This document shows positions 1 through 64,000 of a stretch of DNA of 64,000 nucleotides, in pieces; within the stretch, counting starts at the first letter, position 1, and each line of letters opens with the position of its first letter. The translations under genes and the position numbers were made by a program. Source of the DNA: Arcuatula senhousia (Eukaryota; Mollusca; Bivalvia; Mytilida; Mytilidae). The notes beneath the pieces are model-generated. The model did no database searches. It worked only from the letters and a program-made list of their open reading frames with translations, and was not told the DNA's origin. Where the stretch lies: NCBI GenBank assembly GCA_963971305.1, contig OZ020309.1:11277001-11341000 (forward strand). Direction: 5' to 3'.

Positions 1-436
1 AAATAATCTCATGTGCAAGTACACCATATCTTAGAACGATATAAAGCATACATCTGAAATATTGGGAAGTTTGAAAACCGGGTTCGTGACACTTTAGTCT
101 ATAGCTACCCACAGTTACTATCAAACATATTGCAGTAATTTTTAAAAAAAAAAAACCATGATATCGTCAAAACTTTAGGACTTTGATTAATGTGTCGTTT
201 TTGAAATGTCCAGGTTTCTCTTTTTCAGTATGCTTCGTTGTCTTTTCTAACAGAGAAGTAACCGAAGTTCATACACCTGTAAAATTATATGGACATATTT
301 ATTATGTTAAATTAGAATTACATATTCATGTTTTTCCCTTTCATACCAACTTTACAGGTGGATACATAGTGATTCGTGTATCCGTTACACCGTATTTACC
401 CAATTAGGACACCCATCGCTTAATTCTAGTGTAGTA

Positions 437-870
437 CCGTAAGAGTATAAAACAGATCAGTGAGGAGAGAGACACATATTGTGCCCTTGGAATGCCAAAA
501 AAAATTTCTCCTCAAAAAATTATAATTGACCTATTTTTTTTTTCAATAAAGGGATCAAGCATTCTGCAAACTTTGTCCATAGTGTAACAAACTTCATCTA
601 AATAAGATGTTTTAGAAAAAAATATAGAATTAATATAGCTTAGAATAACAAAACTACTAAAATAAGAGCTGCCATTTTAATTTATCACAAAATAAAATAA
701 AAAACATTTAAGTGATTTATTCCTCTACGAGACTAAAAAATGTCGCGGTATGCTTTCTGTTCTTCTTTGACAACAGTCAAGATTTTTTTGTTTTGTGTAT
801 TGAACAGACGATTCTTTGGAAGAACACGATAATGATCCATCTATATACCTTTATTAGACCCGAAGGGTCA
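437..870 (-). pseudogene. Decayed Penelope-like reverse transcriptase remnant
   Basis: Two blocks, about 437-660 and 727-870, match at the base level the minus-strand Penelope-like RT at 19540-19760 and 19945-20062, including the stretch that encodes the QIGIPMGTNCAP region there. The blocks are broken by deletions and stops, and no long frame survives. It is a molecular fossil of the same family found intact enough to read around 20 kb. The first 430 bases of the window hold nothing else I recognise. Confidence 0.7.
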
Positions 871-2540
871 GGTGAGCTACTGTCATCACTTGGCGTCCGT
901 CGTCTGTCCGTACATAAACATTTTAAAAATGTTTACTCCTCTGACACCATAGGTCCAATTGCAACTAAACTAAGTATGGTTGTTCATTTGCATTAGGTGC
1001 TTAGCACTAATGTAGGGATTTTTTATTCGTCGTATAAAAACATGGCCACCGTGGCTTAAAATAGAACATAAGGGTAAATTTCATTTTTTATGCCCCCGCG
1101 ACGACATTTCGGGGGGGGGGGGCATTAAGTTTTACTCATGTCCGTCCGTCCGCACGTCTGTACGTCCGTACGTCCGTCTGTACGTCCGTTAGAATTTCCG
1201 TCAAGCTTTTCTCAGGAACCATACATGAAAATGATTTTTAACTTGGTAGGATGGTTAAGTATGACAAACTATACGTCCAAAGCGATTTTGAGACATGTCA
1301 GACATGTACTTCCTGTTTGGGACTTAGGCCAATTTTAAAATATGTGAACATGTCTATGAAAATTTCCGTCAAGCTTTTCTCAGGAAGAGTAAATGAGAAT
1401 GATTTTTAACTTAGTAGGATCGTTGAGTATGACAAACTATACGTGCTAAGCGATTTTGAGACCTGTCAGACATCTACTTCCGTTTGGGACTTAGGCCAAT
1501 TTTTACGTATTTGTGAGCATGATATGAGAACTTCTGTCAAGCTTTTCTCAGGAACTGTATACCAGAATGTTTTGAAACTTGTTATGATTGTTGAGTATGA
1601 CAAATTATACACCCTAAGCGATGTTGAGACCTGTCGGACATCTACTTCCTGTTTGGGACTTATGTGAAATTATGTGAACATTATATGAAAATTTCCGTCA
1701 AGCTTTTCTCAGGAACTGTATACCAGAATGTTTTGAAACTTGGAAGGATGGATCAGTATGACAAACTGTATGTCCTAAGCGATTTTCAGACCTTTCAGGA
1801 ATCTATTTCCTGTTTGGGGCCAGCGGGGGCATCCGTGTCCCATGGACACATTCTTTCTTTATTTGCAAATAACTCTAAAACTGCTACAAATATCAACATT
1901 TTGTCATGAATAAAAGTGATCAGCACCTCAAGAACTACCTTCCCTGAAATTCTGAAGAAGATCCAACAACCCATGTAGGAATTATTTTCCTTTTTCTTAA
2001 TCTTAATAATTTTTGCACTTATTAAGCTCAATATCTTAAGATTTATTTAAGATATTTAAGAAATTTAAATTGCATATTGCTAAACACATCATTATCTACA
2101 AAAAATGTAATAGAGTTAACATTGTAGGACCATTCCTTTTAGCAGCTATTTTCCCTAAGAACGGCGAAACTGACCATTTTTGAGCATTTCCTCATTACAT
2201 TGGAAACCTTGACTCCTCTGACACCTTAAGTCCAATTGGAACCGAACTTAATATAATTGTTTATGAGCACTAGATGTCTAGAACTGATGTGGTGATTTTT
2301 GATTGGTTGTAAAACATTACCGCTGTAGTTCAAAATAAAGCATAGGAGTAAATTGCAGTTTTTTGTTAATAACTCAAAAACGGTAACAGCTTTTAAAATT
2401 CTGAATAAAAATAAAAGTGATCAGCACCTCAAGATCTACCTGCCCTAAAATTTTGAAGAAAACCTATGTAAGAGTTATTGCCTTTTTCTTGATTTTTAAT
2501 GAATTTTGCACTTATCAATCTCAATATCTTATAAAATATG
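845..2540 (-). repeat. Interspersed bivalve-type repeat, two diverged copies in reverse orientation
   Basis: Segments 845-1085 plus 1860-2040, and 2160-2540, are reverse-complement relatives of the repeat at 28203-29680. They share the block that reads GATCAGCACCTCAAGAT, the AATAACTC blocks and the GTCCGTCGTCTGTCCG terminal tract. The first copy is split by the tandem-repeat element at 1086-1857. No coding potential is seen. Confidence 0.65.
1086..1857 (+). repeat. Tandem-repeat element, about four 161-168 bp units
   Basis: The element opens with ATGCCCCCGCGACG, a G-run and GTCCGTCC tracts, then has about four units marked by TCAAGCTTTTCTCAGGAA at 1201, 1369, 1537 and 1698. It closes with GGGGGCATCCGTGTCC. 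The same head, unit and tail recur at 50218-50757. The short ORFs across it are by-products of the repeat. Confidence 0.75.
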
Positions 2541-2699
2541 TGAGAAATTTAAGAAATTTAAATTGCATCACAGTCTACAAAATAGCTAAAAAGCTCAACG
2601 TTATAGTTCCGTTTATTTTAGAAGTTCTTCCCCTTAGAATGTCCCAAAAATAAGGAAAAGCTTGCAATTGCTAAAATATTATTACTCTAAACACTACTG

Positions 2700-3960
2700 C
2701 ATTACAGGAATATTGTCTACAAAAAAATACTTAACAAAAAAGGCCAACAGACAACTTGTTTTGTCTAATTTAAAACATAAGAACACCATAAATACGGTTA
2801 TGGTACCAAATTATTCTAAAAATCGAAAAACATTAATTACTTAATAATATTTGTAAAGCTTTACAAAATTTAATATTCATATGAGCTTAATCCCGCCTGA
2901 AACATGTTTTGAATTAATACAATTAGATACGAAAACTTTATTTCAATTATGCACAAATATAAACAATAAACACAAGCTCTGATGAGCTTTTTACCGTATA
3001 CAGACAAACATAAAAATGTCATGCATGCATATAATACAATGACATCACAAATACATTTAAATAAGTTTAATTCTGTTTAATTTTGTTTATGAACATTGCT
3101 TGTTCAAAATCACAGCAAGTACACTGTATCTCGAGATTTTAGACTGTAGAAATATTCACGGCGTCGACAATACCAAAGTCGCCAAACAAAGAAAATGACA
3201 TTTATGACTCGCATATAATAAATGAAGATGATCAAGATAGTTTAAATTGAATTTGTTTAATTTGTCATCATATTTAAGTCATCAGGAACAGAACATCCGA
3301 GATCCCGATCGATGGTCGTATTAAATACATTCGTCACGAATGTAAACAAATAATCAATGGTCGAGAAATAAACCAAGTTAAATAGAAAATGATCAGATGT
3401 GGAATAAGTGTACACGACACAGCCCACAATTAAACGGCAATTTCAGAAAAACCACAATGGACAACCGCCAGCAGCCTTCGACGAGGCCATTTGGCACTGC
3501 TCGCGGTTCTGCAATTGGCCCATGGTCTAAATAAAATGCATATAAGTCAAATCCAGCCCTGAAATAGTCACAGATAGATGGTAACAAACTGATGTTCAAA
3601 GTTTTCTTTTATTACATTTTTGTCTAAATTACATTTATAAAAGTGGGGACGAAAAAAAATGTAATTATAGTAGACAAAATGCTTTTTATTAAAACCATAC
3701 TGTCAGATGACCTCCAATTCAACGTTGAAGGCTGCTGGCGGTTGTCCATTGTGTTTTTCGTAATTGCCGCTAGTCTCGATCACCCAGACGCTTATCAATC
3801 TGGGACAGTCCCATTACCTATTTTGTTATGTGTACGTTTTGAGTATTTTCAGGCTTTATCATATTGTCGACGAAAATCACTCAATCGTATGTTCAGAATT
3901 ATGTACCTATGGTTCAGTGAATTTATCCAAATACAATAGCGAGATAACTTCTCGAATTGA
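2700..3960. repeat. Diverged interspersed repeat related to 47360-47985
   Basis: Several ordered blocks match 47360-47985 in the same orientation, including CATCCGAGATCCCGAT and GTGGGGACGAAAAAAAATG. A 48-bp segment at 3440-3487 recurs inverted at 3722-3770, which gives the region a hairpin-capable core. About 3393-3440 also matches 46258-46305 in reverse complement. I see no convincing protein in it. Confidence 0.55.
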
Positions 3961-4885
3961 TGTGAGTTGTTCTCTTATAACATTATATTTCTTAAAGGAA
4001 TGACTTTAATTGTTGGTCATTTTATACCGGTATAAAATGGGTAGGGTCGTTTTACGCTTAATAGAGGTTTCTCAACAAGACACGAACGAACGAAAGATCC
4101 CGTAATTCTACGTAACCCGACATAATGCAAAAACGGGGAGCCCTTATTTCATGAAACATTTAAAATCACTCTAACAGTAAAATGATAATCAACATTATTT
4201 ATTATTAAGATCCCTACGCAATTGTATTTTTTCTTATCTTTTTGCATGTCTGCTGTTGATTTTTTTTACCTCAGTTTCAAAATATTTGTAGTAGAAATTA
4301 AGGTCACTTTTCAAGTAATATCGTCTGTCTCTAGTGTGTTAGTTTCCTAACTTTTGACTACAAGCTCGCGTGCATTTTATGGAATGGATCTTGGAATATA
4401 TCAATATTCAATTTGTCCTTCATGTACCTTAAAATCGATTTATGATCCATCTCATATAAAAAATGAGTCTTTTTTATTGATTTCTTCTTGTTGGTCTATG
4501 ATCACGTGCATGTGGAAAATAAAAGTTACACCTAGAATCAAACATGGAGGATTATTTTCAAATGGTCGGGAGAAAAGACTATAAATAAGGCCGACATGCC
4601 GGAGAAATTGATGCCCACAAAGTTGCTGATTTGGTACAAGCATTTCATAAGAATTTGTTAAACAATTCAGCATTTTACCACCATCTGACTAGAGTGCTAC
4701 TGATGAGTTTGATTCAATGAAACTATATTATGTTGTCAATTATATTTTTAAATGCTATGGGTGTATCTCTGTGTCTTTGTTGACAAAGCAGAACTAAAAA
4801 CAGACATGAACAAGTGATGAACAACACCAGCACTAAACCGCATATAATAAAAGAGAAATTCACGTTTGATTTTTTTATTTATCTT

Positions 4886-5959
4886 TTAACTGTTTAAATA
4901 TTTGTTCATGCATCGCTTCATCATGTCTTCCATTGGTGTCATCCTCTCCAGCATAGCGTTGTGCCTTTCGTAAGTTTCTCTTGCGAGATCGGTAAGTGGT
5001 TTCTTTTTCGGGGGCGTTGGACCCTCTATGTCTTCAGCGCCAGCGGCGACGTTATTTGCGGCCACTTGTTGTTCATTTCGAACCTCTGGCACAAAAGGGT
5101 GGGCGGCATCTATATTAACGGGAATAGCTGCATTCCTGTGGTCTGGGATGACTTCCGGTACATGCCTGTGGTCAGGAATTACTTCCGCTATATTGTCAAC
5201 CACATGCCTGTTGTCAGGAATGACTTCCGGTATATTGTCAACCACATCCTCAGCAGCAGGCGGAGGGTTTAGCTAAAAAGAGAAGCATTCTTTTTATTAT
5301 TGTTACATTTTACTAGTTTTTTTTTATTTCAATGTATATTTTATGGAAAATACCCTTCTCGTTTTCTACCCGACAACCGCCTTTTTTCTTAAGCTAATAA
5401 CTAAAGCTTTGAAATAGTAAGACAACATTTTATACAGCAGTATATTGTAAAAAACAGTTTTTATCATTTTAAGGTAATAACAAAATTGCCGAACTTGGAG
5501 GACCAATCTCAATGTCCAAGAGAAAAGACAAAACACGGAGGACACACCTCATTAGTTATAGATCGCAACGGTCCTGACTTAGTTTACGCATTAAATGGCA
5601 TAAAAATTTCAAGATTAGCTTACCTTATGTTTCTTTGGTCTTTTATCATTCGGGTGACCTTTCATGGAGTATCTTTTGTCGTTGGCAGCAATATCAATAA
5701 TGAGATGCCTCAGTTCTTCATTTTGAATGGTTTCAGGACTTTTAGAAAGCTTGGATATTTTTTCCGACATCCTTCTTTTCAATTTGTCGTAGGCTGCTTC
5801 ACGATACATGGCCTGTGTTTTTTCTGGGAGTTTGTCCATTTTCACTTTCATGTCTGCTAAGATAGCGGGCCAGTTGCATCTGTTTTTGTTGTAGCTCCGA
5901 GCTAACAAAAGCTGTTCTTCGATAGTCCATTCAACGTGGCTACGCTTTTTGTCAGCCAT
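4886..5959 (-). CDS. Myb/SANT-like DNA-binding protein of the Harbinger element (two exons)
   Basis: Exon 1 is 5959-5624 and ends in CATAAG before a GTAAGC donor. Exon 2 is 5272-4886 after a TTTTTAG acceptor. The join is phase 0 and gives about 240 residues. Residues 8-70 look like a trihelix Myb/SANT fold, with spaced tryptophans in VEWTIEEQ and CNWPAIL. The middle holds three or four near-repeats of an EVIPDHRH-type sequence, followed by an acidic linker, a basic PPKKK patch and a methionine-rich helical tail. In this superfamily the second protein helps import the transposase and bind its DNA ends; that role is inferred from the family and position. The exon 2 start was set by splicing, because its first ATG is out of frame. 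The intron holds a Penelope fragment. Confidence 0.78.
5473..5610 (+). repeat. Penelope-like 3' region fragment inside the Myb-gene intron
   Basis: This stretch matches about 18727-18850 and 21024-21145, sharing GGTAATAACAAAA, CCGAACTTG and GATCGCAA.GGTCCTGAC. It lies wholly within the 5275-5623 intron of the transposon gene, so the splice sites are untouched. It is more diverged than the copies near 20 kb. Confidence 0.6.
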
Positions 5960-6335
5960 GGTGCGTATACATGTATTGAACGAATAGCTATGTTTAAAAT
6001 GATTGGAAAGGCGACCTTGACAGTAAAAAATATATAGGGTTTTTAAGGTGTACTTGATTAATATTGAGGTACATCAAAGGAGTTTGTTCTCATTTTAAAT
6101 TCTATTTTATTTTATTTTTGTATAGAGTTAAAATATAAAGATATCAATACTATTAGTATGTTAAGATGTTTTAAAATGCAGTTTCATTGACAACTCTAAT
6201 GGACAAATGCGAATCAACCTAATATTTCTGTTTTTTCATTATATCAATATTTTTTGAATTTGTACAAGTACCCCGTTTGTTCATTTTAAAACGTATCTGA
6301 TTGTATACATGTATCACTAAGTCGGAAAAAAAAAA

Positions 6336-7677
6336 ATGAATGAAGACGATCGCATGTTTGCTTTTATTTTAATTCTGTATTTTCGCTTTAAGATGTTGAC
6401 TTGCATGCCGCCACCTTACCAGCATGAAGATGAAAATGGATTTGGAATATTGATTTTATTTCGACTTTACCAGGAATATATTGGACTGGCAACCATGCCT
6501 CTTCCATACTTTAATCTTGGAAATATCAGGGGACGGATTTTAGAAAATGACAATGGAAATCAAGAACTATTCACTCTTAATGATGTTTATGGAACGCTCC
6601 GTAATCGACCATATGAATTTTGGATATTGTCCGGCGAGACAGCCACATCTTTTAATCAATTAGTCGCCGCTGTATCAAACAGAGTTGATCAATTTCGGTT
6701 TGGTCATCTTTATACCTCTATAGAAAATAGGCTGCTTTTAACTTTGATTTGGTTGAGGCAATACCCAACCTATACCTTGCTATCTTTACCGTTTGGAGTT
6801 TCTGTTGCAAACATTGGAAAAACAATAAACAATATGTGGGTTATTTTATGGGAAATTTGTTCCCCGCTTGTCCGTTGGCCCACAGTACAAGAATGGAGGA
6901 CAAAGCAAGGAAATTGGAGAGAGATGGACTATGTCTTAGGGGCAATTGATGGGACCTCACACGAAATCCTCATTCCACTGGTTGAGCCTCAACAGGAGTT
7001 CTATAGCGGCCATCGTAATTATCACTGCATCCATACACAGGTATGTTATGGCACAACAAATATATATATAAATATATCAATTTATTATTTGATTCTTTAT
7101 CAAGTGAATAGTCAGTACGTATTTAATTCCGACAGATTCATTTAAAAATTTTTATGTTGGAAGAAACCTGTAAAAAACCAAATATTTATATAACTCCACA
7201 TGATACATTTTTAAAAAAGAAAAAATACATTTATTTGTAAATATATTTCAATTTGTCTTGTAGGTTGTAATAGATAACGAAAAAAACATCTGTTATGTGC
7301 ATTCTGGCTTTTTGGGACACGAAAACGACGCTCATGCATATCAGCAAATTGGACCGATTGGTCCCGGGCAGCCATTAGATTTTCCCGATGGACACTTTCT
7401 TCTTGCCGATAGCATTTACCCGAACACACCACCCTTAGTCGTCCCTTATAAATCGACAGACATCAGAAGAGCCATTGCAAGAGAAAGAATGAGAATGAGG
7501 GAGTTCAACAGACTTCACAAGAGCAGGCGGGTTTACGTAGAACATGTAATGAAGGAACTTAAAACATTTCGAATTATCGGCGGTTTGTACCGGCATCCAA
7601 GATGGGAAATGGCCTGCATAGTTGAACTTTGTGCCGGGTTAGCAAAAAGGAGATCTGATACAATTTCTGATTTCTGA
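6336..7677 (+). CDS. HARBI1-like PIF/Harbinger transposase (two exons)
   Basis: Exon 1 is 6336-7040, ending ACACAG before GTATGT. Exon 2 is 7264-7677, after TCTTGTAG. The join is phase 0 and gives 372 residues, close to the usual length of HARBI1-type nucleases. The DDE triad is visible: D205 in GAIDGTSHE, D257 in GHENDAHAY and E328 in RVYVEHVMKELK, with the conserved LADSIYP block between the last two. The N-terminal third is helical and probably binds the element ends together with the divergent Myb-like partner. The start chosen is the first ATG after an A-run at 6326-6335; M20 is an alternative. No stop or frameshift is seen, so activity is possible. The family cuts and pastes DNA with 3-bp targets; activity here is inference. 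Confidence 0.92.
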
Positions 7678-8149
7678 TTAAATATTAAAAGTTTGATTTC
7701 TTATTTTTATTTTTCGAACAACGTATGAATTATATAAAATGTATACAACTGATTGTATGAAATAATATGATTATACGATAACGTACAAAGGGAGCTTATC
7801 CAAACTTATAATTGCAAACTTAACTATACGAAATTTTACCTAATCCATACGAATGATAAAATATTAAAAACTTGATTTTTAAACATGAAAATAAAAGAAC
7901 GATATGATTTATTGACTTTACATTCAATATTTAGAGCATACCAATTACTAAACATGTTTAAAAATCGTTAAATAATAATGTTTCTAAACTTCAATAATGT
8001 ATCCCTTTCGTTACGTTCGTAGAGTTTCGTTCGTTCGTGTCTTGTTGAGAAACCTCTATTAAGCGCGAAGCGCGTTATGTAGAGCGTAAAACGATCCTAC
8101 CCATTTTTTATCCCTATAAAATGACCAACTATTAAAGTCATTCCTTATA

Positions 8150-8700
8150 ATTTAATTTCGTAAGATTTATATTAACTATCGCATATTCAACAACAAAAAA
8201 TCATAGGGACTATTTCGAAAATGCCGCGGCGGGTGAAGATGTTAGTGACGTCACAAGACTAAACTATATTATACAAAATAACATGGGTTAGTCCAACCAA
8301 TCAAAATAATCGTTACATGCCAAATTAAATTATTATTTTACAATAAGACATCCTATTTTACATTTTTGAACACAAGTTGGTTTTATGAAAAAAAAATCGT
8401 TTTATCGTTAAATTGTACCCACGGGCGTCTACCTGGTTTTTGAAATTGTTTATGCTATTGGAGTCAAAAATATGGACACTCTTGATTACAGAACCATGCA
8501 TGTTCGACCAATCCGATTCTCGATTTTACAGAACCATTTATCAAAAGCCAAGGGTGACCAATGAAACGTGAAGTTTTTAAAGTTGATTCATTTTAAATGT
8601 TTGTATTAATGAGTGATAAATCTAACTTACGTTTCCATTTCAATATACCCAAGTTCTTTATGACTTATTTAAATCATTCTTTTTTACTAAGTCGTTTACT
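8150..8700. other. Gene-less stretch
   Basis: AT-rich sequence to the right of the Harbinger element. I see no ORF, repeat or RNA feature that can be supported. Confidence 0.5.
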
Positions 8701-8707
8701 TTTATAA

Positions 8708-8995
8708 TTATTTGTTCTTCCACAGAATGATATATCTTTTGTTAATCAAGTTTTGCCTTATTGGAGTTTTTGTAGTAGCTTCAAACCAAAAGTAAGATTT
8801 GGCTCTAAAAAAACTTGTAAATTCTGCCATCCAGTTATTTTTCCATTTTAACTTTCTTAAAACATGATTTACTTTTACCTAAACTTCCGTTGTCATCCAG
8901 TATATTATTTATGTATGGTATCTTCCTGTTTACAGCAAATCTAATGCCACTTTTATTTAATTCATCATGGGCATTCCAACTTGGTCCCTTAACTA
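8708..8995 (-). pseudogene. Fragment of a reverse-transcriptase-like or other mobile-element protein
   Basis: Read on the - strand, this gives about 90 residues in two adjoining frames, joined by one shift near 8880. It contains SWNAHDELNKSGIRFAV, IPYINNILDDNG and RKLKWKNNWMAEF, and ends with a stop at about 8710. The composition is clearly protein-like and not random AT-rich sequence. It resembles the C-terminal portion of molluscan non-LTR retrotransposon proteins, but the identification is tentative. Positions 9000-9520 next to it hold nothing I can name. Confidence 0.35.
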
Positions 8996-9524
8996 GCATT
9001 TACGTCAAATAACAAAAGTAAAACTCTATACCGGCTAGGCCTTTACCCGGTGGAACCAGGTCCTCCTCTGCTCTTTTTATGAAGCTGTTAGAGGCCAATG
9101 CTAGACATAAACGTAGTAATGGTCATAAACTCTGTTGCTGGTAAATTTTACACCAGATCGCTATCAGACACGTTTAATGACTAGCTCATTAGCGTAAATC
9201 AACCCTTGGTGGTGTCCATCATGTTCGTGCCATTTTGTTTTCATCACAAGCCACGAAACTAAAAGATAAAATTGACCACCTAGAGTTAGAACAAGAAGGT
9301 AGAGATGTACTATCAAACATAATTTGTGATATTTAAACCCTTAATAAATGTACCTTTCACATGTAGTACTGAGGACAGACAATTTCATTATATTCCATTT
9401 TACAATAAGGGATAGACGCTATTGTTGGATGGGTTTTGTTGTTGAATTATTTTTTTTTTAAAGTCCCCATAATATTTGTTTTCTTATTTCAAAGTAAATT
9501 GTTAGTGGTTTTTTTTTTTTTAGC

Positions 9525-10330
9525 TCACCTGGTCCAAAAGGTCATGCGAACTTTTGCCATCATTTTCCGTATGCCTGCGTCTTCCTTTCACCGTCACCGT
9601 GGCCGAGTGGTTAAGGTGCCGGCCTCGTGACCAAAGGGTTGCGAGTTCGACTCCCGTCACTACCCGTGTTATTGTGGTGTATCCTTGAGCAAGATACTTT
9701 ACTTCACTTGTTACAGTTCACTCAGCTGTGAATGAGTACCTGGGAGGGTTGTAAGCCAATGTGCTGTGGCTGCTATGGGCGCCGTATGTTAACAGCCGAC
9801 ATGCAATTCAGTGATCGGGGGTTAAAGTGTAAAGTCGTTTGAATATGCCTAGCGTAGAAAAAGACTTTAAACCTTAAACTTTAACTTTAACTTTTCCTTT
9901 CGTTAACTTTTCACAAACGTTGACTCCTCTGCCACCATAGTCTAATTGTGACCAAACTTGGTACAGTTGTATTAAGATAAGTGCTACATTTCTATTATTT
10001 GGATTTTTAATCCGTAAAAAGCATGTCCCCCGTCGACTAAAGTACGAGTAGAACATAGGAGTAAATCAAAATTGCAAATAATTTACAAACAGTTACAGAA
10101 ATAAAACTTCTGGCTGGAAAAAAAGTAATGAGTACCTCAAGATAAAAATTTTGAATACAACCCGTTTAGAAATAATTGCCCTTTTTCTTGATTTTTAATA
10201 AATTATGCTTCCATTAAGGTCAATATCTTGTAAACAGTATGATATATTTGAGATATATTAGGCATATGTAACTATACACATATAAAAATGAAAATAAAAC
10301 GTTTTGTTTTTAGCTGTTTTAACGTACTAT
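9525..10330 (-). repeat. Interspersed repeat of the 28203-29680 family, split by a SINE
   Basis: It begins TAGCTCACCTGGTCC at 9528. After the SINE it continues with GACTCCTCTGCCACCATAG, then the AATTGCCCTTTTTCTTGATT block that is shared with 2480-2505 and, in reverse complement, with the 28.3-kb repeat. It is non-coding. Confidence 0.6.
9590..9894 (+). mobile_element. tRNA-derived SINE
   Basis: The head carries RNA polymerase III promoter boxes: box A, TGGCCGAGTGG, at about 9600, and box B, GTTCGACTC, at 9645-9653. The spacing is as in a serine- or leucine-type tRNA. A body of about 220 nt follows, including CCTTGAGCAAGATACTTTAC, and a CTTTAA-rich tail. The flanking repeat TCCTTTC at 9583-9589 and 9895-9901 is a 7-bp target-site duplication inside the older repeat. 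A functional tRNA is unlikely because the body runs straight on from the head. Confidence 0.82.
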
Positions 10331-10702
10331 TTTATTGCCCGTGAACTGTATATGTAGTAAAAGAGGCGATGGATGTACAATGAGTATAAAAACCCTAAAT
10401 TATGATTTTACAAAACAAAACATGATTTAAATATAGACCATGTGTAGTACAAGGAAAGAAACCTAGTGTTTGAAACGAATTACTTTTTTAGATAATCGGA
10501 AATTTCAAGAAAAGACATGAACTATATAAGTAAGCTCGTTTCAGACACTTACAATAACTCTCTGTGTTTTTGTTACACCTGTAAATATAAGTCTTTTTTT
10601 TTCGAACTTATTCATTAACCAAATTTTATTTTTAAATTGAAATATGTTTGTGATTTTCTTTTTATTATCTAAATACATTGTTCAACTATTACATATCTTC
10701 AG

Positions 10703-10816
10703 ATGCTGGACCTTCTATCTGCACTCAATCCATAGAAGAACAATGTGGTACAGCTGGAGATAAAACGGAAGATGTGCAAGATAAAACACAAATACAACAT
10801 TTACCGATATCTCAAG
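10703..10816 (+). CDS. VLIG module exon 1 (114 nt, phase 1-1)
   Basis: The acceptor is CTTCAG and the donor is CTCAAG before GTATAATT. It encodes one 38-residue module starting DAGPSICTQSIEEQ and ending PISQ, with a single cysteine at position 7 and the core GDKTEDVQDK. The first codon is completed by a G from the preceding exon. Its exon and downstream intron are nearly identical to those of exon 4 at 15254, which shows a recent block duplication. The true first exon of the gene was not found upstream. Confidence 0.75.
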
Positions 10817-11377
10817 GTATAATTTTGTTCTTTATTAAAGAATTATACGAAACTTTTGAGTGATATTTGTTCAAAAATTCTACTCGAGAGGCTGGTTAAA
10901 AATTTCACGAGTCATTTGGTGAGTGAAATAATTAGCTTTCGAAAGTAGTATTTTACAATGTTTTAGACAAATACCACTCACACGTTTCAAATAGTTCTTT
11001 AAATGAAAATACGTTTGCTGACCAATTAAAATGTGGCATTATCATATAAAGCGGAATTATAAAAAAAATAAACTTCCTTTGCTTTGATTTATTTCAATAT
11101 TCTAAGTCGTGCATATACATTTGAAATCCATTTTATTTTTAGTACATCATTAGAATAGATGGTAGACAATATATAAATGCATATGTTTAAAAAGATTAAA
11201 ATGTACATGTAAGATAACAAAAAATCACCAATTACAATTTTTTTGCAAAAATACCTTGAAAATATGTTCAAAACTGTTTCCCTTAATGTGTATAGATAAA
11301 ACATAGTTGTGTTTGTTTTTCTATGTGACATGTTACTGTGAGTTTGTGTGTTTTTATTTAAGCTACGTACTTTGTAG

Positions 11378-11491
11378 ATATTCAAGATATCGGATCTGAC
11401 GTTGACCGACCTGAATATGGCAGAAATTCCTCACAAGTGAGAGAAAAAGACGAAAACACCAATCCATTGAATCAACTGCTTTTCACTGAAG
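11378..11491 (+). CDS. Divergent 114-nt phase 1-1 exon in the VLIG array
   Basis: The acceptor is TTTGTAG and the donor is ACTGAAG before GTGTGG. Length and phase are identical to the ten canonical module exons and the frame is open. The 38 residues (DIQDIGSDVDRPEYGR at the start, NQLLFTE at the end) are hydrophilic and lack the module cysteine. It could be a highly diverged paralogue or a separate constitutive exon. The exact size and phase match argue that it belongs to the same transcript. Confidence 0.55.
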
Positions 11492-11726
11492 GTGTGGACA
11501 AGCTATATCCAATCCATCATTACAGCATTAAATTATTTCGATACTCGCATTTATATGTGTGGGTACAGCCACATATAAAAAAATAGTTGTTAGTAAGAGA
11601 TCATTTACTAACATGGAGTTTTGCTGTAATCTATTCAAGAATCATTTAAGGTGCTCTATAAAAAAATGAAATTGCCAAACGCTTTTAAAATATATATAAA
11701 TGGTGGTGCGTACAGCTCTGTAGAGT

Positions 11727-12185
11727 AATTGATATAATATAGAATGGATATGGTGAGCTGCAAAGTTAGAAGGGGTGTCCGTGTGCCAACAGTGATGAAA
11801 ATCATCTTTTTAAAGCCGTTGACACCGGTAAAGTCAGCATGGGGTTGAGCTGGAATCGAACCCATACTCTGTCATCTATGGCAACTTCGCCTGCACTGTG
11901 TCCAGCGCCCTAGACCACTAGACCACCTAGGCTAGATAAAAATCTAGCTTTCGGTTGCCTAGTTAAGCCTCCTCGTAGACAATCTAAGGTCGTAACACAA
12001 TACACGATGAACATTAGGTGGGTAGGGAGAGAAAGATCTAGGCAACCGAAAGCTAGATTTTTATCTAGCCTAGGTGGTCTAGTGGTCTAGGGCGCTGGAC
12101 ACAGAGCAGGCGAAGTTGCCATAGATGACAATGTATGGGTTCGATTCCAGCTCAACCCCATGCTGGATTTTCCGGTGTCAATAGC
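11727..12185. mobile_element. Head-to-head inverted pair of tRNA-derived SINEs
   Basis: A minus-oriented copy (about 11727-11945, box B complement at 11852-11863) faces a plus-oriented copy (about 12050-12185, box A near 12074, box B GGGTTCGATTCC at 12137-12148). The inverted arms are about 11826-11968 and 12034-12178. They extend beyond the tRNA heads through the shared GGCAACCGAAAGCTAG and leave a loop of about 65 nt. The pair lies in the intron between the divergent exon and module exon 2. A head-less third copy is at 56498-56626. Confidence 0.8.
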
Positions 12186-12560
12186 TCTTAAAATACATAA
12201 ATAAAGAGCATAAAACAAAACAAAAACCAATGCCGAACAAGAGAACTCAAATAATGACTTGGATCAGTCTATGGATATAAATAACCTTTTGACAAGTAAA
12301 AAAACCGCTCAATTTAATAGCTAAACATTGAAAGAAGAAAAGCTCCTTATTCTTAACATCAAAGAATAGACAAAATCAACTAATTTGATAGATATTAATG
12401 TTTATAACTATAACATTATAAATATACCCCTGCTATTTGTTACACAGGTAAATGTAAGTCCCTTTTCTAAACTAAATATTTAGGTGAAGTTTATTTGTAA
12501 TATATTTGTGGTTTTCTTTTTATAATAAAATACATTGTTTCTACTATAACATATCTTTAG

Positions 12561-12674
12561 ATGTTCGATCTTCTATCTGCAATCAAACCATAGAAGAACA
12601 AAGTGGTATATCTGGAGATAAAACGGAAGATGTGCAAGATAAAACACAAATACAACCTTTACCGAAATCTCGAG
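12561..12674 (+). CDS. VLIG module exon 2 (114 nt, phase 1-1)
   Basis: The acceptor is ATCTTTAG and the donor is TCTCGAG before GTATAT. The 38-residue module has C7, the SGDKTEDVQDK core and the end PLPKSR, which differs from the usual PISQ. It is open throughout. About 120 nt upstream is the duplicated intron block that begins TTGTTACAC. Confidence 0.75.
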
Positions 12675-13393
12675 GTATATTTTTGTTCTTTATTCAAAAT
12701 ATTTTAGTTGGTTTCTAATGAAGATGTTCTGTAGAACATGTTAATAATAACATTTATATTAATAGTTGCAAATTTCATGCAAGTAACCGTGCAAACTATT
12801 GATTACCTTTCTTTGAAATACATGTTGTTTTCAGTGGTTGTTTTCAAGTTATGGTAAAGAATAATGACAGATAATCAACAAAAGTGTTGTTTCTTTGTTT
12901 TGATTTATCTTTGATTTTTTAAATGTGATTTGGGCCATGCATAAACAGCTCACGATAGATGTATGATAGTGTCTTAGTGAAAATGTTTTTTAAAAATCGA
13001 TAATAATAAAAACAAATATTTTTTCTTCAATACTCTGAAAATAATATACAAAACTTTTTATGAGGTAAATGTATCGGTTTCAATGTACTATTATTTTCCA
13101 TGAACTGCATGTGGCATTAAAGCGGCGAATAATGTACAGTGAGAAAAATACCCTAATATATTATTTTAAAAACATCAATGATAAAAATATCGACCAAATG
13201 TAGACAGAAATTTCAATAATGAAATGAAATATGAAAGTAAATTTTTGTCAGAAGTGTCTGACACTATTTTACATAAAAATGAAAGTCATCAAGTTCTCAC
13301 CTTAGTTCTAAGCAGTTTGTGTGAAACTGAAAAATGTTTGCGTTGTTCTTTTGATAATCCTAACCCAATGTTTCTACTTTATCATATCTTCAG

Positions 13394-13507
13394 ATGCTGG
13401 TCGTTCCTTCTGCTCTAAAACCATGGAACAACAAAGTGGTATAGCTAGAGATAAAACAGAAGATATCCAAGATAAGACAGCAATACAACCTTTACCAATA
13501 CCTCAAG
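13394..13507 (+). CDS. VLIG module exon 3 (114 nt, phase 1-1)
   Basis: The acceptor is CTTCAG and the donor is CCTCAAG before GTATAG. The module starts DAGRSFCSKTMEQQ and ends QPLPIPQ, with the core ARDKTEDIQDK. It has C7 and no stops. The ARDKT variant links it to exons 7 and 10. Confidence 0.75.
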
Positions 13508-13974
13508 GTATAGTTTTGCCGTTATAAAAAAAATATCTTAATGTCTGTGAATGGTGGTCTGGAGAATGCAAAAATTAAAAATACTTTTTCATTAATAACT
13601 CAGCTTTTATTTATTTACATAATCTTAATAGTACCAAAAAGACGTAACTTAAACATATTACAACTTGATATCATATCTATTACATTACCTGAAAATTAAG
13701 ATATTTGCAATTTTATGAGAACTTCCCATGGTAAAAAAATCAATTTATATTGTGGCGTCATGTGACGTTGAAATGCTCTCCCAGATGAAAACAAAACAAA
13801 ATGAGTACAAAATACATCTGTGCGCTCAAGACTATTCCCAAAATCGACCATAAAGTGACATTCTAAAATTAAGCATTCACAAAATGACTGCCTTTTTTAA
13901 TATAGAAATGGCGATGGATGTACAATGAGTAAAAAACCCTAAATTATGATTTTACTTAACAAAAAATGATTTAA

Positions 13975-15139
13975 AGGGAAAGTTCACAAAAAAATGAAAA
14001 TTTGTCATATGATTTCTAATGCATTATCTAATTATGCTATATCATTTAAACTTTTATATTCAATTTAATAAGCTGACAAAAATGGAATTTTATTTTTTAT
14101 CTTTTGGTTTCTGTTATTTTAAATTACACAAAACATCTGAATACCACAAAGTCTCCTTTTGACAGTGACCCACCATTTACCTTAATTATTGAATTGCCAA
14201 TATATAATATTTTTATGTGCATCTATGTTATGGCATTTTAAATAGGTGATAGAAAATCCTTATTAAAATTAACAAAATTGAGTTATTCTTTAATTAGTAA
14301 TAATGATTTTTTTGGTATAAAAATCAATTTAAATAAGTCATTTTTAATTATCTAAGCCATGTTGTGTTGTGATAATCTTGCATATAAATCACATTGTTGT
14401 TTTAAATGCTAGAATGAAAATAAAATGATGTAGTACATAAAACTTTGTTTCTGAATGTTTGTATATTAGGTTTTGACACCTGTAGGTATTGATAATTATT
14501 TCACCCCAAGTCAGCTGTGACTAATTACATTATGTTTACCTAACCATTACACAGGTACCTGCTGAGAGACAATGACAATAAATTCACATTAATGAACACT
14601 TTTAGCAAACCCAGTGGGGGATTAGAAAAAGGATGACCTGTAATTTACATAATTATATCATAATTATTTTCAATGAAACATGATGGCTTACATTTAAATA
14701 CACAACTTCTTTCTTTATAGTAAATTAAAAAAATATGTTTTTGAATTATAGAATTCTCTTATTTTAATTAATTTATAATAAAGTTCAATTTAAAAGAAAA
14801 ATATAATAGATTAATAAAACGTTTTTAATAAGATTTTATATAGAAGTAATGAAAATATTAAATGATCTTGTTGACTTTTGATTATTTTAATTATTTTGTT
14901 GGTTATTGGATGTACCACATGATCACTTAAACGTTTGCACTAATATGATTTTTTGCTACTCAGTAGAAATTCTGATTAACTGAAGTAGTCCCCTAATGTA
15001 GAGTAGGGGACTATTTCAAATAAATAATCTCAAATATCTTTGTTATAAGTTAAGATATGAGAGTAAAAATTTGCACACTGTTATAAAACATTGTTCTGAA
15101 CAATTTAAGACCATATGTCAAAAATCGTGAACTTACCCT
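13975..15139. mobile_element. Non-autonomous DNA transposon with TTAA target duplication
   Basis: A 1165-bp insertion begins AGGGAAAGTTCAC and ends GTGAACTTACCCT, flanked by TTAA at 13971-13974 and 15140-15143. The paralogous intron at 10427-10430 has the uninterrupted site ATGATTTAAATAT, so the boundaries are exact. The TTAA target suggests a piggyBac-like transposase acting in trans. The interior is AT-rich and has no transposase frame. Confidence 0.82.
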
Positions 15140-15253
15140 TTAAATATAAACCATAAGTAAGCTCGTTTCAGACACGTCTTACCATAACTCTGTGTTTTTG
15201 TTACACCTGTAAATATTATCTAAATACATCGTTCAACCATAACATATCTTTAG

Positions 15254-15367
15254 ATGCTGGACCTTCTATCTGCACTCAATCCATAGAAGAACAAATTGGT
15301 ATAGCTGGAGATAAAACGGAAGATGTACAAGATAAAACACAAATACAACATTTACCGATATCTCAAG
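15254..15367 (+). CDS. VLIG module exon 4 (114 nt, phase 1-1)
   Basis: The acceptor is ATCTTTAG and the donor is TCTCAAG before GTATAATT. It is almost the same as exon 1 (DAGPSICTQSIEEQ, QHLPISQ), differing by a few bases. The matching block runs on through 15610, as it does through about 11060 after exon 1. Confidence 0.75.
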
Positions 15368-15619
15368 GTATAATTTTGTTCTTTATTAAAGAATTATACG
15401 AAACTTTTGAGTGGTATTTGTACAAAAATTATACTCAAGAGGCTGGTTAAAAATTTCACGAGTCATTTGGTGAGTGAAATAATTAGCTTTCGAAAGTAGT
15501 ATTTTACAATGTTTTAGACAAATACCACTCACACGTTTCAAATAGTTCTTTAAATGAAAATACGTTTGCTGACCAATTAAAATGTGCCATTATTATATAA
15601 GGCGGAATTATTACTACCT

Positions 15620-17940
15620 ATAATAAAAAAAACATTCTGGGATACTGAGATTAGGTCAAGTGATAAACCCAGTTTATCAACCGTTAAGTTCTAGTTAACG
15701 TTTACGGTCGATACAAAATGTATATAAGGTTTTTGTTACTTTTACTGAAACATTAAATGTAAACTATTTAAGAAATTACGCACGAATGTTTGAAATAATG
15801 ACAGAAATTTAAAAAAAAGATAATGCTGTTTTGTGTAAAGTATCTTTACGAGATCCGGAGGCACTAAAGTTAGTCCTTGTGAAAACAACATGTTTAGGAG
15901 AAATATGAGAAATACACAAATTTATCGGGAACCATTGTTCTGAATCGAGCATAATTTTGATTTCGGTTATACACAGTGAAATTTAGGGTATTGCATTTTT
16001 TTTTTGGGGGGGGGGGGGGATTGGCTGTTTAAAAAGTAAGAAGCTTGATATGGACATGTTGTAATGTTGGACAGGTTTGTGTTTGGTATATAAGTCAAAA
16101 AGATATTCTAATAATGAATGAAAAGTGGATGGAAAGGCTTGCGTTTGAGAGAAAATTTATAGCAATGTTCACGCTGCAAAAAAAAGATGTTTACATGTAG
16201 TTCATTATCCGTGCTTGTTTTATCTAGTGTGTATATCTATTCTTCTCTATTTTGATTAGTTTATATATGCGTGAGGTGTATTATATATATATATATATAA
16301 ATACATTAATATTAATTATACATTTTCGACCAGTGTCATATTGAAAAGAGAATCTCAACCTGAGCTTACCAATTTGTCCTTATCAAACTATATCCTTTGC
16401 CAAGTCATCTAACAAATACCTTATTGGCCCTGTCTGCACTTTGTCTCCGCCGCAACTCGGACCGGTGCATAGAAATGCCGTCTGTCCATGCGCTATTAAA
16501 CTTTTTTCGTAGTAGATTTCTCAGATACTGTTTTAAATCGTATGCTTTTAGTATTTGGTATGCAGCTTTAGATAGTGGTCTTATGTAGTGGGATGCCTTG
16601 TTTGTCGCTTAGCTACTTTCAGTTTATCGAGCTGAATTCATGTTTTAAGGGTCAAAAATGGAAAACTTTAGAGACTTTCTAGCTACTATTAACTTTCGAT
16701 ATTTGATATACAGCTTCAACTTAGAATCTTGGGTCTATCTTTCAACTACTTCCTGTTTAGCATACAAACTTATAATTTTTGCGGCCCAGTATTTTTGTTT
16801 TCGAGCAGAATTTTACCAAAATGTCCAAACCTATCCTGTCGAAACCAATTAAAGTTTTCGAAGAATAAATTATGAATCCGTCCTTAAGGTAATATCATTA
16901 CGGGAGAAATTCAAGGCTAACTTGGTATAGACATTTCATGTAAATATAGTTGAATGCACGTTAGATGCAGTTTCGGATTATATTCTTGAACTCAGTTGTA
17001 ATGTTTATTTTGTCTGCAACTTTGTCACCATTCGTCGTCTTGTGACGTCAAATAATCTGGAATACAACATGTACTATTATCAATTTTAATGCTCGTAACA
17101 TCCACTTCCTGTTAAAGGAATACTTTAAATTTCACAGATAATGATCTAATATACAAAATTTCCGTTGCAGTTTTTTACGTGCAACAGCCTCCTTATATCT
17201 TACATGTAGTTTTATTGTCACAGAAATGCATGGTGTATTGCGACAATTATTATGTTGATAACACATCTATTTTTGTTCAGGGACAAGACCTTTGTTCTCA
17301 TCAGATTTTTTTTTTGCAGAGTGGACAAAGTTTCGCGACAAAATATATTTCTTAATATTGGCTTTATTTTATATGACAAAAATCCTTCTTCAGAATATTG
17401 TTTTCTTTGTATTTTCATCAAAAATCAGATATAGAATACAGAAAAAAACCAAAATCATACTTTTAGTTAAATGGTCCCCAACTGAAATTTTCGAAACTCA
17501 GGCGACATACTTCTATAAGACAGCAGTTCTGTTTATTTATAAATCCGCTTAAAGTATTAATCATAAAACTGTATGTATGGGTTTTTCATTTTTTTAAACA
17601 TAACTAAAATCTTATTGGTTTCAACTTTACCTTGATGCTAAATAACTATTTTCCCTTTATAATCAATTGAACAAACTCATCTTTTGGTCTTAATTCTGAA
17701 GAAAGGTTCGCAACCACCTATTTTATTTTTTTTTTTGCATTCTTTCAATATGTTAAAAAAATCTAATGGATTTTGCATATACCTTCAAACCGTCTTATAC
17801 ATACCTTCTGTTGTGATCTTTAAAGTTTTTGTAAGTTTTAAAAAAAAAAATTAAAAGCTGATTAAAAACTAACGTTTTATAACGTTTTGAGTTGGTTATG
17901 AATAGACAGAACAATATTTGCATAAACATTTTATATTCAA
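15620..17940. other. Intronic stretch with decayed repeats
   Basis: This is part of the long intron after module exon 4. It holds a G-run near 16005-16019 and a TA microsatellite near 16284-16302. Positions 16490-16800 are a degenerate relative of the 160-bp tandem repeats at 48840-49220 (TTTGGTATGCAGC, ACTTCCTGTTTA). Positions 17275-17490 are a relative of 47100-47340. No gene is supported. Confidence 0.5.
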
Positions 17941-18723
17941 TCTATATAACCCGCTATACGAGAATATTATTTTTTACCGGTACAGACACTTTTTTACCGA
18001 GAATATGATGCATTATAGGAAATTTACGACGATGTTTACATCCTGAAGGGCATCTTTAATAGAGAGAACATAAGTTTGTGATATTTTGGTCGTTTTAGGC
18101 GATGAATTAATATATAAATGTAATGTGCACGCAATGAAGTAATTACTGACAGACAAAAAAATATGATTCAAGTTGAACCAATTCAGTTACACATGTTATA
18201 TTTTATCAATGCTGTCTTACAAATAAAAACAAAAATGCGTAAATTCATCAATCAAATGTACATTTAAACCATTCAATGTGTCAGTTTACCAGTATAATAC
18301 TTTTAACACGATAAATTAAACCATTTACCAATCCGATGCTACTTTTTTTAACGGTAACGCTGTAAAATTTTACCGTGAGTGCTACTTTGTTTTACCGTAA
18401 ACTTTGAACAGTTGCTACTTTTTTTCCCGATATTCGCTCCTTTTTTTCACCGATACTGCTTCTTTTTTTTTACCGATACCACTAACGGATGTAACTATTT
18501 GCTTTATCAATTATTAATATTTGGGGAAAATATAAAATAAAATTATGGAAAAATATCTACATGCTTTTTGGCTTTAACTGACCTTACCTACATCATTTTA
18601 AAATATTTTAGTTTTTGTATATCAGATGCGTTTTGATTAGACGATCATGACTAAATTTAAATGCAGCTATTGAACATTTAATACCAGTACTTTTGTAGCT
18701 ATTGTTAGCCACGCTACAGTAAA

Positions 18724-20790
18724 TAAAGGTAATAACAAAACTAGCGAACTTGAATGATCAATCTCATAGTCCAGAGAAAATGACAAAAACGAATCAGTCA
18801 TACCGGAGAACTGGTGGATCGCAATGGTCCTGACTTGGTACAGGCATTTCAAACGAAATGGTGGGTTAAACCAGGTTTTATGGCGCCAAACCCCCCTCTT
18901 CCATTGCGATCTTAGGGTCCGGTAATGACCATAGAACACAACATAGTTGTGAGACACAATAGGGATATTGAGGTGATCATCTCAGTACAGCAGACCAGTC
19001 AAACACTAATTAAAACAATTAACTATCATATATTTTAACTCAATTTTGAACTTTTCTACTAGTGGCTGATAACGAAGAAAGAATTATTTTAGTGATCGTA
19101 TGAGACGTATTTTCTTATAGCCCTGCTTCAAAAGTCGGTCACGAAGAAACTGGTGTCTGATCAAAAAATCTGTGAAATGTGTGCATATCGAATAAGTTGA
19201 GAAATATAAACACTGTATGCAGTAGAAGTAGGTATATTGCTCTGTAGATTAGGAAAATTAATAATTTGAAAATTAAAATCGTCTCGTTTATCGTAAATTT
19301 TTGTACTGAGATGACCACCTGGGTCAAATTCGAGGTGCAAATCCAAGAAAGACGTGAAGCAATTAGATTCGGTGGTCTCTTTAATCTCCAATTCCGGAGG
19401 ATATATTGAAGGAATCCAACTACCAAATGAAGTGTTATTGACAGAAAGGACATCATCAATATATCTGAATGTAAGATTAAATTACCTTGCCTCTTTCATC
19501 TTCTTGTTCTTTACGAGTCCCTGAAGAAAATCAGTCTCGTAAGAGTATAAAAACAAATCGGCGAGGAGAGGAGCACAGTTTGTGCCCATTGGAATGCCGA
19601 TTTGTTGTTGAAAAATCTCTCCTCCGAAGGTGACAAATATGTTGTCAATGAGGAAATCAAGCATACTGCAAACTTGTTCCAGTGTGTAACAAATTTTATC
19701 TTTGAAAGATGTTTTGGAAAAGAATGTAGAATTATAACCCAAAACAACAAAATTCCTTGAGTTTGAAAAGGCTTTTTCGAGAAGTTTTTTCAGGCGACAT
19801 TTTAGTTTTTCGTGTGGCAAGGTAGTGTATAAAGTTGAAAAATCGAACGTTTTCAAAGAGTGAACCTCAGAAAATGATTTAGATTTAAAATGATCTAACA
19901 AATCTTTTGAGTTTTTCAAAATCCACATATGGTTAATTTCACTACGATTATAAATAGTGTCGCAGTATGCTTGTTGACCTTCTTTGACAGCAGACAAGAT
20001 TTTAGTTAAATGAACGGACAGTTCTGTAGTTGAACATGATGAAGATCCAGCTATATACCTTTCTTTGTACGGATTTTTGTGAAGTTTAGGTATTCAGTAC
20101 AAATATGGTAACTCTTTATGTTCCTCTTTCATTGGAATATTGAAAGAGGACATAAAAGAGCTATGGTTGGCTATGATTTCATCTTTGTTAAATGTAGTCC
20201 GTGTGTATGTAGCACTAGCGGAAGTATTACCATCAATGCCTAGTTCTTTTATTAGACAATTGTAATAATGTGCTTTACATACAAAAACTATATTATTGGA
20301 AGCCTTGTCTGCTGGGGTGACAACATACCTGTCATGTAAGGAAGAGAGACAATTGAGAGCTTCACGATCTCTAAATACCGAAGAAGGCCGGGGGTTCACA
20401 CATTTGCGAAGTTTGTCTATTCGGCTTCGTACAAGAGATCGGATAGTCCTCACCCAGTCCGACAGTGATTCAAACTCTGGTTCTTGGTCCTTTTCCCTCT
20501 TTATCCAGGCTCTAGCATAGTCCTCCACAGCGTCCATGATGATCTTAAAGTTATGATTCCAATTTATACGTTGCGGTTCCCTGAATTTAGGTCCATGGGA
20601 AACCACATTACGTAATAAATCATTTTCAATAATCTTAAGATCACCCGTGATGACATGACCAGATGGACCATAGACAAAGGGAGAAGCATAGCAATCACAT
20701 GTCAGAGGGGACTTTAGATATTCTTCAATGTTTAGGTCCTGCAATGCCTTTTTGTAAAACATCCCGATCATCCAATTACAATGCAAAAGA
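18724..20790 (-). mobile_element. Penelope-like retroelement, copy A
   Basis: It holds the RT frame 20786-19161 and its 3' region down to 18724. The 3' region (from GGTAATAACAAAACTA) recurs at 21021, 5473 and 30403. On the - strand, copy B lies upstream in the same orientation, giving the partial tandem layout typical of Penelope-like elements. A GIY-YIG endonuclease domain was not found. Confidence 0.78.
19161..20786 (-). pseudogene. Penelope-like reverse transcriptase with two in-frame stops
   Basis: One frame runs from 20786 to 19161, broken by TGA at 20096-20094 (in a PYLY-stop-IPKLH context where W is expected) and TAA at 19484-19482 (just before FNLTFRYIDDVLS). Recognisable blocks, in order, are TPADKASNNIVFV, motif A FDFSTLYTTLPH, the GIPMGTNCAPLLAD block and motif C YIDDVLS. 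A third lesion near 19160 shifts the C-terminal RYA.ACTHF-type region out of frame. The family reverse-transcribes its RNA for genomic insertion. This copy is dead as read, unless the stops are suppressed. Confidence 0.85.
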
Positions 20791-20963
20791 GAAAATTTGA
20801 TGAAGACACATATAAGAGTTATAAACGGATAACTTTTCCAGTTATACCAAAAAATGAGTTTGACGCAGGGAGAACAATGCTTGCACTTGATGACAATCCT
20901 ACTTTGTCAGTTGAAGATCTAGACGAAGTTCTGGAACTACCTTCACAGGTCAAAAAAGTTTAA
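20781..20963 (+). other. Unexplained 60-codon open frame between the two Penelope copies
   Basis: The frame starts MQKRKFDEDTYKSYKR and is rich in acidic and basic residues. It ends shortly after CTTCACAG followed by GTCAAA, which could be a splice donor. It is antisense to the 5' part of Penelope copy A. The composition looks more protein-like than most chance ORFs here, but I recognise no family. Confidence 0.25.
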
Positions 20964-21020
20964 CTTGACAATGATGATTAGTCTATAGACGATAATATTA
21001 AAATGCAGACTGCTGAAAAT

Positions 21021-21985
21021 AAAGGTAATAACAAAACTACCGAACTTGAATGACCAATCTCATAGTCCAGAGAAAATGACAAAAACGAATCAGTCATACC
21101 GGAGAATTGGTGGATCGCAATGGTCCTGACTTGGTACTTGCACTTCAAACGAAATGGTGGGTCTTCCATTGCGATCTTAGGATCCGGTAATGACCATAGA
21201 ACACAACATAGTTGTGAGACACAATAGGGATATTGAGGTGATCATCTCAGTACAGCAGACCAGTCAAACACTAATTAAAACAATTAACTATCATACATTT
21301 TAAGTCAATTTTAAACTTTTCTACTAGTGGCTGATAACGAAGAAAGATTTTTTTAGGGATCGTATGAGACGTATTTTCTTATAGTCCTGCTCCAAAAGTC
21401 GGTCACGAAGAAATCGTTGTCTGATCAAAAAATCTGTGAAATGTGTGCAAGCTCTGGCATATCGAATAAGTTGTGAAATATAAACACCGTATGCAGGGGA
21501 ACTAGGTATATTGCTCTGTAGGTTAGGAAAATTAATAATTTGAAAATTAAAATGGTCACGTTTATCGTAATTTTTTGTACTGAGATGACCACCTGGGTCA
21601 AATTTGAGGTGCAAATCCAAGAAAGACGTGAAGCAATTTGATTCGATGGTCTCTTTAATCTCCAATTCTGGAGGATATATTGAAGGAATCCATCTACCAA
21701 ATGAAGTGTTATTGACAGAAAGGACATCATCAATATATCTGAATGTAAGATTAAATTACCTTGCCTCTTTCATCTTCTTGTTCTTTACGAGATCTTGAAG
21801 AAATTCAGTCTCGTAAGAGTATAAAAACAAATCGGCGAGGAGAGGAGCACAGTTTGTGCCCATTAAAATGCCGATTTGTTGTTGAAAAATCTCTCCTCCG
21901 AAGGTGACAAATATGTTGTCAATGAGGAAATCAAGCATACTGCAAACTTGTTCCAGTGTGTAACAAATTTTATCTTTAAAATGAG
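21021..21985 (-). pseudogene. Penelope-like retroelement, copy B, 5'-truncated
   Basis: It covers the RT C-terminal half and the 3' region, collinear with 18724-19700. It keeps QIGILMGTNCAPLLAD (a P-to-L change from copy A), YIDDVLS, and the same TAA before FNLTFRY that copy A carries. The match to copy A stops abruptly at about 21985, inside the CYTLEQVCSML region. It is non-functional. Confidence 0.8.
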
Positions 21986-21997
21986 AGTGAAATAGAT

Positions 21998-22204
21998 TCA
22001 ATAACTGTTGAAATTAAGGATTGAAATGAGAATGGTGTGTTGTTGTAGGCTGTATTTGTCGGAAAATTTCAAATGACACTGTTCGCACTCTACTTTAAGC
22101 TGCTTGCTGCAATAGTGCCTATGTCTAAATATCCCACTTCGCCATTTCGTTTTATAAGGACAATTCTTACATTTAAAAATCTGTTCTTTCTGCTTATCCT
22201 TCAC
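21998..22204 (-). other. Short C2H2 zinc-finger-like ORF
   Basis: The frame encodes CKNCPYKTKWRSGIFRHRHYC and then CEQCHLKFSDKYSLQQH, two degenerate C2H2/C2HC fingers. A possible acceptor TTTTTGCAG at about 22275 precedes a short open segment, but that segment is not in frame with the fingers without a shift. It may be a relic of a DNA-binding protein of the enclosing inverted-repeat element. Confidence 0.35.
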
Positions 22205-22924
22205 TGTTTCTGAGTTTCAATATCAGATTCTTCGGTGGTGGAACCCACAACACCCTCTATTTCCATCACCTGCAAAAATAGATAATATTTTACTTTAGCT
22301 AATTAATTTCACGGTAACAAAATAAAAAACAAGGAACTGAAACAGGTTATATTTTAGATATTTGATGATAGCTAAGAGAATGGACTTTTCATTAATAAAT
22401 AATGCGAGAAATCACCCTAGTCGTGTTCCCAGTTTTTTCAAAAGTATCGGTAAAAAAATAACACTGATGGTAAAAAAGTAGCATCTGCGGTAAAATAAAG
22501 TAACAACCGATTAATGTACACGGTAAAAAAATTCACAGTCAAAATAATATTTCAACTAATTAAACATTACTGCGTAAGACAAGTGGATGTTTGATGTTCA
22601 AAATCAGAATTATTTTTCAATTTCACTTAAATTTTATGAAAACTTACCTGTTTTAGACGTATTTGTATCCTGGCAAATGAAAAGAACACGATGACCTTTA
22701 TTGATGTTAAGCACTGTATTGACAAAGTTAGATTTCAAAAAACTCGATTCCTTAAAGAGGTAAAAGTACGCTACCTCAAATGGACCATTTAATGGTATAT
22801 TAATACTTGTTTTTCCTTCAAAAACGACTATTTTTATGTTTTATCGTCTGCACAATCAAAATTTCTCGGTAAAAAAGTGTCCGTACCGGTAAAAAATAAT
22901 AGTCTCGTATAGCGGGTTATATAG

Positions 22925-23529
22925 ATAGATATTCCCAGAACTATGTACGATATCATTATCAGAACTTTACATGAACGTTCCTGTATTTAGTGGGTAGTTG
23001 TGTGATAATTCCGATCAAATGTTATGATATTTAATGAAAAATATATCAAATATAGTTATTTATTCCTAAAATTAAACATAATACCTCTAAGCAAAGAAAG
23101 ACGAATTACCAAGTTAAGAAAAGATATTGTAGCAATAGCGTCATTTTTTAAAAAATCATATCTTGTCCATACATACATGGCGTGTACCTAGTTGACCTTA
23201 TTTTGGGATCAGCTTTATTTTGTGTTCGTGGCAACTTACGTAGCAGTTATAAATTTGCAATCTGTAAATATGTATTCACTACGCTAAAACTATACATGAT
23301 CTGCCACATATGATCTGGTAGAAGTGACACACATAAAAAAAATATTTGATTAGTCATGTTTTAAGCTCGTTCGGATATAAACCCTCAAGGTTTACATAGT
23401 GAACGTATGTACATTGCAAACGTAATTATTTTCAATACTTACTCCTTCAGCAAAGTCTATGTCTTACTGTTTGTGATTGTTCTGCTTATTATCTTAATAA
23501 ATTATTTTTCCCCTGTAACACACTTTTAG
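22925..23529. other. Intronic stretch
   Basis: AT-rich sequence between the inverted-repeat element and module exon 5. I see nothing beyond a polypyrimidine tract before 23528. Confidence 0.5.
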
Positions 23530-23643
23530 ATGTTGGACATTCTAACTGCCTTAAAACCATAGAAGAACAAAGTGGTATAGCTGGAGATAAAACTGAAGAT
23601 ATTCAAGATAAAACATCAATACAACCTCTACCAATATCCCAAG
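23530..23643 (+). CDS. VLIG module exon 5 (114 nt, phase 1-1)
   Basis: The acceptor is CACTTTTAG and the donor is CCCAAG before GTATAT. The module starts DVGHSNCLKTIEEQ and ends QPLPISQ. It is the first exon of a three-exon block (exons 5, 6, 7) duplicated as exons 8, 9, 10; its start lies 413 nt before exon 6. Confidence 0.75.
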
Positions 23644-23942
23644 GTATATTTGGCAGTTGATTAATAACATCCTAGTTGGTTTCTATAACGTTGAATGAAG
23701 AGTAATGTTCTATTCAACAGTTAATTAACTATTTTAGGTATAGCGATAGATTTAAGGCAATGTCCTAGTGCAACTTATTATAAGTATAAGATTTTAAAAT
23801 ATCACACTTACTGTTGTCACACGTGTAAAAGTATGTCATTCTTCTATACTTAGTTTTAAGCACACTTAATGTGTATGTTACTGTAATACGATACAATATA
23901 TTATCTAAACTTAGTCCTTAAGCAACATTTACGTATCTATAG

Positions 23943-24056
23943 ATGCTGGACTATCAATCTGTGCTAAAAACATAGAAGAACAAAGTCATATAGCTGGAGA
24001 TAAAACAGAAGATACCCAAGATGAAACACCTTTACAACCTTTACCAATATCCCAAG
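23943..24056 (+). CDS. VLIG module exon 6 (114 nt, phase 1-1)
   Basis: The acceptor is ATCTATAG and the donor is CCCAAG before GTATAT. The module has the TQDETPLQPLPISQ end that only exon 9 shares, supporting the block-duplication reading. C7 is kept and the frame is open. Confidence 0.75.
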
Positions 24057-24271
24057 GTATATTTTTGCAATTTGTATTTTGATAATCGACAATGCCAGTA
24101 AATGAATGAAATATATTAATAAAGTCGCGTCAGACAACTCTGATGCTAACCCTAAATGTTAGTTACACATGTGAATGTAAGTCCTTTATCTAAACTTAGT
24201 CTTTAAGCAAAATTAATGTCTAACTCAATTGTCTATTTTCTGCTTATTATCCAAATACATTGTTACTTTAG

Positions 24272-24385
24272 ATGCTGGATCTTCTATCTGCACTAAAACC
24301 ATGGAAGAACAAAGTAGTAAAGCTAGAGACAAAACGGATGATATCCAAGATAAAACACCAATGCAACCTCTACCGATATCTCAAG
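24272..24385 (+). CDS. VLIG module exon 7 (114 nt, phase 1-1)
   Basis: The acceptor is TTACTTTAG and the donor is TCTCAAG before GTATAATT. The module starts DAGSSICTKTMEEQ and ends PMQPLPISQ, with core ARDKTDDIQDK. It pairs with exon 10 by the TMEEQ, ARDKT and PMQ variants. Confidence 0.75.
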
Positions 24386-24389
24386 GTAT

Positions 24390-24960
24390 AATTTTGCCGT
24401 TAATTAAAAAAAATCTTACCTGTTTTTTTATGCGTAAAATAAGGGTAATGTTCCAATGAACAGTTTAATAATAATTTGGGACAGAGTGATAGATTTAAGG
24501 CAATATTCAAGTGCAACTGTTTATTACGGTTTAAAAGATATAATAGGGAAATTGAATGAATTACATTACAGGTGTAATACTTAGGCATCTGATATTTGGG
24601 ATACAGACACTTAATCTAAAGTCTAATCAACTGGCACCTTGCTGAGTGATTCTGACCTCATTTCTATGTTTCAGCGACTCTGTGAAAATAGGTCTTTTTG
24701 GGGGTCTTAAACTTTTTTGTTTGACTTTTTTGGAAAATTAACTACTTGTTGAGCATGCTTAGGCATTTGATATTAAGTATGCAGACTATTGGGGTGTGGT
24801 GTACTAAAGGTCTTAAAATACTTCGAATGAGTCACACAGTTGTGCCGACAAAATAGACACACTTTAAATGACCACACTTGTATTTCTTATATATGTTGAT
24901 TTCAAGATGAAAGTGTGACAAAGAAGAGTAAAGAATGAACAAAAGTGTTGTCCCTATGCT
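24390..24960. other. Intronic stretch
   Basis: AT-rich intron after module exon 7, with traces of the duplicated intron sequence (GATAGATTTAAGGCAAT, also at 23747 and 27128). No separate feature is seen. Confidence 0.5.
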
Positions 24961-24974
24961 TTGATTCATTTCAT

Positions 24975-25700
24975 TTTTATCTCACCTCACGAATTAAAGT
25001 GAGGGGGGCTTATGTGAAACCCTCAGCGTCGGCATCGGCATCAGAGTATACGTCGGCGTCCGCAACCACTAACAGAAAAACGGTTAAGATCCATACACGC
25101 TAACTGACAAGTACCACATCAATGATATTGGTTTGGGAGGTGCCCTCAGTGATGCTTAGCACAATGCATGCTTTGGATGGTGGCTGTGACCAATATTTTC
25201 CACATGGATGACCACTTACAGAAGAATGGTTAAAGTCCGTCCCGTTAACTGACAAGTTCCACATCAATGATATTGCTATGATAGGTGCACCTAGTGATGC
25301 TAAGCTCAATGCATGCTTCGGATGCTGGCTGTGACCTAAATTTTACACACGGATGACCACTTAAAGAAGAATGGTTAAAGCCCATTCCCACTTACTGACA
25401 AGTGCCACATCAATGATATCGGTATGGTAGGTGCACTTAGTGGTGCTAAGCACAATGCATGCTTCGGATTCTGGCTGTGACCTTTATTTTCCACATGGAT
25501 GACCACTTACAGTAGAAAGGTTAAAGGCTTTACCTGCTTACTGGCAAGTACCATATAATCTCAAGCGGTATGGTAATATGCACCTAGAGATGCTTAGTAA
25601 GATCCATGCTTGAGATGCTGGCTGTGACTTCTTTCTGCATGGATGAAGCACTTAAAATTTTGAAAAGTTAAAGTCAATCCCCTGTTAGTGACAATAATGC
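24975..25700. repeat. Tandem repeat, about four 146-bp units
   Basis: A head with CTCACCTCACGAATTAAAGTG and GTCGGC tracts is followed by units marked by ACTGACAAG-type sequence at 25103, 25248, 25394, 25540 and, weakly, about 25686. Each unit also has CACATCAATGATAT and a GGCTGTGACC segment. The architecture (short-tract head plus tandem units) is like 1086-1857 but the sequence is unrelated. Confidence 0.75.
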
Positions 25701-26184
25701 GCAACGAGTTGAGCTTTGTAATCGATAGATAACCTATGTTTTAATGTGTTTTTGAGTAAACATTTCAAATTGATATTTTCAATGAGGCATAGTGAAAGAA
25801 AAGTAGTGTCCTAACGCAAATGTTTTTCAATGCAGTATATTAATAAAAAATACTAGTTTTGCAAAAATATGTTGAAAATATGCTAAGATTGTTTTACCTT
25901 CATGTGATTTATATAAATAAAGATAAATGTGTTTGTTCAGTAAAATTAGTAAAAAGGTACATAATTTGATTTTTGAACACAAATAAAAGTGTTTTATTTG
26001 GCAAAACGGTCCTTAAGATTAACCAGGAAACATGTGATCTTAGTTTATGTCATAAAAAGATAAAAAATATTTTTTTCATATATATTTGGCATTAAAGTGG
26101 CGATTAATTAACAATGTAAAACAAAATCAGTTGGAAGGTAAAACCATATTAAAACGTGACTTTGTAAGTATCGACTATACGAGA

Positions 26185-26671
26185 GTTAGTTAGTTAGTTA
26201 TTGCTTTACTCCCAAGCAGCACGATTTCGGCTGTATCCGGGAGATGAACATGAAAGTGGTGATACAATGAACATGGAAATGAATGGGGACACAAGGCCAA
26301 TCGGGTAGGAGAGTTTTGACTGCCATTGGAAAAAGGAGTAATGGGTATGGACGGAAAATTAACCTCCTGGATGGGGATCCTACGGGGCCTACTCTTACCG
26401 AGACCTGCAACGGGGTTCTTTAACGTGCGAGGAACGTGACATTTTTCCCCAACACGGTGCACTACTGTGGTTTGTGGTCAGGTTTTCTGCGTTATCGCCT
26501 TACAACCCCGCATCTCTCGATGTCAGCGCTGCCCCATTCAACCACCTGGGGCACACATCCCAGTCGCTTTGTGGACAAAACGGCCTGACCCGATGTCAGA
26601 TTCTGAGCGCTCTTTAGTGGACTCTTACCGACAAGCTTATGCATATTCGCCACCCGGAACCCACACTGGTG
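26185..26671 (-). mobile_element. 487-bp retroposon with GTTA tail and 13-bp target duplication
   Basis: CGACTATACGAGA occurs at 26172-26184 and again at 26672-26684. The insert is GC-richer than its surroundings. It begins on the + strand with a GTTAGTTAGTTAGTTA run, so its 3' end is to the left and it is minus-oriented. It carries TTAAAGAACCCCGTTGC on the - strand. No RT is encoded; it was probably mobilised in trans by an RTE- or L2-like LINE. The ORFs at 26190-26739 are incidental. Confidence 0.82.
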
Positions 26672-26911
26672 CGACTATACGAGAAAAGGCACATAGTATA
26701 CCAAATATTTTGGAATTTGACAAACAAAAATGTCAATAAATGAATGAAATATAGTATGGTTTGACACTAACCTTTACTGTTTGTTTCACATGTAAATGGT
26801 AGTTCCTTTTCTTAACTTAATATTTTAGCAAAGTTGTTGCGTAACTGTTATATGTTTTTGCTTTTCTTTTTATTTTCTAAATATATTGTCTCCACCGTAA
26901 CGTATATTTAG

Positions 26912-27025
26912 ATGCTGGACCTTCCACCTGCAATGAATCCATGAAAAACCAAAGTTGTCTAGCTGAAGATAAAACAGAAGATATCCAAGAAAAAACACCA
27001 TTACAAACTTTACCAATATCTCAAG
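26912..27025 (+). CDS. VLIG module exon 8 (114 nt, phase 1-1)
   Basis: The acceptor is GTATATTTAG and the donor is TCTCAAG before GTATAT. This is the most diverged canonical module: DAGPSTCNESMKNQSC, with a second cysteine, an AEDKTEDIQEK core and the end QTLPISQ. It lies 413 nt before exon 9, the same spacing as exons 5 to 6. Confidence 0.72.
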
Positions 27026-27324
27026 GTATATTTTTGCAGTTGATTAAAATCATCCTAGTTGGTTTCTAAAACATTGAATAAAGGGTAATGTTCCAATGAA
27101 CAGTAAATTGATTAATTTATGTGAAGTGATAGATTTAAGGCAATGTCCTAGTGCAAATGTTTATAAAATAAGATTTTAAAATATCACCCTTACTGTTGTT
27201 ACACGTGTAAATGTAAGTCATTTTTCTTAACTTAGTTTTAAGTAAACTTAATGTGCGTGTAACTGCAAAATGATATAATATTTTATCTAAACTTCGTCCT
27301 TAAACACAATTAACGTATCTGTAG

Positions 27325-27438
27325 ATGCTGGATCTTCAATCTGCACTAAAAGCACAGGAGAACAAATTCGTATAGCTGGAGATAAAACAGAAGATACCCA
27401 AGATGAAACACCTTTACAACCTTTACCAATATCCCAAG
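27325..27438 (+). CDS. VLIG module exon 9 (114 nt, phase 1-1)
   Basis: The acceptor is ATCTGTAG and the donor is CCCAAG before GTATAT. The module starts DAGSSICTKSTGEQ and ends TPLQPLPISQ, as in exon 6. It is open, with C7 kept. Confidence 0.75.
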
Positions 27439-28202
27439 GTATATTTTTGCAATTTGTATTTTGATAATCGACAATGCCAATAAATGAATGAAATATATGA
27501 ATAAAGTTGCGTCAGACAACTCTGATGCTAACCCTAACTGTTTGTTACACATGTGAATGTAAGTCCTTTTTCTAAACTAAGTCCTTAAAGCCCCCGTCAC
27601 ACTGACCACTTTCTTACTACGCTCTCCACGACCTCCACGATCTTAATGATCGTAGTAGAGTCACAACGATTGTGTTAATACGTAGCCAGTGTGACTACGA
27701 GTACGACAGTACTGCGACCACAGTACGATAGTTCACGGGTAATTTATTTTCAATTCTCAAATCTAGTACGATGCTACTACGACCACCACGAGTGCAATAC
27801 ATTGCTACAGCGACTTTTAGTACGACCATACTATGATTATAACACGACCCGTTACGACCTTCCTACACATCTTCTACGATCACTACGATCGTATTACGAT
27901 TTCACTACGCTTGTACTACGCTCAGTACAATTCCACTACGCTAACAAAACCTCCTCTACGATCTATCGAACTTAAATTTCAAAACTTGGTAAGGGGTACA
28001 GTTGCCTAGCAAGTCATGAAATGTTATATGATGTGAAAATATGAATGAGTTTTCCTTTAACATGTTAACGCAACAGAAATTAAGGTGAATTATGTACGTG
28101 CATGTACCTTCTGTAAATTCATTTGATCTTACCGTAAAATTTCTGTCATGTTGCATTTGAAATTGCTATCTTCTCTTATTCTCCTTTTTGTATTAAATAA
28201 AC

Positions 28203-29680
28203 AAGAGGCTCCCAGGAGCCTGAATCGCTCACCTGAATTACACAGACACATATATTTTGTAGATATTATTGTGCTTAACCATATGCGATTTAAATTTCTG
28301 AAATATCTTGGTTAGTTTTCAAGATATTGGGCTTAATAAGTGCAAAATTTGGCAAAAATTAGGAAAAAGGGCAATAACTCCCACATCAGAAGTCAGCTCT
28401 TTTCCAAAATTTCAGCACAGGTAGATCTTAATATGCTGATCTTTTTTGATACTTGCAAAATTTTGATATCTGAAACAATTTTTGAGTTATTAGCAAAAAA
28501 ATGCAATTTACCTATTTTTAGCCATGGCAGCCATGTTTTTTGACCAATAGAGTTGTAGCATATAAGGTATTAAACAAAAGTGTCAAATTAAAATGCAGTT
28601 GGTCTTATGGTGTCAGACAAGTTTATCTTTGAAATTCAGGGAAAAAGTAATGAAAAATGGTTAATTTTGTTGTTTTAAGGACAATAACTCCTACAAGAAA
28701 TGATCCTACAGCTTTGATCTAAATACATGAAATGTAGATCTTAAATTTCTGAAATATCTTGGTTAGTTTTCAAGATATTGGGCTTATTAAGTGCAAAATT
28801 TGGCAAAAATTAGGAAAAAGGGCAATAACTCCCACATCAGAAGTCAGATCTTTTCCAAAATTTCAGCACAGGTAGATCTTAATATGCTGATCTTTTTTGA
28901 TGCTTGCAAAATTTTGATATCTGAAACAATTTTTGAGTTATTAGCAAAAAAATGCAATTTACCTATTTTTAGCCATGGCAGCCATGTTTTTTTAACACTA
29001 GAGTTGTAGCATATAAGGTATTAAACAAAAGTGTCAAATTAAAATGCAGTTGGTCTTATGGTGTCAGACAAATTTATCTTTGAAATTCAGGGAAAAAGTA
29101 ATGAAAAATGGTTAATTTTGTTGTTTTAAGGACAATAACTCCTACAAGAAATGATCCTACAGCTTTGATCTAAATACATGAAATGTAGATCTTGATGTGC
29201 TCAATCATATGCAATTTGAATTTTTAAAATATCTTGTATAGTTTTTAAGATATGGGGCTAAATAAGTGCAAAATATTCAAAAAATCCAGAAAAAGGGCAA
29301 TAACTCCGACATAAGTTGTTGGATCTTCTTGAAAATTTCTGGGCAGGTAGATTTTGAGGTGCTGATCACCTTTACCCTATGCCAAAATTTTGATATCTGT
29401 GACCGTTTTTGAGTTATTTGCAAAAAACTGTATTTGACCCCCCTGTTTTATTTTTAGCCATGGCGGCCATGTTTTTTTACGAATCAAAAATCCGAACGAT
29501 AGTTTTGTACACATAATGCCACTAAACAACTATACCAAGTTTGGTTGCAATTGAACTTATGGTGTCTGACAAGTCAACCTTTGAAAAATTGTTTACAGAC
29601 GACGGCAGACGACGACAGACGACGACGACGGACGCCAAGTGATGGTAAAAGCTCACATGGACCTTCGGTCCAGGTGAGAT
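28203..29680 (+). repeat. Interspersed repeat with internal 451-bp duplication
   Basis: It begins with GAGGCTCCCAGGAGCCTG and ends with GCTCACATGGACCTTCGG. Copies at 28291 and 28742 (offset 451) are almost identical, and a third, more diverged unit follows from about 29190. Fragments of the family occur reversed at 845-2540 and 9525-10330. Confidence 0.75.
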
Positions 29681-30402
29681 AAAAAATATTCATGAGATCT
29701 CTATAGACATGACAGAGCGGAAAGATTTATTAAGCCATATTTTCAGCATTTCATCTATATTTGAAAGATAGCGTTAAGATGATTTTTATATGAGAACACG
29801 AATGGGTCACATACACATCATCTGTCTACATTTGCATATGTTGTGCGCCCCAGTCAAAATTTAACCATTTTTTACCAATACATTATTTTGTCAATTAAAG
29901 ACTTTATATATTTTCACATTCGATTTAAAAGAATTCTATATGAATTTTCAAAATGCATTTAATTTGCTATGCATGTGCGAGATCAACATAACTACGGTCT
30001 GTGACATTTTAAAAATAAACAATGAATGCTTTGTCAGCTTGATCGACAGAATGACATCTTGGGCAACAGGCCGTCGGATTAATTTCATCAAACTCAATCA
30101 CTATGGAATACTTTATGAAAAAATTATGGGATGAAATTCGAACACGAGATAGAAACTAAGTATTCTAACGTTACATATACGGGCGAATTCTAACCCCCAT
30201 TAATTTATTATTTCCAAGTTGAAATAAATAATGAGTGTCATAATTTGTTATACACACACAATAAATAAAATAATTCAATCCTAGACCCAAACGTCTGTGC
30301 AGGTATGCCCTTAATTAACATCAAAATCAAGACTCATTGAATGTGTTTTTTTCAGAATAAATATTTTAATGTTTGATAGGTTTCAGCTTGTGGTTTCTTA
30401 AA

Positions 30403-30528
30403 TTCATACCGGAGAATTGGTGGATCGCAATGGTCCTGACTTGGTAAAGGCATTTCAAACGAAATGGTGGGTTAAACCAGGTTTAATGGCGCCAAACCTC
30501 CCTCTTCCATTGCGATCTTAGGATCCGA
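30403..30528 (+). repeat. Penelope-like 3' region fragment
   Basis: The sequence from CATACCGGAGAATTGGTGG to CTTAGGATCCG matches 18800-18920 and 21095-21185 closely. It lies between the interior repeat and the right arm of the 27588-31074 element. Confidence 0.7.
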
Positions 30529-31161
30529 TTGATACTTTTTTGGCGAACGAAAGACACGGGAATCAATTGTTACATGTAAAACGTAGAAAGATCTTGGTAG
30601 AATCGTACTTAAAATGCCAAAGGCGTGGTAGCGTCTTAGTGTTGTCGTGGAATGATCTTATAGGTTGTATATCATCGTGGAACAATTTTGTAAGTCGTTC
30701 AATAATCGTGGTATGATCGTGACGAGAGTGCAGCGCTAGCGTAGTTGGATCGTCTGTCAATTAAGGTACGTCCTTACAACGATTGTACCACGACATTACT
30801 ACGACTGAATCCGACTGCTACGCGATCCTCTTACAATCTCAGTACGCTGTTAGTACGCTCTATTATCACCACGACTGCACTATGAATGTTTTGAACATGT
30901 TCAAAATTTATGTAGTGCAGTAGTAGTCACCCACGACAAAGTACTATCACAACACGATCTCCACGACCCTAGGACGACAACACTACGATTGCACTATGAA
31001 TGTTTTGAACATGATTGAAGATTGAAGAACAAATCTAAATCGTAGTTAGGTCGTGGTTCAGTGTGACGGGGTCTTTAGCAAAATTAATGTCTAACTAAAA
31101 TATGTTTGTGATTTTCTGCTTATTATCTAAATACATTGTTTCCACTATAACGTATCTTTAG

Positions 31162-31275
31162 ATGCTGCACCTTCTATCTGCATAAAAACTATGGAAGAAC
31201 AAAGTGGTATAGCTAGAGATAAAACAGAAGATATCCAAAATAAAATACCAATGCAACCGTTACCAATATCTCAAG
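31162..31275 (+). CDS. VLIG module exon 10 (114 nt, phase 1-1)
   Basis: The acceptor is ATCTTTAG and the donor is TCTCAAG before GTATAT. The module starts DAAPSICIKTMEEQ and ends PMQPLPISQ. It is the last module exon seen; the next in-phase acceptor is that of the giant exon at 39620. Removing the 3490 bp added by the transposon puts it about 347 nt after exon 9, close to the 329 nt between exons 6 and 7. Confidence 0.75.
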
Positions 31276-32298
31276 GTATATTAGTTTTTGCCATTAGTTA
31301 AAATCAAAGTATTTTAGTTGGTTTTCAATACGTTGAATTAAGGTAGCTTGAGTTTCTGAAACAGAGCATCTTCTTAAGTTATCTTGCAATTAGTTAGCTA
31401 TATTTCAATTTAAATGACTTTGTATATCATAATTGATGTAAAATCATTTCTTTATTTCATTTTAATAATTCAAAAAATAAAGATAAACACTTATTAAGAT
31501 ATAAAGCTTTTTCTTAAGAAAATCTCATTTCAGGGGATATTAATTGGCGGGAAAAATACCCTATCCTCAGTGTTCAACTACTTTTGCATTCAGCTCATGT
31601 TAAGTTACGGGCAGTGAAGTCGATAGAAAAGGAACCGAATGCAATAGTAAATCGAACATGAAGTTGTACCAAAATGCATCGTATATCCTAAAATAACTTA
31701 TCCATCGTTCCCGACAAAAAGTAATAATATAAAATCCACTTATTAGTAGAGCTACACCTCAACATGCATTCTGGTACAAGGGAGGACCATATGGGGGGTA
31801 TCTTGAAACGCCCAACCAACACATCATGTTCGAGCCGAAGTGATAAAACCCTCAATATATCGGAGTCACATCGGCTCCTGTTCTAAGATGTCTAAAGAAT
31901 GAAGTTACATGTAAATCACATGATCTATTCCCGCCAAATAATTGACCAATGAGAATCATACCCTATCCTCAGTGTTCAACTACTTTTGCATTCAGCTCAT
32001 GTTAAGTTACGGGCAGTGAAGTCTATAGAAAATACCAAAAAATTACAGATAGAGGTAATCTCAATCAAAAGGAACCGAATATTCCTATTCCCAAAACTCA
32101 CAAAAATCAAAAGAAGAAAAACAAACTTAACTTCTCTTAAAGTAAGAAAAATAGTAGTTACTCAAAGTCAACAATTTTATTTTGATTTACCTCCCTTTAC
32201 ACATACAATTTTAAATCTAATTACACGGTGCTCGAATCCAGCTAGTATATTTCATTTATTCTCTCAGCCATATCAAAACAAATTTTTAAGACCTGAGT

Positions 32299-32774
32299 TA
32301 CTCCAGAGCGTGCGGGACTTACATCGATTTCCTTAGCAGAGCGACACGTCTGACGCAAAAATTGCTCACACAGGGTTATGTTGCTCCTCGGTTGCTGTCT
32401 TCACTCAAGAAATTTTACGGAAGACATCATGCACTTATAGACAAATATGGGATTTCGATCTCTCAGATGAGTGCAGATGTTGGTTTGTCATAGTGTGTTG
32501 TTTTGTCTTCCTTTACTGGATTTGACACGCTGAATGGACTATTGGCAACGCGACGGGTGTGCTATAGCAAGCAGGAACTGCTTACTCTTCCGGAGCACCT
32601 GAGTTCACTCTTGTTTCGACTGGAGTTCGCGTTGTTGATTGATATTCAGTTGTTTTGTGTTTCCATGTTTTACGTGTTGTCTGTTTTTGTCCCGTTCTTG
32701 TTTGTGTTTACTGGTTTAGTCTCTGCCCTTTCGGACTTTTGACATTCGGATACCCCATTGGTACCTCTGCTTCT
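32299..32774 (+). mobile_element. 5'-truncated Penelope-like insertion with 13-bp target duplication
   Basis: TTAAGACCTGAGT occurs at 32286-32298 and 32775-32787. The insert starts in the C-terminus of a Penelope-like RT, continues with a tail shared with 57640-57868 and 58090-58391 (GGAGCACCTGAGTTCACTC), and ends GGTACCTCTGCTTCT. It interrupts the 3' end of the tyrosine recombinase gene. Confidence 0.75.
32320..32492 (+). pseudogene. C-terminal fragment of a Penelope-like reverse transcriptase
   Basis: The frame contains FLSRATRLTQKLLTQGY, PRLLSSLKKFYGRHH and DKYGISISQM, and ends in TAG. This is the typical C-terminal thumb/linker region of bivalve and cnidarian Penelope-type RTs. The subfamily differs from the copies near 20 kb. 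Confidence 0.65.
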
Positions 32775-33157
32775 TTAAGACCTGAGTAATCTGCCTTCTC
32801 TTTAAACTCATTCTCATAATGCTCAGCCCGATCAACAGACTCCGCAAGGTTAGATGCCACCACATCTGCATCAACTAATGTATTAACCCGACTATAGTAC
32901 TCAGCACTTGTCCTACCAAACCAACCAACGTGATTCATCACCTGGTCCACATTGTCCGCAGAATTAGACAATGCTATCGTTACAGCACATCCAGATCTGA
33001 AGCTATGTGGCGTTTCTCCCTCATATATACCCAACGATGAAAGATAATAAGTAAGACGTTCATACATTACAGAATAATTAACAGCCTCGTCAAGTACTCT
33101 TCCACTCTCTGTTCGTTTCCTAAACAGGTAACCAGTTGATAAATCAACAGAATTCAA
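32708..33157 (-). pseudogene. Tyrosine recombinase, C-terminal catalytic part, 3' end altered by an insertion
   Basis: Of the tyrosine-recombinase catalytic set, the HxxR box is TPHSFRSG, the downstream H/W is HVGW and the nucleophile lies in AEYYSR. The frame can be extended upstream of 33157 to an in-frame TAG near 33210 and probably continues in a further exon that I could not fix. The last 15 or so codons come from the Penelope insertion at 32299-32774. Across the target duplication the original frame would have ended a few codons after YSGLK. The enzyme would integrate a circular DNA intermediate; loss of the natural tail may or may not matter. A Crypton-type origin is the alternative to a DIRS-order one. 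Confidence 0.62.
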
Positions 33158-33502
33158 TTTCAGAATTGTACATTTTGGAATTCTTTTATATTTTGTTATT
33201 GGCTATTTGTTTTTGAAATGACCAAGTCACATTGAAAATATTATTACATCTCTATAACAGAACAGTTGGTAAGATGTTTTATTTAACTGCACTGCACTGC
33301 TTATTTTTCTTGTCAATTGGTTTCATCTGTTCAACCAAATGGCTAAGCAATCTTTAAAATTGCCAAGCCAGTTACTCTGAAAAGTTGAACAGTTGGAATT
33401 GGTGGACGATCACGCCTATGATTAATGCACAATAATATTATTTCATTTTCCAATACAAGTCATCAATTGAACATAATGATCTTATATAAAACTTCACTAG
33501 AT
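33158..33502. other. Non-coding interior of the tyrosine-recombinase element
   Basis: This lies between the gag-like gene and the recombinase, where a RT/RNase H region would be expected in a complete DIRS-order element. Only AT-rich sequence without a usable frame is present. Confidence 0.5.
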
Positions 33503-34954
33503 TTATTTCTTCAATTTAATTTTCTTGGCATCTTTCATTTCATCACAATCTTTAATAGAATGTGTGTTAGAATCACAAAAAAGACAACTGCCCCTTGGAC
33601 GGAATCTTGGCCTTCCCCTAAATCCTGAATTATAACCTCCACGAGGGTATGAGTTATAGTGAGGAGGAAACTGCGGAGGAAATTGAGGTGGAAAAGAATA
33701 TTGAGGTGGATTTTGATACAAATTATATAAAGGAGAATCTTCTGGTTTCGGTGCGGACACCTCCTTCTTTGGTTCAACAGCCTTCTCAACTTTAACACAC
33801 TTTGAAATAGCCTTAGATATGACATCTGCGGCTTTGCCGCCCATGACCGATAACACTAAAGACGGAACATCTATCTTTGTCTGGAGACGTAACGCTTGTC
33901 TTGACAGCTCCTCAATAATTTCGGATTCATCATCTCCCTCTCTTTTGGCAGTTTTTGCCAATTCATCTAGAGTTATTAATATTAATGCATCACTAGGTCG
34001 TTCCATGAGACACAGAGACCTCACCTTCTGTTTTAAGTCCTGCACAGGTGACCTTTTTGCTTTCTCAAGACTAGCAATCCTGTCTTCCAAGGACGTGTCA
34101 TCAGGATCTGATCTTTGCCTTTTCCTAGCATTAGTACTTGTATCGTCTGACCCATTACTACTAGCTGTAGCACTAGCTTTAGCTCCAATACCACTACCAC
34201 TGGTACCAGGTGCCTAAAACATATGAATGGAGCATAATATTATTGAAAAATAATGCAGTGCTGCTTGCATGCACACCTACTAATTAATGTACCAACAACG
34301 AGTTTCATAAAATTTTTACAATAGTTTCATAAGAATAAACCCATATCCTTAAAAAACATAGCATACACAAGCAAACACGACATTAAAAAATCAAACAACA
34401 TGTCTCCCATATGCCACATCCTATTTAAATATGTATAGTTTATTGCAGAGTTTTACTAGATGATGATCCTTTTAGATATAATATATACAAATAAAATATA
34501 CATAACATTAAAAATTCATTCATTTAGAAATTCAATCTCATTTGTATGCAACCAATCACATTCAAATATAAAGATATGTCTATCATGTCTATTGTAAATT
34601 CTTTACAAATCACAAACATCAGATTCACTAGATACCTCAGTAGCAGCAAGAGTTTGGCCCTTTGGTTGACCATACTCATTGGCATATAAGATAATGCAGT
34701 GGAGCGCCCATCTTGCTTCATCAATATTCTCGTCTCTTCCGGCCAACATCAGGATCTCTCCAACTTTCTCCGTAGTAAGGGTTATAGCGTGGTCATTTAT
34801 TTCCTCCATACTCAAACTCTCTGTCTTAGTATCTATCAATTCTTGCAAATTCTTTCAGAGCCTCAGGCTTTCCTGATCTGATTCTCTTAATAACAGGAAG
34901 AATGTTAATGTCTCTTAATGAGTGCCTCCTTTTTAACACGGCAGGCAAAACCAT
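33503..34954 (-). pseudogene. Gag-like CCHC protein, two exons, one frameshift
   Basis: Exon 1 is 34954-34636, starting at an ATG placed directly after a TTTTAG and ending GCTACTGAG before GTATCT. Exon 2 is 34213-33503, after TTTTAG. The join is phase 0 if one extra T in the run at 34847-34851 is ignored; as read, that T shifts exon 1. Exon 2 encodes a Ser/Gly-rich start, a coiled-coil-like helical region around LEDRIASLEKAKR, a Pro/Tyr/Phe-rich stretch (PPQFPPQFPPHY), an RG/RPR basic patch and a zinc knuckle CLFCDSNTHSIKDC (C-x2-C-x4-H-x4-C). These are features of a retroelement nucleocapsid-type protein. I cannot assign it to a named family. Confidence 0.58.
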
Positions 34955-36986
34955 CTAAAATAAACAAAGTACACTTCCATCAGTTAAACAAGATACACGT
35001 CAACGTTCCATGACTTTGAATTTCGTAAAAATTCAAATACCCTATAGTTAATAATAAAATATCTCATAAATATAAAACTTAAGAGCGATGAAATAAATTA
35101 AGAATAGTAAATAAACACCACAATATTGTAAATGTATTTTAATCTGAATCGAGGGAATAATCAATATAATCCCTGGTGAAATGCCATCATCTCTCTATAC
35201 CTATTAAACATTTGGCATGTACTTTATTGCTAAATTTCTGAAACATTTCGTAGCACATACTTGGGATTTAAACCCCTGCCGCTAGCCCCCTAAAACCACA
35301 AAGGCAATATCATATGTAGTTTAGGGGACAATTTAGAATAACATTTGTCACACTACCTATACTACCATAAATAATTACTTAAGGTTCCACCAAAGTCAAA
35401 ATCTAGGACATGCACCTCCCATGCAAAGTTAAAAAGAATTATATAGAAAAATAGGAACAATATAAAACATATTGACTTCAAAAGCGAGTTCTTAGCTTTA
35501 TTGTGATATTTTGATGAAAATTTCATTTAAATTAACACAATATTGATTTTTGTTCGAAAAATTTCTCAAAAGTCAAACGCACCCTAACTTGGAATAAGAA
35601 TTTTCCAATTTAATCTAATTTTAATCCATTTTTAAACAAAACACATCTAGCTTGCACTAGATATATCAGAAAGGTATCAATTGAAGTAGTTTTTAAAGCA
35701 AAAGCTGATTTTAAATTTTCTGCCCAATTCTTTTCAACTCTACATAGGAAATGCATCTCCCAGATGTTGACCTTAGTGGAACCTTAAACTACGTAAACTT
35801 AAAGGTTTACCTAGCAATCCGTGAAAATCCACTCATGTACTATTATACATTTGTTTAGAAACAATTATGACCTTGCCCCCACTTCAAAATCAGACCACGC
35901 TCACCTGAGACCAGCGCGCTCACATACTAACCAGAAAAATTAAGCCTTAAATTTATATTTCAAAATCCGTGCACATATTCCGAGAAATACCCATCCATAC
36001 ATGTATTACAGTATATACACAAAAGCCATAAAATTAAAACTAACCATAATTGGTATTTTAAAACGTTCTCCCTGCTTGATAATTAATAATCAATAATTTA
36101 AATCACGCCAGTTTCAGCTGAGCGAGGCCCACATTGATATATAACTATTTTTAGCCACTGACTTTCATATCAATAATCAAAAATATGCACTTTCTAGATA
36201 TTTCGTGGGAGCGAAATGTCCCGGGCGAAATGTGGACAATGTACCGAAACATAAAATGCCTCATGGTAGTAAAAAACTTTATATCTAATTCTATACCATT
36301 TAATAGACACGGTACCCTTGACACATCATGTCATCAATTTTGCTACATCATAGCTCTTGCCATATCATGGCTCAAAATTGACACATCATGTCATTTGCTA
36401 CATCATAGCATCTTTGCCACATCATGGCTAATATAATTATAATTAAAAAATATATGACCAAAAAGGTCTTAACATCAAATTTACCCTCAGGGCTGAACAC
36501 GTGCGTTAAGTCCAATAAAAGTGAAGCACGTCCTTATCCGAGCTAAGATGTCTAAAGAATGAAGTTACATGTAAATCACATGATCTATTCCCGCCAAATA
36601 ATTGACCACTGAGAATCATGTGACCAATTTTAATAATGAAATTTATTGTAGTTTTAAGCTTAAAAATATTAAGGTTGTGCAAAAGTGTTCGTTTCTGTCT
36701 CCAATATAGTGCAAAGAATAACAGGTCAAAACGTTTGAAAATCTCATATTTAATTCTAGTGATTTTAGAAATAAAATGACAGAATATCAGAAATTTTGGT
36801 CGTTTTTTATGTAAATTTTGGACCAAAAAACATCGTCCGCACATGAAAAACAAGTTTAAGAGATGGTTTATATATTAGACATATTAACAATCTGTAAAAA
36901 TATTTAGTTGTTTCTTATGTGCGGATATTCTTTTCTAGTGACAATACTTAAAATAGATGTAAATTAACGATTATCTGAATAAAGTC

Positions 36987-37822
36987 CTGGGGCCAGGTTA
37001 ATGAAGTTGACCAAAGCTGTGTCCTAAACCATGTCTTAGGACTTAAAATGGGATATAGAAAGGATCATCCTTAGACGCGTCCTAGGATGTAAAACGAAGC
37101 CATCTTAGGATAACCACAAATAGGACTGTCCTTATAAGAATTTAGGATAATCATAATTAGCCATATGTAATGCATTTACACCGATGTAAAGGCGTTTGAA
37201 AAAAGAAGACTTTAGTTTTTTGTATTATATTTTCAAATGTAAAATAGATTCAAAAGATTTTTTATTGCGAATCCTTTGGGTATTTTTAGATAATAAAAAC
37301 ACTTTATTGCATTCCTTCATTCGTTGTTTTCTTCCGCGCGTTGCACTTATCACTAATATAAAAAGCAAATCATTAGGTTTGGGAAGCAAATATCCACGTT
37401 AACTGGTAAATGTTAATTTCAATTGTCTAGTACTACATTATATTAGAATATCGTCAAAATGTAACTGGTAAAACACAGATCAACAATATCCAACATATTG
37501 GTAACTATTAGGAAAATTTTATCAATGGCAAAAATATCTTTATTTGCTAAATTAAGAAAGTAAAATATCAAAAATGAGAATTGGGTTACATACAAGCCTC
37601 ATTCAAGGAGATAAAACCTATTTCATGCAGACACTTTTTTTAAGTTTAAAGGCAAAAGGATGGTCCTAAGACAACAATTTTCACATCCTAAATTTAGGAA
37701 TAAATTTAGGACATAGCCTTTTTTAGGATGCCTTCAATAACACTACTTAGGACTGCGACATGTCCAAAGACCATCCTAAGACATGTCCTAATCCTAGGAC
37801 ACCTTCGTTTACGCGGCCCCAG
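36987..37822. mobile_element. MITE-like element rich in TTAGGAC/GTCCTAA motifs
   Basis: The ends CTGGGGCC and GGCCCCAG are inverted. Both arms hold many copies of TAGGAC and its complement in both orientations (for example TGTCTTAGGACTT, ATCCTAAGACATGTCCTAA). The element is 836 bp with no coding potential. No clean target duplication is visible. Confidence 0.6.
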
Positions 37823-38990
37823 TTTCGTTATACAATCATTTAAATATTTTTTAAAAAGTATTTTGTTTTCGATTTTTGGATATCAAATAAATATATTATC
37901 AGCATCTGACAGCAGTATTCAAAGATTGAAACTTTTTAAAATTTTAGGCCTAAAACATGCCTCATCGCCCCTACTCCTTTAAAAAAGAATTATAATAGTT
38001 TGAACAGTTCTTAAGCATGTTATTTATTTGTTTTGTTTTTGGTTGGTAAGTTTTGTTTGAAATTTTAGTATCGAAAATGAAGTTTTGTTGTTAGTATTTT
38101 AAGCAGTTTCTTTACATAAATTTTAATAACATAAAAATGTGTACAAGATAGTTAGAAAGAAAATCACCCCACGAGAATTTTTTGACCATCCTCTGCATGA
38201 ACTGTATGATTACTGTAATATTTTTTTCAAAAATTGAGTTTATCATTTTTAATATTTATGGTATGCCTTCACGGATTGTTGTCATAACTTATCTGTTTTT
38301 AGTTTACGATAATATTCTAATTTCTTTTATGACGAATGAAATTATTTGTACAAATTTTAGGCAATCTTAAATAATAATCAATTTAAAATAATTTCTATAA
38401 ATCATACTGCCGTTCGAACGATTTTTTTAGAAATGGAAAAATACAAAATACACGCTGAGACCACTGCGCACAATTTATCATTTTAACAATAACAATGGTC
38501 TTCTCGACTGTCTAAATTAGTTTTTTTTAATTCTTAATTTATTTATAAATAGGCAAGTGTTGAATACGGGTTACTTTCGCAGGGGGGGGGGGGGGTAGGA
38601 GGGTAAGTTATTGGTAAAAACATATTTTAGGTTTTATTTTCATGGTTTGTGAATGTGTTTATAACAGATGATTTGCATTAGATGTGTATTTAAGCGGGAT
38701 TAATTTCGTGATTTCCGTCGACCTGCGAAAATTACCAACTACGACACAGTAACGTTTTTAACGTTTTAGAAGTATAGCCTATATAGTGAGATCCGGTCAA
38801 ATTGGATAACTTTTACATTAATACTTTTAATCGTAGCCTTTCGATATGTAATATGCAGATTCAGGTGGTGGGCTCATATGGTTTGATGCGAATTCAGGCC
38901 TGCTGCTTATCCTCTTCCAATTTATTGAGCCAACTGTTTATTTTTCGTTCGGCGGGAGTGAGCTTCAGTTTCTGTCTTGTCCCCCCCCCA
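37823..38990. other. Intronic stretch
   Basis: Part of the 8.3-kb intron between module exon 10 and the giant VLIG exon. It contains a G-run at 38582-38595. Otherwise it is AT-rich sequence with nothing I can name. Confidence 0.5.
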
Positions 38991-39420
38991 CAACGCGACG
39001 GAAGGACCTAGTATTAGTCTTCGTCCGTCTGTGCGTCCGTCCGTCACACTTTTGTGAGCGAATCTCCTCTGAGACCGCTCAACAGATTTTGATGATTTGA
39101 GGATGGTTTCTCATGAAATGTACTTGATCATATCGCATCGCTATTTTTAATAGACAAATCTTATAGGAGTAATGGGACTTTATCGACTTTGTTCATTTTA
39201 GGTGATAGGAACACTTTGTGAGAGCAACTCCTCTGAGACCCTGCTTAACGGATTTTGATGAAGTTTTGTGGAATTGTTGTTATGATATGTTGTTGATCAT
39301 ATAACACGCACATTTTGATTCAACCAATTTCATAGGACTTATGGGGCTGACTGTAACAATCTTATTTAGTATTGTTTTGATATATTTTTTCTGAGACATG
39401 ATTTTGTGCATCTTCTGTGG
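38990..39420. repeat. Diverged two-unit repeat with GTCCGTCCGTC tract
   Basis: After a GTCCGTCTGTGCGTCCG-type tract, two related units follow (about 39050-39200 and 39205-39350). They share CTCCTCTGAGACC, GATTTTGATGA and CTTGATCATAT/GTTGATCATAT. It has the same head-plus-tandem-unit design as other repeats here. Confidence 0.6.
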
Positions 39421-39619
39421 CATTTTCTGAATGAACTATTGCAATGAAGAGAACGAAAGTATTGCACTTCTTTATTTTTTATGAAAGGATATCGACATTA
39501 TTTACCTTTTTGATGATACATTTGTAAATCGAATTTTAACTGACAGATTTATTTCAACAAAAGTGTCCTCACTAATCTAAAACACGTCTACTTAATAATG
39601 TCTTTTTTTTTTCTTTTAG

Positions 39620-42600
39620 ACTGTCAAAGAAATGAAAAGGAGAACGTTAGAACTGCAACCATCCAAGAACTTGTGAAAAAGTTTTCTCTTGACAAGTTTT
39701 TTCCAGAAAAAATAACATTACAAGACGTCAGAGCCATGCAGTCGAAAAATGTCTCTCTATCAAAAGAAAATTTACCATGGTTGCTACTTATGAAATTGAT
39801 CATGGTAAACATAAATGCTAGAGAAGAGGATTTAGTTCAACTAGCAGATGAAAGCGATGATGAAGATATTGAACTCAACCCAATGGATCTATTTCTGATA
39901 ACATTTTTGTCCTGTGACTTAATTTTACAGCAAGAAATCATACTGAAAATGATTAAATGTCGACATGCTATTCCTTTCATATACAGAGATGAAAAAAATA
40001 CCTCGAGATGGTCGAAGCTATCTATGAAAAAGATTCTGGTGCCTGAACATACTGTCACGGGTATAAACACTGTGGATGCCCTACATCATAAGGGTAAAAT
40101 TGTGTCTTTCGTTAAGATTGGTGGTATATCGTTTTCCAAATCAAAACTTTTGAATATTGTTTTAAATGAAAATGCATATTCTACTTTTTTCAATGCAGAA
40201 TGTCCTATGGGTGATACTGATAGACTCATTGCTAGTGGAACAATCGAAGCATCTTGGTATTTTCCAAAAGACAAAAGTTCAGGATTATTTAATGAAACAA
40301 TAATGTTTCTCAATCTGAGAGGAGATGCAATGGAACATTCCGATGAAATTACCAAACTGTTGCAAATATCAAACGTAATCGTTGTTCTTACAAACGAACA
40401 TTCTATGCATGAAGCAAAATTCCAGGAAAAGTTAAATACTATTCCATCGGAATGCCTGTTATTGTATGCACTCGAAACAAATCTCAAAAAACGACAGTTT
40501 GACGAAAAAATAAAAAAGAAGTTATCGACACAAAAAAAATTGTTTTGCAGCTTAGGATCATCTAGAAATACCAGAAGCATATCTGATGTGGCTAAAGAAT
40601 TCAGAAAAATATTGACAGAGGCTGTGCAAACACGGCAAGGTATACGACTTGTTGACAATTTACATGTTTTAGAAGAAGGGAGCACGCTTTGTTTTAATAA
40701 AGTTGAAAATCTAGCAAAGGAGTTTAAAACTGTTTTAGAAAAATACCCCAAAAGTGAAAAAAATGAATTTGTTCCGGCACAAGGAAAGTTGTGGAACAAC
40801 TATAGTAAAAAATACAAGAAACACTTCAAATCCAAATCCATAGATGAAAAAAAGCATTTGGAAGAGGAAATAGTAAAAATCAGATCACAACAGTTACAGA
40901 AGTTGAAAGATGGTATTCATCCATTAATGAAACTCTTCTGCGGTCATATAGAAAAGTTATGTGAAATGTCTCAATTGGAATTTAGTATATACATCGAATG
41001 GATCATGTCATTCATTGATGATCGAAGTCGGGAAATGCTACCGGAGCGGGTTAAAAACTACAACATTTGCTGGAGAGCAATGAAGCTAGCCAAAGAAAAA
41101 CAAGGTAATAATGATAATGAAGAATTGAGAAAGCAGCTTTTGAAAAGTGAAGAAGACCTCATAGCTGCGTCATTCGGTTTAGAACACTTGTTGAGAGAGC
41201 TCGGTCAAATGTTTGAGGCAACAAAACCTATAGAAGCAAACAATCTTTTTAAAAGGGAAATTTTTATAGACTTTGCTTGTAAGCTTCTACAATATGGATA
41301 TCCATTTGAGCTTATGGATGGTGATACAGCAATGGTACCTCTTACTTGGGTAAAGGCGGTTTTGAAGCGTCTGATTGAAGTTATTGGTGACAAAAAAGTT
41401 CTTGCTATATCTGTCCTTGGAATTCAAAGTTCAGGAAAGAGTACTTTGCTGAATGCTATGTTTGGCCTAAAATTTCCAGTAAGTGCTGGACGATGTACCC
41501 GAGGCGTGTACATTCAGCTAGTAAAAGTTGAAAATAAAACTCTTCCATTTTCGCACATTCTTGTCATTGACACCGAAGGCCTTAGAGCTCCAGAGCTAGA
41601 ACACCAAACCCATTCACACGACAATGAACTAGCCACGTTTGTGATAGGGCTTGGAAACATCACCATTATTAATATAAAAGGGGAAAACACATCTGAACTT
41701 GAGGACATCCTTCAAATATCTGTCCATGCATTTCTTAGATTAAAGATGGCTAATAGACAGTTAGACATGAACCACACTTGCATTTTTACCCATCAAAACG
41801 TTTCTGCATCGAATGCTATGGACGCCAATGTCCATGGGAGGCAGAAGATGATAGATAAGCTCGACAAAATGACAGCAGAGGCTGCAAATCAGGAAGGTCT
41901 TGTTGATATCACAACATTTGATCAGGTGTTGGAACTAGATCCTGATTCACATGTCTTTTATTTTTCTGATCTTTTCATGGGGGACCCTCCAATGGCACCG
42001 GTAAACATAGGCTACAGTAAAAAAGTAGAAGAAGTAAGAAAACGTCTCATCAATGAAATTGCAGTTAAGAAAAGCATGCTGTTTTTGATGTTGTCAGACA
42101 CAATTACTAGAATTGAAGATCTATGGAAAGGAATTCTTACAGAAGATTTTGTCTTCAGTTTCAGAAACTCATTGGAAGTAAAGGCCTATAATCTAATGGA
42201 AACTGAATACTTCAAATTAACATCGTCGATTGACAACGTTATATATAAATATATCCAAGAAGATGTTCGGAACAAGTTGACCAGCTGTGAAAATGATGAA
42301 CTGTTAGACAAGAAAGCAATTGAAACAAAGCATGAACTGTTTAAATTAATGGTTAAGCATCAAGAAGAGGCTGTCAAAAATTGGAAAGATTTCATTGATA
42401 ATTGTTCATTGAAAGAAATTATGGAACAATGGCGAGAAAGCCGACAAAACAAATTAATAGAACACAAAATATATCTTCAAGCCGAGGTTAAAAAAAGTAT
42501 TGACGAAATAAAGCAAGAACGATCTGCATACCTCGTTCGAAAAAACGGGAACAAACACCATGAAAAGGAAATAAAACATAAAGCAATGATGCTTGCAAAG

Positions 42601-44385
42601 AAGCACCAAGGCAAAGAACAGTCTTCTGCTATATTAGATGAAGTATTTGAAGAAATGTGGAATGACTGGTTGGCAAATCTCAAAGATGAAACTCCGGGAA
42701 GAGAAGTCTCCGTGTTAAATGAAGTAAATTATGTTTTATTTGAAAGATTTAGTTCAGATATGCAGTTTGTCCTGCAAGAACAAGAGGAATCAAATAAACG
42801 GGTGCCTGACGAGTTCTTCTCTCAAATGAATCAATTGGTCGGAAGTTTTTCGGAGAACAACATAACAGAAGATGATATAAAACCTGCTCGGTCATCCAAA
42901 AACCCATTACAGTGGGTAAAACAAAAAATTTCGGATTTGTCTTCATCCCAAGAAGATATAAAGAAACATGCAGTTTCTGAAATTGATGTTATGTTTAAAA
43001 CAATGGATACTTTTATATTAGAAATTCAAAAACCTGACGGTGTCAGATTTAATAGGAGCTATGTCACGCACATCTTTGACCAACTTACAGAATTCATTTC
43101 TGAGTACAATAATGAATGTGGCATAAAAAGACAGGTCACGATTACAAAAAAGCTTAAAGTGAAACTTGCCGTTTTTATTGCTAGATATATTACAAAAGTG
43201 TTAACGAGGTTTGATAACGACTATAAGAGAAATAACAGCATAGAAGCACACATGTCCACGTACAAGACTACAATAAAACAACAGTTCTTGGGAATTATCA
43301 AAGAGGAAAGCGAGATTGTTACACTTACAAAAACTTTGAGACATAGTTTAGAGAATATATGCATTAAGAAGTTAGAAAAGCAACTTCCACTTTTGGTAAC
43401 TGAAATTATTAAAGGAGAAAGAATTGTAACAAAACACAATTTAGTTCTTGAAATCATGAGAGACTTAGCGAGAGAGGACAATTTCAAACAGTACATGACG
43501 TTTATAAGACAGCCTAAAGAGTTTGCTTTTGATTGGATATCACAAATGGCCGAAAACGAACTTCTTTCGGAAAAGGACGGAAACCAGTCTAGATTCCCAA
43601 TTCTCTTAGAAGACACGGCAAATAGCTACACAGAAACTATCTTAAAGGCAATAGAGCATGCATCTAGTACTGCCAAGGAACTCATGGGAGACGTGAAATC
43701 ATGGAAAGAAACCTTTCAGAATGAACTGTCAAAAAAATTTGAAGTACCACCAGACACATTCGATTTCGTAGACGACTATAAAACTATAAAAGACTACATG
43801 AGCGTTTCCAGTAATTTAAGAATTCAACTAGATAGCATTAAAAGTTCATTAAATAACCATTTTGAGATTGAGGACGGCAGGTTTAAAGCTTGGAACGAAA
43901 ATCCATTCTTCTTGATCATTGGAAAAATTTGGGGGTGTGAAGAGAATTGTCCGTTTTGTGGTGAAATATGCCAAAGAACTGAAATCAATCACAAGGAAAC
44001 ACATAGATGTATACAACACAGACCCCAAGCAATAAAGGGTGTACATAATTCGAAAACAAATGTAATGGTTCTAACGACATGTCATGAAAGTGTTTCCTCA
44101 AATGAAAATTTTAGTCATGGATTTTGCGTAACAGCAAGTAAATGTAGCTGTAAAGACAGGAGCAAACAAATGGAAAATGAATACCATCCATATAAAAAAT
44201 TTGCGGAATATTTCCCTGAATGGGATATTGAGTCGCATTCTGGGATCGATGCCTCAACATATTGGAAATGGTTTTTGTATCGATTCAGAGACGAACTCGT
44301 TAAACATTACGGTTATGAAATGAATAATTCTATTGAAACGTGGAGAGACATAACGAAGGAAGATGCGATATTGTCTTTATATTAG
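39620..44385 (+). CDS. Very large interferon-inducible-type GTPase (VLIG/GVIN1-like), giant 3' exon
   Basis: One exon of 4766 nt encodes about 1588 residues. It begins after the polypyrimidine tract and AG at 39618-39619, with phase 1, so its first codon (GAC) is completed by the G that ends every module exon. The ATG at 39598 lies in the acceptor tract and is not the real start. Visible features, numbered from that ATG, are: VLIG N-terminal motifs (NLPWLLLMKLI, NPMDLFLITFL); P-loop GIQSSGKST at 608-616; switch/Walker B DTEGLRAPE from 658; FTHQNV in the guanine-base position; long alpha-helical, lysine/glutamate-rich stretches; and a C-terminal metal-binding-like region (ENCPFCGEIC, then H and C residues, QHRPQAIKGV). 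Vertebrate VLIGs are about 2400 residues, so this is shorter. They are cytosolic or nuclear GTPases induced by interferon; an immune role here is inferred from the family. Confidence 0.92.
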
Positions 44386-44825
44386 TAGATCATGTTGCTA
44401 AAATTAATCAACATAAGATGACGAGATGTTGAATAAGAAGTATTGCTTGGCTATAGCTACCCTGCAATTACAATGTTTCTTTTACTGAAACAAAATGCTA
44501 CTGTTATGAGTTCTTTTAAGTTTGTACTTATCCTTATCATTTAACTTCATTCATTATAAAACACTTTATTGTATAAAGGAAAAACATTGAAATTTACGTT
44601 AGATTGAAGACAAATGACCATGATAGATATTTTATGCTAAAGTGTGTAGTGTTATATTTCAATCAAGTACATATATAATTCAAATTTGATTTTGATTTTT
44701 TTGATTTTTTGGTTTTGAATATTATAGCTTGCTTAATGTTCTTAAAAGCATTTAAAGTAAAAAGTGATTGTTTTTATAGTTTTCTCTCTGAAATCAGATT
44801 TCAGTGAAATAGAAATAGTATAATT
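44386..44825. other. Downstream region of the VLIG gene
   Basis: AT-rich sequence after the TAG stop, presumably the 3' UTR. I see no perfect AATAAA signal close to the stop, so the transcript end is not defined. Confidence 0.45.
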
Positions 44826-45450
44826 ATACCCCGTTCACACTTCAAAAACTTAACCGAGACGAACCCGGATTAATTATTCCGGATTAGTTACGTCAGTTCA
44901 CACTTACCTAAGCTGGCAACCGGCTCCCAACTCTTCAGATAACAGCGGGGTACCAGCCTAACACTTACCTGGCAACCGGCTCCCTACTCTTCAGATAAGA
45001 GTGGGGTACCAGCCTAGGCTAGGGTCACACTACAAATAATTTACTTCACTTTGGGGTTTTCCCATTTTAAAAATTGCGTTGCGTTACTAAAAATGAAAAC
45101 ACATGCGCATAGTGCCAGATTTCGCATCCATTAGTTTTGACATTTTTTCTCGGTTTTCTAAAGAAACATCGACAAAAAGGGAACAAACTTCGAATAAGAC
45201 ATTTTTTCATGATGTAGTCAGACAGAAATAATTAAAAGCTCTTTCACGCTTGTGTCAATAATTTTTCATTGTTGACGTCATAAAACGTAACGCGTTGCGC
45301 TAGTAACAACCTCGGATATACTCCACTTTTGCGTTCACATTACGTTCCGAGGCGACTAACCCGGGTTCGCCTCACATTTACTCCACCTCAAATAGGGGGG
45401 TCATTTTAACCCAGGGTCGACCCGGAATAAAGCATTCACACTGTAAAAAT
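44826..45450. repeat. Putative non-autonomous element with imperfect inverted ends
   Basis: The left part begins CCCCGTTCACACTTCAAAA and the right part contains GCATTCACACTGTAAAAA; both carry CCGG-containing words. Inside is a 60-bp tandem duplication (about 44908-45020) around GGCAACCGGCTCCC and GGGGTACCAGCCTA. The boundaries are uncertain. Confidence 0.4.
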
Positions 45451-46025
45451 CTAATCCCGGTAAGTAAACCCTCAATTAAAAAAGCTTGAAAATAATTCTC
45501 GGTAAACAAACGATTTTTGTCCGATGCACTTCTACAACGCAAGGACAAACTTATTAATACCTTACATATAGCGATATCGAAACTTTAAAGAGAAATGTTA
45601 ACGTACCCCTTGGGTCGTTTGTCCTTCGTATGTTTATCTTAACGATTGCTGAACGCATACAAAACGTTGGTCTGACGCATGCTACTTAAAGAAGACAAAC
45701 CCAAAATTAAAATTAAATCACGACGGGTACGTTTTACAATTCGTAAGAACTAATAACACTTCCCTGTCATCTTGAATACAACTCTTTGTATTGAAGACTT
45801 CGCCTTGTTGGCTTCGTGCGGTGTGTTTTGTGATGATAATATTTTTTCCATGTTTATATTCTGCTTTTAGTATTTTACACTTCACTGCTTTTTATAGAAT
45901 TCGGATGTTAATGCGCTACTCGTTAGTTACAATGACGTTCTGTGCGCTCTGTACACGTTTAAAACACGTCTGATAAATTTCTAGGTCGTTAGACTAGCAC
46001 AAGACGAGCGTGGGTTTATTGTTAT

Positions 46026-46977
46026 GGTCCTGTCACACAATAACGTTTTAGCCAACGTGTGCCGAACGTTCGAATAATTTTCTAAAACGTTGGAACATGT
46101 TGGCATTCGCTGTAAGAAGTTTCAAAAAATATTTCGGTGAACGAACACAAAGCGTCAGACTAACTACCTGCAACGCACGACAAACCTATTCAAAACTTAT
46201 CTATATAGCATTTGTCCAGCGTACTTGACGATTGCAGAACGCATTCATTGTCCATTGTGGCCGTTTAATTGTGGTCTGTGTCGCGTACACTTATTCCACA
46301 TCTTATTATTTTCTATTCATAACGTTCTTCTAGCTTATATTTTTTGCTGTCGGTGAGAAGCCAGGAATTCTGTTCTTTTTATTTTAGTATTATTTCGCAA
46401 TAGCCAAAACAGATCTATTATCTGTCTAAATGTATTGTTGGATTAATTAATTAAATACTTCATTCAAGTTTCGTATAAAATTATTGGTTTTCGGTGTTCT
46501 GGTAATATGAATGTATAGTTATTCTAAAGCCGTTTTTAACCAAAAGTGATGATTTTTGCACTCAGTCTAAAAAGATTTTTTAAAAAATATAAATTTTATA
46601 TTTTCATACATGTATGTCCATGTTATACAGAGCGGAATGCATGCACTTGTTAATAAAATCTAAAACCTTAAATGAGTATATACATGTAAGAAATACCGGT
46701 CTTTGGATTTTGCCTAGCATCTTTTTTACAGATTTTCTTATTTGTGTCTAACGTTCGAATAACTTATCATTGAAACATTGGCGTACGTCGTAATTTTAAG
46801 CATGTTCAAAATTTTGCTATGTACTCGACGTTTATCAGCGCGAACGCTGAAGTTCGCAAACGTGTTTGTAACGTGTTCATAACGTATGCAAAACTTACGT
46901 AACGAATACCAGAGTGTTTAGAATATATTCTAACACGTCGGCACACGTTGGCTAAAACGTTTTAGTTTGACAGGGCC
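46026..46977. mobile_element. Non-autonomous DNA element with AACGTT-rich arms
   Basis: The left end is GGTCCTGTCACACAATAACG and the right end, inverted, is GGCCCTGTCAAACTAAAACG. Both continue TTTTAGCCAACGTGTGCCGA. TTA lies one base outside the left end (46022-46024) and directly at the right end (46978-46980). Sequence at 45480-46020 to its left shares blocks with its interior, suggesting an older copy beside it. There is no transposase. Confidence 0.6.
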
Positions 46978-47099
46978 TTAATTATTGCATAAACATACAA
47001 AGAAATTGGGGGAGTAAATTGCCTTTATACAATTTAAACGGCTCCATAATTAAATTAACTTCACAAACATTCATTGAAATGGACGAAATGTATTGGTTA

Positions 47100-47985
47100 A
47101 CGGAAAATTCCTCACTAAGGTTTTTTGTTTTGGTCAGAATTTTTTTTTCCGCGGATAAATTTTTTTTCAAAGGCGTCGTGACAGAATTTTTTTTTCATTA
47201 TTATCATTATTTTATATGGCAAAAATCCCTTTTTAGAATATTTTTTTCTTACCCTCTGCTGCCAATATATTTTTTCATCAAAAGTTATTTTCAGAATATA
47301 TTTTTAGGAAAAAACCAAGGTCCCCCCTTCAAGTTAAATGGTCGGTCCCTTAAAGGGATGTTGTCTATGTAAAAAAGGTTTTTTGTACTATCAAAAAATG
47401 CCAAAAGACAACTTTTTTGTCTTATTTTAAACTTGTGAACAACAAAATTAAAGTTGTGGTTCACTTTTAATCTAAAATAAAAAAAAAACAATCATTACTT
47501 AATAATATTTGCGAAAATTAAAAAAAAATCATATCCGTGAGCTCTAATCCCGCCTTTAGCATGCGCACTGTATTAAATTTTGTTCATAAACTTTGCTGGT
47601 TAATACACGCAGCCAGTAATCTGTATCACGAGGTTTAAGCCCGTGTAGAAATCTACACGGCGACGAAAACACCAAAGCCGCTAAACAAAGACAAAAATGG
47701 CTCGTAGTTCACATTGTTTAGTTGTGTCACCATATTAAACTCTTCGGGAACAAACCATCCGAGATCCCGATTGGTGGCTGTATTAAATTCTGTCGTCACG
47801 AAGGTAAACAAATTAGCAATCAACATGGTCGAATAATTGTGAAATAAACCAAGTTTAAGGCAAATTTTGTACTAAATGTCATTCAAAGTTTTCCTTTATC
47901 ATAATTCGGTCGAAATTACATTACGAAAATGGGGACGAAAAAAAATGATTGTGTAGACAATATGCCTTTAATAATTCTTTAAATA
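47100..47985. repeat. Interspersed repeats related to 17275-17490 and 2700-3640
   Basis: Positions 47100-47340 match the T-rich segment at 17275-17490 (TTTTATATGRCAAAAATCC). Positions 47360-47985 match 2700-3640 in order, without the inserted block the latter has at about 3395-3600. Both are non-coding. Confidence 0.55.
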
Positions 47986-48379
47986 ATCACATAGTTGTAC
48001 ATTTAATTTATATTCAATTGACATAGCTATATTTATCTAACTGTCAACTGGCTTAAGCAATCATTTATTAAAATTTTCCCGCTAATACAGTCAAAAAAGG
48101 TGGTCAGAATGAGAAAAAAAGAATATGCGTTCTTCTGTATATAAGAAAGCATTTGATTCGGGATGTTTATTTTACAGGCATGACAGGGCAAATCGGAATC
48201 CAAGGGGGGGGGGGGGGGGGTAAACTCCTCCAAGGACAAATTGGAATTCTATTTTCTCCTACGATAAATCGGTATTATGATTTGCTCTAGATTTTATCCA
48301 GTCTGAATTGGAATTTACACTGGATATAATTAATTTCTCCTAGGACAAACTAAGATATCAAGGTTTGGAATTTTCAGTG

Positions 48380-48486
48380 GGATCCCATCTTCGCTAGCCA
48401 AGGGTTACGATCCGCTATCTCTCATCTTCATGAGAAGATGAGAGATAGCGGATCGTAACCCTTTGCTAGCGAAGATGGTGGGATCC
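48380..48486. repeat. Near-perfect palindrome with 50-bp arms
   Basis: The arms 48380-48429 and 48434-48486 pair around the loop ATGA. Differences are a 3-nt insertion near the outer end of the right arm and one mismatch (CCAAGGG against CTTTGC). The outer ends carry GGATCC. Surrounding sequence 48200-48380 and 49380-49590 contains scattered AATTGGAATTC and CCTAGGAGAAA words. Confidence 0.85.
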
Positions 48487-48839
48487 AGAATCACACTAGA
48501 TCTGTGTGCTAGTGGGATTCTACATCGTTCCCGGTCTGATATTTTAAATGCATTTACTAAAATTATTTTAATGAAAAGAATTAAAACAGAAATGAAAAAA
48601 TATATTCAAGTTGTTTAAAAAACTGGAATCGATTCATGTAAAGATCCAAATATAATATTTTTCTACGGCAATTTTTACGTTTAGTTTTGAATATTTTTAA
48701 GACAGTTTAGTACCTTAATTTATACGCATTATCTCAATTAACCTGCCATTTCAAATTTCAATCTATATTTTATTTTTAAAAAATAATCAAATAAAAACTT
48801 GCATTCACATATTTTGGGCCGGATTTCACTAGTGAAAAT

Positions 48840-49225
48840 CTGGGTTATAAAATGGTGAATGTCGGGCGGCGGGCGGGCGAGCGGTTGGGTGGGCGGGCGG
48901 GGAAACACTTTCGTAACAATTTTCTCAGTAACTACTAATCACAGCTTCTTGATATTTGGTATGCAGCATCAGCATGGGCTCCCATAACATGGGATTTGAT
49001 TTCAGGTCTGTCGCTCACCTACTTCCTGTTTACCGACTTAGTTAATTATGACATTAATGGTCAGAAGTTGAAAATTTTCGTACCATTTTTAACAGCAACT
49101 ACTAATCACAGCCATTTGATATTTGGTATGCAGCATCAGGGTGGGGTCCCATAACGTGGGATTCGATGTCAGGACTGTCGCTTGTCTACTTTTTGTTAAA
49201 CGAAATCCGGCCATTTCTGTCTTTG
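48840..49225 (+). repeat. Two-unit 167-bp tandem repeat with GGGCGGGCGG head
   Basis: AACTACTAATCACAGC occurs at 48930 and 49097, each followed by TTTGGTATGCAGCATCAG. A relative lies in the opposite orientation at 52910-53290, and a decayed one at 16490-16800. Confidence 0.7.
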
Positions 49226-49705
49226 ACCCATTTTTATTTTTTTACATCGACTTTACAAATTTTCCCGTTGTAACAAAATTTAATTATAACTTACATTTTC
49301 AAATCTATTTATCTTAAATATAATGTATAATTGTAATAATGTTTTAATATTGTTGTGTTGCAATATTAAAATAATAGGTCAGAGGGGTCCAGAATCATCC
49401 TAAGGCAAATCTGGATAGCTCAATTTGTCCTTGGAGAAATTGGAATTCTGATTTGCCCTGGAATTGAAATTTACACTGGATTAAATCCGGAGCAAATCGG
49501 AATTCTAATTCGTCCTAGGAGAAATTGGAATTCCAATTTCCCCTAGAAGTATTTCGGATCGCACTGGATTCCAATTTGCCCTGTAGCATTTACATGGTAA
49601 CTATAAACATCAAGAGGTATATATCAAAGATACTTTTTTCAATAAAATATGTAAAATGGAATTAAATGACACTGAGATTGCATTGGTTTACTAAATATGC
49701 AACGA

Positions 49706-49886
49706 GAAAAGAGCACATTTCTTGTGTTAAACGATATTAACAAAAAGAGCACATTTCTTATGTTAAACGATATCAACAAAAAGAGTACATTTCTTATGTT
49801 AAACGATATCAACAAAAAGAGTACATTTCTTATGTTAAACGATATCAACAAAAAGAGTACATTTCTTATGTTAAACGATATCAACA
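49706..49886 (+). repeat. 36-bp minisatellite, five units
   Basis: The unit contains AAAAAGAGYACATTTCTTAT followed by GTTAAACGATATCAAC. The first unit differs at a few bases; the last four are almost identical. The length is a multiple of three, so both strands show open repeated frames with no evidence that they are translated. Confidence 0.85.
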
Positions 49887-50217
49887 GATCTGATCTTTTG
49901 TGACAAACACCATGTTTTAAAGAGATCTGGAGAAAAAAATCAACATATAGGATTCCATGCGTTCTGATCACAAAGTCCTGAACCCGTCGCAATAGCAGTA
50001 TTGATATAATATATGTTCAAACGTGTGCTAGTTTCATAAATTGTTTGTCAATCCCACTTTTTAATATAGAAATTTAATACTTAAAATAAATGAACATTGA
50101 GAGTAACTCACGCCCGGTTTGAAATAACAAATGTCCATTCGACTTGCTAAAATATTTTTTTGGAATTCTGCAATACAGAAGGCCTGAATTGTTAAACTGT
50201 TATTTGTATGCCCCTGT

Positions 50218-50757
50218 GACGACATGGCGGGGACATTAAGTTTTACTCATGTCCGTCCGTACGTACGTACGTCCATAGGAATTTCTGCCAAGCTTTTCTC
50301 AGAAACCGTAAATGGGAATGACTTGAAACTTGATAGGATGGTTCGGTTTACAAACAAAACGTCTTAAGCGAACTTTAGACCTGTCGAACATCTACTTCCT
50401 GTTTGGGGCTGTATCGATACCAAAATCGACATGAAAATTTCCGTCAAGCTTTTCTCAGAAACCGTACATGGGAATGACTTGAAACTTGATAGGATGGTTC
50501 AGTATGACAAACTATATGTCCTAAGCGAATTTTAGACCTGTCAGACATCTACTTCCTGTTTGGGGTTGGATCGATACCAAACTCGACATGAAATTTCCGT
50601 CAAGCTTTTCTCAGAAACGGTACATGGGAATGATTTGAAACTTGGTAGGATGGTTAAGTATGATAAACTATGCGTCCTAAGCGACTTTCAGACCTGTCGG
50701 ACTTCAACTTTTATTTGTGGCCAGCCGGGGCATCCGTGTCCCATGGACACATTCTTT
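50218..50757 (+). repeat. Tandem-repeat element, same family as 1086-1857
   Basis: The head is CCCCTGTGACGACATGGCGG with GTCCGTCCGTACG. Units of 156 bp are marked at about 50288, 50444 and 50600. The tail is GGGGCATCCGTGTCCC. The units are more uniform than in the first copy. Confidence 0.78.
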
Positions 50758-50759
50758 CT

Positions 50760-51636
50760 TTATTTTTCTTTTTATTTATATAATGCATGTCATGGAAAAA
50801 GAATGATAATTAGCAAATGTCAAATATGTTTTAGCTCAATGTTATATGCACACTAGTGTATAACTAGTAAATCATTGATTTTTTTATTGATGCATTATAT
50901 TTTAGATTCGAATTATTATTTTTAAATATATTTTATATTTAAAACTATTCTTTCACGAATTAATGCACTATTTCTTTTTATAAAAAGTATTATAAAATTA
51001 TATTATTATAAAAATTACATCGCCATTTTGAATAGAAAAGCTCGTATAGAGGAGAAACAGCTGAGGAAAAAAAATTCCTCGAGTAATTTAAGGTGCTTAA
51101 TTATGTTCGTCTAAAAGATGAAAGATTTAATTTAGTCAAAAATAGGAGCGTTGAGATTTTCCATGGCCATTTGATTCAAACTGATTACAAAAATGTGTTA
51201 AGCAAATAAATTCTAAATGTACTCTTGTATAAATTAACTATATTCATGTTTGCGTAATATCAATTTATTTATTTATATATGTCGTTTATTTACATTTTGT
51301 ACTTTCTAAAGAGACTGTTTCATGTACATGTTGATTATGTAGATGTATCCACAATAGCGTTTGCTTTTAATGTCATGGAAATGAGATTCATTCTGAAAAG
51401 CGTTTTTCAAAGTCTGACAGGGATTTTACAAAATAATGGCGCGGTATATAGGAATAGGCGTAAAAAGTTGGTTGAAATTAAAATAAGCTTGCATTTATGT
51501 TCTTTTATATAAAAGTTTGAATTCTATGTAAAGAAGAAACAGAATAAGTGAAGTCAAGAAACACAGGAGTGTGTTCATGAACTCTGAAAATATCAATATT
51601 TGCTTCGTTTTGGAGCATTTGTTATTGGTTTTTGCT
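50760..51636. other. Gene-less stretch
   Basis: Very AT-rich sequence. Short ORFs occur but none shows a recognisable motif. Confidence 0.5.
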
Positions 51637-51640
51637 TTAA

Positions 51641-52192
51641 GGTAAGTGAGGACACCTGACCCCCAAAATAATGCCGAATTTAAAATGTCCATTTTTTTTA
51701 TATATTAGTATTAGGTATATACTTTATCTTGTGTATAAATATTGGGCCCTCTTTCCAGGCTTGTTTTTCCAAAATTTAGGCTCAAAGTTGTCCCAAATTA
51801 TATAGGAAAGGCCAAATAATTAGCATAAAATCTTGTCGCAGAAAAAATCCATGAATTTAAATTTTATTTTTATTTGATAAAAATCAATGAAATACAATAT
51901 ATTTTGAAATAAAACAATAAAAACTGGGGGTCACCAGCTTACTTTTCTCTCTATTATTCAAATCTTTGTGATTTATTGGTCATTTTTCAAGTGGATTATC
52001 TCCCTTGTTTTATTTGAAAATTTTATTTATGAAGGAATGGTTGTTTTATTTGTATTAAAATTAATTTATTTTGATTAAGTCTTATAAAAGTAAACTATTT
52101 AACACAAGTTTCAAGGTAGTTAAGACTTTTGCACTTGTTTTTTTTTGCATTTTGAGCTGTTTTTGGTCACATGACAGGTGTCCTCACTAACC
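51641..52192. mobile_element. piggyBac-like MITE with TTAA duplication
   Basis: The termini are GGTAAGTGAGGACACCTG and the inverted GGTTAGTGAGGACACCTG, flanked by TTAA at 51637-51640 and 52193-52196. It is 552 bp, non-coding. A lone end of similar sequence, GTGTCCTCACTAATCTAA, lies at about 39562, just upstream of the giant VLIG exon. Confidence 0.78.
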
Positions 52193-52199
52193 TTAATAA

Positions 52200-52900
52200 G
52201 TAAAGAGCACATTCCTCGACATCATTAGACATTACTTATTTCTCATCTATTTGGCAGGCAAAATATTAATATCTTTACAAAATTGGTAAAATTTTAACGC
52301 ATGTGGTCTATGTGTCAGAATTATCTTTCAACTGTTTGTAATCCATTGACTTTATGTTATTGCTTTTGCTTCTCACAAATATGTTTTATAAAATTTTAAA
52401 TGACAATAAAGTATAATTAAATTGAATGTATTTAATTAAGTGATTTCTCACCGATAATGCTCTAATATCGTCAAAAATTTATAAATTTCATAAAATCATA
52501 TGATTTTTAGCACAGTATTTTTGCCAAAATTGCTTATAACTGAACTTTCAAGATATTACAAAATGATCAGTTAAGAAAGAATTTAAGAGATACGTGAACC
52601 AAAAGCAAACCTAAGAAAGACCAAGGCTCCAGATCAGATTTGGGTTATGTCTTTATATATCTGTGGGATGTGTTTTGGGGATGGGGGAATGGGTGGTGCT
52701 TTTTTATTTAGTTTTTTTTTGGGGGGGAAACGAGATTTTAACGCAATAATTATATATATAATTAAGTGTTTCTAAACATTTAATTGGTTAATTAAGAATT
52801 TTTTATGCAATGAAAATAATTAAGGTTTTATTAAAATTGAATTGTATAAATAATGCCGACAAGAACGGAATTTCTGCCCCCCCCCCCCTCGAGCGTCAAA
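52200..52900. other. Gene-less stretch
   Basis: AT-rich, with a G-run near 52720 and a C-run near 52877. No gene or repeat can be supported. Confidence 0.5.
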
Positions 52901-52909
52901 AATTCTTAG

Positions 52910-53290
52910 TCTGCTCGCTTAACAGGAAGTAGGTAAGCAACAGACCTTGAAACGTATACTACCATATGAGACCCCTACCTGAAGCTGCATACCAAAGATC
53001 GAGAGCCTAAGAATAGTGAAAAATCTGTTTCGAATCTTTTTGCATTTTTGACCCTTAAAAATACTTAGTCAGTTCGTTAGACAGGAAGTCGGGAAGCGAC
53101 ACACCTGGAAACGCATTCCAACATATGAGACCCCTACCTGAAGCTTTATACCAAATATCGAAAGCCTAGGAATAGTAGTGGCTGAGAAATCTGTTACGAA
53201 AAAGTGTGACAGACGGACGCACGCACGGGCGGACAAACCGACGGACGGACCCCTCGCATTTCTGTGTCCCCTAGATGTCCCCGCGTTGCA
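52910..53290 (-). repeat. Two-unit tandem repeat, reverse relative of 48840-49225
   Basis: ACAGGAAGTMGGKAAGCRAC occurs at about 52922 and 53082, each followed by CATATGAGACCCCTACCTG and ATACCAAAKATCG. The end has a GACGGACGCACGCACGGGCG tract, matching the head of the family. Confidence 0.7.
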
Positions 53291-53889
53291 GCGATAGACA
53301 CCAGGAGCTCTATAAAACACATAAGGTTTTTGTCAAGCAAATGCAAAAACCGGCAGTTTAGATATCGGTGACTATATATATCTTTGCATTGAAATTGTTT
53401 AAATGTGATTATGTTTTGTACAATAAACTGATTTGATGCATTATGTTTGAATTTATCATTTTTGGCGTAGTTTTTAATTCAATTTAGAGATAACAACAAT
53501 GAGATGAATAAAATTACATGATACTGCAATAACAACAAGGGCATTCGCATGTCAAAATCCGAAAGGGCAAATACAAAGTCAGCAAGAATAAACCTACAAC
53601 ATTAAAACACACAAAAACAACTGAATAGCAATTAAGAACGCGAATGCAAGACGTATACAGGTGCTCCGAAAGGAATAGCAGTTAAAAATCTGCGAAGAAC
53701 CGCGAGCACTTGTTCGAAGACTCTGGCAATTGTGTGTGATTCTTTACTTATTTAAGAATTACTGATCTTTATTAAGTTATCTTTCAAGGTATGCATGTTT
53801 TAAAATACCTTTATAAAAATAAATATCAAACGGTCTTACACACATTTATCGTCCTTTCCAATGCTAATTTGAGGTAAAGCAGATGGAAT

Positions 53890-54222
53890 TATTATTACGC
53901 TCCCGAAGGGAGCGATAATGGTAGAAATGTCAATATTCTAGTTGTACTATGGGCTCAATTTTCCTTCAACGTCCGGTAAAGCACGCGCGGTTTCCCGGAT
54001 TTTCTGTGTCTTTTTAACGCTTTTTTTTCTTTGAAACTTTCTAACGTCATTAAGCGCACACAGGACCCACAAGAAAAGCTAGTTTGTTTTTATTTTCGAA
54101 TAAGAATTTGTTTCAATTAATTGCCCAATAAACATTTGAAAACTTATTTTAGCTTGTAAAATATTCAAGGATACGTTAAAACTTCGGGAGCGTCACAGGT
54201 TTAACCTGCATCATATTATTTT
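53890..54222 (+). mobile_element. MITE with CGCTCCCGAAG inverted ends, copy 1
   Basis: It begins TACGCTCCCGAAGGGAGCG and ends CTTCGGGAGCGT followed by CACAGGTTTAACCTGCATC. A second copy in the same orientation is at 54690-54967. Confidence 0.65.
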
Positions 54223-54417
54223 AAAAATGTTATGATTAATTATCAAAAGTGTGACAATAAATCATCAATTTTCTATTTTTTTTTTTCAGAAAAAAACACC
54301 AAGATATTTTGGAGGTTACCTCTTCCTTGTACTTTGATGGAAAAAAATCGCGGGAAAACTAGAGTTATCTATTCTTGTTATCTTACCGGAAGTTGACATC
54401 TCTAAGGAAAACACAAA

Positions 54418-54501
54418 ATGGCAGGCATGGGACCACAACATTTGGAAGTTTATGGTTTAATTAATGATGTTAACTTTCAACGAGCTCGCTTTTGTGCAGA
54501 G
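54418..54501 (+). CDS. Candidate first coding exon of an unidentified gene
   Basis: An ATG in the context ACAAAATGGCAGGC opens 28 codons (MAGMGPQHLEVYGLINDVNF and on) that stop exactly at a plausible donor, CAGAG before GTATTATT, phase 0. The composition is balanced and unlike the AT-driven ORFs nearby. No further exon could be fixed in the 4.5 kb before the assembly gap. It could be a real 5' exon or a captured fragment lying between two MITE copies. Confidence 0.35.
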
Positions 54502-54689
54502 GTATTATTGTCTTTTGTTCTTTAACTTTAAACAAATCTGGCAACCATGCAAGATGCATTTTGAGCAAAATGGTCGTAAAACTTTTCGTTTTTAATCACA
54601 TAACATGGGTATACAACTTTTATTTTAAACGAAATAATAGACTTCCATGGTCCGTGATAAGTGATATCAACATCTACATGTTACTTCTT

Positions 54690-54967
54690 AATACGCTCCC
54701 GAAGGAAGCTATAATGGTAGAAATGTCAATATTTTAGTTGTACTATGAGCTGAATTTTCCTTCAACGTCCGGTATAGCACGCGCTTGTTTTCCTGAACTT
54801 TCGACGTCTTTTTAACGTTTTTATCTTTGAAAATTTTAGACGTCATTAAACGCTCACGTAACCCACAAGAAAAGCTAGTTTGTTTTTATTTTCGAACAAA
54901 AAAAATAATAAATTAACCTTAATTGAAACCTCGGGAGCGTAACAGGTTTTACCTGCATCATATTATA
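54690..54967 (+). mobile_element. MITE with CGCTCCCGAAG inverted ends, copy 2
   Basis: It begins TACGCTCCCGAAGGAAGC and ends CCTCGGGAGCGTAACAGG. It is collinear with 53890-54222 but shorter after the GTTTTTATTTTCGAA block. Confidence 0.65.
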
Positions 54968-54969
54968 AT

Positions 54970-55665
54970 GTTCGAGATTCATGACTAAATATAACGTCTC
55001 CAGTCATTGGTTCACGGTCATGACGTTCCATCTTTGTTTTTGGTAAAAATCCATGTTGTACACTTCCTACGTTTCGTTTCTTTGACAGCCATTTTTATTC
55101 CCGCGGGTAATCTGATTTTTATGCTAAAATCTCTGGACAGTCCTCAAACTTGCACGATTTTGCAATGTCCACATTTAATTCAACAGCAATAACCTTAAGA
55201 GCTTTTCTGTGATGCTTTATCACAATTAAGCCGCTCCGAATTAGACTGACACTTCACCCGCGCACTATAACTTTTCACAAATGATCAGCAACAACATCCG
55301 CGATATTTCAGCTATTCTATATCCATCAGACAACTTATTTCTGGTCCGGTATAATTTCATCATCTAGCTGTTTGGAAACTTTTTAGGTACACTTGGAGTT
55401 CTCTTAAAGAAAAAATAAAATCGAAAGACAGTTGGTAACAAAACATTAAGATCAGAACAGCAAGATTAGTCGATCATTTTTCAGCGAATATTTTTTCTGC
55501 GCGAGACTGTATATCAATGAAAAACTAGAACTATGGTTAACTAGTGCCTATTCTATTAACTCAAATACCCTTTTGAACATTTTTACGACATTCCTATTCG
55601 GCTTTTTGGATTTATTGTTCTATGGTCTTCATATCCATTTATTCATAATTATTTTCGATCTATTT
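54970..55665. other. Gene-less stretch
   Basis: No supported gene. A 19-codon open stretch on the - strand near 55020-55095 starts at an ATG but is too short to claim. Confidence 0.4.
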
Positions 55666-55672
55666 GGTAAAG

Positions 55673-55712
55673 CACCTCTGATGAGTCTAAAAGACGAAAC
55701 GTGAGTCAGGCG
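55673..55712 (+). ncRNA. Type I hammerhead ribozyme motif
   Basis: Core CTGATGA at 55678-55684, stem II GTCT/AGAC (55685-55688 with 55692-55695, loop AAA), GAAA at 55696-55699, a two-pair stem III with loop GTGA, and cleavage triplet GTC ending at 55707. Stem I pairs CACCT with AGGCG, with one mismatch. The predicted cut is between 55707 and 55708. The short stem III is typical of Penelope-associated or retrozyme hammerheads. Downstream sequence resembles that beside the 62916-62957 motif. Confidence 0.8.
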
Positions 55713-55729
55713 TTAGTTAAATTTGTTGT

Positions 55730-56495
55730 CAGGAAAGATGTTGTATTTTTGATCTCATTATCTTAGTTGTAGCATTCAGTTGTTTTACCCTGAGTGCTCC
55801 GGTTTACTATAGAAAGTGAGTTCATGTGAATGGTTTTGGTAAAATTTAACGCAATAACACTGTAGTTAGATGATCAAAAAGGAACACAGAAAGTGTAAAC
55901 ACTATCCCAAACTTGAAGTGTTTACCGGTCAAAAACGACATTCTTTATATGTCTTAGCAAAAGCAATTTAACGTTAACTTTTATAAATAAATATAAACAC
56001 CCTTTATGAAAATTATTTGAAAAATCTTTTAGAAAATAGGCGCATATCTGATTTAAGCCACCCCAAAAAAATATTTCATCATTTGATTAGGACTGTTGTG
56101 GATAAACATTGGTATCAATGTGTTACGGACCGGCACTCCTATTACCACGGGGTGTTACCGGCTATCGTTTACCGCTGATTGGCAAACTGAAGACGGTTCA
56201 AACAATTTAACGGTGAATGACTTTTGACAAACAAGTGGAAAATAAGAGAAAAAGTGGGGTTTTTTAATGTCCTCAGTTTGCCAGTGTTTATCAGTTGTCG
56301 GTTAGAGCCCGTTATAACTATATCGTTGATTTTTATTTTTTTTTGGCGAGGGAACAAAAATTTGCAATAGGTATTAATTTTGCATCTTGGAAAATAATGT
56401 TTATTTTTAGAAATGCAATAGAAAATTGTATGTATGAATTGCCCAAGGGTTAAAAATATGCTTGAAATATGTTGAGTGAAATTGTTAATTTGTAA
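55730..56495. other. Gene-less stretch
   Basis: AT-rich, no supported feature. Confidence 0.45.
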
Positions 56496-56497
56496 TT

Positions 56498-56626
56498 GAT
56501 ATAATATAGAATGGATATGGTGAGCTGCAAAGTTAGAAAGGGGTGTCCGTGTGCCAACAGTGATGAAAATCATCTTTTTAAAGCTGTTGACACCGGAAAA
56601 TCCAGCATGGGGTTGAGCTGGAATTT
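56498..56626 (-). mobile_element. Head-less tRNA-SINE fragment
   Basis: It matches 11727-11852 at nearly every base and stops at GAGCTGGAAT, immediately before box B of the tRNA-like head. It is therefore 5'-truncated and promoterless. Confidence 0.8.
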
Positions 56627-56629
56627 TTG

Positions 56630-57640
56630 TAGTACGACTTTCTTTAAGTTGTCAAACTGCCAATGCTGCAGTTAATATCATTTTTGTACTAATCTTTCAA
56701 CTTCTGATTTGATGCACTAAAATAACGAAGTGTGAAATTGTAAATTCTACTATTAATTTCAAATATTTAACCGCCATGCTAAAACCTAGAGTTAAAACAA
56801 GGAATACTTCGAGTGAGCTCACAAAAGGATACGCCCCGCTCCGTGTCTATCATAAATGATATTCGAACGCAATAAAATTGCTTCGTGCACATTTACATAT
56901 GCCGTGATTCCTTAATGTTAAGTTTCATTAGAATTCATTTAGTGGTTAAGGAAGAGGTGCGCTTGCAAGGTCTCCCATTTTCCCATTGACCAAGTAAAAA
57001 ACTTGAAGTCCAATATCTCCAATTTCCGAGACCAAAAATCTATCAAGTGGTTTAGGAGAATTTTGTGTACAGACGGGCAAGCAAGCTGAGTGATTCCTAC
57101 AACACCCCAACCCCAAACTTCGGTTAAAATTTAACTGATGGTCCATGCATTAAATTCTTAACACAAGTTGAACAGCCAGGCCCTGTTGCGAATATTTATA
57201 GACTTGCTTGGTGATTCCTGCTCACAAAACAACAGTTTATATCAAAATTTTACTGCGCCAAAGCAATTGGCTCTTACAAAAATGCATGGAAGTGCCGTTT
57301 GAGTTTGAATATCAGTAGACACCGAAGACAACAATAATACACAGAAAACGCTACTTACTAAAACCTCAGGTGCTCCGGAAGGGTAAATAGTTCCTGCTTG
57401 TTTCAACCTTCTGTCCCGCCACCAACAATCAGTTTTGTGTAATTCAGACCCGGAATAAGCCGACATTACTTAAACTTGATCGATTTTATATATGACCTTC
57501 AACTTTGATGGAGCATTACCCTATACTTTCACAAAGTGCAGTTTCTGGTCCTCGAGTATTACCTTTTGTCGATGTAACAGACAATCAACATCTTTTTGTT
57601 TTGATTTTTTAGTTTTAGTTTGTTCTCCGAAATGATTGCT
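56630..57640. other. Gene-less stretch with anonymous repeats
   Basis: Sequence at 57355-57395 (AGGTGCTCCGGAAGGG) resembles 53660-53675. No gene is supported. Confidence 0.4.
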
Positions 57641-57868
57641 AGCAACTCGTCGGATGTGTAGCAACAAGCACGAATGGCTAACCCTTCCCCGAGCACCTGA
57701 GTTTACTCTCGATACGAATTGAATTCGCGCTATTGATTGCCATTCAGTAGTTTTTGTGTGTTTTTGTTGTCTATTTCTTCTTACTGTTCTCGTTTGTGTT
57801 TACTGGTTTTGTTTTTGCCTTTTCGGACTTTTTGGCATTCGAATGTCATTAGCACCTCTCTGCTTCCT
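57640..57868 (+). repeat. Penelope-like 3' tail fragment
   Basis: It matches the tail at 32500-32774 (GAGCACCTGAGTTTACTC, TTTTCGGACTTTTTGGCATT), ending near GCACCTCTCTGCTTCC. Confidence 0.65.
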
Positions 57869-57877
57869 TAATGTGTT

Positions 57878-58044
57878 CAAGGCCGTAGCCAGGGGGGTGC
57901 GTTGGGTGCGTTTGCACCCTCCCCTTTTGAGAGAATTTTTCTAATTTCCTAGGGAAAATTGACAAAACTGAGGTTAACAACCCTATTTTTCACCAATTTT
58001 AATCAAAACGCACCCTGTTTTGAAAAATTCTGGCTACGGCCCTG
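57878..58044. mobile_element. 167-bp MITE with GGCCGTAGCCAG inverted ends
   Basis: The left end is CAAGGCCGTAGCCAG and the right end is CTGGCTACGGCCCTG. GGGTGCG/CGCACCC words are also inverted inside. The flanks are similar but not identical (ATGTGTT and ATGTTGT), so a target duplication is doubtful. It resembles hAT-type MITEs. Confidence 0.65.
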
Positions 58045-58089
58045 ATGTTGTACGTTTTCCTCTGTTCAATGCATCTTGTCTTTGATTTC

Positions 58090-58391
58090 CTACTCGTTTA
58101 GAACATCCCGGAGCACCTGAGTTCACTCTCGTTTCGACTTGAGTTCACATTGCTGATTGCGGTTTAGTTGTGTTATTTATTTTTTTTTTATTGTATACTT
58201 ATAGTTTGTTTTTGTGATTGTTANNNNNNNNNNNNNNNNNNNNNNNNNNNNNNNNNNNNNNNNNNNNNNNNNNNNNNNNNNNNNNNNNNNNNNNNNNNNN
58301 NNNNNNNNNNNNNNNNNNNNNNNTATGTAAGACTGATTTTGTCTGTCTTTTTTCGGATTTACGACATTCTATTTGGTACGCCTTTACTTCT
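58090..58391 (+). repeat. Penelope-like 3' tail fragment interrupted by the assembly gap
   Basis: It starts GGAGCACCTGAGTTCACTC and ends TTGGTACGCCTTTACTTCT, the same tail as 32500-32774, with 100 N at 58224-58323 in the middle. Confidence 0.6.
58224..58323. other. Assembly gap of 100 N
   Basis: A run of exactly 100 N, the conventional size for a gap of unknown length. Distances across it should not be trusted. Confidence 0.98.
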
Positions 58392-58439
58392 AACGATATA
58401 GGTTTCGAATGCGTCTTTGAAACATTTTAGCCTTCTTGG

Positions 58440-59641
58440 TGTTAAAAAATGCTGATAAACTTAAAAGATCCATTCTTCAGAAAATATCTAATTTCAATCA
58501 TAAAAGATTATAAAATCAGTCATATTAAATCAATAAAAATATTGACAAAATGGCACCGCATTATCATGATTAAAACGGTCAGTTTTCTACGATTATAAAA
58601 AATAAAATTGCAAGCATGTTACCTAATACATTATGGCAAAAACTATAAATACAAATATGAATGAAAAAGTTTCTATAGAGATGTTATCTTAGATGTTCAA
58701 ATTGAATGAATGAACATGTATACAAATAAAACAAGTAATTCATTAAAAATATTTTTCGTTTATTTAGTAATAAACCATAAGTTTGCTAAAACATGTGTTT
58801 ATACAAATAAGGTAACATCGCTTCATCAAAAATGCTTTCTAAGTTCTTCATTGTTTATAGTATGTAATTAAACAGTTATAAAAACTTAAATCTAATTGCA
58901 GAAATTCAAAAACTTCATTTCAAGATATTAAGATAATTATAAAATAGCTAGTAAAATAATTGAACTTTGGACAATGTTGTATTCAGGCATTTGAATTGGA
59001 CTTAAGAATTTAAAGAAGAAACAAATATGCTTAACATCTATAATGGAATCAAAATCATAGCAAATCTCATTGTAACTACATGTTATAATTGAAAATAAAT
59101 GTGTTTGCCAAGCAAAACAAAAACAAGAGAATTAAGATCGAAAGATTAAAAACATGAAGAAATATTAAAATTGAAATTCTTGAGATTGGAATGAAAAATG
59201 TAGCATAGCTAAACTATTTCTAATAAATTTTATCTTAAAAAAATAATTACGTTCTGTATGATTATTTGATAATATATTTATGCGATCAGTTTAAAAATGA
59301 GCGATGTATAACATTCCCTCCAAACAATTCATTTTCAGCTATAAAGAGCAAAAAAGAAACGTAATGATTTAATAATTCCCGGTTCAGCATTCATGTTTCT
59401 TTTCATGAAAAAAAATGTCTTTATTTAACTAGAAACTAAACTGAATTATTTCTTTTTAAAAATATATATTATGGGAAAATGGTACAGAAAGTTGCGTTTA
59501 GCTCAAAACTCTTTAAATTTGTACAATTTTAATTAAAAATCGTCACGCAAAATATTTGAACAAAATGAAAAAAAAATATCATTACATTTCTTTTTTAACA
59601 TAACAAAACTTCATTGAATTTTAATAATAAATGTCTCATTT
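58440..59641. other. AT-rich 3' flank of the VWC-like gene
   Basis: Probably includes the 3' UTR of the minus-strand gene. ATT/TTTATT signals are abundant, so the polyadenylation site cannot be chosen. No other gene is seen. Confidence 0.4.
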
Positions 59642-62600
59642 TTACCCCAAGTTACAGACACGTTGAAAGTCTTTTGAACAAGTCCATTGCCCATCACAAT
59701 GACACCAACACTTATATTGTCTACAGTTTTCCTCGACAACAAAGCCGCTATTTCCGGGCTTTTCCTTGCCGCGCACCATGCATTTCTGGCACTGCCCGAG
59801 GGCGCATAGATCTTGGGTACGTTGGGCCGGGCAATCCCACGAACCATTACAATTACAGTCGCAATCGAATTGGTTACACCCCTCCGTGTACTGGAATCGA
59901 TTGTTTGGTACGTATCTCTTTTCTTTGACGACACAGTCTCGACAAACTCTTCCACTGGATTGACAAATGTCCGTCGATGTGCAATCGAAAGAGCCGTCGC
60001 ATGCACAGGTACATTTTTTCAGACTGCATCCATCTATGTAGGAAAATGGCGCTCGTGCCTGGTATGTTTTCCCATTCACACGACATTCTTGGCAGGTATC
60101 CGCTCGAAGACCAGCGCATAAGTTTTCCGTTTCACTGGAAGGACATTTCCACGACCCATCACAGTTACATTCGCAATTATATCCAAAACATCCATCTTTA
60201 TATGAAAATGGTCCTACATTGTAAGGTCTGCCTTTTACGACACAGGTTGTACATTTGTTGCCTCTTCCGCCACAAATATCCTTCGTTCTGGCTGCTGGAC
60301 AATTAAACGATCCGTCGCATGCGCAGTCACAACTGAAGCGGTTGCATCCCTCGTCGTATTCAAAAATGGTGTTAGGAGGATAGGATTGTCCTTTGACTTG
60401 GCATTGTCTACATTGATTTGGGCAAATGTTTTCTGTTCTGTCCCCTGGGCAAGTCCATGATCCATCACATCGACATTCACAATTAAATCTGAAGCAATTG
60501 TTATCGAATTGGAAACGGGAATTTCCCCTATGTTGAACACCATTTACAATACAGTAACGACATCCGCGAGTGTCTGCTGCTGAGCCGGAAGTCTGTCCAG
60601 AACGAGATCGGATTTCAGTTATTGATTGTGATCCACCGAGAACAGTTTTACTGGAGGTTGTATGGGTAGAGGTACTGGTGTGAGTTTCTGTTCGAGTTTC
60701 TCGATTAGATCCTGATCCAGTTCTCTGCGTTTCTAAGGACGAAGTTCCGGATCCTACACTGGTCCTTGACGAAGAACCCGACCCTGTTTGACTGGATCCA
60801 GTTACAGCTGTACCGCCTGTATTCGTTGAGCCAGTTCTTTGAGAATCAGTGATAACTGTACGACTTGTTTCTGTTCTCAAATTGTTTCCAGGTCCACATA
60901 TTCTCTCTGTTCTAGACGCCGGGCAATTCCAAGATCCGTCGCAATTGCAATCACAGTTGTATCGGAAGCAGTCCTCGTCATAGGAAAATCGAGAGTTTCC
61001 GCGATATCTTCGCCCTTTAACCTTGCATTCGCGACATTGTCCTATATTCGTTGAACCAGTTCTTTGTGAATCGGTAACAACTGTGCGACTTGTTTCGATT
61101 TCTGTTCTTAAATTATTTCCCGATTCACATATTCTCTCTGTTCTAGATGCCGGACAATTCCACGATCCGTCGCAATTGCAATCACAGTTGTATTGGAAGC
61201 AGTTTTCATCGTAGGAAAATCTAGAGTTCCCGCGATATCTTCGCCCTTTAACCTCACATTCTCTACATTGTCCAGGCTGCGGTTGTGTATCACAAATCTT
61301 TTCTGTGCGGTCTGCAGGACAATTCCACGAACCATCGCAATTACAGTCGCAGTTGAATCGGAAGCAATCCTCGTCGTAAGAAAATTTAGAGTTTCCGCGA
61401 TATCTTTGGCCTTTAACCTCGCATTCGCGACATTGTCCTACATTCGTTGTACCCGCTCTTTGCTCTTCTGTTATAACTGCGCGACTTGTTTCTGTTCTCA
61501 AATTGCTTCCAGATTCACATATCCTCTCTGTTCTTGATGCCGGACAGTTCCAAGATCCGTCGCAATTGCAATCACAGTTGTATCGGAAGCAGTCTTCATC
61601 GTAGGAAAATCGTGAATTTCCGCGATATCTTCGCCCTTTTACTTCACATTCTCTACATTGTCCAGGCTGCGGTTGTGTATCACAAATCTTTTTTGTGCGG
61701 TCTGCAGGACAATTCCACGAACCATCGCAATTACAGTCGCAGTTAAATCGGAAGCAATCCTTATCGTAAGAAAATTTAGAGTTTCCGCGATATCTTTGGC
61801 CTTCAACATCGCATTCGCGACATTGTCCTACATTCGTTGTACCCGCTCTTTGCTCTTCTGTTATAACTGTGCGACTTGTTTCTGTTCTCAAATTGTTTCC
61901 TGGTCCACATATCCTCTCTGTTCTTGATGCCGGACAGTTCCAAGATCCGTCGCAATTGCAATCACAGTTGTATCGGAAGCAGTCTTCATCGTAGGAAAAT
62001 CGTGAATTTCCGCGATATCTTCGCCCTTTTACTTCACATTCTCTACATTGTCCAGGCTGCGGTTGTGTATCACAAATCTTTTCTGTGCGGTCTGCAGGAC
62101 AATTCCACGAACCATCGCAATTACAGTCACAGTTGAATCGGAAGCAGTCTTCATCGTAGGAAAATCGTGAGTTTCCGCGATATCTTCGCCCTTTAACTTC
62201 GCATTCACGACATTGTCCAGGTTGTGGTTGTGTATTACAAATTCGTTCTGTGCGATCTGCAGGACAATTCCATGACCCATCACACCTACAGTCACAGCTG
62301 TACCTGAAACAGTTTTCGTCATAGGAAAATCGAGAGTTCCCGCGGTATCTTTGACCCTTGACCTCACATTCACGACATTGGCTCTCTACTAACTCTAGTT
62401 GATCTGTGTTACAAATTCTTACTGTTCGTTCAGCGGGACAGTTCCATTTTCCTTCACAGTTGCAATCGCATGAGTACCGCAAGCAGTTTTCGTCATAAGA
62501 GAATTGTGTATTTGGTTGATAGACGTTCCCTTTGACCTCACATTGTTTACACTGTTCCTCACACGTGTTGATTATATCAGATACGGGGCAGCTGTATCGC

Positions 62601-62657
62601 CCGCTGCATGGACAAGTGCACTGGTATTTCCGGCATCGGTCAATGTCAATGGTGAAC
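59642..62657 (-). CDS. VWC-like multi-module extracellular protein, 3' exon
   Basis: A 3016-nt terminal exon follows the acceptor TTTTACAG (62659-62658) and encodes about 1005 residues. About 16 modules of roughly 45 residues follow the pattern CxxC, VKGxxYxxN, F.YDE.CF, CxCxCDGSW.CP, RT..IC (eight cysteines), as in von Willebrand factor type C domains. The first is split across the intron. Ser/Thr/Gly-rich linkers occur, the longest around TSTSTHTTSSKT. The C-terminus ends shortly after the last module with no membrane anchor. VWC arrays bind growth factors or build extracellular matrices; a matrix, mucus or adhesive role is inferred. The central modules are almost identical at DNA level. 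Confidence 0.85.
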
Positions 62658-62879
62658 CTGTAAAAGATCACTCATTAAATAATGATATGTTAATGTTAAA
62701 CTGCGAGTGTCCTTGCTTTAATTTACTCAAATGAAAAGAAAAGGGTAAAATATAAACTGCCTCAAAAATCGTTATTCTACTCACCAAGGACGCAATAACC
62801 TAAATTTAATAGAAATAGAACTTTTAAAAAATTGAATGCGTGTTGATACATGTATATTGTCCTATATAAACAAAAATAA

Positions 62880-63070
62880 AAATGACAACAAAGTTCCAGA
62901 CAATAAATTTTGCTACGCCTGACGCGCGTTTCGTCTATTCAAGACTCATCAGAGGCGCTCTGACATGTATTTTTTTAATAATTGTGTGGTACAGTTTTAA
63001 CTTATTTTTGCGGTTTACTATTGTTCATCTAAGTTCGGTAGTTCTGTTCTTACCTTTTATTGACTCTTTT
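62880..63070 (-). mobile_element. Penelope-like terminal fragment carrying a hammerhead
   Basis: On the - strand it contains GGTAAGAACAGAACTACCGAACTTAGATGAACAAT, given here as two parts: GGTAAGAACAGAACTACCG, then AACTTAGATGAACAAT. This matches the Penelope 3' region at 21024-21055, and the hammerhead follows. It thus ties the ribozyme to this Penelope family. Confidence 0.6.
62916..62957 (-). ncRNA. Type I hammerhead ribozyme motif in a gene intron
   Basis: Read on the - strand: stem I CGCCT pairs perfectly with AGGCG; the core is CTGATGA (62952-62946); stem II is GTCT/AGAC with a TGAAT loop; then GAAA; a two-pair stem III with loop GCGC; and the triplet GTC. The predicted cut lies between 62921 and 62920. 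All conserved core bases are present. Confidence 0.85.
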
Positions 63071-63356
63071 AATAAAAGGGACGTCACGTTTGAGGCTATA
63101 ATATGTTTGAAAACTGTATCAACAATAGCATATTTAATCTCTTTGATATAATTTTAACAGCATAAATTGACATAGTCAACAAAAACAAATCATGGCTAAA
63201 AACTTTAAAAATTTGATGTTGTCATCATGAAAACCAACCATAACTAAAACAGGTAATGTTGTCTTATTCATCATGAATCGAAAAAAGCAATTAAAAATAT
63301 TTATATTGTCTTTTTCTTATTCGAGTATCAACTTTCTTACAAAAATCATTGCATAC

Positions 63357-64000
63357 CTTGTATTAGGTTGGTACTCCTGGCCTCTCAATCGACAAGTCTT
63401 ACAGGTTTCTTTTTGACACGTGTTGGCCGGTCTCTGTCGTGGACACTCCCAAGTTCCGTCACAACTGCATCGACATCTGAACTTCTTACACCCGATGTCA
63501 AACTCAAACTCCGAATTTCCAGCATAGTACTGTTCCTGGACATTACACTGCATGCATCGACCTCGTCTATCGGCCTCGGATACTACCACACCCCCACGTC
63601 GCTCTTCGTACTCAGTATAGTAAGCCCCTACTTTAGTCGAGTCTGTGACAACGTTTGTAGACGAAGTTCGAGTCCCTGTAGATGTTGATGTTGACGTTGT
63701 GCGGGTTCCCGTTGATGTTGATGAAGTTCGAGTTCCCGTTGACGTCCCAGTCGTTGACGTACGAGATCCAGTAGAGGAAGTTCCTGTTTGTGTTGAACCT
63801 GTTGATGTGGTAACGGCAGCTGTATTACAAGTTCCTCCAATCTTGTTACCATTTTCGTCACAAATATTTTCCGGCTTGTCAGTTTGACAAGAGAATCGAC
63901 CATTGCAATTGCACGTACATGTATATCGTTTACAGCCCCTGTCCAGACAAAAGGGAACATCAATTTGCCTTTCGATACGATCAGCCACACATTTCTGACA
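63357..64000 (-). CDS. VWC-like multi-module extracellular protein, upstream exon (partial)
   Basis: The frame is open to the window edge, so the 5' end and any signal peptide are missing. It encodes the end of one module (CQKCVADRIERQIDVPFC, TCTCNCNGRFSC), a Thr/Ser/Gly mucin-like linker with repeated TGTRTSST-type units, one complete module (CMQCNVQEQYYAGN to RQRPANTC), and the start of the module split by the next intron. The linker is a likely O-glycosylation region. Splicing to 62657 is phase 2. Confidence 0.82.

Follow-up and report, generated by a model that had tools for sequence, protein, structure and literature searches.

A frame-retained array of ten probable 114-nt coding exons ahead of a VLIG-like GTPase exon in Arcuatula senhousia

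In the genome of Arcuatula senhousia, ten related open segments of 114 nt lie on the plus strand between positions 10703 and 31275 of the stretch of DNA analysed here (64,000 nucleotides of contig OZ020309.1, assembly GCA_963971305.1, hereafter the window). These segments, or modules, are probably coding exons of a gene for a giant GTPase of VLIG-like (URGCP) type, in which they would act as the frame-kept units of a repeat tail.

All ten window modules (A1 to A10, Table 1) are preceded by AG and followed by GT, are in phase 1-1 and free of stops, and start with AT and end in G (AAG in nine, GAG in one). The array as first described is correct; the earlier note had claimed ten stop-free 114-nt exons of phase 1-1 with AG/GT borders, and all ten were found. 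The modules can be joined in frame with each other and with the VLIG-type exon, as was also claimed, given that modules end in G and start with AT, and the VLIG exon starts with AC. Between positions 10000 and 40000, four more 114-nt open segments of phase 1-1 pass the same filter, with sequences unrelated to the modules; therefore, a lone segment of this kind may be due to chance, but ten related ones cannot. One of these four, the doubtful segment between A1 and A2, has no match to the module profile, and no counterpart with a convincing score was found for it before the neighbouring VLIG gene.

Table 1. Position of the predicted exons and of one doubtful segment in the window
Feature	Position	Strand	Description
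Module exon A1	10703..10816	+	114 nt, phase 1-1, AG/ATG...AAG/GTATAA, open, matched by frame-blind profile
Module exon A2	12561..12674	+	114 nt, phase 1-1, AG/ATG...GAG/GTATAT, open, matched by frame-blind profile
Module exon A3	13394..13507	+	114 nt, phase 1-1, open, sisters B6/B9 (support 91), profile match
Module exon A4	15254..15367	+	114 nt, phase 1-1, open, recent duplicate of A1 (96% over 398 nt), profile match
Module exon A5	23530..23643	+	114 nt, phase 1-1, open, profile match
Module exon A6	23943..24056	+	114 nt, phase 1-1, open, in duplicated block, profile match
Module exon A7	24272..24385	+	114 nt, phase 1-1, open, profile match
Module exon A8	26912..27025	+	114 nt, phase 1-1, open, in duplicated block, profile match
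Module exon A9	27325..27438	+	114 nt, phase 1-1, open, in duplicated block, profile match
Module exon A10	31162..31275	+	114 nt, phase 1-1, open, profile match
Doubtful segment between A1 and A2	11378..11491	+	114 nt, phase 1-1, open, sequence unrelated to modules
Giant terminal coding exon, URGCP/VLIG-type GTPase	39620..44385	+	phase-1 acceptor, open to terminal stop codon

The giant exon is preceded by TTTTCTTTTAG and forms a single open frame. It encodes a URGCP-like GTPase domain (PF25683, 353.9 bits, cut-off 55) and a URGCP-like N-terminal domain (PF25496, 172.3 bits, cut-off 27). The P-loop, a motif of the form GxxxxGK[ST], is present in its translation as GIQSSGKST. Eight VLIG loci, and hence several paralogues, were found in the genome, and in seven of the eight a candidate phase-1 acceptor lies at the same place or within about 7 residues of it, locus L005 being the least certain.

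A second VLIG gene, located 112 kb upstream of that in the window on the same chromosome (C7), possesses ten module copies of its own (B copies), six of 114, two of 111 and two of 117 nt, all multiples of three. At least four further copies, all of 114 nt, are present upstream of a third VLIG gene on another chromosome (C6), about 50-58 kb from its GTPase exon. The 20 copies on C7 and the four on C6 are all open, bordered by AG and GT, and symmetric (phase 1-1 in 24/24), and none of them carries a G at position +5 of the donor. The identical length and the cysteine at module position 7, both put forward in the earlier note, hold for all ten window copies, but the length is not general, as only six of the ten copies of the neighbouring gene measure 114 nt, and the cysteine is local, being found in six of those ten and in none of the four on C6.

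Modules upstream and on the same strand were present at at least three of the eight VLIG loci, a count which is a lower bound, the remaining loci being those at C6:32.2, C7:24.8, C6:24.1, C6:14.0 and C14:46.9 Mb. This recurrence argues that the array is part of VLIG-type genes, in agreement with the earlier proposal; the two neighbouring paralogues, and probably the third, possess a repeat array whose frame is protected, seated at one phase-1 intron. That the modules belong to a separate gene, in a transcript that is not joined to the GTPase exon, is very improbable, given the same-strand arrangement at three VLIG loci and the need of the GTPase exon for a preceding exon with a phase-1 end, which the modules supply. 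What such a gene has in its favour is that the exon-scoring scan missed the window modules, so that other exons there were weakly tested.

Selection on the reading frame is supported by several results. A DNA profile of the module, blind to reading frame, was run over 261 kb of C7 around the window, and revealed 20 full-length copies, ten in the window and the other ten ahead of the VLIG gene next to it. Decayed module copies were not detected by this profile in the 261 kb, the single other match having an E-value of 1.5. None of the 20 copies contains a stop in the coding frame, compared with 15/20 and 20/20 in the other two plus frames. In a neutral simulation on the tree relating the 19 distinct copies, every copy stayed open in 3 of 2000 runs. 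Two indels were inferred in the modules, both of 3 nt, and about 16-18 were expected at the intron rate; the figure of about 18 was obtained with the neighbouring module removed from the intron part of the pairs A5-A8 and A6-A9, where intron divergence is then 81/548 = 0.148 in each. The array is not the product of chance. A chance origin of the open frames is ruled out by the stop counts, the simulation and the profile, and the last of these also rules out a bias from choosing open copies only. The frame selection claimed in the earlier note was thereby borne out.

Selection on residues was estimated with a purpose-written likelihood script on IQ-TREE trees. Omega was 0.63 for the window array (LRT against 1 = 3.0), 1.00 for the neighbouring array and 0.79 for both together, and it was 0.21 for the GTPase exon between the two genes. 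Amino-acid constraint on the modules is weak. The units vary in sequence, more so in their first half, for which omega in the window array was 1.35 (LRT 0.56). Constraint seems stronger in the second half of the window unit (DKTED...QPLPISQ), the split having been picked after viewing the alignment; because omega is otherwise near 1, purifying selection on residues is evident only for this half and in one gene. No significant positive selection among copies was found in the window, neighbouring or joint arrays, with omega not above 1, and diversifying selection is not supported. The earlier interpretation stands as regards frame selection, frame compatibility and membership in a VLIG gene, and the lack of significant positive selection speaks against its proposal that the array serves to diversify the GTPase. 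For the earlier note, stops in other individuals combined with a dN/dS close to 1 would have spoken against its reading; the ratio is indeed close to 1, however none of the 24 copies at the three loci contains a stop.

Sister exons in the two genes show a substitution rate (0.162) not clearly below that of three distal intron blocks (0.166-0.170). Among 12 close pairs, exon divergence was lower than intron divergence in eight, higher in three and equal in one. Together with the overall omega near 1, the fact that the exon is not always the less diverged part fits modules that are neutral remnants of duplicated sequence, open by recency or chance. Such a relic is nevertheless highly improbable in view of the absence of stops from the 24 copies and of decayed copies from the 261 kb, the exclusively 3-nt indels and the 3 of 2000 simulations. 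Between the two genes, dS (Nei-Gojobori) was about 0.22 for the modules and 0.40 for the GTPase exon, and divergence was only 0.17 for the intron blocks. Since the module, GTPase and intron clocks disagree, nothing simple follows from the dS values, and constraint on synonymous sites was dropped as an explanation.

Exon borders and frame are retained in the modules of both C7 arrays, and the sequences also point to the history of these arrays. A5-A6 and A8-A9 are two copies of a single block (84% over 784 nt), and block copies within arrays share 84-98% identity, which indicates block duplication within arrays. In the tree, A3 groups with B6/B9 (91) and A1/A2/A4 with B7/B10 (93), a topology indicating that the array already existed when the two neighbouring genes diverged.

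Each module encodes one polar, charged unit of 38 residues. A known domain was rejected for this unit, as no Pfam family scored above its cut-off (three matches with E-values of 0.017-0.096, all below cut-off) and no PDB match was found at E <= 1. The structure model of the unit is of low confidence and mostly unstructured; the repeat tail is probably disordered, according to this weak model, for which ten closely similar sequences were available. Among 7982 candidates scored in a large database, none matched the N-terminal 520 residues of the spliced model at E <= 0.001; this database is likely poor in animal proteins, because even the start of the GTPase gave no match.

Before the upstream array, we found an exon (C7:11156003) that carries a start codon, encodes a double zinc ribbon (PF12773, 40.9 bits) and has a donor of phase 1, followed by a 603-nt exon of phase 1-1. 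The stretch from the upstream GTPase exon to the window array, which is free of assembly gaps, yielded no zinc-ribbon exon. With these two exons ahead of the upstream array, transcripts of both genes could start at the zinc-ribbon exon, and the two GTPase exons would be alternative 3' ends. This arrangement is distinctly improbable, since it would require transcripts to skip an entire terminal exon and the zinc-ribbon exon is tied to the upstream array by order, strand and phase only. The window gene may also own an unrecognised first exon; the exon-scoring scan gave just a weak candidate for it, lying 429 nt ahead of the window. Among the matches listed, the same scan passed over the window modules and nine of the ten B modules, so that its lack of other exons is weak evidence. 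A tblastx comparison of the two gene regions, minus modules and GTPase exon, gave one plus-plus stop-free match among the 600 matches listed; it lies in repeat-like sequence some 54 kb ahead of the window.

Under the reading we prefer, that of frame-kept exons of a VLIG-like gene, the modules in series would form a repeat tail ahead of the GTPase, with one 38-residue unit per exon and the array seated at an old phase-1 intron directly before the giant exon. From the sequence, we infer transcripts that would join the modules to the GTPase exon, and the protein probably carries the tail, whose length may vary by duplication and perhaps also by splicing. Since all units are of phase 1-1, block duplication or exon skipping could add or remove them and leave the GTPase frame intact. 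Selection has preserved the frame and the splice sites, and most residues vary freely. The tail might act as a tether or as a docking arm with many sites, and might have a role in immunity.

Splice diversification of the tail is possible, and would be regulated if transcripts differed in their subsets of modules, with up to 2^10 = 1024 ordered sets. The modules are frame-compatible mutually and with the GTPase exon, the units differ, chiefly in their first half, and a donor without G at +5, the state of every C7 and C6 copy, is a mark of weak donors. However, a constitutive repeat would have the same anatomy, positive selection was not significant, and no published VLIG case appears among the open-access literature matches listed; regulated splicing of this kind is therefore rather unlikely. 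Equally tentative is the broader picture in which one VLIG locus with ten symmetric, splice-selected exons would yield hundreds of GTPase isoforms differing in their repeat tail; a single zinc-ribbon first exon might then serve both this array and its neighbouring twin, each with its own GTPase exon.

The N-terminal parts of the giant VLIG-type GTPases are poorly understood, and mammalian VLIG has a single coding exon. Similar to VLIG/GVIN and URGCP, the gene described here encodes a URGCP-like GTPase and URGCP-like domains above Pfam cut-off in one giant exon and has multiple paralogues in this genome, but it differs in the ten-exon array of 38-residue units ahead; no described VLIG with such an array was present among the open-access literature matches listed. 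Dscam clusters also consist of homologous exons in tandem, as do the ten copies before each of two genes here, but Dscam exons are mutually exclusive. The modules need no mutual exclusion, and any number of them fits, because each is symmetric. Parts of titin and elastin carry one repeat unit per symmetric exon; the tail described here resembles such proteins in growing through duplication of exon-bearing blocks, and differs in its unit and in its GTPase partner. Expansion of the VLIG family is described for two clams in the available part of PMC11592408. Schistosome microexon genes, according to the available part of PMC5825161, possess runs of symmetric exons of 6-36 bp, which can be skipped without frame shift and apparently yield protein variants via alternative splicing. 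As far as that part describes them, they share with the present arrays the runs of symmetric exons (24/24 of phase 1-1 here), whereas the exons here are of 111-117 nt, are copies of one unit and stand before a GTPase.

A frame-protected array at a single phase-1 intron allows duplication, and possibly splicing, to alter the length of the tail and leave the enzyme itself as it is. If the modules are alternatively used, an immune-type GTPase of an invertebrate would be diversified combinatorially. If they are constitutive, the array would still be a clear case in which selection guards the frame much more strongly than it does the residues.

Between positions 10000 and 40000 of the window (C7:11277001-11341000), fourteen open phase 1-1 segments of 114 nt are bordered by AG and GTA or GTG; four are unrelated and ten belong to one family (A1-A10). 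All ten lie where the earlier note placed them, open and with AG/GT borders: AG precedes each, the first bases are AT and the last is G, and nine end in AAG/GTATA and one in GAG/GTATA. The GTPase exon of gene A, the VLIG-type gene of the window, starts with AC at 39620, is preceded by TTTTCTTTTAG and ends with a stop codon at 44385. It encodes a URGCP-like domain and a URGCP-like GTPase domain, both above cut-off.

Modules also occur outside the window. With a single module as DNA query, at least 20 places were listed (C7, 18; C6, two), a lower bound because two of the window's own ten were missed. A profile built from the ten peptides of the window revealed ten modules (C7:11172802 to 11197082) before gene B, the neighbour 112 kb upstream, and four in two pieces of C6, the remaining matches having E of 0.5 or more. 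All 24 modules at the three loci are open and phase 1-1, and their last three bases are AAG except for GAG in A2 and AAA in one C6 module. The identical length and conserved cysteine proposed in the earlier note hold for the ten window exons, but not for the family: modules of gene B measure 114 (six), 111 (two) or 117 nt (two), those of C6 all 114 nt, and the cysteine is present in 10/10 A, 6/10 B and 0/4 C6 modules. Both traits thus belong to the window array. Arrays and GTPase exons are 7-8 kb apart in genes A and B, whereas the C6 modules lie approximately 50-58 kb upstream of the GTPase exon of gene C (C6:45.05 Mb), on the same strand, and their link to that gene is weaker.

The GTPase search of the 1.04-Gb genome gave nine matches at eight loci. 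The C14 locus (L008) is probably a pseudogene, since its GTPase match contains five stops. In seven of the eight loci a phase-1 acceptor candidate of the giant exon, read from the printed sequence and least certain in locus L005, is found at the same place or at most about 7 residues off; in the eighth (L007) the open frame continues across that position. The phase-1 intron before the giant exon is the natural home of 1-1 exons.

The module tree was built from 23 copies together with 60 nt of flanking sequence: all 20 from C7 and three of the four from C6. In it A1, A2 and A4 group with B7 and B10 (support 93), and A3 with B6 and B9 (support 91). The three C6 modules form a separate group (support 100). 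Judged from these cross-gene groups, an array predates the split of A and B, unless copies later moved between the genes. Block copies are also present within each gene: in B the B1-B2 region recurs as B3-B4 (about 98%) and B5-B7 as B8-B10 (mostly 91-98%), and in A the copies are A1/A4 (96%) and A5-A6/A8-A9 (84%).

Selection on the module reading frame, as argued in the earlier note, is supported. Across 261 kb of C7, a frame-blind DNA profile found 20 full-length copies, all on the + strand, and no partial or decayed ones; the only other match had E = 1.5. None of the 20 has a stop in the coding frame, against 15 and 20 copies with stops in the other two + frames. In rough neutral simulations on a tree of the 19 distinct copies, with tree lengths taken from short sequences, every copy stayed open in 3 of 2000 runs, and on average 8.4 copies acquired a stop. 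In the introns, seven close pairs have accumulated 26 gaps against 264 substitutions, and four of these gaps are multiples of three. Applied to the exons over the whole tree, this rate predicts roughly 16-18 indels; two are inferred, both of 3 nt (a deletion common to B2/B4 and an insertion common to B7/B10).

With gaps counted, identity across the 45 A-A pairs is 83% for exons and 49-66% for flanks, depending on distance bin. Without gaps, p for exon, upstream and downstream flank is 0.171, 0.260 and 0.301 (A-A), 0.178, 0.208 and 0.254 (B-B), and 0.193, 0.261 and 0.316 (A-B). Among 12 close pairs the exon is less divergent than its flanks in eight, more in three (A5-A8, B1-B3, B6-B9) and equal in one, and A-B sister exons (0.162) resemble three distal intron blocks (0.166-0.170). 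Therefore, single substitutions over the whole unit look nearly neutral, unlike the frame. A5 and A8 (window 23530-27025) differ at 23 of 114 sites, and the rest of their duplicated block, with the neighbouring module subtracted, at about 0.148. Between the GTPase exons of A and B, synonymous divergence is 0.40 (Nei-Gojobori) and four-fold sites give 0.235, while the inter-array intron blocks are lower, at 0.17; exchange between the two arrays could explain this.

At the amino-acid level, the modules show weak selection. The Nei-Gojobori ratios of sums come to 0.69 (A-A), 1.05 (B-B) and 0.97 (A-B), based on pairs with dS above 0.05 (42/45, 37/45 and 98/100), with dN exceeding dS in 13, 27 and 51 pairs, respectively. 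By likelihood on fixed trees, omega is 1.00 for B (nine distinct modules of ten) and 0.79 for A and B together (19 of 20). For the ten window exons, whose dN/dS was a check proposed in the earlier note, omega is 0.63 (LRT against 1 = 3.0), with 1.35 (LRT 0.56) in the first half of the unit and 0.26 (LRT 11.2) in the second, a split chosen post hoc after the alignment was seen (simple count test p = 0.022). The B halves give 0.92 and 1.23. Five single A-B sister pairs range from 0.47 to 1.82, none differing from 1. The GTPase exon, A vs B, has omega 0.21 (LRT 265).

Two exons before the array of gene B (table) are probably its 5′ end, given their order, strand and phase. Of the 11 matches listed by a genome-wide double-zinc-ribbon search (101 candidates scored), only the one at C7:11156003 lies at a VLIG locus. 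Further matches on C7 are at 5329558, 6460532, 6726292 and 8151592 (5.3 to 8.2 Mb). Neither locus reading nor the genome-wide search found a zinc-ribbon exon between the GTPase exon of B and A1, a stretch free of assembly gaps; the only N-run of the window is at 58224-58323. A weak candidate first exon of gene A was found, 429 nt upstream of the window.

Coordinates of module exons, the gene B GTPase exon and its probable 5′ exons (module starts in window coordinates; L029:6003-8120 is C7:11156003-11158120)
Feature	Position	Strand	Characteristics	Detection
Module family (A1-A10), 114 nt	starts 10703, 12561, 13394, 15254, 23530, 23943, 24272, 26912, 27325, 31162	+	open, phase 1-1	
Gene B GTPase exon	C7:11204295-11209063			
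603-nt exon, before array of B	C7:11157518-11158120 (within L029:6003-8120)		phase 1-1, charged repeats	exon scoring
Start-codon exon	C7:11156003-11156210 (L029)		double zinc ribbon (PF12773, 40.9 bits), phase-1 donor	reading upstream

The window also harbours other features. By eye, 4030-8150 is a Harbinger-type DNA transposon whose inverted ends lie near 4064 and 8027; it contains a HARBI1-like open frame near 6321-7677 (+) and a second open stretch near 5000-5950 (-). The A4-A5 intron contains direct repeats (18721-19707 and 21017-21981, 92% identity) around - strand open frames (19482-20906) that resemble a reverse transcriptase by eye, and the A1-A2 intron a long inverted repeat (11850-12150, by eye). 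A 1009-residue open frame with Cys-rich repeats (59642-62671, -) has no relation to the array.

The donors of all 20 C7 and all four C6 modules lack G at +5, which is a mark of weak donors. Module skipping is plausible, and constitutive use fits equally well. As RNA, A1 (window 10703-10816), the one module tested for this, folds more favourably than shuffled versions of itself (z -2.55, 2/200 equally good).

Among the open-access matches listed, which mostly leave out the subscription literature, no VLIG with such an exon array is described. VLIG expansion is reported for two clams (PMC11592408), GVIN1 is among the upregulated genes in one clam group (PMC8674894), and microexon genes are described (PMC5825161), the nearest open-access match on exon duplication.

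No Pfam family scores above its cut-off for the module unit, and a PDB search gave no relative at E <= 1. Modelled from ten close sequences, the unit is predicted to be largely unstructured, with a single short helix (pLDDT 68, pTM 0.15). The array may serve as a repetitive tether or a docking arm before the GTPase, in which the copy number of units can vary because every unit is frame-neutral.
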